Positions 1 through 64,000 of a stretch of DNA of 64,000 nt are shown in pieces (the first letter of the stretch is position 1; every line of letters begins with the position of its first letter). The translations under genes and the position numbers were made by a program. Location: positions 1,844,311 to 1,908,310 of the forward strand of contig CAMPDV010000007.1 in assembly GCA_946699065.1 (NCBI GenBank), read 5' to 3'. The notes under the pieces are model-generated. The model did no database searches and had not been told where the DNA came from. It saw only the letters and a program-made list of their open reading frames with translations. Source of the stretch: Loxodes magnus. Taxonomy: Eukaryota; Ciliophora; Karyorelictea; Loxodida; Loxodidae.

Positions 1-1245
1 ATGTTTATAACTTTCTTAAAGTTGAGGTTCAAGCATGGTAACTGCTTTAAAGCATTCGATTGATTGTTCAAGTTTGTTAGATTTTCGAAGACAAGTTCCT
101 TTCTAAAATTAAGCTTTATGATTTTGAGATTCAAGTTTAATAACTTAGTCGTAGTGCTAGACTGCTTCTTGGTATTTACCTAATTATTGATAAGATTCTC
201 CTATGTTAAAATAAGCGTTTATTTACTTAGAATCCTGCTAAAGTATCGCATTAAAGCTTCCTATTGATTCTTCATGCTTACATAACTACTAAAGACAAAA
301 ACCTTGCTTGTAATAAGCTTCTATATTTTTATGGTCAAGTTTAATTACCTAGTTGAAGCAGTTAAAAGCTTCCTCAAAATTATTTAATTAGCAAAAAGAA
401 TTTCCTTTATTAAGGAAAGCATCAATCTTATTAGGATCTTATTTTATCACTTCTTCAAAACAATCAATTGCTTCTTAGAATCTTTTTGAGTATAAAAGGC
501 AAACTCCTTTTTAAAAAAAGGCTTTAATTTTTTAAGGATCATTTTTGATGATAAAGTTAAAGTAATCAATTGCTTCTTATAGTTTATCCTAAATCTAGAG
601 TATAATTCCCTTTTAGAAATATGCTTTACAGTTCATGGGGTCAAGTTTAATAGCTTAACCGAAGTAACTAAATGCTTTACTATAATATCCTTACTATTTA
701 GTTAATTTTCCTTTTTAGTATCAAGCATCTACTGAATAAGGATCTATTTTTAAGATCTTATCATAGCAATTTATTGCCTCTTTATAATATCTTAGCACAC
801 GAAGAGATTTACCATAATTAAATCTTACTTCTACATTTTAAGGAGCAAATAAAATTGCTTTTTTAAACTATTTGATTGCTTCTTCATTTTTATCAAGAGC
901 ATGAAGAGCTTTTCCTTTATGATTATAGGCCTCAGCGTCATTAGAAGAAAATTTAATAGCCCAATCATAGCAAGCTATTGCTTCTTTATATTATTATAGC
1001 TCATAAAGAGTTTTTCCTTTATTTAAATAAAATTTAGCTTCTTTTGGAGCAAGCTAAATAGCTTAATCAAAAGATCCTATTGCTTCTTTGTACAATCCTA
1101 ATTAATCAAGTGTGATTCCTTTTTTGAAATAGCTATATGGCTGGTTAGGTTTAAGTGTAATATCTTGATTATAAAACTTTAATGCTTCTACGTATTTCTT
1201 TTAATCAAGTAATTTATCTCCCTCTTTCTCTTATTTATTTCCCAT
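1..1245 (-). CDS. TPR-repeat protein, 3' end outside window
   Basis: Reading TAA/TAG as Gln gives 415 uninterrupted codons from the ATG at 1245 to the window edge, so the C-terminus is missing. After a short charged N-terminus (MGNKQEKEGDKLL) the protein is a run of about twelve 34-residue tetratricopeptide repeats. Each carries the usual A-Y-x-x-K-G helix A and E-A-I-x-x-[FY] helix B pattern, with D-P-x or L-x-P turns. TPR arrays are protein-protein interaction scaffolds; no partner or enzymatic domain is visible. One in-frame TGA at 721-723 sits where this repeat very often has Trp (A-W-Y-x-K-G), and another Trp in the gene is TGG. No intron is needed. The ATG is the first Met of a coherent frame and is preceded by AT-rich sequence. 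The TPR assignment is secure; the specific function is unknown. Confidence 0.85.
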
Positions 1246-2952
1246 TTTGATAATATAAAAGTATTTATTTAATCATAGATACAATTACTACCCTTGCACC
1301 CTTTAGTTAGTATTTAATCTTCTATTCCTTATATCTTCTATTATTTTATCTATGCCTTCCGGTTATATTCTATTAATCATAGAGATTGTTAAGCACAAGT
1401 TTATACTTTATTTATATAAATTGAAATCATAATAAATAATAAGTGCTATGCTCTTAATATTAATACATGCTAGAAGTGCCAAAGCCAGTTAATTATACTC
1501 TTCTTATTTATTTCCTTCCTTCATTATCCTTAATCATTATTCCTCTATCTTCTATACAGATTTTATGGAACTTCATTCTGTATCTTGATTTTTGAATAAA
1601 GGGTGTTATTTATACAAGTAAGTAACTAATTATAAGCATTATAACTAGAGACTTGAAAAGTGTACTCTCTTTGTTTATTTAAATTTAGATAATAGAATAT
1701 AGCAGTTTAATTATCCCTAGCAGTATAGTAATTAAATATTTTAACTTACATATCACTTTCTTTTCTCCATTTAGCAGTCTTTATCATCAAATTTTAAATA
1801 GGAAAATTCCTTTAACTTTGGTTGCTCAGTTCCTTAAACTTTATCCTCACTAAATAAAATTAGCATTTCTATCTAAATTCTGTTTTAGTTAGAAAACTGT
1901 TTAGATAATGTTCTAATCTAAAATAACTTGATAACTAATTCTAAATAGATAGTCTACTATTAATATCCTAGTTAATAACTTAGCTAAATTAAAACCTGCT
2001 TATTTAAATATTCTATAATAGTTATATATTTAACTTAGAGATAGTATCAAGTCATTAGATCTAAGTTATTTTTATAAATCTAAGGAATCTAAATAAATTT
2101 ACGAACTTGGGGTATTTATTTACAATGTGTGATTTCTTCGCTTTATGTTCTAATTGAAATTTTTAGATTCTAAGGGAATGTTTAAGTCTTTAATTTAATT
2201 TTTACATATTAATGAAAATAATTTGTATTACAGAGTAAAAAGGTAAAGCAGTTTAATGTTTTTAATATATAATGATATTTCATAATTATAGGGAAGGCAA
2301 TAATAAAGATATATCTACCTTTGAATAAAGTATTACATTATGTAGCTAATTTAGAATATCAACAGGTAGTATCAAATCTAAATATAATGCTTAATTCTTT
2401 TGATACACTTAACTAACATCAAAGTAAAAAGAGTATTTGTACTTAGACCATTTAACTCATTTATACTAAGTTTAGCCTACATTTTTATTTTATTCTAGAT
2501 AAGCCAATTATTTGATTTTTCCAGCCTATAAATGAAACATCTTCAAACTTATTCTTTAAATTTCGTATCTTTATTTTCGCTTTTTAATACAAACTTATCT
2601 ATCCTCTGCATTTATTATCACTCTTTTTTTTCTTTATTTTAATACTATTTCATTTCAAATTCTATCATAAGTCCAATCTTACTCTAATAAAAATAAGGGA
2701 ATAAGCATTATCTACATTCCTAATTAGCTCTTATCTAATTAAAGATTAGCGTAGTAGTGAGTATTCATTCAATTTAGTAGGGCTAAACTATTAAATTCTA
2801 TTAAAAGACTATCAATCATATCCAGTTATAGCCCTTTTATTAATTGAACTTACAACTCTATTAGCTTTATAAGTAACTCTATATACTCTAACGCTAACGC
2901 CACTAACTATGCAAATATCATTTCATCAGTTCTAGAATCTATAGAAGTTGTA
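1246..2952. other. AT-rich stretch without a recognisable gene
   Basis: No domain or conserved motif was found on either strand. The plus frame that leads into the ORF starting at 2953 is open through most of this stretch. Because all three stop codons can be sense here, that openness is not evidence of coding. The last 300 bases of that frame read most like protein and may be the 5' part of the next gene. Confidence 0.5.
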
Positions 2953-4089
2953 ATGAATAAACGCGTTTAAATATATTGATTAGGAACTTTAGACAAAGCT
3001 TATAGCAAGATGAGATATAAGTTTGAGTAAAATGGGATTGTAAATATAACTTTTGAGATAGAAGATACTTTAAGTAAAGCTGAAAATAATCAAGTTAGAA
3101 ATGAAATAAAATAGCTAAATATTCAAACATTTGAAGAAAAAAGAGAAACAATTAAAAATCTAGAGTTAATTTGAAGATTTATAAAGAACTAGACTCTTAA
3201 AATATTATAAAAATGAGAATGTTTATTGAAAGTAATTGATTAGAGGATAAATTTAAAGAGCTGTTATAAATTAAAAAGATATACAAAACCTTGCTTTATT
3301 TTTTAATTTTTAAAATTCATAAGAAAAATATTCTTGATTAGATAAGAACTATGATAAAGGATTATGCAACTCGATTAGAAGAAATAACAAACAGCAAAGC
3401 ATAATAGGCGAGAAAAGATTGTAGGTTTATATTTTTGATAAGAAAGGTAAAAAATCTTGAAAGATAGGAGTAACTTTAATAAGCAAATCTTAAAAACAAA
3501 GGATAGTAAAAACTGGGTATTTGATCAGATTATCTCAAGATTGTATGACAAAATCAAGTTAACTAATACATTGTAATATCATTTGAGAAGCAAAAAAGTT
3601 AAAATGCTTTCACAAAAAAGATACTAAAAGCATCATCTATGAGTAAAAGCTTCAAGAATTTATTAAAATCTTAAACGATATCCAAGAAAATATATATGGC
3701 AAGAAACTTAGGCTATTAAGAAATTAGATATATAAAATAATGTAGGTAATTTTTATTTTAGAATCAAATAAAAAGGAATTTTAAAAACTTCATTGCTTTA
3801 AGAATCTTGGAATACAACTCCTTTGAAAAAGGAAATCTCATGAGATGTTTCTTAAGTAAAAATTGAAGATCTACTTAATTTAGAATATTACCAATAAATA
3901 AAGATAATGCAATTTTCTGAATTAAGCAAATATAAATATATAATGCCGAATGAGATTTGTAAGAGTAATAAATATATCTCCGTTAAAAAATTATATAAGC
4001 TTAGATTTACGACAGATTATGAAGTCAGAGCATAAAAAGTAAACTTCAATAAAAAATTGCAAAAGTTTTATTTAAGTCAATTTAATTGA
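2953..4089 (+). CDS. hypothetical protein with a probable tiny intron
   Basis: The plus strand turns purine-rich here, as expected for coding in this genome. Three segments read as coherent charged protein: 2953-3165, 3171-3420 and 3443-4089. The last two join if a 22-nt GT...AG intron at 3421-3442 is removed. The join between the first two is not resolved; it could be another tiny intron or an indel. TGA falls at plausible Trp positions (for example ESNWLEDKFKELL), and the frame ends at TGA 4087-4089. The ATG at 2953 lies inside a frame that stays open upstream, so the true start could be earlier. No known domain was recognised, and neighbouring genes on the minus strand give no clue to function. 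Confidence 0.4.
3421..3442 (+). other. candidate 22-nt intron
   Basis: GTAGG...GATAAG, 22 nt. Its removal joins two coherent protein segments and corrects a one-base phase difference. The length matches the other tiny introns inferred in this window. Without transcript data it remains a prediction. Confidence 0.4.
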
Positions 4090-5366
4090 GATTTCATAAT
4101 TTGAATAATTATACATTAGAGCCACTCAATGATCTGAAAAGTATGAATATTGCTATTATTATTAAATAAGAGTATGAGTAAATTTCGATTAAAAAAGTTC
4201 AGTAAGGAAAAAAATATAAAAAAAGAAAATTCTGAAATTCAAAAATTTTTCTTTCACTTCAAACGTTAATATTTGTTAAGTATTTTGTGATTTTAGCAAT
4301 TCTCTTAAAAGCATTTGGTCAAAATAGATACCTAAATCTAAAAAAGAAAATAATGAAAATAATAAATTTATTTTAGACTAAATCTGCAAAATAAAGATAT
4401 TTTAATTAACTTTATTCAAAAACTGCTATTTTATCTGATAAAATATTTATTATTATAACTTGAGACTATTGCAATTTTTTTTGATTTATGAGATCTTAAT
4501 ATAGGCTTTAAAAAGTTGTTTTCGATCTTATTCTGAAAATATCTTTTTCAAGCTCCTGATATTGATAAATTCTTTAAATTCCTCTTAAATTGATTTCTAC
4601 TACCAATATAGTTCAAAAACATTAATCCAAAAAATCTAATAATGGAATTTATACAATAAAACCACTTTTTGCTCTTATTTTAAGTATTTTTGATAACTGA
4701 TAATTAAGCCTTACTATTTTAACAACTTGTCTAGTAAGGATAATTAATGCTAACTGTAATAAACTTAGATGTTCAAAATATTTTTGATGTATTACTAATG
4801 CAATAAACTAGATATGGGAGTCTTTCTAAAACATCGAAAGAAATTGCTTGAAATTTTTGAATAATTTATTTAACTTTTTTTCTATTTTTTGACTAATTAA
4901 TTTTCGGTTTCTCATAATACTATTTTATGAACTAAGTTTATTTCTCTTTCTTATTTATCATGCTAGGTTTTCTTATCACTTTAAATTTAATTTCTCTTCA
5001 GTTTTTTTCGTACTTTCGCTTACTTTTTACAGGTTATTCATCCACTTAAACCAGTTTAATATGCTTAGATGATTCTTAAATTATAGTTTTCTTATTTAGC
5101 ACGTTATATATTATATTTTGCTTAATTTTTTTTTAACTAAGAAGAGATCTCATTCAAAATTACAAACTGGCTAGCTGGTTATAAAAAACGATTTTAGTTT
5201 GACAGTTTGCTGTTTATACAAGAAAAGGTATATCACTTATTGGGAGTATATTTTAATGGTATGATTTAATGATATATAAAGAAAGTATAAGAACTATATG
5301 CTAATTTATAAGCAAAGGAAAATAACTAAGAATAGTAGTTAAATATCAAATCTATTTGCTTTTATT
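4090..5366. other. AT-rich spacer
   Basis: Between the convergent ends of the plus-strand hypothetical gene and the PMP-repeat gene. No motif, repeat or RNA-like structure was recognised. Confidence 0.5.
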
Positions 5367-8300
5367 TCACATTTCTTAATCTCTACTTCTTTCAACTTTC
5401 TCTTCTTCTTTCTAAAATAAAATAAAGCTCCTATCATTTTTTTCACTCAACTCATTATATATAAACTCTTCGTCGCTGATTTCAATGCTTGGGATAACTT
5501 AATGTTCTTCAAAAGGTTCAAATGTTATTTTTACTTTTAAAGGACAGGAAGTTTCAAATTTACATATATTTTAAATATTACTTTTAAGGTTAGCTCTATG
5601 AAATAGAAATTCTTGTTAACTGATAACTTTACACTACTCTTAAACATTTTATTAGAGTGTGTCTTATGTCTCTCTTATATTGCTTACTGTTAAATCTTAT
5701 TATTCTTCTCCTTAATTCTTCTACTCAAAGCTCACATTCCAACTTTCAAAACTCTCAACTTAATTTCTTATTTATTTGTCTTGAGCTGGTTTTCTTAAGA
5801 TATCTTAGTTTCTTAAGTTAAATTTATAGAAATTTCTGTACTCTCTATATCTATGGATAAATTATTTAATTCTTCGTTTCCAGTAATTTTACTATGTTAA
5901 AACTATGCTAAAACTAACCTAGTTGTAAAGATCTACCAAACTACTATCAAATAGAAGTAATCATTCCACTTGCTTTAAGCATCTAACGGTTTAATTTTCT
6001 TAGAAGGCTTAGAAATTTTTTCTGGTATGCTTGTTATATTATTCTAAATCATATTGATCATTTAAGTCTTTTGGACTAAGCTAATCATCATCAATCTGTT
6101 AATCAAGGTTAGCATTTTTCTTTTTAGCTTTCTTTCGCTCTTTCTATTCTTACTCTTATCAGTTGGTTACTATCTCTTGTAACTAAACTCTATTTTTAAG
6201 ACAAGTTAAGTAGAAAAATCATTTGAGAGATGTAATTTGAAGTCCTGATCCTAATTCTATTATCATTTATTGAAACCAAGCTAATATTAAAGGACCAGTT
6301 TAAGATAACTAGAAGCAAGAATATTATTAAGTCTATTATTGGGTATTTTTAGCCTGAGTCAAAATAAATCCCACAGTATAGAATGAAAATCGAAATAATC
6401 AGGTAATTAATCTCCAAATTATTTAGCCTGTTTTACATAAAAGGCCTAAACTTTAACTGAAGCAAAATACAAATTATTAAAACTAGAATTATGCACCAAA
6501 ACTAAAAAATGATTGTTGCATTTTATAAGAAAATGAATATCAAGGATATGGCGAACTTCTCATACATTTTGACAAATTCTCAGTAATATTACTTTTCGTT
6601 ATACCCAAGAGTCAGGAATCCAAACTAAGACTTAATCAAGATGGACTTTATTATGCGATTGTTTTTGTATAAATGCAAAATTACAATAAATGGAATTAGA
6701 ATTCCATACAGTATCAGTCCTGGTAGTGCAAAGCTTAGAATGAATTGAATATGTTTTCCCTTTCAGCATTCAATGTCTGTATAAGCATTCAAAACATAAA
6801 AATCTTTAGAAATCTGCTAGCAACTGAACGCACTAAAAATAGTTAGTATAAGATTTGTATTTATCTAAAAGAATGTAATGCTCATCACTGTGATGAATAT
6901 TGATTTATTGAATATTCTCCTATTAAATAATGAGTAGATCAATAGGATCAGAACACAAGCAGTTAAAATTACTAAAGGTAAAATCATGGTGTCAATTACT
7001 TTGTCGTAGAATCTTCTCTCACCTTCATAATAAATACAGTCAAACTTAAAGATAGTTGAAGTTATAGCTATATATTATTGGTTTATTTAAAACAACTCTT
7101 TAACTACCTCTGGCCAGTTAAATTTAAAGTTTTGAATCAGTAATGAGAATTACATATAGTTAGTAAGTATTTTAAAATAGACACTTAGATATGATTCTTG
7201 GTAATAAGCTGATTTCAATGTTTATCTAACAAGATAGATAATATATGCTATAAATATAGTAAATATGAATGAAGCTAGTACTATAGTTTAATTATTATCC
7301 ATACATTTTTAGCATTTATTAACTCCATCCTTTGTTCAGTTTTACTAACAAACATCGCATAAAATTCCTTTATACCCTTCTGCACATTTACCTGTTAAAT
7401 TATAATACTCATAAAAATGAGCTCTTTATGTTTAATTTGAAGACTAAATGTATTTCTTCGTTACACTATCACTCAAGTAAGCTCCTAAACAAGAAAACTT
7501 ATTAGGACATTTAAGAATAGCTTTTGTACTGTTATTTTATCTTCAATATCCTTTAATTGGAACTACTAGATCACTACCATAACATTTAGCTCCCTCCATA
7601 CAATCTGTGCATTATTTTTCGCCAGCATGTAAGGAGTATTATCCATAGAAGTAATTTTAACATCATCTTTCTTCAACCAATATTTAACCACGTAAGCATT
7701 CTTTGATTTAAAATTATATCTAAATTATATTTTATGAGCTCTAGTTAGAAAAAACACTTTTCTTATCAATAGCATCAGTTTCCAAACTTAAATACACTGA
7801 ATCTCCTGCCTTTGCTTTAACTATTATATCTTTAATATCAAAAACCCCAGATATAGCATATATTTTTGTTTTACCTTAGAGTTCTGCATTTTTATCAGTA
7901 TCAACAGTAACAATAGAGTAATTATCAGTTGTTACTATTTGTCCAAATGCATCTGTGATAAATAATTAATAATCAGGAATCTAAAATCCTGGTATTAAGT
8001 CATTTAATTGTCTTAAGTAATAATCTCCATCTCTACAATAAGATAGAATATCTGATTTGTTACTTTCTGAAAGTTTAAAAGCAAAAGAGGCTAAATTATT
8101 GCCATAGTAGGCAGAATTATTTTAGAATAGCACGCATGATTTATTATCTTCTAATTCAGGTACAAATTTTGGAATTGCCCCTTTTATAGAGATAGCTCCT
8201 CCTTCTCCAAATTTATTCCTTATTTTATTATCAATGAAGTGGTTGTTGGTAAATGAGTAATTACAGTTCTATTCCTTTTCACAAATAAGCCTTAAAGCTC

Positions 8301-11300
8301 CACCTTGTGAAATAGATTCGTTTCCTTTAATTTCATTATTCTAAAATTAATTGTTTAAGAAAGTTACGTTAGCATTCTATACAAACCCCACTCCTCCATG
8401 CTATTTAGCTCTACATTAGTAAAATTAGTTAATTTCAAATAAATAGTTTTATTGCATTTTATCATTTAAAATAGCAAAGCAAGAACCTATTTATGCTTGC
8501 TACATAGAGCAACTACATCTATACATATTCAAGTCCGAATTTAAAGAATAAATAGCACTTCCATAATTTAATTTGCTTTCACCATGAATGAATTCCGTGC
8601 TCTTCGAAATAAAGCTGCTGCTTTCGATGAAAATAGCAGTATTGATGTAATTACTAAGTATAGAGTCTTCTATGATCAATCTAGATTCCTTCGTATAAAT
8701 AATTGATCCATAATAAATAGACTCAACATGGTTAATCTTTACATCTCATAAGCTTAAGTTTGATTATAAAGCATAAATGAGTCCTTAATCTGCTTTCATT
8801 TTCTCAAAGATAGAATGAGCTAAGAAAAGATTTGATTTAGTTAAGTAAAAAGCACTTCCTAGAGTTCCATTCGCATTGTAAAAATAAGAATTTATTATGG
8901 ATATATTAGCTTAAAAATCACTCATTATAAATACTCCTGTATACGCTTTTTGGTTTTTAAATGTTGAGTTGTCGATTAGGACATATGAGTTCCATATCAT
9001 AAGACCTGAAGTTAATTCAGTAACTTAGTTTTAATCAAAGGATACGTTTTCAAGTTTCATTTAACGTTTGTAAATGAAGACTATCGAGTTCTATCCTTCA
9101 TTTCTATTTATCTTACTATTCTTTATCTCGTTTCATCTATCCTTTTATGAGCTCCATACAATTATAACGCCCATAGTGAGAGCTGTATTATTAATAACAA
9201 GCGAATTATTTATAAGAAAGGAAGAACTTTGCAAATACAAAAAAGCTCCTTCATTTGCAAAGTTATTCGTAAACTAAGAATTTTGTGCCTTGAAACTACT
9301 CCTTTACAAAAGATAACCTATTCCTCCACTTATAGACGCCATATTTTCCCTACAATTAACATAGTAGAAATTTAAATTAGTTGATTGGATATAGAAAACT
9401 GATCCATATTCTGCTTTATTATTATCAAACCTTGAGTAATAAATTGATATGTTTGAATCGAAAGCTTTTACTACACCTCCAACTTAAACTAAGTTTCCAT
9501 AGCTATGAATTTAAGAAACTTGAGCTTATACTTTCTAAAAAGAAAGCAAGGTTGCTTAAACGGCAGAATTATTGAATATTTCACATTTCTGTATAAAGAT
9601 AGAATCTTTAGTTGCCTCTATTAAACTGCCAGATACTTATATAGTATTTCTCGTGAAAACGCAATCAATTATTGAATAATTTGAAAATTCAGACTAGATA
9701 GCTACTCCTTTAAGCCCTCTATTTTCTTCAAATTTAATTTACTGAAATTAGGATTAAGAATTTCTCTAAGAAACAATGAATCCACTTAAGGCTTTATTTT
9801 ATATTAAGGTACTGTTTATCAGAAAAAAACTCTAGTTTAGTATTTCTATCAAGGCTCCTATCTAAATATCGTTAAGTTTAAAGACTGTTTCCTATATTAT
9901 ACTTTGAAAATTTCTAGCTTCTATAACTCCATAACTTGCTTTGTTTTCCAAGAATTAACTTCCTTTAATAAACAAATAGTTAGCTGATAGAGATTATAAA
10001 ACTGAGTAAACTTCATTGCTCTTAAATTTACAATCTTCCAAATGCAGCAGCTTTGATGCACTTAATTCTAAAATTTTCCCATTTTTAGAAGTATTATTTC
10101 AGAATTGAATTTGCTTTAGTGTTGCATCTGATTACGAAAGAAACATAATCGAACCTTAAGATGCTAAATTATTGGTTATTGTAGTTTGGGATATCTAGAG
10201 ATAGGATTAGGATAGATAAATAGCAGCAGAATCAGAAGCTTTATTATTGATTATTTAATTATTAGTTATTTAAATTTTGCTATTTTAGCCAAATATCACT
10301 CCTCCTTATATCTAACCCTTATTTTCAGTAAAATGACTGCTTTCAATTAATGCATAAGATTAATCTATAAATAAGCAAGCTCCATATTTAGCTCTATTTA
10401 GCTTAGCTGATATTTTTTGGATAATAAGTACACTTTGCTCAGAGTAAATAGATCCTCCTTTACTGGCAGCAGAGTTATTAAGAACACCAATATTAGATAT
10501 TTAGATAAAAGAATTAAAAATGTATAAGAAAGCTCCTTTAGAAGCGAAATTATTCGTAACTTATATACTATAGAGTGAACCATTTACTCTATTAAGGAAA
10601 ATTGCCCCTTCTTAAAATGCTTCATTTTCCTTAATTGTTATATTCTCCATTTTTAACTTAATTTATGAAAAGTAGGCTACGCTTCCTTAACATGCTCTAT
10701 TAAACATAAAATCACTACCAGATATAAAATAACTATAGGAGCCTTCGGCCTCAATAAAAAAGGCTCCTCTTTTCATAAAGCTATAATTATCAGTAAAGGT
10801 ACTATTTTCCATTCTATTAAAACTCGATTGCTATAAGCATGCAAAGCCTCCACTATCTTACTCTGCTCTATTACTTGAAGAGTTTAAGTTATTAACTTAA
10901 TCAATAAGAGTATTTTATAAAAAAACAGCTCCGACACATCAAAGATTCGCTTTATTTCCTAAGAACTAGCAATATTAAAAAATTTGAATTTTAGAAGAAG
11001 AAGCACTTAAAGATCCACCATATAATAGAGCTGAATTATTACTGAATTATGTGTTCTAAATTATAGCTATATTAGTGTTTTAAATATAAATGCTTCCTCC
11101 TTGTGCTTAAGCCATATTTTCTGCAAATAAATTAGAGTTTATTATGTTTTTTTATTATCATACATAGCAATAGCGCCTCCATTTTAGTTAGCTTCATTTT
11201 AAGTGATTTCATTATTACTTATCAAATCAACATAACCCTAATATAAATAAAAAAATCCCCCATTTTTAGAAGCTTTATTTCCAGCAGCTATTATATTAGC

Positions 11301-13741
11301 AATTTGTTAGATTCTACAATTAAACAAGTTTAATGCTCCTCCAGATTAATTTGTAGCTTGATTTTCAGTGAAATAGTTATTACTTAATGAATAAATATCT
11401 GATTTTAAAGCACAAATTGCCCCTCCGTCGATTCTCTTATTTCATTAAAAGTTGTTTTATTCAATGTAATTAACTTTTGTTTGATTGAAATAGAAACTCC
11501 CTCCTTACATAAAAGCTTCATTTTGCATTAAAGTATTATTGAAAATTCATTTAACGTCGCAATTTGAAAATATAGTGATACCTCCATAAAGAAAGGCTTC
11601 GTTTTTATAAAACTAACTATTAAGAATAAAAGTTAAATTAGCATTTTATAAATTCATAAAGCCTCCATTTTAATCTTTAGCTATATTTCCAATAGCATAT
11701 ACATCTTAAAAATATGCTATTTCAGATTCAACTATGTGCAAAGCTCCACCCTTTCATTAAGCTTAATTATTATAAAATTCGCTATTTAAGATATTTTCTA
11801 AACTGGAATTTTATAGAACCATAAAACCACCAAATTAAGCCTTATTGTAGAGTGCTGTGATATTTATAATATAACTTATGCTCGAATATTCAATTTATAG
11901 AGCTCCACCTCATATTGCTTCCGAATTTTATCTAAATAAGCTGTTACAGATATAATCTAATTTGGAGTTTTGGGATATCATAAAGCCACCTTTTAAATTT
12001 GCTCTATTGGTAACTGCAGTTACATATGATATTAATCTTATGTATGTTTTTTATATGCTAAAAGCTCCACCATCTTAATTCGCAAGATTATAATTAAATT
12101 AGCTATATTAAATATTATCTATTTTTGATAATAATGAATACAAAAACCCTCCAGTTTATCCAGCGAAACTTTAATTACTAGTGACATTTTAAATGGTTAC
12201 TATTGCTGCATCTATAAGAACCATCACTCCTCCATCTTTTCCTGCCTAGTTTTGAATAAATTAACTATTATATATTTAATATAAAGTGGATTATGAGGAG
12301 TACAAAAATCCTCCTCTATCAGAAGCATTATTACCACTGGCATATACATCTCAAATAATACTTATGGACGTATAAATTATGAACAAAACTCCACCATATT
12401 TTTTAGCTAAATTGCCATTAAATGTGCAATTATTGATATAGTCTAAAGTTGATATTTAGGAATACAAAAACCCTCCTTGATTCGAAGCCTAATTTTAATT
12501 TCCAAATACTTAAGAAATTCAGGTTATACTTGATTAGTCTATAAACAAAGCTCCACTTTTTAAATTAGCTTTATTACTTATAAAAGAGTTATTAAAAATT
12601 AGTCTTGCTTTACTTTGTATTAAGCAGATACTTCCACCGTCTTTTAATACTTTGTTTGACATAAAATTACATTATTCTATTTAAATAGCATAGCTCTATA
12701 TCAGATACAAAGCTCCTCCACTCAAAGCTTCGTTTGAAATGAATTAACTTTAAATAACATAAATTTGGGAGTAATAGGATGAAATAGTTCCATCATGTAC
12801 TTAATTTTATCTAAATGTGCTATTTATTATTTCTGAAAATGAACTAATTAAGGATATAACAGATCCTCCATTCAAAAAGTTTCACCCTAAAATAGAGTCT
12901 CGCAGATACAGATATGATTCTTTCAAATATATTAAGTCTTTTGCCTTATTAGATTATAAAATTGACTGATTTATAATTATATTACTTAATGAGCTGTAAA
13001 TAAGAATTCCATCATTTTAATCGAAATTACAGTTATTAAAATCTACATTTGATTAGTCTATCAAAAAGAAAGATCCTTATTGCTTAAGTTAGATAAGCAA
13101 TATCTCTACATTACTTAGAATGGCTACTGTATTCTATAATTTAATAAGGATAAAATAGTTTGAATAATAATCTTAATTTTAGAGTTCTTAATTTATAAAT
13201 TTGATTAGAATGCTTCAATTAATATATTATCAGCTTCTTAGCAAATATCAGTTCAGCATTTACCAAATTTGATTGTAATGGAAACATTAGAAAGAATGAG
13301 AGTATCGTAATAAAGTTCAATTATTAGCTATCTATTCAAAACTATTATTTCTCCATTCTGATTTTTATTCAAACACATTGCTTCTACCTGCTAGTTTAAA
13401 GAACAGTCATATGCTTCTATTTTTAAATATATGGAGCCACTTCAAGGATTATTTCTTCTTATTATTTCACATTATTTAAAATAAGTTTGGCTACAATTCA
13501 AATTATGAGCTTGAGGAGAAAGCAAAAATTTATAATTTCTAGAACCTTAAAGTGCATTAAAGGCGTCTAGTAAAGATGCTAAAGGGAATTCAGCTGAGCC
13601 ATATTCATATTAAAGATGCAATGCGCTTTTCACTTAAGGGGTTGTTATGTAAATTTCTATTTCAATTTCATGAGACTTAGAAAAGGGAAAAGTACATATA
13701 TAAATAGCTAGAAGGAGATATCTCGTTGTAGCTAGTCACAT
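5367..13741 (-). CDS. giant PMP-repeat (polymorphic outer membrane protein-like) multi-pass membrane protein
   Basis: The start MWLATTRYLLLAIYICTF looks like a signal peptide. Roughly 1,900 residues follow with many G-G-A/[FL]xN-type repeats, seen on the plus strand as recurrent CTCCACC/CTCCTCC about every 66-75 nt. This is the beta-helix repeat of chlamydial Pmp proteins and of large ciliate surface proteins. A Cys-rich EGF-like segment follows (EGYKGILCDVCQ, near 7350), then several hydrophobic helices with the motif YYWEFVKMYEKF near 6560. A charged cytoplasmic tail ends at TGA 5367-5369. Many Trp are TGA, including those in YYWEF and CQQNWTKDG. The frame changes once near 13,170 and once near 6,160; the second is explained by a 16-nt intron. 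The family architecture suggests a plasma-membrane or cortical protein facing outward; ligand unknown. Confidence 0.85.
6155..6170 (-). other. candidate 16-nt intron in the PMP-repeat gene
   Basis: GTAACCAACTGATAAG on the minus strand. Removing these 16 nt links the last membrane segments to a lysine-rich then acidic tail (KKNANLDQQIDDD). Without the removal the frame runs into three consecutive TGA codons. This is the simplest explanation of the phase change, but an assembly indel is possible. Confidence 0.45.
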
Positions 13742-14064
13742 TTTTTATAAGTTTTAAATGAAATAAGACTTAAATAGCTGAGCCTTTCAAAGTCTAACGA
13801 ATTTTTATATATTTAAGAAAATGGAAATATGCTATAGCCTTGCTTTAGACTCTTAGTGTCTTTAGTTAATTTTTAGCATACTTATTCATTAATTCCTTAG
13901 ATTGATTCTTTTCTGAACTTGATTTTACGTATATAGATAAAATTAAATACTTAAGAAAAATAAAATGAACCAAGTATTCCAACCTTTCTATACCTTCCAA
14001 AATTGTGATGCCACCTTCTTGCATAGGTTTATATATTTTTCATAACTAATTTTAAACTGGAATA

Positions 14065-17000
14065 TCATGTGCTTAATGAAGGCTCATAATAAATCATAGT
14101 AATCTTAACTACCTAAAGATCAATTTAAGAGAATGTAAAATCTCATTCTGTAGCTACGATTCCATTTTATCCTTTTTTAAATGAAAAACATTTGAAAGAA
14201 AAAATTCTTGTTTAGTCTATTAAATGCAAGTCTATCCATAGCTATAAAACTTATTGCTTAACTTATAATTATTACTTTGTCTCTATCTTAAATATCTAGA
14301 TTTGAATACATAATCTCTAATTATTAATTACCCCTAGCTTCCAATAAATTAATACTCTTAGATGCTAACTAATTTAGTTAAAAGGGAATTTACTTCATAA
14401 GCTTATATATTTGATAAGACTCTTGCTTATATAATACTAGATAGTTATTAAGGATATATTCAATAACTAGTTCATAGCATCATTTATCTAATAGATAAAG
14501 TTAGATATAATCATTTAAGTCGTTTTTACTTAATTAATTAACCTTTAGGTGTCAAATAGGTTGCTTTATCCATTAATCTAATAGATTATCTGCTTAGAAG
14601 CTTAAAAAGAGAGAAGTTCAATAGCATGAAGATAAATCAATTGTATCTAATATGGTTTAGTTATACTCTTTTCATTTTAACTTTATAACCAGATTAGGAT
14701 TTTCTGAATAATGAAATGGTTCTTATCAAGGTCCTATTTAATAATTGGATTTTAGCTTAATGTAATTGTCTATATAATATAAGGTCTTAATAAACTTAAA
14801 TGCTTTTCCTTTATGCAATCATTCGCTTTTTTGACTAAATTTAAGTAGTTACCATTAAGATGATTCTCTTATAATTCCTTTTGAAGCCAACTTCCTATAA
14901 AATATTTTATCTTTGCAGCTTTAAAAAATATACTTGCTTCCTTTCTTTTTAGATATATTTCTTTATCATGGGATCAACCTGCAACTAATAAGAATGCCTC
15001 TCTAGATTAATTTCTTAGTAACTACCTTTTTAATTTAACTTAACTCTTGTGTTTACTTAGTTTTCTTAAAGCAACCTAAAAAATAACTATAATAAAAAGT
15101 ATCCTTAGATAACTGTTGGACAGTACTTAAACCAAAGAAAAACCTTTGTATATCCAAAAAGCTTGATGATAGATTTAAAATCTAAGTACTAAATTAATCT
15201 TGAGGTTCCCTAGTGGCTAATTAACTATATAACTTCATTATATAATGATAATATTAAAAGATTCCCTTTTTTAAGCTTATGGGGATATTTTAAGTATTTT
15301 AATAAGATGAAACTTCTGTATACTAAGCTCTATCATATAACTAGTCATTTTTAAAGCAAAGAGTACATTTATTTAATACTCTAAAATACTTATATTAACT
15401 AAATGGTATAAGTTAGATAATAGTAACTATGATTAAAGCATACCAAGTTTAAACTAATAGATACCTACTAGTAAGCGATTATTTTATTTATAAAATCAAA
15501 CATTTAATTAGATCATAAATCAATCAAATTATTGCAGTTTAACAATAAGAAAAGCTATTATTTAATAAGGTTTTATGCTTTGCTTTATAAGTTTTAAATG
15601 TGACCAAAACTTTATACAATCTTTAGTGATGATAAGTAGTAATATCTCTTAAGTAAATATAAACTTTAACTAAACTTAATCATCTTTATAGCAAGCTTTC
15701 TTAGTCCCTTTCAGTAAATTTAGATTTGAATGCTTTCTGACTTTTAATTCTCGGATGTTTAGCTTACACCAGATATAATGAAAAAGCAAACTTTATAATT
15801 ACAATTATCTAGATGCAGTTTCATAGTCTTCAATATTGCAGTCATTTATCTATTTTTAATTCTAATCTAAGTACTTAAAATTACGCAAAATGAGAAAAGC
15901 TATAGTAGCAAAATTAATAACTTATTAAAAAAGTTATTAAAGCAAATAACTAATTATTTATGAAAGATAGGCTAGGATATATCGGTTGTATTTGAATAGC
16001 TAGTAAATAAAACATTTCCTATGAATTACATTTCTAAAAGATTAAATTAAAAAGACAAAAAATCATGATTTTACTTCTTAGCCTTCAATAACGAAACAGA
16101 ATTTTCAGCAAAAACTTAATAATTTATTATGTAATTTCATCTTAAAAACTCTACCATTTTGGAGAATTTCTTTAGACTGATATTTTGAAGATGAAGTTAA
16201 ATCAACTTAAAGAAAGTTATTTACCAAATATTAAGTTGATTTAAGTATAAGATGAACATTTAAATTTTGGATTTATTAATTAACTATATTATCTGCTCTT
16301 ATTTCATTAACTATATGATTTTACATTCATTCATGTTTTTATAATTGTTAAACTAAGTCTTAACTTTTTCCTTTAAACATATGCTTCAAAAATACTTAAT
16401 ACTTCTTATCTAAAATTAAGTTTATTCAATTCCTTTTTATGGATCTTTTTATTTCTAGGCTTATGTAGTTTTATTAATTATTAAATCACAAGCAATAATT
16501 TCGTTAGCATATTATGCATAATATAAGGTATTTTTATTATTAAGTTTTATAAATTGCTTTTACCTCATAATCCTAATCCCATAATTTCTTGATCTTTTAC
16601 TTGTATGTTTAATGATAATGATTGTAATGATTAATATGGAATCTTTTAGGGTAGATTAGTTCTTCTAGTTTAATATTAACTTCATAGTAATTTTCATAGC
16701 ATTTTTTGTTCTAGAATAAATCTCTAAAAATTGGAATCTTAAAGTAACGAATAAATATTCCAAGAATAGAGATTTCAAGTTTATAAATGCCGAATAACTT
16801 TCGGATGTGTTCCCTTAAAGAAATTATATTTTACTAGGGACCTTTATAAAATTTAGAGGTTTAATGTTTCATTTCAGAATTAATTTCCCCGCTATTCTTT
16901 TGTCTACTTTATTCACATGCCTAAATTAATTTTTTTTATGCTTCTTAGCAAATAAATTTAATTTTAACTAGTTAGAAATTCCTAAAAGCCTTATATTAAT

Positions 17001-20000
17001 TAACTTTAAATAATGACTCTGCTTATAAAAGGTTTTATTATATCCTAACTTATTAAGTTAAGTTCTTTAATTATAAGATTTTTAATTTTTTAGCTTTAGC
17101 TTAGCATAAGTTTTTCTGTTAAATTAAACTATCTTATAAAGACTATCAATTTATAGTTACTTCTTTAAGATTACTTTAAGTTATTAACTTAAAGCTTTAT
17201 TATATTATTATAAATAACTCTGTTAGCCTTATCTTATTTGAATCATTTTGCGATTTGTATTATCTCTCATATGCGATAATTTATAATATAGAGATATTGT
17301 ACATTTTACTTTAGTATATTATAAGCACTTAATTATTATAAATCTTCTTACTTTTATAATTTCTTATTTCTCTATTTTAGCTTTTGTTAAGTAATTATAC
17401 CTTTTGAATCACTTACAATCTTACATTTTTCAAATAGTATCTCCTAATAGCACTCTTTTAAACTTAATTCCTAATTTTTAAATTATATTGAACTTTTTTT
17501 TTCACATGCAAGCATTTACATTTAAGTGTTTTTTCAGAAATAATTAATTTAGCATTTTCCTTTGATAAATTATAAGAGTTACTAACTTTCTTTTATATAT
17601 ACTAGATATCTTTCAATCTTCTGTTTTATAATTAAATGCTTGTAATTTCCCTACTCATTTCCTCTCCTTATAGTTTCAATTTTAAATAAGAAAAATACTA
17701 TAATAATTCAGCTTAGATTCTAACCTGAAATTGGTTGCTTTTTGATTTACCATAATCTTGCTTCTTTTCTTCATCATACAATACCTAAGTCTTTAACATT
17801 ACTAAAGGCTTTATATATCAGATAAAAACAGGTTGTGTTAAAGAAATCATAAGATTAAGAAAGTAAAATGAGCTTTGTAAATATTGAATAAATGGAGTTG
17901 ATAGTTATTATTTTAATAATATAGAGAAAGTAACTTTCATCTTAATCAGTTGCTATTTAGAGTTAATGCTCATATAGTATTTCGACATTTATTATATAAC
18001 ATGTTTAACTAATGCTGCATAATAAAAGTTCTTGGATATAAGATTGCGTTGTATTAATTTAATTTATATCCTATAAAAGTATAACTTCTGGATATATTCT
18101 AAAATGAGGTAAAGTCAATTTCTAAAAAGTATTTCGATTCATTTATATAAATTATATAATATATACTTGCAAACGTTTCTTTATCTTGATACTAATGCCA
18201 TCTACATATGTTTAGATATTTCTAGAACTATATTTCTATTTTACTGTTTTAATGCAATTCCCTAGATAAAGCAAAAAATTATTTTTAGATCCATAATTGT
18301 TTAATCCAGTCTCAATAAAGTGGTCTAATCTATTAATTAAAAAGAGAAATACCTTAAGCAACTAAATAATATGTACTATTTAATTTTATTAAAATCAATT
18401 ATTAATAATAAATATTCTGACTAAGACAAAAGATAAAATTTACAAGAAAGTTTTGAATAAACAAAATAAACATGGGAAAAATTCATTCTTATCTAATTAT
18501 AGATCTAAATCTTACAAAATTCCCTAGTAAGATTTAAGATCTTTAAGAAAATCCATTCGGACTATAAACCGTCTTTGGAAGGGTCTTTAATTCTATATCT
18601 ATAAAGCTTATATTCATTACTTATGGTATTTTTGTTTATAGAAACAGATCTCTTAAATATCTCTGTTAGAATGATTAAGAAATTCCTTAAAGTTGGGAAC
18701 ATGGCAAAGAAATTCTCTGTCCTTAAATATTTCATGTTAGTTACAATTAAAAATCCTTTTATATTCTTTAGAAATCCTCCATCACTGAATTGAAAGTTTC
18801 GTTTGCTTTTTCTTCTAGAATGAGCATACGATATATCCATATAATTGTAGTTTATAAATAAAAAATAATTTACTTTAGTTTACTTGCGTTTTCGGTATAT
18901 TTCTCTTCCAGATAATATTGAATTTATCATAATATAAGCTTCTAATCTTGTGCGATATAGCTAATTTAATACATGGATTCTTTACCCTAAAAAATTTAAT
19001 TTTGAATAAAGAAGCTTTATTCAACTATCTTAAACTGTAGCTAAGCTAAAAAAATGTTTCTAAATGTTTTATTTTTTATCTGCTATCTTAAATTATAAAA
19101 ATAGGGTATATAAAATCTAGATAATGATCTGTAATTCTCTATAAAATCTTCAAATATCAAAAAGTTATTTTCTTCTAGGGTTAAAATATGAATTAAATTA
19201 ACTATTAATACATAATCTTCCTAATTTCTTTTATAATATCTTTCTTTTTTAATTATTCAGGGACAATTATTATATAGCAGCAATTAAACTGGATCTGCTT
19301 GAAGATTTTTAAACACTTTCCTATTATGCTTGTTGAAAGCACACTTTAGAATGATAAATTAAAGAGACATCTCTGATCATAATATAATAAGCATGAACCT
19401 AATTTTTTCTATTTCATTTTAATTAGATTTTAAAGCTCCTAATGGACTATCTTTTAAGCTAAATCTGGATTAAGAAATTGATTATGCGTATGAAAGAAAT
19501 TGAAAACTAAATAAATGACAATTTTTATATGTTCAAAATTAAGCATTTTGATATTTTAAAATTTGAACCATATTTTTTGTATTTCTTTAAGCGAAAGAAG
19601 TATGTATAGCTATATAAAAAATTTAAGATTTAGAATCTCTGCTGATCTTAATAAAATATATAAATTGCTTCAAGATGACATGTGTTTGTCATCGAAAAAG
19701 ACTTATATTATTACAATGGAATATTAATGATTAATATAATTGTAGTCTATGATATAAGTATAAAAATATGTTTAAGAGGTACTAACACAAATAATCGTGA
19801 TTTTCTATTTTGACTATTATGCGAATCTTAGATCCTCAATAAAAAGAGGTCTCTTTAGATATCCATTTTTATAAGTCATCCACTTTTACTAAGTAATTTT
19901 ACATGATTAGATCTATTTGATATTATGATTATAAAATCAGGCAAAGTTTCTCGTTAAGTTTTTCTATTTGGAAGTTCTTTAAAATTTAAAAACTATAGAT

Positions 20001-21048
20001 ATTTTTATCTAACTTAGATTTAATCCTTCCATTAGTTTCTTACTTTCTATAGACAATTACTTAAAGACTTTAATTAACTATAAGTCAAAACTAATGTAAA
20101 TTGGAAAAAAACTTAAAAGTTATTCTTCGTTCTGGAAAATGAAATTATTCGTCCTTATTTGTTATAATATTCTATTTAACTATATTTTTTAAATTAAAGC
20201 TGCATGATGCTATGTAATTGCTCAATATCTAGAGTAATTTAAGTTAAAACGCTATTTTTTAATTTTTTGATGATATCTTAGAAGAAATATATGGATTGAT
20301 TGTGTGGTACATTTAAGAAGGTAGTTTAAGGCTTTTCGTTAAATTTAAGTGGATTATACCATTTAAAATTATGTTTAAAACATTAAGAAGCTTTGATTGC
20401 AATTTTTTCTGGTTCTAAACGTTCAATAACTATTATTTTTCTGATTTTTTGAGATTATTTTGACTTTATTTAGTGTTTTTTATGTTTAAAATTACTATTT
20501 TTCAAGAGAGAAATAACTAAATAAAGCAAACTCACTTTCCAATTTTTCATCTTGATATTAGATAGTTCTCTGAAAGGATTTTCTACCAAATCTTAATATT
20601 AAAATTAGTTATCTACTGTACTAATGATTTACATCTTTTTTAATACCAAGTGAGCTGAAATCTTAATACAAAGTAAGATTTACTAAAGTTCCATATAATA
20701 AATCCTAAGATAAAGCTGCTATAAGGGAAGTTGAAATAAAAGTTATACCCTCTGTATTTCTATTCCTTCTATATAATACGAATCATTGCATTATTTTGAT
20801 ACTTCTTTCTCTTTATCCTAAAATATCGATTCAATATCTCTCTTCTTCTCTTAATAGTATCCATTAAAATCTTCAGAATTCAGTTAAGCTATAAAGCAAC
20901 TAATAAAATTCCTTTTTGTATGTTATAGAATAAAGTTAATTGAAGATATTTAAGTATCTTCTGCTTATTGCCTCTTTACCAATTTTTTATAAAGGAGATA
21001 AAAATATTTATCTTTATAAGAATAAAATCCTTTTATTTCAGGCTTCAT
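14065..21048 (-). CDS. very large hypothetical protein
   Basis: A single minus frame gives about 2,327 coherent residues with no phase change from an ATG at 21048 to TGA 14065-14067. The N-terminal part is charged (KPEIKGFYSYKDKYFYLLY). A Q/K-rich, coiled-coil-like stretch lies near 17.2-17.8 kb. Hydrophobic segments occur near 15.1 kb and in several other places. The C-terminal part is Trp/Lys-rich (EAFLLVAGWSHDKEIYLKRK near 15.0 kb). In-frame TGA codons are scattered and read naturally as Trp. I recognise no family. Support is the quality of the inferred protein rather than homology, and in this code every frame is open. The start could be further upstream, the stop is a choice between nearby TGAs, and the region could hold more than one gene. 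Confidence 0.45.
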
Positions 21049-23074
21049 CAATAATCAGCTTTTCTAAAAATATTCAAACTTTCAAATATTTAAAATCTTT
21101 TATTTAAAGGTTTCTAAGACTCCAAAAACAAAGAACTAATAAATTATTATATTTTTTAAATTAGAAGAAGAGCTAAAAATATTGGTTTTTTGACTAAGGG
21201 AGAGATAAAATAATACAAAATTTAAATTATAAAGAAGAAATATTTAAATTCAGTATGATCAGCATAGTATATGTTAATAACTTAGTTATAAATAGTACTT
21301 AATGAAACTCATTTTATTTATTGTTCATTATTTCTATTTTATTGAAATAAAAATTTATCAGTTTAGTTAGTACTATAAATTTCATTTATTATATGGTATA
21401 TTAAAAATTTTATTTACATTCTTTAAATTGTTAAAAGCAATAAAAAGCATTATAATTTTAAATTGGAAGTATGAACTTATCTTTTTTAATAAAATTATTA
21501 GTCTAAATCAATTTAGCATTACCTTTCTTTTTCTATATTAAATGCCTAATTAAGATCATACTTTATAGTTTCCTTATTTTTAATAAATCCTTTATTTTAC
21601 ATAAAAGCTATAATGAAATACTCTTATTACCTTAATCACTACTTCTAAGTTATTTAAATACTTCGATCGCTTTAAATATCTGTAGATATTCCGCTGAAAA
21701 ATGTTTATTACATTTTTTGTTATTCTACTCCTAACTAAATCTAGAATACTCCTCTTTACTTATTGTGTTTTAACATACAATAAACTTATACTACTAAAAA
21801 ATTTCTATAACAATAAGAGTAATTTAAGCCAATAAGCATATTCCTTTTATATATAAGTTTCTTAAGATTTGATTTAAAAAAGCATAGCAAAGAATGATAT
21901 TCTTACTTAGTATTATTCAAATTGCTAATATAACTACTTTATTTCAATATCTTTTATTAGAGGCTTTATAGTTAGACTTTAAAGAGAGTTTTATACCAAA
22001 ATTTGAAATATAATTATAAAGTGTGATTATTAATAAGATTTAAATAACCTAGCAATACGTATATTAAGTTATAATATACTAATGTGTTTATAAGTTACTC
22101 TTTTCTTGCTTAATGTATACTTATTTATTAATAATTCCCTTTATAATTATTATAATTCACACTTCTTCTAATATACTTTCCTTTCTTATAGATCTTTATA
22201 TAAAATTAGTTTCAAATAACTTTGGGAAATTAATTTAAAGTAAGTTCGAATCATGTATTTTTGATGCAGATCGGATTTTAAATTTTGAAATGTAGAATAA
22301 AGAAATTGATCAATAAAGATTTGCATATTACTATTAAAACTAACCTTCACTTTTTATTTTAGTATTAGTGCTTCTTTTATCTACTTCATAATACTTATTT
22401 CCCTTAATATACTTTAGATTACTTTTTGCGAAATAAATTTATTATAACGCTTTTGTTTTTCGTACAATAATCAGTTATATTTATATTTTCCTTCTTTTCA
22501 CATAGAAAGTCTAACTTTTAAATTTTTATTTGTGTTGTTTTTAAAGTTTTTCAACACAGACTAAATACTTAAAATTTTTAAATTTGGTTATCTCTAGCAA
22601 ATTTAACAGTCTGTATGTTTTTTATTTTTAAGACTTATACTAATAAACTTAAAGAGGCATAAAAGTTTTAAAATAAATTCCATTTTTAAAGCTCTTAGCA
22701 CCTTTTACGGTTGATAAAACTACGATTACATACATCCATAATTTAAAGAATAATTTGATGAGAACCAATTCTTGTAGCTTGAGTAAATTTAGAGTATTTA
22801 AATCCTTTTATTACTATCAATCTTAAATAGAAGCTTAATATAAATATTAGTCTCTTTTTATTTAGTTTTAATATCTTGTTTAAGGCAATAGTCGAAAGTT
22901 GAATAGTAAAAAGCTATTCGAATAATTTAATAAATACTTAAAAATCTTAATAAGTTATAAGATTATTTTATTTAATATTGTATATATAAAGTGGCTTCTA
23001 AGAAATAACTGAACTTTGAATAAAACACTTAAACTGGAAAATTCTCTAAAAAATAAAAAAGCGAAATAATTGCA
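21049..23074. other. AT-rich spacer
   Basis: No recognisable coding or RNA structure on either strand. It separates a minus-strand gene from a plus-strand gene, so it should contain two promoters, but no motif stands out. The first 130 bases may still belong to the 5' end of the large minus-strand gene. Confidence 0.4.
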
Positions 23075-24043
23075 ATGAGTGAAAGTGAGAAGTATGATTG
23101 ATATGACGAACATTAACCACTTGGAAATCTAGAATTGAAAAAACTTCCGACACAAACTCAAAAAGAAATATTATCTAAGACATTAAAAGAGTTTATGTTC
23201 AAAAATAGATACCTCACTGATAAAGTAGAAAAATTAATAGTGACTTTGCTTGAGAAACAATATTAATCATCATAGGAAATAGAAAACAAACTGGAATAAA
23301 GAATTCTTTAAATTTAATAATAAATTCAGATAAAGCCATTTTCGTTTTAATAGAATCCATCAGATCCTATGGAAATAGAAAATGAAGCCTCAAATTAAAA
23401 TAAACAGAAAACAAATTTAAATAACTAGTAAATTTAAATTAAATAAGAGCTACAGGAATAATAGACTAAAATAAAAATAAAATGTTACGTGTGCAATAAA
23501 TAACACCAATTAAAATACTGTATTAACTAAGTGAAATTAAAAGAAAGAATAAATAAGATATTTTTAGAAAACTATTTAGGGGGATATATCCAACATAAAG
23601 CGGAAAAACTTATAGATTTTTTTTTAAATTCAAATCTTAATCCTTGAAGAAATAATTAAGAACGCTTCATGCAAGATAAAAACTATTCAGAATATTAAAG
23701 GATGGTGCACTAATGAAATGCTACACCGCCTAACTAAGCCTAGTAGGAATTCATGGCAAACTAATGGAGACAAGCTGATAGAATAGGTCAGATGGCTTAC
23801 TACTAAGGCTTTATCAAAGCTTTTTAACTTTTAGCTTTAGCTTTTTTAGAAAAAGGTAAATATAAAATTAATTTTATAGTTTTAAGAGAGGTTTTGAAAA
23901 TCACCAAATTTGTACCTGTATTCTCCTAAAATAAAGAATTGCTTAAGACTTCGCTAATCAGCCATATCCATTTTTTTTTAATTAATTTAATGAGTATAGC
24001 CCAGGCTTTTGAGAAGACTATTTTTAGATTAGTTAAATCTTGA
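23075..24043 (+). CDS. ORF with coiled coil and zinc-knuckle-like motif, possible retroelement ORF1
   Basis: 322 codons in one frame, ATG 23075 to TGA 24041. The N-terminus is acidic (MSESEKYDWYDEH). A Lys/Glu-rich helical region and a Gln-rich stretch follow. Around residue 150 comes CYVCNKQHQLKYC, a C-x2-C-x3-H-x4-C arrangement one residue short of a retroviral-type CCHC zinc knuckle. The C-terminal third contains QADRIGQMAYYQGF and a hydrophobic end. TGA is read as Trp at D-W-Y, P-W-R and H-Q-W. Coiled coil plus knuckle is the usual layout of a nucleic-acid-binding LINE ORF1 or Gag. However, no endonuclease or reverse transcriptase follows, so it may be a solitary remnant or a host gene. 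Sequence 3' of the stop is pyrimidine-rich and does not look coding. Confidence 0.55.
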
Positions 24044-26502
24044 AATGTAGAAATTCTTCCTATAAATTAGTCCAGTCATTATTAGTCATTTTTTTAATAC
24101 ATCGTTCAAAAAGGCCTATTATTTTTGTTATAAATTTCTAAGTTATTTAAGCATTTTTTGCAATTGTGTTGCTTTTTTATATCAAGCAACTTATTTTTCT
24201 TCTTAAGTATATTATAAATAGTTTCGTTTTATGTCATGTATACATACTTTTATCACCCTTTAAATAATTTCCTTATATAATGTCATCTTTTCCTACTATT
24301 TTTTATTTTAACTCTTATTAAAGATTTCTTTCCTTTAACACGAATTATTTAAACTACTCTTAAAGATATTGCTATTCTCATTAATTTTTGTTCTGTATAA
24401 ATGTATTATTATCCTTAATTTTTGATCTATTCGTTAAGAGAAGTCTGTTGCTTTTTAGAACTCATTTTATGCTCTATAAGTAATAACCAAATTAACTTTT
24501 AGTTAAATTAATTTTAGAGTAAATTCTCATATTTATTTATGCATTGGTAGATTTATAAGGAAAGAGACATTTATAAGTTAATTAATTTTATTTCAATAAG
24601 AGGATTTATTTTTTTTAGCTTTATCAATCTTTTTTATTTATCTCTGTCTTCAATTTCCTTTTTAATTGAAAAAATAATGTATCCATCTAACATTATAGGA
24701 TTGAATAAAAGGATTAATAATTTATACCTATACTTAACAAAAGTTTAAGTCTTCTATCTGTACTAAAGATAAGTTAATTTTACTTTTTAACAATTATAAT
24801 ATTTCATTAACGTGAAGTCATCTTTATTTTATTTTCCACGAATTATTTGTCTTTCCACGAGATATTTGGTTTTACACGAATTATTTAGCTTTCGACAAAT
24901 ATAATAATTAACTATTTAATCTTTTGTCTAGATTTTTGTAATTTATTTTATTTTTAATTGGACTATGGAGAGATTTAAAGCATTAGTATAGTATACCTCA
25001 GCAATACTTTCCAAATTAGTAACTCATAAAATTTAACTCTCTTCTGTCAATAATGTATTGCTATTAATTATTACAGTTAAGATTAAGTTTTTTCTTTATT
25101 TATGCCTAAATTTATCGTTTCAAAGTATGATAATTAAAGTTAATTGTCTCTCTTTTAAATTTGCTATTTACCTTTTTCTTTAAAAACATTGACTCTTAGG
25201 GTGTTAATTAAGAAAAGAAATCTAAATATCAGATTATCTTAGTGAAGAATTATTTTTCTCTTATTTAGTTTAATTAATGAAATTTAAGAATGAGATATAA
25301 AAACTAAAAATAAGGAAATAAGCAACTTAATACATATTTTATAATTAGAATTACTCTCAAGAAACTAATTTATTTTTATCATTTTCATGTTTAACTACTT
25401 CAGTTATAATTGTCTTCCATCAAGATAGCTATTGTAATCTAATTACGCTTTAATTAATTTAAGTATTGAAATAGAAATAAAATAAACTTTAGTTTCTATT
25501 TTTTAATTTTACAAATCAAGAGTTCTTTTTGAACTCTCATTGTTTAGTTTTATTATTGTTCATTCTTCAAGCTATAAGATATGGATAGAGATTTGTCATT
25601 TATATTAAATGATATTAGTTTTATACTTAAATATACTAATAATCTATTATTCTAATATTATATCAATGCACTAAAGCTAGTTTGAACTAAATATATAGAA
25701 AACCTTATAATTAGCTAAGCTAATATAATGAAAATAGAATATGCTAACTTTTGTTCTATTTCATTGTTATAATTTATTAATTCTTGCTTTTTTTCAATTT
25801 CACTTCAGAAATTTCTAAAGTTCGTTTTATTTTTCTAACTGCGGGTTACCTCATCTTAATTATTATCTTTGAAGTGTGAATTGGCTATTTTATCAACTTA
25901 AAGCTCAGTTTAACATGTAAAAAATTGAATAAATTTTTTAGAGCTTAACCCTAAAAATTGAAAAAAATAAAAAAGAAAGATTGTAAAGCTTCTCGAATCT
26001 ATAAAACTGCCTTTTTTAAATGATAGGTAGGTTATTTTAATATACTAAAGAAAAAAGTGACTAAATACAACATATTTGATCTTATTTACTTATAATGCTT
26101 CTAAATAAGAAAGAAAAACAAAATTTTAAGCTCTTATTATACTTTTTTTGGTAATAATATATTATGTTTTATAATAAAACTTAGTCATCAAAGCTGAAAT
26201 CTATTAAAATGTTAAAAAAGATTTTTCAACAATTTAAATAAGAATGGTAGCAAGGTTATTTAGCTAATTGAGCTATAATATCATATGAAAAATTAGCATA
26301 TTCTTATTCTCTTTTTAAGTATTGTAAAACTAAAATAATGAAGCATTTTCTTCTTAACTTATGTCATAAACTTAAAATCATAAAGTATAGAATAATTTAT
26401 GCATCTCTTTAAATAGTAGCATTTATGGGATAAGAATAACTATAACAATGTATTTAATCTTAAATTGCTATTATATTATTAAGTTTAAGGAAATTTTAGT
26501 CT
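24044..26502. other. AT-rich spacer with short degenerate repeats
   Basis: No gene recognised. Contains the CACGAATTATTT repeat cluster described separately. Confidence 0.45.
24833..24900. repeat. 19-bp degenerate tandem repeat, about 3.5 units
   Basis: Units at 24833-24851, 24852-24870 and 24871-24889 share TTTCCACGAATTATTTGTC-like sequence, followed by a partial unit. A further copy of the core CACGAATTATTT lies about 500 bp upstream, near 24337-24350. No coding frame crosses them. Confidence 0.7.
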
Positions 26503-27447
26503 TCAACTCTTAACATAACTATCCATTGCTTTTCGCATAGCTTTTGTATGCTAAGGATAGATTCCGCAACATCCTCCAATGAATCTAACTTATTTGAATC
26601 CTAAAAAGCTTCTAGTAAATTCTTCTATCTACTCATCGTTATATTCAATCTTAGGAGTAGGTACGGCAGATTCTGAAGATTTAGTTTCTTAAGTAACAAT
26701 GATAGCATTGTAATATACTCCTAGGGGCTTACTAGTTAGTTGACTTAGAATTTAAACTCCTTCTAAAGCAGATTATGGTGTACAGCAATTAAACATATAC
26801 CCAGTAACATTGTAAATGCTTTCTAAACTTTTAAAAGCATCTTATAATGATTCTCCATTTCTTAACAGTGCTTAATCATTTATCGAAAAAGAAACGAAAA
26901 CTGGCTTTGATAAGTTCGCTTTTAATAATGACTTTAATGTCTAAGCTGCCTCAGCAATAGTGGATTAAGTTTCTATTATGAAAAAGTCAACATAAGGAGT
27001 CAAAGCATCTGAAATTTTTTTATATAGATCGTCGTAAATTTCTTAATTTACTTAGCTTTCTTAATATGATTCTCCATTTGGTGGAATGCTTCCAGCCAGT
27101 CATACTTGTTTATCTACGTTTTGATTGAATGCCTAAATAGCATTTTTAGCTAATTAAGCGCTTAATTCATTCAATTCGCTAACTTTGTCCTAAAGATTCA
27201 TTTGACTCAATCTTCATTAAACGCATCCATAGTTGCTAGTAGTTAATACATCAGCTCCAGCTTCTAGAAAGCCTGAATGAGCTTCAACAACTTTGGGATT
27301 ATATTACTTTTCAAGAAGAGCATACGCAGACCAAATAGTTTAATTTCTAGGTACTCCTAGTCTTTACAGTTCGCATCCCATTCCTCCATCTAGAATCAGT
27401 ACTTTATCTGAAAGCAAGAAATCCTAGAAAGAGGCAAATTTGTTCAT
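26503..27447 (-). CDS. homocysteine S-methyltransferase
   Basis: 314 residues, the usual length for the family, ATG 27447 to TGA 26503-26505 with no intron. The enzyme transfers a methyl group, usually from S-methylmethionine or S-adenosylmethionine, to homocysteine to make methionine in the cytosol. Family marks are visible in order: DGGMGCELQRLG at the N-terminus, GADVLTTSNYG, AGSIPPNGESY, FFIIET, FNCCTP and near the C-terminus FIGGCCGIYP. The cysteines of NCC and GGCC are the zinc ligands that hold the homocysteine thiol. Two in-frame TGAs (27214-27216 and 27100-27102) read as Trp; the second gives VWLAGSIPP, where family members often have an aromatic or aliphatic residue. A third Trp is TGG. 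Catalytic residues are intact, so it is probably functional. Confidence 0.92.
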
Positions 27448-29363
27448 TTTATTTAAATTAAATCTAAAACAATAATAAATATACAAATTTAAAGCAAATA
27501 TATAAAAATGTTAAAATTACTAAATAAAAAGAAATTATTTACATTTTTATAATTAGTAAAGCAATTATAGCTTTTAGAAGATTGAGAAATACAAAAATAG
27601 AATAAAAAAATGAAATGAAAGATACTAAATTATAAAAGTTTCAAATATAAATTATATAAAAATAAAATTTTTTGAAAATGAGATAAAATTATAGAAGATG
27701 AATATTAAAAAAAAAATTATTTTATAAATGCAAGTCTAATAAATAAAAATAAAATATTGAAAAAAAAGTTTAATAAAAATAACCAAAATAAAAAATTTTT
27801 AATTTAAAAAGGAATAAAAACATTATAATTTAATCCTAACTAAATTAAATGTAGCAAAATTTAATAAACAGCAATAAGAATTATTTCAAAGAAATAAAAT
27901 AAAATATTTAAAAGTTATAAATGTTTAATGCTTTAAAATAGAATTTTTACAATTTTTAAATTTAGAAATAAAAAGTTTAGAGCATTTACACGTAACCATA
28001 GAAAAAATTTTAAATAAATTTGAAAGAAAACAAACTTAAATTAATAAAATAAAAGAAAAAAGAGGATAAAAAATTAATTTATAAAGCAATCTAACTAGAA
28101 AGATATAGTAAATAAAGAGAAATCAAAAGTAAAATTACTAGAAAATAAAGATTTAATCATATATTTCCTAAAAAATAAAAAAAAAGGAGTTCTAATCTTT
28201 TAAAATTACATTATAATTGATTGATACTTTGCTACTATTTATTTTTACTTGAAGTTTATTTTCTAAGAATAAAATAAAAAAATAAGCATTTTTCTTAAGA
28301 TAAATTTAATTAAAGTATTAAAGTCAAAAAATGTTTTAAAACTCTAAACATCTCCATTTTCTATATAAAATTTATTTATAGAAGGTAATCTATATTCTTT
28401 TTTCTTTCAAAATTCATTAGGATGTGCAATTTGTTTCAAATATCTTCTTAAATAATACTAAATATTGCAGTATGTCTTTGCATTAACTAAAAAACTTCTG
28501 AATATTTTATATATTTCCTCTTTAAAAAATTTTAAATATCTTAAATAATTGTTGCGTCAAATTGTAATTATAAACTTCCTTTCTTGAAACTTTTAAAAAT
28601 CTCAATAATTTAGTTTATTTTTCTTTTTATTATATCAAGTTTATATTCTAACTTTAGTTAATTGTTTTTTCTTAAATATCCATTTTAATTTTTTTCTATT
28701 TTTCCCTGATTACAATTTTTCAAATTCTGCTACTTTCAATTTCTTTATTAATTTTATTCCTTCACTATCTTCTTTCGATTTAATAATAGTTTAAGATACT
28801 AAATTTAACTGAAAATTTCTTTCTAAACTCATCAACTTATTTTAAATAGTTTTACAGAAATAAAAATTCTTTTAATACTATCCTCTAATTGAACAATTTC
28901 TCAAGGAAAGCCTTTTAACTTTAAATTATTTAGATATTAACTTTTTTATATTTTTTCATTCTTCTTTTCTTTTATTTATTTTCATTAAAAAACCGATTTT
29001 ATTTATTTATTTACTCTCTTCAATTAAATTTAAATTTATCTTAAAATAATTAAATTTTAGCAAAAATTAATTTAATCTAAAATTCATTAAAAAATACAAT
29101 GTAGAAATTTAAAGTTTCATTTAGGTTTTAAAGTATTAAATAATTATTCTTATTTTAGATGCCAATATTCCACAAATTTAAATTATCCATTGAAGTTCAT
29201 TTTTATAATTATTAGTTATCAGTAAAACTTTGTAATTTTACTTTTAACTATTTAGTTTTATCTTAAATGTTTTGCTAGAATTAAAATTCCAAAAAAATAT
29301 TTAATGGAATAAATTTATTGTCTAAGTTATGAATCATTTAAATAAAATTGTTATTATAAAAAA
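27448..29363. other. A/T-homopolymer-rich spacer
   Basis: Purine-rich then pyrimidine-rich low-complexity sequence upstream of the methyltransferase. No coherent protein or RNA structure seen. Confidence 0.5.
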
Positions 29364-30215
29364 ATGGTGGAAGACTTCTATACCATCTCTTCCTAAGCCA
29401 AAAAGGAAGAGAGGAAGCAGGAAAACACATATTGACAATCGTCTTCTTCACAACTTTAACCTTTTTCTTAATATTAACAACCTGGAATTTTACAAGAGGA
29501 ACAGAAGAAGGCTCAGAAAAGCAAGCATACTGAAATACCGACTTCACTAGAGAAATCCAGAAAGCAGGTTAAGTCTGCTTTACACCAGGAGGTGTCGGAA
29601 TTTAATCCTTCTGGTCAGATGAGTATGAAGCAGCTCATCCAAGTTGTACTAAACCTCCAGGAAGAGGTCAAGAGATTAAAAGGAAAACGACAAGTTAATG
29701 GAGAATTTGAGCAAGCAAGTCAAGATTTATGTCCTAAGAAAGGAGATTAAGTGCAATTTGGAACATATCACAGAGTCAGAACTGCTAATCCTAAAATAAG
29801 CAATAGAAAAAGACGGAGCTGGGCAACAAGCTTGGAGAAATAGAAGAGAAACTGCATCAGCAAATAAAACTTAATGAGCAAAGAGGTGACTCAATGCTGA
29901 TAGAGGTAATTGACAAGAAGAAGAAGGCTAAGCTAATCAAAGTAGTTAAAAGGTGCTATTATTTTTATTCAGAGAAACACCTTTGAAGTTGATGTGAGTA
30001 ATTCCTAAACTTAAGAACCAGTATTGGAAAGAATAAAGAAAATAAAAAGTGTAAAAAAATAAAAAGTGAAAACTATAAAAAGGAAAATTAGAGAGAGACT
30101 ATTCATGAACTAGTTGGAAATATTTGAAGGAAAAAACCTGTGCTGAACGGAAGACATAGTTAAAGACAAGAAGAACAAGTGGGTGGAGCAATCTGGGACA
30201 TGTATGAAGAGGTGA
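29364..30215 (+). CDS. retroposed ORF (ORF1-like), two compensating frameshifts
   Basis: Clearly richer in G+C than its surroundings, using CAG, GAG and CTC freely. The ATG at 29364 opens a Gln/Ser-rich, Lys-rich protein with a coiled-coil stretch (MSMKQLIQVVLNLQEEVKRL). Near 29,825 the coherent frame moves by one base and near 29,950 it moves back. The C-terminal part is strongly basic (KIKSVKKQKVKTIKRKIRERL) and ends at TGA 30213-30215. TGA is used once as Trp near the end (NLCWTED). A 4-bp hairpin and (TAA)7 follow, the 3' structure of a LINE-mobilised copy. No endonuclease or reverse transcriptase is present. It could be a LINE ORF1-only element or a retrocopy of a host gene. The paired indels could be assembly errors. 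Confidence 0.55.
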
Positions 30216-30268
30216 AAATCCTCGAAAACTGTCAAACTCAATCATTTTAATAATAATAATAATAATAA
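30209..30268 (+). repeat. 3' hairpin and (TAA)7 tail of a retroposed element
   Basis: GAGG and CCTC at 30209-30223 can pair around a 7-nt loop, and seven perfect TAA units occupy 30248-30268. Short tandem tails after a small stem-loop are the 3' ends expected of some LINE families. This marks the right boundary of the retroposed ORF. Confidence 0.6.
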
Positions 30269-30708
30269 AGTTACTATTTTAAAATTTAAACTTTTAGAAG
30301 CAAAATTATTTTTAAAAGAAATTAATAAATTAAATATTTTTATTTTTTAACAGTTTAGCTAAATTTTAATTATATTATTCCATTTCTTCATAGGTCTATA
30401 CGATTATAATTATAAGCAGAATAAAAGCTACTTAATATTTAAATTTTTATTATATAAATAAACAATGAAAACGATTTGCTTCTATTAAAAAATTAATTTT
30501 TTTATTATTTAATAATTTTCTATCAAAAAGTCCGATTTTTGTTTTTAAATCTATAAGATTAGTCTAAATTTTTTAGTTTTAATAAAAAAGTTTAAAATAT
30601 AAAAAAATTAATTTTTTATCTTATTATCAAATTCATTTAAATTTTCTTGCAGATTAAATAAATTTTACCTCTATTTACTAATTAGAAACCTTATAATTAA
30701 TTAATTAA

Positions 30709-30850
30709 TTTTGACTACAAGAGTTTTTGGGACCGGAAATTCCTTCCCAGTTAGACGACCCAACACTCTCTTTTTATGAAATGAGGGAGATAACCTGCTG
30801 TGTTTCAGATACAGTTGCCAGAGAACTCCATCACTATAAAAATATCGATT
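30709..30850 (+). pseudogene. fragment of two-copy FLGP/QLDD protein family, copy 1
   Basis: Translated in frame it gives EFLGPEIPSQLDD, then CCV and ARELHHY, matching the minus-strand copy at 49910-50203. About half of 44 aligned residues are identical, and there is an upstream nucleotide match around TTAATTAATT...ACTA. After about 30,850 the sequence turns into A-rich low complexity, so only the start of the domain remains. No known family was recognised. It lies about 440 bp after the (TAA)7 tail and shares the raised GC content of that element, so it may derive from another mobile element. Confidence 0.6.
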
Positions 30851-32018
30851 TAAAAATAGATACAAAAGTAAAAATTTTAAAAATAAAAGAGAAAACAATT
30901 ATTACGCATTTTTGAAAATAAAATCAAAATATCAAAGGAATCTATGAAATTAAAAATAAAATCAAAAAATCAAAAAAAACGGATATCAAATAAAATTGAT
31001 ATCGAAAATACATCATGACTTTCTAAATACTAAAAAGAGGAAAAATAATGTTATAACGAGAAAAAAAAAATTAAAAATTAAAAGTAATAAATCAAATTAC
31101 TTGAAAAATCTTAAAAATTTATATAAAAAATCAAGAATTAAATAAAACCGAGTGAACTCAGCAAGAAAAAGAAAAGAATGTAGAAATTAAATAAACATTG
31201 ATAAATTTGAAAAAAATAAAAATTAAAAAAAGTGAAACGAAAAAAAAGTCTAAAGAATTAAAATTAAAAATAAAAATGCTAGAAAAAAAAAGAATGAAAA
31301 AAACAGAAAAAAAAAAAAAAAGCTAAAAAAAGAAAATATTGGAAAAAAACTTAAAATTTAGTTAGGAAAGTAAAGTGAGAAGAAAAGCAAGAAAAAAAGG
31401 TAGAAAATAAGTTTTAAAGGAATTCTAACCGCTAGGATGTAACACAGTTTGCTTATATCAATTAATTAAGAAAATTTTATCTTTTGTTTTTTTGCTTTTT
31501 TTTTGTTCTTTTACTTAGATTTCTTTTATGTGAATTTATGTGTTCGACTTATTTTTCATTATAGAGCGGCCGTAAAAACTTATTTATTTTACATGTTTTT
31601 CATTTTTTTTATTTATCTTTTTAAATTTTTATATTTTTCTAAATTTTTTTTATTGCTCATATTAATTTATTGCTTTTTTTCTTTTTTTTGTTATTATTTC
31701 GTTAGATTTTTTGTTAATTGGAGGTCTAAAACTAAAAAAAAGAGTAAAAAAAATAATTTAACAAATTCACTAAAAAGATTGTAAAAAATAGCTTTAAATT
31801 GTTTTTTAAGTTACATTTCACCTTCAGGCTTCTTTGAAATTTTAATTTTTAATATCTCAATTCTTTCATGTTCACTCCTTACATTCCCTTTTTCCTTCAT
31901 ATCTATCTTTTATATAAACCTGAACTAATAATATTTTCCCCGATTTACCGATTTACCAATGCGAAGATATAATTAATTCTTTAATTACATTGCGATTAGT
32001 AATCATTTAGTAGGATAT
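30851..32018. other. low-complexity A- and T-rich spacer
   Basis: Long runs of A on the plus strand, then T-rich sequence. Short standard-code open frames here are composed almost wholly of Lys, Phe, Leu and Ile and have no protein character. Confidence 0.5.
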
Positions 32019-32880
32019 TCATTCTTAATTTTTTCTATTGGCAACTACCTTCAAAATGCAAATGCTTTATAAATGTTGCTTCTTTTTCTTGATGAAGGAA
32101 ATTTCTTTACTTTTTACTCTATTTTCATTGGAATTCCTTATGAAGGCATCTACAGGCTTTTTTTCTTTTAGTAGTAGTCTTGATTCTAATTTTACTCAGT
32201 TTTTTTCGTCTTGCTCTTGCATTATTCAAATATCCTTTTCTCAACTTACAATTTGCTATTAAACTCCGATTTTAACTCTTCGGTCTACTATATGTACTTC
32301 ATCATATTCTTTTTGATTTATCACATCTGACTTAATACAAAAATCTATCCCTTAAGTGAATTTTATTCGTCTTCGAGTTTTTTGTGATGCTATCAAGTTA
32401 CCAAATCAGCTGTTTCAACTAAAAAGAATATATTTTTGAAAATTATATATTGTCTAATCAAAAAGAAATAGTATCTATTTGATCTAAAGTACTTTACCAT
32501 CTTCTTTAGTTTTTATTTTTACGATAATACTTTTATCAGAATGGTTGAGTAGTCTCTTTTTTCAGTTTAAATTGAATTGCTGAAATCTGTGCTATATTTT
32601 TTGTTCAAAAATTTTTTCTCAGTACTTTCTTGACCTAAGACGGGCGAGCCCCCTTTATTTAAATAGAACCACTTAAAATTTTTAAAGTTACTCGTAAAAA
32701 TAAATTTCTGGTTACTTTAAAAAGAATAGCGTAAAGATAAAGACATTTGAAGAATTCGTGATTAATATATTTATTTCCTAATTGGAAGTTCTGGCTTAAA
32801 AAATTTAAAAAGAACAACCTTAATAAGGAAAAAAAACAATTAAACTCTTTGCAAATAAAACGATTAATACTTTAGAAATA
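32019..32880 (-). CDS. hypothetical protein, 5' end uncertain
   Basis: One minus frame, ending at TGA 32019-32021, reads as coherent protein for more than 250 codons. It includes LRSRKYWEKIFEQK, KTKEDGKVLQIKQ, SWNSWFGNL, RRRIKFTQGIDFCIKSD, YDEVHIVDRR and a Lys-rich C-terminus (FIKKKKQH). At least seven TGA codons fall where Trp fits (Y-W-E-K, N-W-K-K, S-W-N-S-W, S-W-E-K, I-W-I-M, N-W-V-K). No ATG is visible in this frame before the sequence becomes A-rich near 32,880, so the start may lie behind an intron or the copy may be 5' truncated. The basic central part with acidic residues recalls a transposase or other DNA-binding protein, but no family motif was recognised. Confidence 0.45.
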
Positions 32881-33468
32881 ATTTAAATAAAAAAATATTT
32901 AAAACGAGAAAAAATAAAAAAGTTTAAATAAAATTAAAATTGTGAATTGTTGATTTCGTTATCAAATTTTTTTTATAAACTGTTCTTCTTTAAAAGTTTT
33001 AAAGCTTTACGATAAAAATAAAAGTTTAAAAAAATTTAAGATAATAAATTATTTAAGTGCTTGTCTTTTTAAAATTTTTAAAAAGAAAAATTGAAATTTA
33101 ATTTTTTCTTAAAGATTATATTTTAATCATAAAAAGATCTTATTGCAATTAAAAAATATAATTTATAAAAATCTTGACACCATTAAAGCTAAAAATAAAA
33201 TAAAAAATAAAAAATACTAAAATTATTATAAATAAAATTATAAGAAAAAAATGAATAATAAAATAAAAAAAATAGAAACAAAAAAAATTCTTGATAAAAT
33301 TTATAAAGAAAATATTTAAAATATAAAACAATAATATGCAATTAAAAAATTTTCGTAAATAAGCTTGAAAATTGAAAGATAATAGCTAACTATTAAAGAA
33401 TAAAAATATTAAAAAAACTAAAAAAAAATGAAAAGAAAAATTAATAATTAAAAAAGAATAAAATGGAA

Positions 33469-33749
33469 CGGACAAAATAATTTCGGATTGAACCTTTAAA
33501 ATGTGTTTTTATAAGGCTGTTTTAGCTTAGAGATTTACAATGGATATCTGGGTTGGTTCGGACTAAATAATTTCGGATTGAACCTTAAAATGTGTTTTTA
33601 TAAGGCTGTTTTAGCTTAGAGATTTACAATGGATATCTGGGTTGGTTCGGACTAAATAATTTCGGATTGAACCTTAAAATGTGTTTTTATAAGGCTGTTT
33701 TTGCTCAGAGATTTACAATGGATATCTGGGTTGGTTCGGACTAAATAAT
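33469..33749. repeat. 89-bp tandem repeat, three copies plus a partial
   Basis: Copies at 33469-33558 (90 bp, one extra T), 33559-33647 and 33648-33736 are nearly identical, followed by 13 bp of a fourth. Each starts CGGAC(T/A)AAATAA, contains TTCGGATTGAACC, and ends in GGGTTGGTT. The copies differ at only a few positions, so the expansion is recent. The unit is GC-richer than its A-rich surroundings and carries no coherent ORF. Confidence 0.95.
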
Positions 33750-33765
33750 AAAGTTATTAAATCCT

Positions 33766-33895
33766 AGAAGTTAGATGATAATATTTCTATGAAAAGTGAA
33801 GAGAAAAAATTCGTTAAAGTGTTTGTGTATCACTATTTAATTGAAAATTTGTAAATACTAGAAGTTAAAATTATATTATTTCTAAGAAAAGTAGT
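33766..33895. repeat. diverged direct repeat beside the 89-bp array
   Basis: Two stretches of about 40 bp starting near 33766 and 33853 share AAAT(C/A)CTAGAAGTTA and then TATTTCTA(T/A)GAAAAGT, about 87 bp apart. The spacing is close to that of the neighbouring 89-bp array, but the sequence is different. Confidence 0.5.
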
Positions 33896-34079
33896 TTGAA
33901 ATGAAATAATTTTTATTTATATAAGTAATGTTTTGCTTTAAAATATTTTGTTGAATATTTACGATTAAATGCTCTGTATGCTTCTGCAATTAAATTAATC
34001 ATTACTAATCTTTTTAGTTTTTATGAGATATATAACATGAGCTAGTATAAATGATATAAAGCTTATTATTAAAACAATT

Positions 34080-36342
34080 TCAAGATAATTTTTTAGTTTT
34101 TTTTATTTCATTTATATCAAGATCTTCATCACCATATAAATCTGTCTTTTCCATTGCTTTATCTATTTATTATTAGATAAGTTATCCTCCTATAAGTTAT
34201 TTTAGTTCTTTTTATCAATTTATCCATTTTCAATCTACGTCGAATAGTTCGAATGCTCCCTTCGTTTTTGATCTTTTAAAAGATACGATTTTTCAACTTC
34301 AAAAGCCAGAAATTCTTTAAAGTCTATAAATCCTGAATTATATGTATCTGTTTATTCAAATATTTCATTTAGCAAGGCAGTTGCTTAGAATTTTCATTCA
34401 GTTGACTTGTATGCTTTAATCAGCTCTTATTTCGAAAGTTATCCATCACCGTTTTCATCAGATTATTTAACTTTCTTCTATAATTTCTTAATTTCCAATT
34501 TGTTTGTCATTCTTTGCGCAATGAACTATCGAAGTGCATTTTTTATCTTCAAATTAATACGCAAATTTCTAATTGATTGTGAAACTCTTAGCTAATGCTT
34601 CGGAGGCGAAATTTTAAATCACTAATGTTGTAAACATTAATCAGCGTTTTTCTTTTTTTAGGATATGAGCAAAGCATTGATCTAACTTTTTATTTTACTT
34701 CCTATGAGCAAGTGGTCCAATTTTCTTAATCCATTTTATACTCTCCTTTTAAAATTAATTTATGAATATTTTATTCGTTTTCATCTACAAAAGGTAGCTC
34801 GCCACGCATATGTATATACAAAGATAGTCCACAACTACAAATATCACACTTATAGTCGTACTTTTATTTAAATATTTCTGGAGCTATAAAATAGCTTGTT
34901 CCCACTATATCAAATAATTTTTAGGAAGAATTTTCCTAAAAAACTGCACTGGCAAAATCGATAAGCCTCAAGTTTTTATTTGGAATAGGAGCTTCAAACA
35001 CGATATTTTCAGGACTAACGTCTCTATGAATGATCCCTTTAATGAATATACTAAATAATTGATAAAAGTTGCAACATTATTTTTCTCGCTTCGAATTCAG
35101 AAAAAGAATTATTTCCCGTTTCTTAAAGTCTTTCAAGCAAATCTCCTCCAGAATATATCTCACAAACAATGTGTATTTTCTTATTATCTTTAATAACCTC
35201 GTAAATTTTAACTATATTAGGATGATTCTGTATACTAAAATTAACTTACTAGTTCTTCAAGCATTTCGAATTCTCGGGGTAACTATTTGGAAATTCTTTT
35301 AACAGATTTCATAATAAGATGCTTATTTGTCTAAGGATCTTTCACTAAACTAATTATAGATTTAGCATTAACTGATATTTTTTATTCAAGCTCATACTTT
35401 TATTTGTAATTGCCTTCTATCTTTTTAATTTTTAATTTATCTTTAAGTTAATTATAACTCTATAGCTGATTTTCTGCAAATTTTGTTAATAAAGGAGCAG
35501 CTTCCAGGGCACTACTTTATGATTCTTAAATTTCTATCTAATTTAAATTTAATTAATTTTAGTTAGTATTTTCATCTTTTATTAGGTTATTGCTTTATAT
35601 TTTCTCTCCTTATTTTGAAGAATTTTATTTTATTACTTTAATGCTAGGAATTTTTTAATTATTTATCTATTGATAATTGTTCTATATTGTTTCTTAATCT
35701 TCTTTTTTATCTTACTTTTTATATAAAGTATTGCTTTGATCCTTTTCTGTTTCATTTTTTTAAAGTTATTCTTCTTTAAAAATTACTTATTCTTAATTCT
35801 ACTGATCTTTAGGGGAATTACTACATTATAGCTGAGAAGAATTTACATTTAAATCAATCTAATTTAATATTAAATTTTATTCTGTTTATTTTGGTGAAGA
35901 GCTATTTTTACCACCCTTTTTTATTTTTTTCTTAATTTTTAAACCATTTTATTCAATGCGAGATTAGGCCTAACTATTTGAGTTTTATTTGTCTTGACTT
36001 GCTGAATTTTGAGAAGCTTATTTTTCAGGTTAAGTCCGATCATTTTTTTATCTTTAAACGAATTTATTGAGTTAATCTTATAACCCAGCATTAGAATTTT
36101 AATTTTTGGCTTCATTTTCAACCTCTTTCTTATTATCTCCATTTTAATAAGTGATAATTCTTTTATAAGTCTTGCTTTAAATATAACTAGGCGTGCTAAA
36201 TTCAGAGTTTTAAATGCCTTATATAAAAATATTGTCAAAAAATTTGTTCACTCTTTCCTTTTTCATCATTTAGGTTTTTTCCAGTGATGCAGTTTTTGCA
36301 AACTCTATCCAGACTGCAAAATTTGTTTGATATTGATCCCAT
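34080..36342 (-). CDS. calcium-dependent protein kinase-like, altered catalytic residues
   Basis: The start MGSISNKFC is a classic N-myristoylation/palmitoylation signal, suggesting membrane attachment. About 300 Gln/Asn/Ser-rich residues precede the kinase domain: HLIMKSVK (ATP-site Lys), NHPNIVKIYEV, GGDLLERL, KGIIHRDVSPEN, LRLIDFASAV, GTSYFIAPEIF and GELPFVDENE. EF-hands follow (DENGDGQLSKQEL, DTYNSGFIDFKEF, DVD..., DLYGDEDLDINE) before TGA 34080-34082. The order matches CDPKs, which couple Ca2+ to phosphorylation. Departures are: no clear Gly-rich loop, Ser for the catalytic-loop Lys, DFA for DFG, and Cys for the helix-F Trp. A 22-nt intron (35228-35249) fits exactly. Single-base shifts are still needed near 36,240, 35,040 and in EF-hand 3 (34,212-34,245). 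These could be assembly errors or decay. Confidence 0.85.
35228..35249 (-). other. 22-nt intron in the CDPK-like gene
   Basis: GTAAGTTAATTT...ATACAG. Its removal joins EFEMLEEL directly to NHPNIVKIYEV, restoring the expected kinase sequence and phase. The 5' site GTAAGT is a strong splice donor. This is the best supported intron in the window together with the one in the transporter. Confidence 0.75.
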
Positions 36343-38366
36343 TTTTATTTTTACTAAGCTAACTAGATTAATTTTCAAAAAAAGCATTTTAGCATCTTTT
36401 TAATTTGAAACTGTGGTAAGCCTAGCAATCTTTAACTATAACATATTACTCTTTAATAACTAATATTTTTGTACTTCTATTTACTAACCCTTATCTCATC
36501 CTACTCTTTTTGTTCTATCCCCCTTATTTACACTATTTCTTAGCTATAATTACTCTATTAGGAATCAAATAAATGCTTTATTACAAGAAGGCATGTTTGT
36601 ATAGCTAGTTAATAATATGTACCATAGTAATTAAGATGCTTTGTTACTTAGATAATTAAAACTATACAATTTTAAAGTGCAGTGCAATATTACAATACAC
36701 AATGCATGTTTATGAAAATAGTATTGCCTTATAGTAGAGAATTATCAAATAAGTGTGGCAATTTAGTAAGCTGCTATGTGATTTAAATAGAACTGCTTAT
36801 TAAATTAAGTCAAAAGCATTAAAACATAAAAGTACGCTTTAAACAATATATCGTGTAAAAGCAGTTTATCTTAAGCTTGATTTATAGAAGAGTAGAGGGT
36901 TTAATTAGCTATACATTATTGTTTAATCCATAAAGTTCTACATTTAAGCAGCAATAATAGAAGAGTAAATAATACTAATCCAATCATCTCTTCTTAGTAC
37001 TAAAATAATGTCACTATTGATTATTTAAATCTCTTTATAATCTAAAGCGAGGATGTTAAGTGAAAGGTTATAAGAGAAATAAGCTGAAATTATGATAAAT
37101 GGGCATTCTTCTGTTTTGATAAGTTTATAAGAAATTCAGTTAGTTTATGGTTGTAATTTTATGATGCCAATTTAATAATAAAGAGCTTTAATTTGAAATA
37201 AATAGTTAAGAATAATATTAGCAATGCATTAATAATTATTAGCAAAATTAAAATGCTAGACTTGAACTATAACTTTTAGAGCTATTAGATAAATTACTTA
37301 AAGCTTAAATAAAAATAGACTAATGGGTCTAATATTTAAAGCATTTCATTTATGCAATAAATTTCTATCAAAAAAATTCCTGTAGTCATATAATAAGCTT
37401 CCAAAAGTTTGAAGAGTAATTACTTGAACAGAAATGCTAGAACTAAAAGAGATATAATATAAAAGAGTTTGATAAAACTAGTATAATTATAAAAGGAATG
37501 ACTATATAATATTTGAATAAATAGTATGTAGAATAAAGCAAAGCTAAGTTTTAACTAATTTAATTCATCTGCATTATCTAAAGTGTCAAGCAGATTTGAT
37601 TTATTATAATTATTTATTCTTTACTATTACTATATGCTTTGCCATTATTTTCATTACTATTTTTTTCTAAAAGCTCTTAAGGTTGTTTCTTCACTATACA
37701 CTCTGTTTATATTCCTTTTTAGTTATCAGAGTTAGTTTAAGATTATGTTAGTGTTTAGAAAAAGAAAAAGCAAGAGATATAGTAAGATAAAGGTAAAGGG
37801 GAGTTTAAATAGAATAAAGAGCTTAAAAGAATAATTTTAAAGGTTTACTTAGCTTATTCTATCCTTGCTAGATTATAAATCATTTTTAGATTTAGTAATG
37901 TTTGCCTTAGATTATTAACATCGTATTTTATTATAGAATTGGGGTTAAAAATTAAGGCTTAAATATATATCTTCCTTCTTAGAGTTGAGTTTGTAAATAT
38001 AGATAAACTTATGCTAAATTAAAAAAGAGTTTAACTTAAAATACTTGCTAATGCCTTGAATAATTTAAACTCTTCTTAGAAGCTACAGTACCAGAAATAT
38101 GGTATTTAGATTATAAAAATGTAAAATAGCTTTTATAGAATGAATGCTTTAGCTCATATATACTTTAATTTTTCTTAGCTTTTGTAAATTTGGTGTTGAA
38201 AATAATATCATGGTAATGTATAATCTAAAGCTAAAGTTAAAGAGAATGTAGCTAAATATATTGAAATAAATAAAAGGGATTAAAATTTTACAAGATTGAG
38301 CTCATCTAAGATATTCTAATTTGTATGAGATTTTAGTAAGTAAAGTAACTTAGAAATATAGTTAAA
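36343..38366. other. intergenic stretch, no gene recognised
   Basis: Lies between the divergently transcribed kinase and transporter genes. AT-rich with mixed strand composition and no coherent protein. Confidence 0.45.
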
Positions 38367-38602
38367 AGTATTGAGTTTAAATTAATCACGCACAGTAATG
38401 ATAAAAGCATTATAAATTTAACGTTTAAAAGTACTTGCATTGAAATAGTAAAGCAACTATTTGATAAAGAAAGTTAAATATTTTAGTATTGAGCTTAAAT
38501 TAATCACGCACAGCAATGATAAAAGCATTATAAATTTAACGTTTAGAAGTGCTTGCATTGAAATAGTAAAGCAACTATTTGATAAAGAAATTTAAATATT
38601 TT
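38367..38602. repeat. 118-bp tandem duplication upstream of the transporter gene
   Basis: Two copies, 38367-38484 and 38485-38602, differ at only about half a dozen positions. Each contains AATCACGCACAG(T/C)AATGAT and AACTATTTGATAAAGAAA. The second copy ends about 395 bp before the transporter start codon, so it may affect its promoter. No coding frame spans it. Confidence 0.9.
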
Positions 38603-38997
38603 TATCATTATTAATTTAACAGATTGGCTGGTCCTGTAGTTAAAATAAAAGAAGCTAAAGAAAAGCATTCAGTAATTATATGGAAGTATTAAAATACTTT
38701 TCCTTCTCTACACTTTATTGAATAAAATTTTTATTTCCAAATAAAAACTTTTACATATGGAAAATTAAACTAGTTATTATAAATCATTACTAAATAGAGA
38801 CTTAAAGTCTTAAGTAAAATTATTAATCCTCAGAAGTTTAAAAGATTAAACATGCATTATAGCAATTTTAAGATTTAAAGCAAAACTTTAGAATTAAAAT
38901 TAATAAGTAAGATAAACATTCTTAAACGTTTAATTTAGATACGTTTAATTTCGTTTAAATGAGTTTAAATTGTTTTATTTTTATCCTATATAATAAA

Positions 38998-40420
38998 ATG
39001 TCAGTACAAAGAAGAGGATATTTTGCTTTGCTAGGTGGTATCTGTACTCACTTGGTTGTTGGTCACTAGTATTGCTTTGGAACCATAGATGCTTACGTAA
39101 CTTCATATCTAAAGCAATTTGATCCAAACCTAACTATGGCAGATACATATATTGCTATTCCTTCATGTGTTATGATCTCATGTATTATGATGTTTTTCGG
39201 AGCTAAACTTTCAGGTATTATCAAGCATAGAGGATGTGCGGCTCTAGGATGTGGACTTATCTGTTCAGCTATTTTCCTTATGAGTGTTATTACTAATTGG
39301 GTTGTTTTCTTAGCTGTATTCATTGGATTCTGCGGAAGCGCTGTTGGAATTGGATATATTCCAGCATTGCATTGCGGATGGGCTTATCATCCTTGGATTA
39401 AAGGGAGAATTACAGGAACCATACTTACCTTTTTCGGATTTGGTGCCTTTATTTTCTCTCTCATCGGAACATGGATTGTAAATCCTGATAATAAGGAAGC
39501 AACTATAGTAGAGCAATATGGCAAAACCACATACAAATATTTCACTGCTGATGTTTACTAAAATGTCCCAACTATGTATGTCGTTTTCTTTTTTATTTAT
39601 TTTGCAATAGCATGCGTAGCCGTTTTCTTACTAAAATATCCAGATGATACAGAAAAAGAAGATATTAAATAACGTGAAACAGAAATTTTATAAGCACGTG
39701 AAGCAAAGAAAAATGCAAACTAGCAAAACCTTGTTCCTAAAGAAAAGACTGAATGCCCTACTTTGAAATTAGGAGTACAACACAAAAAATTCTGGATTCT
39801 ATTCCTCATGAATGGATGCTCAGTTGCTTATGGTGTTTTCATGGTTTCAGCATTTAAAACATTTGGATAGACAAGAATTTCTGATGATGCTTTCTTAAGT
39901 TTAGTTGGTGCCTTAACTGGTGTCTTCAATGGAGGTTCAAGATTCTTCTGGGCAACATGGTTTGATTTCGCAGGATTTGTCACAGTTTACAGAACAATTT
40001 TAGTCATCCAATCAGTATGCTGCGCTCTAATTTTCTTTGTATCAGATTACAAAGCTCTTTATCTCATATGTGTTTGCTTTAGTTTAGCTTGCATGGGTGG
40101 CCATTATGCTCTCTTCTCAACAACTACTGTTTCCATCTTTGGACTACATAAAGGTCATGAAATTTATGGTCTCTTATTCTATAGCTTCAAAATGGGATCA
40201 CTTATTGGTATTATCCTTGTAAAAACCGTTCTTCCTGTAATTTTTTAAAATTTAGGCATTTGGATATTTAGGAATGTTCATCTTTTTCTTTATACTTACA
40301 ATTATTTCATTCACTTTAACAATTAATTTCAAACCAGAGGAAGATTGGAGAGCTTACACTGAAAGCCTAGGATTTAATTATGATGATTTAATGAAATCAA
40401 GCGGCCCAGCTCATCACTGA
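38998..40420 (+). CDS. major facilitator superfamily transporter, OFA-like
   Basis: 467 residues in two exons (38998-40236, 40256-40420) around a 19-nt intron, ending at TGA. About twelve hydrophobic helices are separated by a charged central loop (DDTEKEDIKQRETEILQARE). The start RRGYFALLGGICTHLVVGHQY and the loop GWAYHPWIKGRITG with GTWIVNPDN match the oxalate:formate antiporter/monocarboxylate-type MFS branch common in protists. Likely a plasma- or organelle-membrane carrier of small organic anions; the substrate cannot be read from sequence. This gene is GC-richer than its neighbours, uses TGG for all eight Trp and no internal TGA, and needs no frameshift. It is probably well expressed. 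TAA/TAG for Gln occurs throughout, so it is a native gene. The 118-bp duplication lies upstream. Confidence 0.92.
40237..40255 (+). other. 19-nt intron in the MFS transporter
   Basis: GTAATTTTTTAAAATTTAG. Without removal the frame shifts and the last helix is lost. With removal VKTVLP continues into AFGYLGMFIFFF and a conserved-looking C-terminus. Confidence 0.85.
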
Positions 40421-41929
40421 TCTTAACTCTAAACTTATATAAAAATTAAATTTATATCAAATATTTTAACTATTATTCTAATTACTTCAATCACTTCACT
40501 AACTATTCCTTACAATCTTTTATTTATTTCATTTCTCTAATGCCATTTATCAAATAATAACTTTCCTTTCAGTACCTCTTTCTTTAGTTACTTTTGTATT
40601 TCTAAGAATAGCGAAAACTATTTTAATATAGAAGATATTATTTTTATTTTAATGCATAGAGAAAGTGTCATTTCCATCAAGAAGATTGAAAAATATAGAT
40701 ATAATTGATAATAGCACCAAAATAAGTTCAATTATATAAGCCTATTTCTATAATACAATTTTGCTTCTTTAGAAGTTAAGTGATGAATAACTTTTAACTT
40801 ATACAAAACTTAGAAATCTAACTAACTATTTTTTATCTTAATCTCTAGTTAATTATTAATGTAGATCTATATCTTTAAAGAATCTAAATTTACTAGTTAA
40901 TTATTAAATTATCCCTCTTTAATTTTTATGTATCATATAAACATTTCTTGGATCTCAATAGTCCTTCAGTACTTTTCATTGATCAATTAGTTTTGGAAGA
41001 ACTTTATATATTATTTTGAGTTTTTAGCTTAAATTCTTATTTTGATGCAAAATTTGTTTATATTTTTAGAAATTTACTTAATTTAATAATTAGCATTGTA
41101 TTTACTTCTGTCCTTTTGGAATTCTAAAGCCAGAAACTTTAAGAAAGTAAAATTTAGCTTTTATCATTTATCAAAGGTTAATTAAAGCCTTTTAATCTCC
41201 TAGCAATTAAGCTTCTCTTATTAGTAGTGCTTATTAATTTAGCTTATTGGATTATATAAATGCTTAGTAAGTCTTATTTCAAATTTAAAGTCTCATTAGT
41301 ACTTACCTAAATTACTAATATTCATAAATCTCCTAAGCTAAATAGTTAGAGATCAGAATTTAATAATGCTTTTATATTATCTCCTTATAACCTCTGAACG
41401 ACATAAAATTAATCGCTTCAACTTTTTACTTGCTAAAGTTCATAACAGTTTTAGATAAAGGATTTATAAGTTACAGCAAAAAGGGTAAGATGATTATATT
41501 AGTATATAGTAGATATTAATAAGCATTTTAAATCAATCTGATTAATTACTATCTTTATGTATCTGCTTATATTTCCCTTACCTTTACTCTATCTCTATTA
41601 TCTTACTATCTAACTTATCTTAAATCCTTTTCTCATTAAGGTTATTACAAGCTATAGCTTTGGCACTATTTCTGAATTAAGAATCATAGAGCATTTAATT
41701 TTTAGACTAATTTGCTTAGATTAAGTTAAACTTGTATAGATTAATAGGAATAATTAAAGATAAAAGACACTAAAATTTAGGGAATTGAATCAGTTATAAT
41801 TGCTAGCTAAAGTAATTTAGGATATTATAAAAGCTACAAGTATTATAGAAATAGAATCTTACAAAGAATCAGGTTAAAATACTTAAATAGAGCAATCAAA
41901 AGCTTTGTTAAATTATTAAATTTAAATTT
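40421..41929. other. AT-rich spacer
   Basis: Between the transporter stop and the 3' end of LINE A. No gene or repeat recognised. It should contain the LINE A 3' untranslated region, but no tail repeat is obvious, which suggests 3' decay. Confidence 0.45.
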
Positions 41930-44900
41930 AAACTAAAATAGTTTTTTAATCTTGTTTAATTAGTTCTTCTTTCTATTCATCTTTAGCTTCTTCCTTTTTT
42001 GCTTTCTCCATTTCTAGAATCTCAAGTCTCCTTGTCATTAGCTTCTTATGAAATATTTTGATCTATAAGTCTAATTACTCCAATTTAGACCTTTAAAATG
42101 AGTTTAGATATTCTTGATCGTATAGTATAAGGCGCCTTAAGTCATAATTTCCGATCTTTTCCGATAATTAATTCATTATATTAGAATAGTACACACATTT
42201 AAAGATATGCTCGAAAGTTTCATACTCTCCACACATACAAAAGGGATTATCAATGGGGTAATGACGATCTTAAAGATCCTTACGGAAATTATAAGTTTAG
42301 GTTCTAAGTTTATATATACTGATAATTTCTCATCTATACTATCTGTTTAATTTAGTATTAGTAATTTGTGGAAATTGTTAAAGATTACCAAATTATTCAG
42401 TATATACTTTAGCTGTTTTCATTCTCATAAATTTTTTAGTAGCTACTTTATAGAAATATTGTTGTATTTTTTCTCTTATATGTTTAGTAAAAGTTTTAAG
42501 ATTGGTATTATTCTATTAATTCTGCAGATCGATATTATAAAGGTCTGATAATTGCTACACTTAATCGTAGTATTGAAATCCTTTTTTCCATATATTAATG
42601 AAAAGAGAGCCTATTGTCGATCTTGGAAAATCAGTACTTTCTTATTTAATTTTATGGTAGAATCTGAAGAATTTTATAGCCATAATGTGCTTAAAGGGTA
42701 ATCAATTCAGGTCTATATAACATGATTCATTAAATGTTGAAGTTGCTACTTAAAAAGCTTTTCTTGAAATTAATCTCATGCTTGATTCTATTCTGTTCAG
42801 AACTCCAGTTACTCCTTTTTGAATACTTCATGGTACTAAGTCTCCTCCATATTCTGCTTTAGGTAATGTAAAAAGTCTACATAAAGTTTTAAAATGTCAA
42901 GGAGTTACATTCTTATATCTCATCAGTTAAAAAACAGCTTTCTTCATTGCAACTATATATTTGAATGCAACTTCTTTGCAATGGGGATTTAAGTTCTTCT
43001 TCTAATGTAGAATAACTCCTAAATATGTTACTTGTTCTTTTTAAGCAATTGGTTAATTTCCTAATTATAAATTTAAAATTTATTATTTCTGATTCTTCTT
43101 TAGAAATTAGATGCATTCAGATTTGGTAACACTGATCTTTAAATGTGTTCATGCAAAAACTTTATTTGCTTCATTTATTAAATTCTACATCTACTTTGCA
43201 GATTTGGAAAGAAGAATAAGATCATCTGCCCGTCCTCTACAAGCGAAGCTAATACTTGAATCCTGGTATTAAATCCCAATTAGTTACTTTTACTTTCCAG
43301 ATATCTAATTACTATGTCATAATACAATAATGCTAAAACTGGTCCATGAGAACTTCCTTACATAACTCCATTGTTGAATTATAAAGTTCTTGTGCTCTTA
43401 CCATCTATGATAAATGAAGAATTTAGGTTTTTATAAAACGATTCTAATGCTACTATTATTCCAAGTGGTAGTTTAACTCTCTTAAGTTAATCAAACAGTC
43501 TTCTTTTTTTCAACATCTATCAGTGTTGCTATCAATTTAGTCTTACCTTTAGCACATTTCCGATAGTTATCAATTATTTGTTATATTATTCAAATTTATT
43601 AAGTTTTTTATCTGTTTTTCATAAATCCCATTTATGAAGGGTGAATCAAATTTCTCTAATAAATCAGATTGTATAGTCTTTTTGTTAAAGCTTTATCATA
43701 TAGTTTTAGAATAGTATTAATAAGAGAAATAGGTAGTCAGTTTTTCCAATCATCTTTATTTCCTTTTTTAAATATTGGAATTATCAACGATATATTTAAT
43801 TCCTAAGGGATTCTTCCAATTCTTAGCATATTATTCAGAAAAGAATGAAGGATTATTAATAAATATTATCCACCATATTTCAGAAGTTCGCCTTTTATTC
43901 CATCTGGACCAGCTGGTTTTCGATTCGGAATTTCTTTTATAATTTCTTATATTTCTTTTATGGTAAAAAGATAAAATCCTTACAAATACGAGAGTGGATA
44001 ATCTTTAATTTCTTAAATATTATCGTATATTTTATCTATTTTTTAATTACTAAGATTTATCTATTCTTGAGTTAGATTAGAATGTTTGTTAAAAACACAA
44101 TTTTCCCATGATTCAATGAATTTATTTTTGATTTCTTAATTAAAGTTCATAGTATTTCTCTTCAAAGGATTTAGAATTTTCTTAGCTTGTGAAAAAATTT
44201 CCTTAGAATCTCCATTAAGAAGTAGAAATTTCTTGTTTGCTTTGTTTTTTTTGAATTTTCATAAATTATACTTGAAGTCTTTCCAAAGTCGTTTTGCTTC
44301 CTCATGAAGATTAGCTACTTGCCAGTTTATTCTTCCAAATTTTACGTGAGCTTCCTTATATTCTGAGTTAGCTCTTTTTGCCTCTATATATTTCTTTGTG
44401 AGAGTTCTAGGAAGTTTGTTATAATTTGAGTCTGAAATAAACGAACCTAATGTTTGATCAGCATTGTCTTAAATATTACTTTTGATGCATTCATATTAAT
44501 CTTCAAGATTATCTTAATCTATTTAAAAGAATTCTAGATAAGTTTGTAGGAAAGATTCTTAATATTTTTGCCTATCTATTGCATCTTATAACCTATTTAT
44601 TTTATATTTTCTCTGAGTTATCTTTTCCCAATATACTATTGAATTATTGATAAAGTCGACAGTGATTGGAATATGATCAGAAAATAAACTATTATTATGA
44701 GCAGTGAAATTTGCAAACTAATTAACGTTCAAATGGTTGTTTATAATGATATAATCTTTACAATACGTTTTTCCTGTTCCTTTGTGAATACATGTATTAA
44801 TGCTGCTATCATTCACTATCTCAAGATCGTTTTATAGTAAGAATTCTTATAGTCTAATGTTATTATCATAAGCATTTTCAGGATTATCACCGAAACCTTA

Positions 44901-45314
44901 AAAAGAGCATTGAAATCTCCCATTAGTATATGTGGATTATCATTATATAAGTTCAGCAATGTATTTAGTTGTTCATAAGCTAAATCTTTAACATCTTAAC
45001 TTTTTCCATTATCAGGCATGTAACAAGACGTGATTAAAATATTATCCAGTTTAATTGTTATGAATAGATTTATTTCTTTTTCAACTTATATATGTATTTC
45101 TGTACTATTAAATTCTTCTCCTACAATTAAGCATACACCTCCTCCTTTTCCTGAGTTCTTAAAATTATGTTTTAAATCCATTTATCAATATTGGAGGAAA
45201 GTCATCTTTTTATCAGGTTTCGTTTATTGATAAAATATCTATACTGTTATCTCTGATAAATTCTTCAATATTCAAGCACTTGCTCGCTATTCCATTAATA
45301 TTTATATGTCCCAT
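41930..45314 (-). pseudogene. LINE A ORF2: endonuclease-reverse transcriptase, decayed
   Basis: The ATG at 45314 opens MGHINING, then an AP-type endonuclease (ILSINETW, MGDFNA, SDHIP). A reverse transcriptase follows (NRKPAGPDGIKGELLKYG, DWKNWLPISLINTILKLYDK, VMQGSSHGPVLA, ADDLILLSKSA), with a C-terminal zinc-knuckle-like CMCGEYETFEHIFKC. The order is that of an APE-class non-LTR retrotransposon, which copies its RNA into nicked target DNA. NETW and NWLPISL are written with TGA. Several frameshifts (after the endonuclease start, between RT motifs, before ADD) and Arg in place of the aromatic residue of the [FY]ADD box show this copy is dead. It is clearly related to LINE C (56,400-60,335), which aligns through both ORFs. 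Confidence 0.88.
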
Positions 45315-45319
45315 CTTTA

Positions 45320-46060
45320 TTTTTTAAATTTATTAGTCCTTTCTAATTTTTTCCGAACCTGCAGGTAGACCACTTTCGTAAATGCAAATGCTTTTCTATC
45401 CTTATTGGTTAATCTAAATATGTACTAATCTTTTTCCATACTCAGGATGTTAATGAAAATATTGTATCAAAATATATATTACTTACGTCGTATATTTTTT
45501 AAGTAGCTTTCTATCTATATCAATTTTACTTTTCACACTATCACATGTTCCTTATTCTAAATCTTAAGTAACTGTGACATATCTACCTTATATACTTTAC
45601 ATTTCGTACTATGGACGTCTTCAAGTTTCTGATTTAATAAACTTTTAAAGTTATAGACTAGTCAGATTGAAATAACATATTATTTAATCGCATTCTTTTT
45701 TATTATTATGTTTACTCATACGTTTTGCTGGCGGAATTGTTTTATCTTCTTCTTCATGTTTCCTTTTAAGAATATTAAGATTAATATTGGAAGATAAGGT
45801 TTAATTCTGATAAATAGTATCGATCGAATCTGTTTAGTTTTATTAATCTTTTTTTCAACTTTTAGTAGAATAATTAAATATATCTGTCTTCAAATTTTAA
45901 TTAAGTTTCTAAAACTCTTCTATTTTTATCTCAAGTTTCTACATATTTTGGGTACTTTAAATGAATTTTAAGTTGAGTTAGTGATATTAATGCTATAGTA
46001 AAACAAAATCTTCATCTGGCAATTTTATTTGACAGTATTAGTTATTATGTTATGTTATAA
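45320..46060 (-). pseudogene. LINE A ORF1 remnant
   Basis: Coherent minus-strand segments upstream of ORF2 include NLNILKRKHEEEDKTIPPAK, CKVYKVDMSQLLKIQNKEHV and NKDRKAFAFTKVVYLQVRKK. The last resembles the C-terminus of LINE C ORF1 (NNQKYFAFMTQDLKEELK). The segments lie in different frames, so ORF1 is broken. By analogy with other LINEs it would be an RNA-binding chaperone. The 5' end of the element is near 46,060-46,180, next to the start of LINE B on the other strand. Confidence 0.5.
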
Positions 46061-46200
46061 TAGTATTAGTTTATGCTTCCTATTAATTATTTTAAGTTTA
46101 CATTAACTTGTCTTGCTTGATTATATTTGTTTGAGTAAATTTTTGACACAAAAAAGCTGTTTATTATTTATTTATATTATAATGATCAATACGGAACAAA

Positions 46201-48094
46201 AAAGATGTTTTCGTAATATTTGTTGATATTAAGAAAGCGTACGACTCGGTGCAAAGAAAAGATATATGATAAATCCTAAACTATCTAAAAGTACCGGAAT
46301 AGATAATTAAACTCCTAGCAAACTTCTACTGTGAAGAAGAAATTAAACTTAAAATCAATGAATAAATAGCAAAATCATTCGCGACAAATAAAAGACTAAA
46401 ACAGGGGAGCATAACGTCGCCAAGACTATTTAACTTAATAATAGCAAGACTTCTCCATAGCTTGGAAGATTAAAAGCTAGGAATTACGATAGACTTTAAA
46501 AACTAAGAGGGATGAACACAAGAAATATATGCAGGATGTTTTGCATATGCAGATGACCTAGCCTTAATAAGTGAATGAGAATAATTAGAGGAAGTAATCA
46601 AAAATTTAACCTCATGGGCAGAAAAATACAAACTGGAAATTGCAGATAAAGCAAAATGAATGATATGAATAGCAGCAGAAAATAGAAACTGAGAAAATAT
46701 AGGCAATACTATTGAGGTGGGAAACTTAAGAATCGAAAGAGTAACGTACTTTTAGTACTTAGGGCATATAATAGAAGAAACCATCAGCTTTGAAAAACAC
46801 ATGGAGAACAGACTAGAAGCAGCATAAAAGATGTAAACATGAATACTGGGTAAAATAACAATGAATAAGGGATTAACACCATATAACGCAGGTATAATGA
46901 TAAAAACGTTCGTAAGCTCAGTATTCAGCTATGGGACAGAAGTTATCCCATATTGTGAATAATTTGTAGGAAAATAAGTGATGGAACAATTAGAAATAAT
47001 ATAGAGAAGATCTTTACGAGCAATCATAGATGCCCCTTTCTAAGTGTAAAATGAGATGCTAGAATACGAGTTACAGTTTATGAAATTTAAACATTACCTA
47101 TGGTAGAAAACACTGAGATTAAGAGGCAGATTAATAGGTAACTAAGGAAAAACAGTAGATGGATTAATGTTCGACCTAAGTAAAGAAGAGAACTTTATTT
47201 TTGAACAATACTGCACGACAATAAAATTAGAATTAAAAATTGAAGACAAAAATATATTTATAGATGATGGTAATAATAATCAAAAAGGGAAGAAAAGCAT
47301 TAATCGTGTAATTTGAGAACATAGAGTATACGTAGAAGATAGAGAAAGAATGGAGTAAATGATAACAACTCTACAGTATAGAAAAACATGATTTGATGAA
47401 TATGTAGTAGGACCACCCAACTACCTGAGATACACTAAAAATAGAAAAGAAGAAATATGCTACATATTTAGAATAAGAACGAGATGTAATGGGAGCCAGG
47501 ATTGTTTAAAAGAAAGACACCTAGTTGCGACAAGCAATTGCCCTTTCTGTAATGATGCAAGAGAAAACGAAAGGCATATCATAGAAAAATGCTCAGAATA
47601 CAAAGAAAGTAGATAAATATGTATTAGAAAGTTAAGAAAAATAGGAGTAGAAAGACAAGGAATGGAACTATTTGATATAATATGAGGTACGGCAAAATTC
47701 GAAAAATTCATTAGAACCTAAGAAGAGTAAAAAAGAGCTAAAACTGACTTGATAATAAAAGATTATACCAAAAACATATTAGAAAAAAGAAAAAAGGATA
47801 CTTAGAAAAGAAAATTGAATGAAAAAAAGAAATAGGAAAATATTATAGAGCAGGAAAAGGATAGTTTTTATGAGTTTATAAAAGCTTGATTAAGAAGAAA
47901 AGAATTAGAAACAAAAATTAGCAAAGTATGTAAAAAAAATAATGGACGCTTGTAACAAAGAATCAATAAAACGTAGATAGATAGAAGACAGAAGAACAAG
48001 AGATATTGAAGAAGAAAATGATGAAGATATGGAACTAATAAGAGAAGAATTTTTATTACCTGAAGGCTTACTTGAAGAAATAGACATGTATTGA
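46201..48094 (+). pseudogene. LINE B: 5'-truncated reverse transcriptase, distinct family
   Basis: Starts abruptly inside RT motif A (VFVIFVDIKKAYDSVQRKDI), so endonuclease and ORF1 are missing, the usual 5' truncation of target-primed copying. It continues through KQGSITSPRLFNLI, CFAYADDLALISEW, YLGHIIEE and the C-terminal CPFCNDARENERHIIEKC. The catalytic YADD box is intact. In one continuous frame of about 580 codons it has 11 TGA and 2 TGG, all at positions where Trp fits (for example DIWQIL, SEWEQL). One frameshift lies in an A8 run at 47932-47939; after it the acidic C-terminus ends at TGA 48092-48094. It differs from LINEs A and C throughout and is GC-richer. It is followed directly by a hairpin and a TTTA tail. 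Confidence 0.9.
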
Positions 48095-48106
48095 AACATT
48101 TATTAA

Positions 48107-48139
48107 AGAGCTGCGCACCAACGAGGTGCTACGCGCTCT
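48107..48139 (+). ncRNA. 3'-terminal stem-loop of LINE B RNA
   Basis: AGAGC-GCG-CACC pairs with GGTG-CGC-GCTCT with small bulges and a short loop, giving a GC-rich hairpin in a very AT-rich setting, 12 nt after the ORF stop. Other stem-loop LINEs use such a structure for recognition by their reverse transcriptase. Confidence 0.75.
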
Positions 48140-48144
48140 ATAAT

Positions 48145-48165
48145 CAAATTTATTTATTTATTTAT
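48145..48165 (+). repeat. (TTTA)n tail of LINE B
   Basis: About four to five TTTA units directly after the hairpin. Short tandem repeats at the 3' end are typical of LINEs primed on short complementary target sequence. The opposite-strand coiled-coil gene begins immediately beyond. Confidence 0.75.
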
Positions 48166-48168
48166 CTG

Positions 48169-49548
48169 TTTAGATAATACTATCCTTTGTTTAAATATTT
48201 CCATATAATGTCTAAGTTTATGCCTCTACAAATTACTTCTTCTAAAATTACTATTAATTACTAAATTCTTTTGTATGTTAGATTAATTCTAAAATAATTC
48301 TTTATACATTTGAATTTCCTTATTTTTTAATAGAATTTAATTTTGAAAAGCTATATTTATTTCATAGTTTTATTATCTTTACTTATCTAATTCGACTTTA
48401 AAAATTAAAATTTCCATTTAAGCTTTCTATTCTTAATCTATAAATTACTTATTTTAGTTTTATAATTTTTAATATTAAGAATATAACTCTTGGAATTAAA
48501 TTTCGTTTATTATTTGTTATTAGGTAATTTGTTGAAGTAAATATTAGTTCTATTCTAATATAGTCTATTGATATCCTTACTAAGTTTTATTTAGAAAGTT
48601 ATCTATTTCAATCTAAGTAAAATTTCTAATTTTATTAAAGTTTTGGCATAGTGAATTATTTGCTCCTATCATTTAAGCTTAAGTAAAGCTTTAATTAGCA
48701 TTGACTTCAATTTGAATCTCTTAATTAGATTATATTTCATCTTTTGAATTAACTTAATTCTCATAGTTTTTCTATTATATCTAAATTTCTTGAACTATAC
48801 TAATTATTTCATCTGTTTAAACTATTTAGTTACTGTAATAAGTGGAGAAGTTTGTATAAGTAATTTTATGAACTAGTTATTTTGATAGCATTTTTTTGTG
48901 ATATTGCTATATATCAGATTTGATTGACTAAAAATAGTTCTATAATAGTTTATATTTCTAATAAATTTTATTTATATAAGTTTTATAATATATTTTGGAT
49001 ATTTCTTAGTTACTTATCAATGTTTCAATATCTCGTTCATATTTTGCTTTTATATTAATTAACATTTCATTTAATTATTGGTTCTTATCTATAAGTCTTT
49101 ATATATTATGTTTAAGTTCTTTTATTTCTAAGGTAAATAAGTTCTCATTAGACTAATTAATTATTTGATTTTATATTACATTTCTTAAATCAGCAGTTTA
49201 ATTTTAAGGTTGTTTGCTCTGAAGATCAGGTAAATAATGATTATTTGAATTATCAGGATTAGTAATATTATTTTATTTCTGACTAATTTCGTTATTTGAA
49301 ATTTAATAGAATTGTTAATTAGTATTATTCAAAAATTAATCTTAAGTTTATGTTATTTTTGACTACCATAAAAAGATATCTTTATTTGAATTTTAATTAG
49401 GATTTGAAGGTATATCTTTTGAATTCTAACTATCTAAGATAATATCTTATTTTTGGAAAGATTTCTTAGGTAATCGTTTCGTATCTTTCGCGATATTATT
49501 TTAGGCGGTTAATCTGTTCATCTATTTATAGGTTGATTTCACTTTCAT
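48169..49548 (-). CDS. Gln-rich coiled-coil protein, 3' end abutting LINE B
   Basis: About 460 codons in one frame from the ATG at 49548 (MKVKSTYKQMNRL), with no TGA at all and a single TGG Trp. The N-terminal 150 residues are Asn/Gln/Ser-rich and look unstructured. The rest is heptad-like and rich in Ile, Leu, Gln, Lys and Glu, for example LEIKELKHNIQRLIDKNQQL, characteristic of long coiled coils in ciliate basal-body or cytoskeletal proteins. No enzymatic domain is seen. The frame runs straight into the antisense tail of LINE B without reaching a TGA, so the retrotransposon has probably inserted into the 3' part and removed the native C-terminus. A shorter natural end is possible if TAA can also stop. 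The upstream 350 bases hold no clear exon. Confidence 0.65.
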
Positions 49549-49909
49549 AATACGCTACAATTAATATCCACGTCGAAGAGAGTTCCTAAGTAGTTTTAAT
49601 GGGACGCGTATGAATTTTTTTCCGGTTTTTGACTACAATTTTTAAGTAGTTGTCTTAATAAATTCATTATTAGGTTTACTTATTTAATTTGTAGTTACTC
49701 CAAATCTTTCGTTTGGAGATTTTAATGCACCTGCCTATACTTTTCCTTTGATTTTGAGATATAGATTTTTTTACAAACAACATAGTCACAAGACAAAATA
49801 AAATTTATTATCTTTACGCTTAAATTGCGTATATAATAAAAACTAAGAAAGTGAATGCCAAATTTATATCTGATTATATTAATTTTATTATAAAATTATA
49901 AGGACATTA

Positions 49910-50203
49910 GAAGATATAATTAAAAGATGGCGCTGAGATTGGTCTTCTTGACTAAACTTTCTGGTTTATGGCTAGGAACAAGTTCCTTTCCTGTCGCTAA
50001 GAAAGTCCCTGATCAGAATCATTTTCTGAAGGGAACGGTGTCTTTGAGATTATCCGCTCTTGGTAGGGCTTGAAGCCTGATTGCTCATAGCGATGGAGCT
50101 CACTAGCAGCTTTTTCTAGAACACAACAGGATACCCCTGATATTCCTTAAAAAAAGAGTGTCAAATCGTCTAATTGGAAAGGAATTTTCGGTCCCAAAAA
50201 CTC
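49910..50203 (-). pseudogene. FLGP/QLDD protein family, copy 2, longer
   Basis: Minus frame: EFLGPKIPFQLDDLTLFF, CCVLEKAASELHRYEQ, SKTPFPSENDSDQGLS, then LFLAINQKVQSRRPISAPSF. The first 44 residues match copy 1 at 30709-30850, with GP-[KE]-IP, QLDD, CCV and A-x-ELH-x-Y conserved. Similarity continues a little upstream at the nucleotide level. Composition is GC-rich against the flanks, with a sharp change on both sides. No ATG is visible in the frame and no TGA lies near the coherent end, so it is probably a fragment or an exon. Family unknown; a mobile-element origin is a guess based on location among LINEs. Confidence 0.6.
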
Positions 50204-50769
50204 TTTTAGTTAAAATTAATGAATTAATTCATTCGAAAATTATTTATTTAGTAATAACTTACATTTAAACTAAAAAATTCACATCCAATCAGCTTTTAAA
50301 TCTAAATTATATGCATTAATTTTAGGTTAAATTATTAAATTTTTCTTAAACCAAAAAAAAAGCAAAAATGACAGACTCATTATAAATCTTAATATTTAGA
50401 GTTCTTATAATTAAAATAGCTACTTTTATCTTGCAAATCTTAGTGATTTATATTAAGATAGTAAATTTTTTATGATGTTCATTTCCCATAAATATATCAA
50501 GTTATTTCTATGTTTTAATTTTCTTTTCAAACATCATTCTTAAAAATAAATAAATTCTTTCATTAAAAAATAAATAACTCTTATAAAATTTATTTAATAG
50601 TCAATTTAAATAGCATTTACTATCTGCTTAAATAAAGTAATCCGCTTTTTGTTTTCTCTTAGGATGTAAACACTTAGATAGCGCTTTAATAACTAGAAAG
50701 TAAATTAAGTAATATTGTTAATATGCTACATAGTTTTTTTAATTTATTATATATATTTTAATTTAAATA
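50204..50769. other. AT-rich spacer
   Basis: No coding or repeat signal beyond the short region matching the upstream side of copy 1. Confidence 0.45.
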
Positions 50770-51045
50770 GGCTGGAATTTTACTCAGGAGGTGACAAATA
50801 AGAAATTCCTAATGATGAATCTGATTAAGGACTAAAGATTCTAAATGTTGGACCGGATTAGTCACTTAACCATAGGTGAGAAATGAGCCTGTAATCACTT
50901 GAAGGTGCTCTGTGATTTGGTGACTGAAGATACAACCTTACTCTCAATTATATGAGAATCTCAATGAAGACAATTTGATATAGAGAGATTTTATCAATTG
51001 ACATTTATAATAACAGTACTACTCACCATTGGGATATTACGTGCA
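50770..51045 (+). pseudogene. GC-richer coding-like island, unknown protein fragment
   Basis: Sharp compositional island in AT-rich DNA. The plus frame reads RLEFYSGGDKQEIPNDESDQ, then GALWFGDWRYNLTLNYMRIS and TIWYREILSIDIY, with TGA at plausible Trp positions. The opposite strand also gives a fairly coherent frame, so the coding strand is uncertain. The DESDQGL part loosely resembles NDSDQGL in copy 2 of the FLGP family 600 bp upstream. No start or stop can be fixed. Confidence 0.35.
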
Positions 51046-53589
51046 CTTTAATAAAATTTCCTTCTTTTTATAATATTTTTGGTAATTTAAAGACTTGTTT
51101 TGCTGTTAATATTTTAACTTAAAATAAATCTATGAGGAATATTATGAACTTAAATCTTTTTTGCAATATAAATTATTAAGTTAATTCGAAAAAGATAATA
51201 AATTAGCAAAATAAGAATGAGAGGAAAGAAAATAAATTTGCTTTGAAACCTGGTACTTTAAAAAATTAATATCTCCTTTTCATATCTATTAACTTCTAAA
51301 TTAGTTTCAACTAATATGAATATTAAAGTATTCTATTTTTTTAGCTATTTCTATCTCTAAAACAATTATTTTGGCTCATTAGGCATTTCTTCTATTAGTT
51401 GGCTTTAATAATTTTGAAGATATGCTTTTAGTATATTTTTTCAATTTTATATTTGTATTTATTTCAAATTTTATGCAAAGTACAACTAATTTTTAAATCT
51501 AAGGCAATATTTATTCAACCAGTTTAAAATTTTAAAATTTGCAACTCTTCAGATTTGATTGCTAGAAATAAGAATAATAAGTTTTTATGACTAAAAGAAG
51601 ATTAGTTTTTTTACTCATCAATTGACTAGTAAACTTTCAAAAATACACTTAAACACCAACTTTTCTTTCCAACTGGTACTCTGTGTACGACATAAATATT
51701 AGAGTTTAATATATATTAAGTTAAAATCCTTCTTGATCTGGCGAATTAGCAGAATCCAGCAATTTCTTATCGAATTATAAACAATGGTTCATCTCTTGCA
51801 ATAAAAAAATAGGCATTCATTCTAAGATGTAGATTTTTAATTCTATAACTATTCCTAATTCAAAATTTACTTCCATAAACATTTGCTTTATTATCAGAAA
51901 TCTAATTAACAGCAAGCATAACATTTAATCACATTAATCACTCTCTTAGAATTCAGATCAGAGTTCTTAGTTTGATTTAATCTAATCTTAGCGAAACCCT
52001 TTTAAATAGTCATTGCATTCCTCGAATCAACTGTTTTAATTAAACTAAACAAAAAAATAATTTCAGCAAAAAGAAAAAATGATTATATCATCCAGCATCT
52101 AGAAAGTAGCAAGAATAAGATAAAATACCCAAATACATTAATAAAGTTAATAAATCTGGTAAAAATTACCTTCCTAGTAAGTTTAAGGTTACTCGTAAAA
52201 GTTCCTCAAGAAACCTTATAAAATTACTTAAACTGGAAAAGCAAAAAAATCTATTTAATTAGGTAAATCAATAAAAGAGCATACAAAAGGTATAATGAAA
52301 ATGGAAGAAATATTGCTTATAACTGTATGTTCCTAAAGTATTTATAAGTTGCTGTGTTAGAAAATAAATTAATTTTGAGATTGGCTAATATCTATATTTG
52401 CATAATTGAAAATTTTATATTGCTAACATGAAATAAAATTAAAGGTACTGGAACTATAATAAAGAAACTTAGTTATTTTTAGAGATAAGAATGATGGATA
52501 AATAATAAATATTGATTAATAGTTAAATATATAGTAAATATAAAATACAGAATAACTTAAAAAGTATAATGAATCAAAAATATAAATATATAATGTTCAT
52601 TAATACAAATATAATATTACTAATTATAAACCCCTATTTTAGAGATATACTCAAATATAAATAAATTTAACATTTTTTTAATTTTCTTAAGTCTACACTA
52701 AGAGGTATTTCAGATTGTAAAAAGAGTAAAAAAAATAAGGAGATTAATAACAGATCGAATATGGAGTAAACCCATAATTCTGAATCAATCTATAGAAGGG
52801 GAATGTAAAGAAAGGTTTGAATAAATGTAATTAAAAATTATCTTTTTGAAGATTATAAAAATGAAAATTCACTAGAAATTATTTTTGTATCTATAAAATT
52901 TAGAGCAAATTCTTTATTTGCATAGCTTTTGAACTTATTAAAGTTAAAAGCACTAAGTTATACTTTGAAAATGCTAAATTTCATTTTTTACGAAATTGAT
53001 ATCTCGGTTTTAGGAGTTAAATTATTAACTAGGCACGAGTAAAAACAAAAAATTCGTTAAGAATCTAAAATCTAGAACAAGATTTTAAGGATATTTAATA
53101 TGCAAGTGCTAGTTAGATATGTATTTTATTCTAAAAATAACTATTTCTTATATAAAATCTTCAGTCGCAAAGTTTCAAAAAGACAGTAGATAAAATCAAA
53201 TTAGAAGATTAAAGTGAATAAAATAATACAAAGGGATTAAAAAAAGATGTATTAATCTGATTATTTCTCTTCAGCCGCTACGGATATTTTTTGAATAATC
53301 TGAGATATTTAGAAGCAGAATGAAAAATCTGAAAGTTTTTCTAGGAATAATTTAAATATATATTTCTTTTTATTTATATCTAAACCAAAATCTGAATTGA
53401 ACACAGCAAAATATTCTCATTATTCATAAAATGATTTGCTAAATCCAAAATTTTAACGTTAATTCAATAAAATAAAATTTTTCTGAGTTAGAAACGATTG
53501 AAAATTCTTTTCAGAATCCATTCTCCATTTATAGTTCTTTTTTCTTAATTTTTCTAAAGAATTATTAAATTGAAATTCTAATATTTATA
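51046..53589. other. AT-rich region, no confident gene
   Basis: A plus frame from an ATG near 51,794 reads passably as protein for about 190 codons, but a second frame looks as good, so nothing is called. No repeats noted. Confidence 0.4.
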
Positions 53590-53889
53590 AGAGCGTATTG
53601 GTTTATTTCAAAATAAAATGGAGTCGAATTAGAAATAATTGAACCCACAGAAATATAAGCTCGTATAGTATCCTTCCGCAGAAACATAGTGGGTTAAGGA
53701 AAAACGGATACTGGAGCTTAAAGACATTAAATATAAACAGGACCTAAAGGAGGATAGTACTTTACAAACAACGAAGATAGAAAGGTATATGCATCCTAAG
53801 TTAATTTTTAGACTGAAGTCTTTCCTAAATCTAGTAAACTAACTGTTCCACCTGAAGGAGATTGTGGCTGGAAAGGCAAGAAGAAGTGA
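53590..53889 (+). pseudogene. small basic protein fragment with GPKGGQYF motif
   Basis: The plus frame ending at TGA 53887-53889 reads AYWFISKQNGVELEIIEPTE, FRRNIVGQGKTDTG, TGPKGGQYFTNNEDRKVYAS, VPPEGDCGWKGKKK. A GP-[RK]-GG-x-[YF] block followed by a [NGD]-rich turn and K-V-Y resembles the short basic adaptor-like repeat found in several large DNA virus and protist proteins. That is recognition from memory of the pattern, not a search. The segment is GC-richer than its flanks. No ATG in frame, so it is probably a 3' exon or fragment. Confidence 0.4.
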
Positions 53890-56399
53890 GAGTCTCTTAT
53901 TGCAATTAAAGTTTTATATTTTAGAAATAATGAAATTGGCTCTTAAAATTCATGATTTTTATTAGATTTATTAGATAAAATTGTCATTCAGTTTATAATT
54001 TAACCATATAATGTTGCCAAACATCGTAGCAAGCCAGATTTCTTGGTCTTATAACAAATTCATAAATGAAGCTTATAATTAACTTTTTAAAGATAATTAT
54101 TCAATAAAATCACTAAAGATTTAGAAATTAGCTTAGAACTTTATCTTAGACTTTTATTTTCTTTATAATATATCTTTTGTGATTCCTTCAACCAAATTTT
54201 AGTATTTTGAAATTTAAAGATATTCATTCTTTTTCTTGGTTGGTCTGATTATCTTAATTGGCTATATGCTTAACTTTTAAGTTAAGTTGTATATTCTCTT
54301 ACTATCTAGATTATTAAATGAGAAAATGCTATTATTCTTTGTTGAAAGCGTTATAAATACTAGAGCAAAGAAATAATCAAATCATTTAAAAAAAATAAAA
54401 GAGACTAATATTAGTTAAACCTAAATTCTAGGAAATGTGCATATTTTACCAAAGAAGGACTTAAAAGATAAAAAATTACCTATTAAAATTGGAAAAATTT
54501 ATGCCCTTTTTGGATTTAAAATTCTTTATCTAAAAAATTGAATTTGAAATAAAAAATCTCTAATATATTTAGTATATCATTTATAGGATAATTTAAAGAA
54601 AAAATCTTAAAAATTAGGAAAATTTCAAATATTTTTAGGCTACTCGAAAGTGAAAATCAAAAAATTAAAAATTATTAAAATATCTATTCAAATTTGATTT
54701 AATGAATAAATGAAAGTTTTTAAATAGAAAAATTAAATTAAAATAAGAGTATTTTGTCTTCCTTCTAAAAAATATATTTGTATTTATCTAAATGCCAATT
54801 TAAATATATCTTTGCATTATATGAAATATAAAAATATATATAAATATATTTAATTTAACTTTTAATCTTTATGATTAAATTTAGAACTTTTAATTATAAA
54901 TTATCTAAAATCCAAATTAAATTAAGACTTTAAATTTTTATTCCAGGTCTATTATATTTTAGATAGCATAAAAAAAATTTGATAATTTCAATTAATATTC
55001 GTTTCTGTTCCCACTAAGTCCCTTTGCTATTGGTTTAGTAAAATATATAAAATTTTTTGTCAATTTTTTTAGGATAATACCCAGTCTTCTTTATATTTTC
55101 TAATTTCAATGCTATTTTTCTGTTTTCAATATATTTCTTCTAGTTCATTACATTAATTTTTTTTTATTTATTCTGATTTTTCTCCAGTATTATCTTTTAA
55201 TTTTTACTTTTTTTGGTTCTTTCAGTATTGATATTAAAAGAGTTAGTAAAACTATACTTATCTATATATTAATATTTTTATGACTCGCAAAAATAAATTT
55301 TTTATGACTCACAAAAATAAATTTTTTATGTCTTTTTTTAATTTTCATTTCATCTTTTATTTATATAACTATAAGATCAGCCTTAACTTCTTTAGGAATC
55401 ATTATGACATCCTTAAATAAGTTGGATAAGAATAAAAAGAACATATTTTTTCTTTTTCTTTTATTTAAAACAAGTTTTATCTGCAAGTTTATCTTTTTCT
55501 AAATTCGATTTCTCAACTGAATTAAGTTATCTTATTCTTTCAAAAAGAATGTAAATTAATTTATCCTGCTAACTGATAATTCAAAATGTTATCATAATAT
55601 TCATATACAGGTACATTTTTATAATCTGTTATGGAATTATTTCTATTATTTTATTGCTATCATTTACCAGTTATGATGATGAAATTCCCTGTGAATTTAC
55701 TTCCTTTCAGGCTAAGTTTCTTTTCTATCTTTTATGCCTTCGAAGCATTGTTACTCTTAATTTTTCTTGCTTTTTTATTTATTGTTCAGAGCTTTAATTA
55801 TTTGCGGCTATAAAGGTATCTTACTTGTTAAAGTTTCAAAATTTATAATTAAAGCCAATAACAATTTCTTTTGCTTTATTATTTATTTTAAAGTTCAAAT
55901 TTAGAAAAAATTTATAAAGCTTATTTACTCAATAATTCCAGTTCTTTCCTGCTTGGCTCCTACCAAGATTCTTGCTCAGTTTGTAGCCCCTAAAGTATTT
56001 CCTGGTATTTGAGTTAAGTTAATTACAGTTGGAGGATTACTTCTCCCTATTTAAAATATAATATGTTGATAAAAAATAGCTTAAATAAGATATCTTATAA
56101 TAAAGTTAAATATAAAATATTCTTTATAAAAGTAATGTTTTATGTAAAGCTTTATATAAATCAACGAATTTTTGCTTAAAATTTGAAAAAATTTAGTTTT
56201 TTAGCGATTCTCATTCTTTTATTTTGCTTAAAAGATATAAATTTAATTTTTGGCTTTTTTACCATTATAACTAGATCGTAAAGACACTTCAATATTGAGT
56301 GAAATGCAAAAATGTTTTATCTATATTTAAATTTAAATTTGCTAAAAATGTCTATACTATAGAATTATAGTAATAAAAAAGTTTGAATTTTGAGCTCTC
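53890..56399. other. AT-rich spacer
   Basis: No gene recognised. Contains a small 24-bp tandem repeat and, at the right end, the expected 3' untranslated region of LINE C. Confidence 0.45.
55274..55331. repeat. 24-bp tandem repeat, about 2.5 units
   Basis: TTTTTATGACTCRCAAAAAT-type units at about 55274-55297 and 55298-55321, followed by a partial. The two units differ at one or two positions. No coding context. Confidence 0.75.
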
Positions 56400-59300
56400 T
56401 CAACTTTTCTACTCTTGTATTAAATTTTATTCTAACTCTTCTTTTTACAGTTAATGTGTTGATTTAATTTCACTTTTTTAAAATAGAAGCTCTTTTTCAA
56501 ACATATCTTTTTACTCAATGATTTCTATTCTTCTTCTGAGCAGTTTTTTATGAAAAATCTTGATTCTAAGGTCAATTTTCTTGAGCTACTAAATACTTGT
56601 AAAGTTCTCATTTAAATATTTTTGGTTATAGGTTAAGAGCTTTAGTAAATCATAATTTTTTAAGTCTTTAAATTCTTCAATTAACTCTTTCAAGACCTCA
56701 CATGTTGGAATATGTTTAAAAGTATCAAGGTCTCCACAAGAACATGTTTCAGATCTTTAAATGTTATAATGCCTTTACAGCAAATCATATTATAAGGTAT
56801 AGGAAAATGTTCTAAGCTTATAAATCGATACAATTTTTCTTACCATGTGTTTGTTAAGATTAGAGTAAGTGTAAATTTGGAATTATGAGGTTTTATTGTC
56901 AATTTCATCTATATAAACATGCTGTAGGTATTAAGTTCATTCTTCTTATTGAATCTTAATAAATTTTTTGTCTTTTTTTATTTTAAGCTAACCGTAGGAA
57001 TTATTTGCTTGCTTTAAAATCCAAATAATCAATTTAAAAATGCTAGGATAGTTTCTATAGTTTCTTAAAATAATTAAGATTACTGTTTTTTGTTTTATTA
57101 ATGAGGAAAGCTATATCAGAATTAGGATTTGTTTCACTTTCTTATAGTAATTTGAGATAAAATTTAAAGTATCTCATAGATATTCAATTTTAAAATGGAA
57201 GACAATTCAAATCTATGAAGCAAGATTCGTTAAAAGAAGAATTAGGACTCTAAAGTGCATATCTTGGTACTTTTCTCGGACTAGTATTTATATCTTTTTT
57301 GACTTTTTGATAATGTTATTATTCAAAGTAATATTAGAATCTTAATTATTCTATTTCTAATTCTTCTTAAGAAAACATATATATTCACATTTTTCTGTAT
57401 TAATTGATAGTTTTACTCAACTAAATACTTTGCAAACAGCTTTTATTAAATAATTCATATTATCTTCATTTTAAATCAATAAAAAATCGTCAACCCATGC
57501 TTTAGTTACAAAATAAAGGTTCAAAATTTTAAATCCAAGTTATTTCTGATTAGTTTCCAGGTATCTAATAATAATATCATAGAAAATTATAGCAAGTACT
57601 GGTCCATGTGAACTTCCTTATAATACACCATTGTTATATTATAGCATTCTTGATAATTTTTCATCTAATAGAAATCTAACATCTAGCCCTTTATAAAATG
57701 ATTTAATACTATTTATTAGTGCTAAAGGTATTTTAATTCTTCTTAAATGATCAAACAATAGAGTCTATCAATACTATCAAACATCTTTTCAAATTCAATA
57801 AGAGTAGAGAGCAAATGTTTCTTCTTTCCTCATCTTCTTTACAAATCAATAATTGATTATAAGGTTCATACTTAGTGCATAGTTTATCTTTTCTTTAGAA
57901 ATCCCTATTGTGAAGGATGTATAATCTTTCATTAATCAATATATTCATATAACCTTTAAGTAAGCATTTTATCATATATTTTAAGGATGACATTTATAAG
58001 TGCAATAGGTCTCCAATCTCTTCAATCACTTTTTGATCCTTTTTTGTAAATAGGAAGGATTCTTATTTTCTTAAGTTAATTTGGAATAGTTTGATTTCTT
58101 AGCCTGTTATTTATAAATTTTAAAAGCACAATATGAAACTCTTTATTAGCATATTTTACGAGTTCTACTTTAATGTCATCAGCTCCATCCGATTTATTAT
58201 TTCCTTATTTCTTTATAATTACTTAAATTTCATTTAAATTAAATAGATCGAATTCTTGTCTATATATAGTTACCTGTTCTTATACGAAATCACAATTTCT
58301 ATAAATATTATCAATTTTTTAATTACACTTTCTTATTTATTCCTCATCAATGTTTTTGTGCTTAATAAAAGCATTATTTTCCCAATTTTTTATGAAACTT
58401 GAAAACCCTTCAGAATTCAAATACATATATTTCTCTTCCTTGGATTTAAAAGTTTTTTTACTTACTTAAACATTTTAGGAGGAGATTCATTCATTTATTC
58501 TCTATTTTTTTGGCTTATTTTTACTTGTATTTCCAGTAATTACTTTTATATCTAACAATTTTTATCTTTTATTAAGACAACTTCAAAACTATCTAGTTTA
58601 CCCTTCCTTATTATTCTAAAGCTTGCTGGTAAGCTATTTGTGCTTATTTTGCAGAATTAAAATTCTTAATAATATTTATTGGAAGTCAATTAAAGTTTTT
58701 ATTCTATGGAACTTATCCTAAGATTTAATCAGCATTATTAATGAGTAAATGTCTTATCTAGATTATTTTAATCAATTGTATCAAAATCAATCAAGCACTC
58801 TTCAAATAATGCCTTATATTCAGATCTAATTTCTAAATTTTAAAGTTTACTAACCTTAAAATTTATTCTAGGAGTAAGAATTGGTATGCTTTAATATTTT
58901 AGATAAGCAAGTTAAACAGTATATGAAAGGGATCTGTATCAAGTCAAGTGTTATTTAAAAATTAAAATAGTGTAAACTAATTAATGTTGATATGATAATT
59001 GACTATAACATAATCGTTGCAATAAGTTTTAAAGCTCACTACTTCTAAAAGTATAAAATTATGTATCATTAACTGTTTATAAATCATATTCTTCAATAAA
59101 ATTTTTTAATCTTTAAGCGTTTTTTTATTAATTATTACTCCCATACTCATGCAAAAGAACATTAAAGTCTCCCAATAGCATAAGGGCTTAATCTCCTACT
59201 TCAGTAAGGATAAATTCTAAGTTTTAATATGATTAGTCTTTGACAGATAAAGGTTTTTCCTCTGTTGGCATATAACATGTTGCAAAATAAATGTTGTTAA

Positions 59301-59559
59301 CTTTAATTACTAAGAAACTATTGTTTTAATATCAAAAGTCAATTTCAATTTGTCTCGAATCAAGTTCTTCTTTGACAATAAAGCAAACACCACTTGCTCT
59401 TTAGGATTATTCCCAATTTTTTAAATATGTTCTATATCCTTAAATTTATATTGGAATGAAGTCTTAATGTTATCAAGTTTCATTAATTGTAAAAATATCT
59501 ATTCCTTATTATCGAGTAAATTATTGAATACTTAATTATTTTGTTTAGATTTAATTCAT
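56400..59559 (-). CDS. LINE C ORF2: endonuclease-reverse transcriptase
   Basis: The ATG at 59559 overlaps the ORF1 stop. Endonuclease motifs: DIFTINETWQHQD, SGVCFIVKEEL, YFATCYMP, LLGDFNVLLHEYG. RT motifs: SDWRDWRPIALINVILKIYD, STLIEFEKMFDSIDRL, YNNGVLQGSSHGPVLAIIFY and AWVDDFLL (the two catalytic Asp intact, with Val in place of the Ala of [FY]ADD). The C-terminus CSCGDLDTFKHIPTC is zinc-knuckle-like, followed by KIDLRIKIFHKKL, and it ends at TGA 56400-56402. At the site where LINE A has D-W(TGG)-K-N-W(TGA), this copy has D-W(TGA)-R-D-W(TGG). Start and stop are in different phases, so at least one indel interrupts it, probably near 57,850 between RT motifs. It is better preserved than LINE A and belongs to the same family. 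Confidence 0.9.
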
Positions 59560-60335
59560 ATTTTAATTAGCTATTTTTAATTAATTTACTTCAGCTCCTC
59601 CTTTAAGTCCTGGGTCATAAAGGCAAAGTATTTTTAATTATTGTGAATTAAATGTGGAGTAATTTAGAGCTTAGATTATTAAAGTTAATTTATCATATTA
59701 CTATGTTAGTTTTTAATCTATTTTAATTGTTACTTAGTTACAGTCAATTGTGGCATAATCCAATTTACTAGATAATGTAATAAATCTATTTTTAATTTAA
59801 ACAAAGAGATATGAATTTTATCATTTTTTCGCTCTTTTAAATTAAATAAATTTTTCACTTCTGAAGTTATTTCTTCAATATCAAATTCAAATAATTGGTT
59901 ATGTTACATAAATTTCAATTTACTTTGGCTTAATTATGCATCTCATTAACTTCTCTTACCAATTTATATTAATTCTACTGAATTTTAATCCATATAAGAG
60001 ATTTAATTATTTGTTGCTACGAAATTTGAAATGTCTACACTTTAGCTTTGTTTTTGTTCATTAAGTTCACTAAATTGAACCGTCTGAGTAGCTGTGTCTT
60101 ATTTTAAAGATTTTTAAATTTATTAAATCTTTGATTTTGTTTTATCCTTCTAGAGCTAAGATACATCTGCATAAGCATCTAGTTTTAGTTCGCATTAATG
60201 TTTATTATCTTTTACTAATTAATATGTTAAGAATTAAAAATATTATAAACTTCATATAATTCCTGATTATTCTGCTTCGCTTATTGAAAATCCTTGTAAA
60301 AAAGCATTCAGATGATAATCAGTAATTTCTGTCAT
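59556..60335 (-). CDS. LINE C ORF1, intact
   Basis: 259 residues in one frame, ATG 60335 to TGA 59556-59558. Starts MTEITDYHLNAFLQGFSISE. The middle is Gln/Lys-rich and heptad-like (coiled coil), and the end is amphipathic and basic (FAFMTQDLKEELKQINQKQL). Two internal TGA and one TGG encode Trp (GIIWSLQ, RSQWDAQ, LVNWIMP). In two-ORF LINEs, ORF1 is an RNA-binding protein that coats the element RNA. No zinc knuckle or RRM is obvious. Its stop codon overlaps the ORF2 start as ATGA, with ORF2 in the -1 frame. Start chosen as the first in-frame ATG of the coherent segment. The C-terminal part resembles the LINE A ORF1 remnant. Confidence 0.75.
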
Positions 60336-62257
60336 TATTCCGCAATCCAAAGTATTAAGTTTAGGTTGATTTATCATATTATCAATTATCTTGACTTCAA
60401 TCAAAAAAGCTTTTTTGTATATTTTTAATTTTATCAGTTATTTTTATTAAATTATTTGCTTTATTTTTGTTTGCAACTTTTATTTATTTATTTTTCTAAA
60501 TTTTTTAATCCTCTATTTAATATTAGTCCAATAAATTCATATCATACTATGTATTTAGCTAAACAATTATTGTAATCTTAACTATTATTTATTTTATAAT
60601 TTATATTAAAAAAACTTTCTTTAAATTCGATCTTACATGCTATTTATTTAACTGTAAAATTATCATAATAAAAGAAGTGTCTTGATATTGATATTCAAAT
60701 TAAAAACAATAAACGAATTTATTAGGCTCTTCTTAAGTTTGTTTTATATTAAGAATGCTTGTCTCTTTATATGTTAAAATTTGAATATATGAATATTCTT
60801 ATAAAGTCTCTGATAATTATTTTGCATAGAAATTTACTATACTTTAGATTTATCTTTCTTTTTATGTTAATTGATTTTAAATTTTAAGTTCTTTTTCTTG
60901 TATTTATTCTTTGCAAATAGTAATGAAGTGATGTTTCTGCTGCATTTGAGCATCAAATTCTTATCTCATTTCTTGAATTTAGTTTTTATATAAGCAACAT
61001 TGATTATCTAAGTATTAGATCTTAGTTTTTTACGTTTAATTCTTATAAAGAGCTTCATTTAAGTAAACTTATTGAAATATTTTCTATTAATTTGTCTCTT
61101 AAATTTATATATGTGTTTATATTAATTATAAATTTAAATTCTATATTGATTATCGTTATAACTCATTCTATTGATTAAGATAGTCAATATCCAGATAAGT
61201 AAATATTTAATTATAAGTTAGATTTGTTTGAGCATCCTAAGTTTCTAATCCGTATTTTTTAATTAACTAGAAGTTTATATTTATTTATACCTTTTATCTT
61301 GATCAATTTAATTGCTTTTAAAGTGATGCATATTAAGACCATTTTTTTTAATATTATTTCTTTATGTTTTAATTATCTAATTTTTAATAATTAATCTCTC
61401 TATTATCATCTTATCTCAAATCAGTTTAAATTTAAACTTCTTTTAACTATTTTGATTAATTTTAACTAATATTTTCAAACTATTATAATGAATCTTGCTT
61501 TCTAATTAACTCTTTGTCTAAATTTCAGTTTAAGAGTTTTTAATTTGAAACTGATTTTAATTTTCCATATCATATTCTTCAAAAATCTAGATATCTTCTT
61601 AAACTTTATCTTTATCTTCAATTTAATCTTTATCTTTTTACTGCCAAATCAAGACTTTAATTCTAACTATTTTGTCTTTTCGCTACCTTTAATCTTTTGC
61701 TTTTTATTTGGTTGGAATTTCTTAAAACTTCTTGTATCATTCTTGATTAAGCATTTTAAGTGGTCAGATAACAGTTAAAATCTATAAATTTGACTTAAAT
61801 CTAATTTAAGGATTTTTTAATCTAACGTAAATTCTTCTAAGTTAATGGATCCAATATTCCAAACTCTAGCGTAGGTCTTTACGCAAATCCCTCAATTTGA
61901 CCTGTTTTTAGACTAATTCTTAAGGTAAATATTATTTAGATAACTCCTTTATCTGTAAAAAAGTTTCTTAATTAAACAATTGGTTTCTTTAAGATATCAT
62001 GTTTTATCTATATTTTATTTAATTCTTATTTGTTTATTTCCAAATCATGTTTTTTAATTTCGTTAAACAGGAATATTTTTCTATTTCTTTTACTTTTAAT
62101 TCATATAGTAAAAAATACCTTTCTTCAAAACGATATTTTACATCACTTCCTAAAAGAGAAAAAACCAGTAGCATCTCTTCTATAGACCATGCTTAACTTC
62201 AACTAGCCCTTCTTAATTAATATTGAAACATAAAAAACCATAAAAATCATTATTTAA
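60336..62257. other. AT-rich stretch; LINE C 5' region then spacer
   Basis: The first few hundred bases should be the 5' untranslated region of LINE C. A plus frame at about 62,145-62,220 (LPKREKTSSISSIDHAQLQL) reads well and may be an upstream exon of the next gene in another phase. Otherwise nothing is recognised. Confidence 0.4.
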
Positions 62258-62971
62258 ACAAATCCACTCCAAAACAAACAGGGGAACGCTGATAACTCCA
62301 CAAATCAAACTTAACTATTTTCGGAAAAAGGGATCAATGCAAGAAGATTCCCAACAGATGACATTTTAAGCGAATTTACTAATAAACAAGACCTTGAAAT
62401 GGACTAGAAGCAAACTCTTTTAACTATCATAAATTGTCATAGAACTGGAAAAGGAGTTGGAATAACTCCAAACATAATATCGATTTTTGTACTAATAACT
62501 TAAATTCTTAAATGGACAAATTAAATATTTCCAAGGAGTAATGCTAAGATGGAAGAACTAGACGATATCTATGAGTATGCAACAATAAAGCGAAAGCTAC
62601 TTTATGAAGCATGAAAAATAAACAGAGGAAAAGAAACAAGAGTTAAGAAAATAGAACGGTCCTACATGTAATAATAGCAATCCTAAATGATAAACTAACC
62701 AATCTAATGGAAATAGATAGAGTATAGTAAAAAAAACTCTCGAAAGAAAGGCTACATAAATATGATACTGGAGAAGCTGCAAATATATTAAGATGATCCT
62801 CAAGAAGATTTGGAAAAATCTTACTACTTTTTACTTAACGAGCGATGGTAAATATGGAAGAAGATATTTAATAAATAGACGTATAATAAGCAAAGAAGTA
62901 AACTGATTTCGGGGACCTGATTGTACTCAGATAGAAAAGAACTTTTTAAAGAAGAATTTTCAATTCCATAA
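62258..62971 (+). CDS. hypothetical protein, ends uncertain
   Basis: One plus frame reads coherently for about 238 codons: TNPLQNKQGNADNSTNQTQL, INARRFPTDDILSEF, NCHRTGKGVGITPN, MEELDDIYEYATIKRKLLYE, SYYFLLNERWQIWKKIF and TWLYSDRKELFKEEFSIP. TGA appears as Trp in EAWKINRG and GTWLYSD. In-frame ATGs are at 62399 and 62549, but good protein begins before both, so the start may lie behind an intron. Protein character stops at TAA 62969-62971; the next in-frame TGA is at 63155. If only TGA can stop, the last 60 residues would be hydrophobic AT-rich sequence. If TAA can stop, the gene ends neatly here. No family recognised. Confidence 0.45.
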
Positions 62972-64000
62972 ACTTTAATTATATTTTATTTAAAATTATT
63001 TTCTCAACATTTTATATTTATTATTACTATTTCTCATTCATAAATTAATATAATCTTTCAACATATTATTTATAGTCTAAGCTATATTTATTGCAACTAT
63101 GTCTCAATATTCTTAAATATTGAAACTATTATATTTTAATTAAATTACTATAATTGAAAGAATACTAAATTTCACTTTTATCATTTTCCTTCCTTTTACA
63201 ATAACTTTTTTTGCTCTTTCACTTTTTATTAAATTAATTTCGTTCAAAACTAAATTAATTTATATTCACTTAAAAATATAAATTTCATAAATAATTTATA
63301 TATGTTTCTTGTATCATTTTTATTAAAATTCATATTGATTTTAACTCTTGTTATCATCTTTCACTTTTCATTTTTATAATTTTTATAATCAATACTTTCT
63401 CTATATTTAAATGAACCAGTTTTTAAAATTATCGATATTTATACGCTTTTCTTAATACTAAGTTTTATTTGTAAAATTTAACTCTTTCAATTAATTATCT
63501 ATTTTTTATTTCTTGCTTTATTCCACTTTTTTAAATTTTGACTATAATGTTTCTTACTGCAAAGATGCCTTTAGTACTCTTTTAATAATAAGAAATATAA
63601 ATAAGATATACTATCACCTTTAACTTTCTATTTAAACTTTATCTTAGCTAACTTTTTTCATTTTTTTAACAATATTATTTAGGCTTATTTATTTAATCTA
63701 TTTTTTGGAATTATTTCTTTTATATCCTGTAAAATTTATTTTATTTCCTGGATTACTCTTTTAATAATTCGTCTTTTTTATCCACACTCTTTATAATCTG
63801 TATTAAACATTTTTTTAAAAACTTATCTTAATTTATTAGCAAATTGGTAATCACTTACTGCTTCTGAAAATTATATTTACCAAATTTAATTTTATGGAAT
63901 TAAAATTAGATATTTTTAACTTTTAGTTTTTTATAAAATTCTTAAATCAATTACTAAAATTAATTTTAATCATCATTTTAAAGAAATGTAGTTGTCTTTC
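62972..64000. other. AT-rich spacer to window end
   Basis: Very T-rich on the plus strand. No coherent protein, repeat or RNA structure seen. Confidence 0.45.

Follow-up and report, generated by a model that had tools for sequence, protein, structure and literature searches.

Can a single codon, TGA, both encode tryptophan and terminate translation within the same set of genes while TAA and TAG encode glutamine? An earlier note had proposed this, as a karyorelict-type code, for the 64-kb stretch of DNA analysed here (the window). Translated with the standard code, the window contains only two open reading frames of at least 120 amino acids; with TAA and TAG read as glutamine and TGA left open, six gene or element families become recognizable. 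Judged from the sequence, the window is very probably nuclear ciliate DNA that is best explained by the karyorelict code (NCBI table 27), in which TAA and TAG are Gln and TGA is Trp internally and a stop at the end. The recognized genes and elements are as follows.

16..1245, minus strand: TPR-repeat protein, 410 codons read, extending past the window edge (Pfam TPR_1, E 9e-69)
5367..13094, minus strand: PMP-type repeat membrane protein gene (Blepharisma match, codon model)
26503..27447, minus strand: homocysteine S-methyltransferase (PF02574, E 2e-54; PDB alignments)
34080..35312, minus strand: CDPK-like kinase with EF-hand-like repeats (Pkinase and EF-hand Pfam matches in different frames; PDB CDPK matches)
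38998..40420, plus strand: MFS transporter, two exons (MFS_1, E 9e-18)
41900..46100, minus strand: LINE copy (43k), frame-broken (reverse transcriptase, RT, by RVT_1, E 6e-11; endonuclease by alignment to the 58k copy)
46150..48094, plus strand: LINE fragment (46k) with RT (RVT_1, E 1e-20)
56400..59900, minus strand: LINE copy (58k), frame-broken (endonuclease by Exo_endo_phos_2, E 5e-8; RT by alignment to the 43k copy)

Frame changes occur in several of these genes (the kinase, the PMP-type gene and the LINE copies), so decay or assembly error would have added spurious TGAs. Programmed frameshifting of the Euplotes kind, at stop codons, was considered and dropped; among the frame changes inspected by eye in the kinase and PMP-type genes, one lies beside a TGA. 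An unsupervised coding HMM drifted to antisense codon usage, and a model seeded with the recognized genes took its place.

TAA and TAG are frequent in frame, accounting for 246 of 4213 codons, and together they occupy 10 of 50 Gln columns in the alignments (P = 5e-4). They are also raised at Glu columns (15/116, P = 0.0028), and a summed residue score places TAA at Glu (2.0) ahead of Gln (1.1) and TAG at Gln (1.6). Their frequency and their enrichment at Gln columns speak against a Blepharisma-type code, which has TGA as Trp in common with the window but uses TAA and TAG as stops. Even though the sole protein relative found for the PMP-type gene is from Blepharisma, we regard that code as barely conceivable here. 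The nuclear code of Blastocrithidia, in the extracts available from PMC12153298, likewise combines UGA as Trp with a single codon serving in both sense and stop roles; there, however, UAR is Glu and UAA is the stop, whereas in the window TAR tracks Gln, with Glu second, and TGA stands at the ends.

The corresponding test for TGA covered 1758 aligned codons, with the Blepharisma relative of the PMP-type protein entered as one direct alignment and its BLAST pieces excluded. TGA was found at 4 of 25 Trp columns (P = 3.3e-4), and for every other residue P was at least 0.1. The earlier note had named randomly placed in-frame TGAs as an outcome that would overturn its reading; the alignments show enrichment at Trp only. 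A blind residue score is weak by comparison, with Trp at 2.6 and Tyr at 2.3 (403 of 1000 bootstraps). Without the PMP alignment, the blind score put Lys first over 20 columns and did not pick Trp; a second such run, with three alignments missing, put Ser first over 17 columns, with TGA at 1 of 15 Trp columns (P = 0.22).

The strongest individual sites lie in the PMP-type gene. Blepharisma stoltei P0121 was its sole match among 3168 candidates (E 2e-35), and no relatives were found in prokaryote contigs. BLAST of the Blepharisma protein missed the C-terminus, which was recovered by direct alignment with a shuffle control: positions 7392-6289 scored 534, whereas shuffled sequences reached at most 74. 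Three of the five aligned TGAs fall on Trp of the relative (P = 1.5e-5).

7543..7545, minus strand: TGA at GYwR, opposite a Blepharisma Trp (alignment)
6763..6765, minus strand: TGA at IECw, opposite a Blepharisma Trp (alignment)
6580..6582, minus strand: TGA at YYwEF, opposite the Trp of Blepharisma HYWEF (alignment)

The last of these bears out YYWEF as a tryptophan site, as originally proposed. The A-W-Y site of the TPR repeat holds up as well: the single sense TGA of that protein (721-723, minus strand) coincides with the consensus Trp seen in TPR structures, in a query already translated with Trp. The VWLAGSIPP site of the methyltransferase did not hold up: the TGA is present at 27100-27102, but among the 120 homologues listed of 459 aligned the column is variable (T in 38, L in 30, R in 21). 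At the other internal TGA of this gene, 27214-27216, the column is Phe in 94 of the 120 listed.

The LINE elements give a mixed picture. In the RT of the 46k fragment, a TGA at 46267-46269 (plus strand) lies opposite Trp in 10 of 16 homologues, and most TGAs of this fragment lie opposite variable columns. TGAs of the minus-strand copies lie at 45213-45215 (NETw), 43737-43739 and 43149-43151 in the 43k copy and at 59473-59475 (NETw) and 58022-58024 in the 58k copy, with a possible stop TGA at 56400-56402 in the latter. The NETW motif that had been cited for both endonucleases does carry TGA, but its Trp is unconfirmed: the only PDB relative, found with a shorter query, is a weakly matching exonuclease (E 0.0012) with Lys at this site, a 5-kb endonuclease query matched nothing in PDB, and the motif [QN]ET[WFYHKRA] occurs in 0 of 16 RT homologues, 7 of which have an endonuclease domain. 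A search for LINE relatives in viral contigs found none.

What had been called the decisive test, a reciprocal exchange of TGG and TGA between copies, is also present, as D-W(TGG)-K-N-W(TGA) at 43725-43754 and D-W(TGA)-R-D-W(TGG) at 58001-58030 (both minus strand). The exchange supports Trp but is not decisive, with homologues carrying Cys at the first site (6/13) and Tyr at the second (13/14). In the surrounding RT block, 3 of 5 TGA-bearing pairs between the two copies fit Trp, the misfits being TGA/AGA and TGA/TGT; across six partly overlapping and poorly aligned matching stretches, 4 of 22 TGA pairs do. The TGA/TGT pair lies in a conserved stretch and, with TGA at 1 of 34 Cys columns, would suit a reading of TGA as cysteine or selenocysteine (Euplotes-type or Sec). 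However, 1 in 34 is the chance level (P = 0.39), TGT or TGC occupies 22 of the 34 columns, and TGA falls on Trp in the PMP-type, RT and TPR sequences. We therefore give this reading almost no credence.

A more serious question is whether TGA is a sense codon at all. Under a Tetrahymena-type code (table 6), which has TAA/TAG as Gln and TGA as a stop in common with the window but never uses TGA as sense, the internal TGAs would be nonsense mutations in pseudogenes and dead LINEs, or products of frameshifts. TGG becomes TGA by a G-to-A change, an easy route that counts for this explanation, as do the frame changes in the kinase, PMP-type gene and LINE copies: both LINE copies bearing the exchange are frame-broken, and two kinase TGAs lie in a short block of disturbed frame. 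Against it stand the enrichment confined to Trp columns and the presence of TGA at conserved Trp within long blocks that keep a single frame. The PMP-type gene comprises at least three frame blocks (12719-11148, the first, which the codon model carries to 13094; 11106-6283; and 6281-5367), one of them a single frame of 1608 codons with 9 TGAs, and the 46k LINE keeps a single frame over 583 codons that include 12 TGAs and 2 TGGs. Moreover, base composition predicts 18.2 in-frame TGAs per 1000, whereas 8.5 are observed, half that rate and in keeping with a rare sense codon. We consider table 6 very unlikely, and the reading of TGA as both Trp and stop, with TAA/TAG as Gln, is supported by the enrichment at Trp and Gln columns and by TGA at the ends read.

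Those ends number four, all TGA and none TAA or TAG: the methyltransferase (26503-26505, minus strand), the MFS transporter (40418-40420, plus strand), the kinase (34080-34082, minus strand) and the PMP-type gene (5367-5369, minus strand). Only the methyltransferase end is fixed by homology, with matches to residue 307 of 312; the transporter and kinase ends follow from reading frame, and the PMP end from frame and codon model. The terminal codons claimed in the earlier note for these genes and for its LINE B are present, but homology fixes that of the methyltransferase alone. Its further suggestion that TAA and TAG sometimes act as stops is unsupported by the four ends, one of them homology-fixed. 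This bears on the Condylostoma-type code (table 28), in which TAA, TAG and TGA are each sense and stop. All sense readings of that code are shared with table 27, and so few ends leave it some room; on the other hand, all four are TGA, and TAA and TAG occur as sense codons within the final 20 codons of two of the four genes. The available extracts on Condylostoma magnum agree with the window in UAA/UAG as Gln, UGA as Trp and context-dependent ends, and differ in stops at UAA/UAG and in heterotrich introns of 15–16 nt.

Intron length would be a further point against table 28. The kinase contains a putative 22-nt GT..AG intron (35249-35228), in addition to its other frame changes, and the transporter a putative 19-nt intron (40237-40255); both were placed from frame and GT..AG, and longer candidates exist at both sites. 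Loxodes introns are mostly 17–25 nt, and extracts of PMC11441545 give a mean of 19.3 and a mode of 17, versus 15–16 for heterotrichs, so that the two candidates fit Loxodes and not heterotrichs. Extracts of PMC11441545 and PMC4967479 also describe short introns in Loxodes and LINEs with RT and endonuclease in L. magnus, as in the window. The intron candidates and the Blepharisma best match are consistent with a karyorelict such as Loxodes, and a Loxodes-like karyorelict is the likeliest origin of the window; among the named minority of the listed matches to the methyltransferase, PMP-type and RT sequences, none is Loxodes. Table 28 is thus improbable, and table 27, known from Loxodes and Parduczia, fits best, with TAA/TAG as Gln and TGA as Trp internally and as stop at the ends read, in agreement with the karyorelict-type code first proposed.

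How might the two meanings be kept apart? From the literature, the default reader of UGA would be a near-cognate tRNA-Trp(CCA) whose anticodon stem is shortened, and near the mRNA 3′ end eRF1, aided by poly(A)-bound protein, would outcompete the tRNA. If eRF1 wins near the 3′ end, the codon would therefore be disambiguated by short 3′ UTRs together with the absence of in-frame TGA immediately upstream of the stop. The final sense TGA lies 199 codons upstream of the stop in the methyltransferase and 198 in the PMP-type gene, leaving the last 198 and 197 codons clear (P about 0.05); the transporter has no sense TGA. In the final block of the kinase, TGAs precede the stop by 45 and 50 codons, within the frame-disturbed stretch. 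The likely stop of the 46k LINE, a TGA in another frame (48092-48094, plus strand), is followed by a hairpin and then, from about 48149 and thus roughly 54 nt downstream, by a (TTTA)n tail. ARAGORN found no tRNA genes in the 64-kb window, and an Rfam search found no RNA genes; a dual TGA would not be refuted by a missing tRNA-Trp(UCA), for which the earlier note had proposed a search.

Sense TGA is used unevenly. It makes up 32 of 4209 codons (0.76%), against a UGA usage of 0.120% in the extracts consulted, a figure for Parduczia and not Loxodes, and 32 of the 52 Trp codons counted. By gene, its share of Trp codons ranges from 0 of 8 in the transporter, where all eight are TGG, to 11 of 13 in a retroelement, and the PMP-type gene has 18 TGAs and 8 TGGs in 2437 codons counted. 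One tentative and rather doubtful interpretation is that most Trp codons in this lineage have come to be UGA, with its use split by gene, the ambiguous codon being costly and avoided by well-expressed genes but not by retroelements, and that LINE mRNAs too keep their stop TGA near the 3′ end.

In summary, the dual meaning of TGA in the window is real, but the code is already described for karyorelict ciliates and published, a Loxodes genome included. Annotation of such DNA needs table 27 and very short introns; gene calling with the standard code would miss almost every one of these genes. Few departures known from a fixed genetic code are as strong as a codon with both a sense and a stop meaning, and a clean independent case is valuable. 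The gene-by-gene unevenness of sense TGA is the one lead here that could test the cost of the double meaning.

The window is AT-rich (GC 22–28% in 4-kb steps), and under the standard code it holds only two ORFs of at least 120 aa. A Pfam scan of 43 translated frames from selected regions, with the PMP-type repeat protein left out, recognized genes for the TPR protein, the homocysteine S-methyltransferase (PF02574, E 2e-54), the kinase, which carries EF-hands, and the MFS transporter, together with parts of three LINE copies; a codon model was trained on the recognized genes. ARAGORN found no tRNA in the window, and no Rfam match there reached the gathering score. The features are as follows.

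16..1245, minus strand: TPR protein
5367..13094, minus strand: PMP-type repeat protein
26503..27447, minus strand: homocysteine S-methyltransferase
30695-30837 and 50087-50229, opposite orientation: 143-bp repeat pair, 79% identity
33469-33749: tandem array, 89-bp unit, 3.1 copies, 97% matches
34080-35312, minus strand: CDPK-like kinase
38367-38602: tandem array, 118-bp unit, 2.0 copies, 95% matches
38998-40420, plus strand: MFS transporter, with the highest GC of the five genes (0.352) and, unlike the other four counted, even TAR/CAR use (6/6)
41900..46100, minus strand: LINE with reverse transcriptase (RT), here 43k
46150..48094, plus strand: LINE with RT, here 46k; seemingly LINE B of the earlier note
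56400..59900, minus strand: LINE with endonuclease, here 58k; seemingly LINE C of that note

The code that best fits the window is very probably NCBI table 27, in which TAA and TAG encode glutamine and TGA is tryptophan within genes and a stop at their ends. It is the karyorelict code already published. The earlier note had read a code of this type from the sequence alone, and it was right to do so, its observation holding with corrections.

The strongest single test of TGA as tryptophan is the comparison of the PMP-type protein with Blepharisma. Among 3168 candidates the C-terminal part had one relative, a Blepharisma stoltei protein (E 2e-35), against which its frame scored 534, compared with a shuffled maximum of 74. 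Three of the five TGAs in the aligned part lie opposite Trp (GYWR, ECW and YWEF; P 1.5e-5), one opposite Tyr and one opposite Ser, and the seven Trp columns hold TGA three times, TGG once and other codons three times. That the sole significant relative comes from Blepharisma fits a heterotrich/karyorelict link. The Blepharisma code itself is disfavoured because TAA and TAG occur in frame, and table 6, with TGA as a stop only, because TGA is found at Trp.

When 1758 aligned codons were pooled with all stops masked, TGA filled 4 of 25 Trp columns (P 3.3e-4, or about 0.007 once the twenty residues tested are allowed for), as did TGG; no other residue in this set was enriched for TGA, the next being Phe (P 0.14). 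Among columns with a clear commonest residue the count was 4/20 (P 4.7e-5). One TGA in the 46k RT stands opposite Trp in 10 of 16 homologues, the majority of TGAs in that LINE lying in variable columns, and the single TGA of the TPR gene falls at the TPR consensus Trp (in a query already read with Trp). These counts support TGA as tryptophan within genes, as had been claimed. A summed substitution score put Trp narrowly ahead of Tyr (2.6 against 2.3; 403 of 1000 bootstraps); without the PMP alignment Lys came first, not Trp, and in a run with three alignments missing Ser did, with TGA in 1 of 15 Trp columns (P 0.22). A reading of TGA as cysteine is disfavoured, since TGT and TGC fill 22 of 34 Cys columns.

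Several individual sites fared less well. At the methyltransferase VWLAGS site (27100-27102), proposed as tryptophan, the homologues' column is not Trp, and the gene's other internal TGA is opposite Phe in 94 of the 120 homologues listed. Confirmation was not obtained for NETW in the LINE endonucleases. The exchange of TGG and TGA between two LINE copies, D-W(TGG)-K-N-W(TGA) for D-W(TGA)-R-D-W(TGG), is real, but TGA pairs fit Trp in only 4 of 22 cases over six matching stretches (the RT block that holds the exchange gives 3 of 5), and both copies are frame-broken. TGG to TGA is an easy change in a dead copy.

The assignment of TAA and TAG to glutamine was borne out. With the kinase excluded they make up 246 of 4213 codons, against 73 for CAA and CAG. 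They are enriched at Gln columns (10/50, P 5e-4), with Glu second (15/116, P 0.0028), and at two TAA positions of the methyltransferase Gln is the residue in 69 and 97 of the 120 homologues listed. The summed score (TAA: Glu 2.0, Gln 1.1; TAG: Gln 1.6) is by itself weak evidence.

TGA also stands at all four gene ends read, in agreement with its proposed role as a stop. The methyltransferase end is the only one fixed by homology, PDB matches extending to residue 307 of 312. In the PMP gene, clear homology weakens about 307 codons ahead of the end (an additional match, 6272-6101, stands at E 5), so that this end is placed by the codon model and frame; for the kinase and MFS it is set by reading frame. 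Table 28, in which TAA, TAG and TGA are all both sense and stop, is improbable: no TAA or TAG stop occurs among the four ends, a small number for this judgement. Because only one end is fixed by homology, we hold table 27 slightly less probable, and table 28 slightly more so, than we otherwise would.

The last sense TGA lies 199 codons before the stop in the methyltransferase and 198 in the PMP gene (together P ~0.05, computed with 199 codons each); MFS has none, and in the final block of the kinase TGAs occur 45 and 50 codons upstream of the stop, in a frame-disturbed stretch. In-frame TGA occurs at 8.5 per 1000 codons, half the 18.2 expected from base composition and below both other frames (13.3 and 33.8), a rate that a rare sense codon would show. 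For Condylostoma and Parduczia, one study proposes that UGA is translated by default and termination forced near the mRNA end (PMC4967479). For the 46k LINE the apparent end is TGA 48092-48094, past a frame change and ~54 nt upstream of its (TTTA)n tail. A hairpin lies between this putative stop and the tail (fold z −2.0, at least matched by 9 of 200 shuffles), and this 3' end (46150-48175, plus strand) may be the one that RT recognizes.

The kinase has DFA where DFG is usual, carries HRDVSPEN, and in DxWSxG shows Cys (TGT) in place of the customary Trp. Frame changes are present as well, and the gene may encode a pseudokinase or be in decay. Introns of 22 nt in the kinase and 19 nt in MFS, each inferred as the shortest GT..AG candidate restoring frame, fit PMC11441545, which gives the introns of Loxodes magnus a mean length of 19.3 and a mode of 17, against 15–16 in heterotrichs, and also describes LINEs with RT and endonuclease, as in the window.

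Sense TGA makes up 32 of 52 Trp codons, or 0.76% of the 4209 codons of the five genes, against a reported UGA usage of 0.120% in Parduczia and 0.042% in Condylostoma (PMC4967479). Its use is uneven (five-gene chi-square, P 0.0024): 0 of 8 Trp codons in MFS, a gene picked post hoc, against 32 of 44 across the remaining four (P 1.7e-4). Highly expressed genes of Blastocrithidia are reported to avoid reassigned codons (PMC12153298), and by analogy we hypothesize that the uneven use of sense TGA between genes may be linked to expression.
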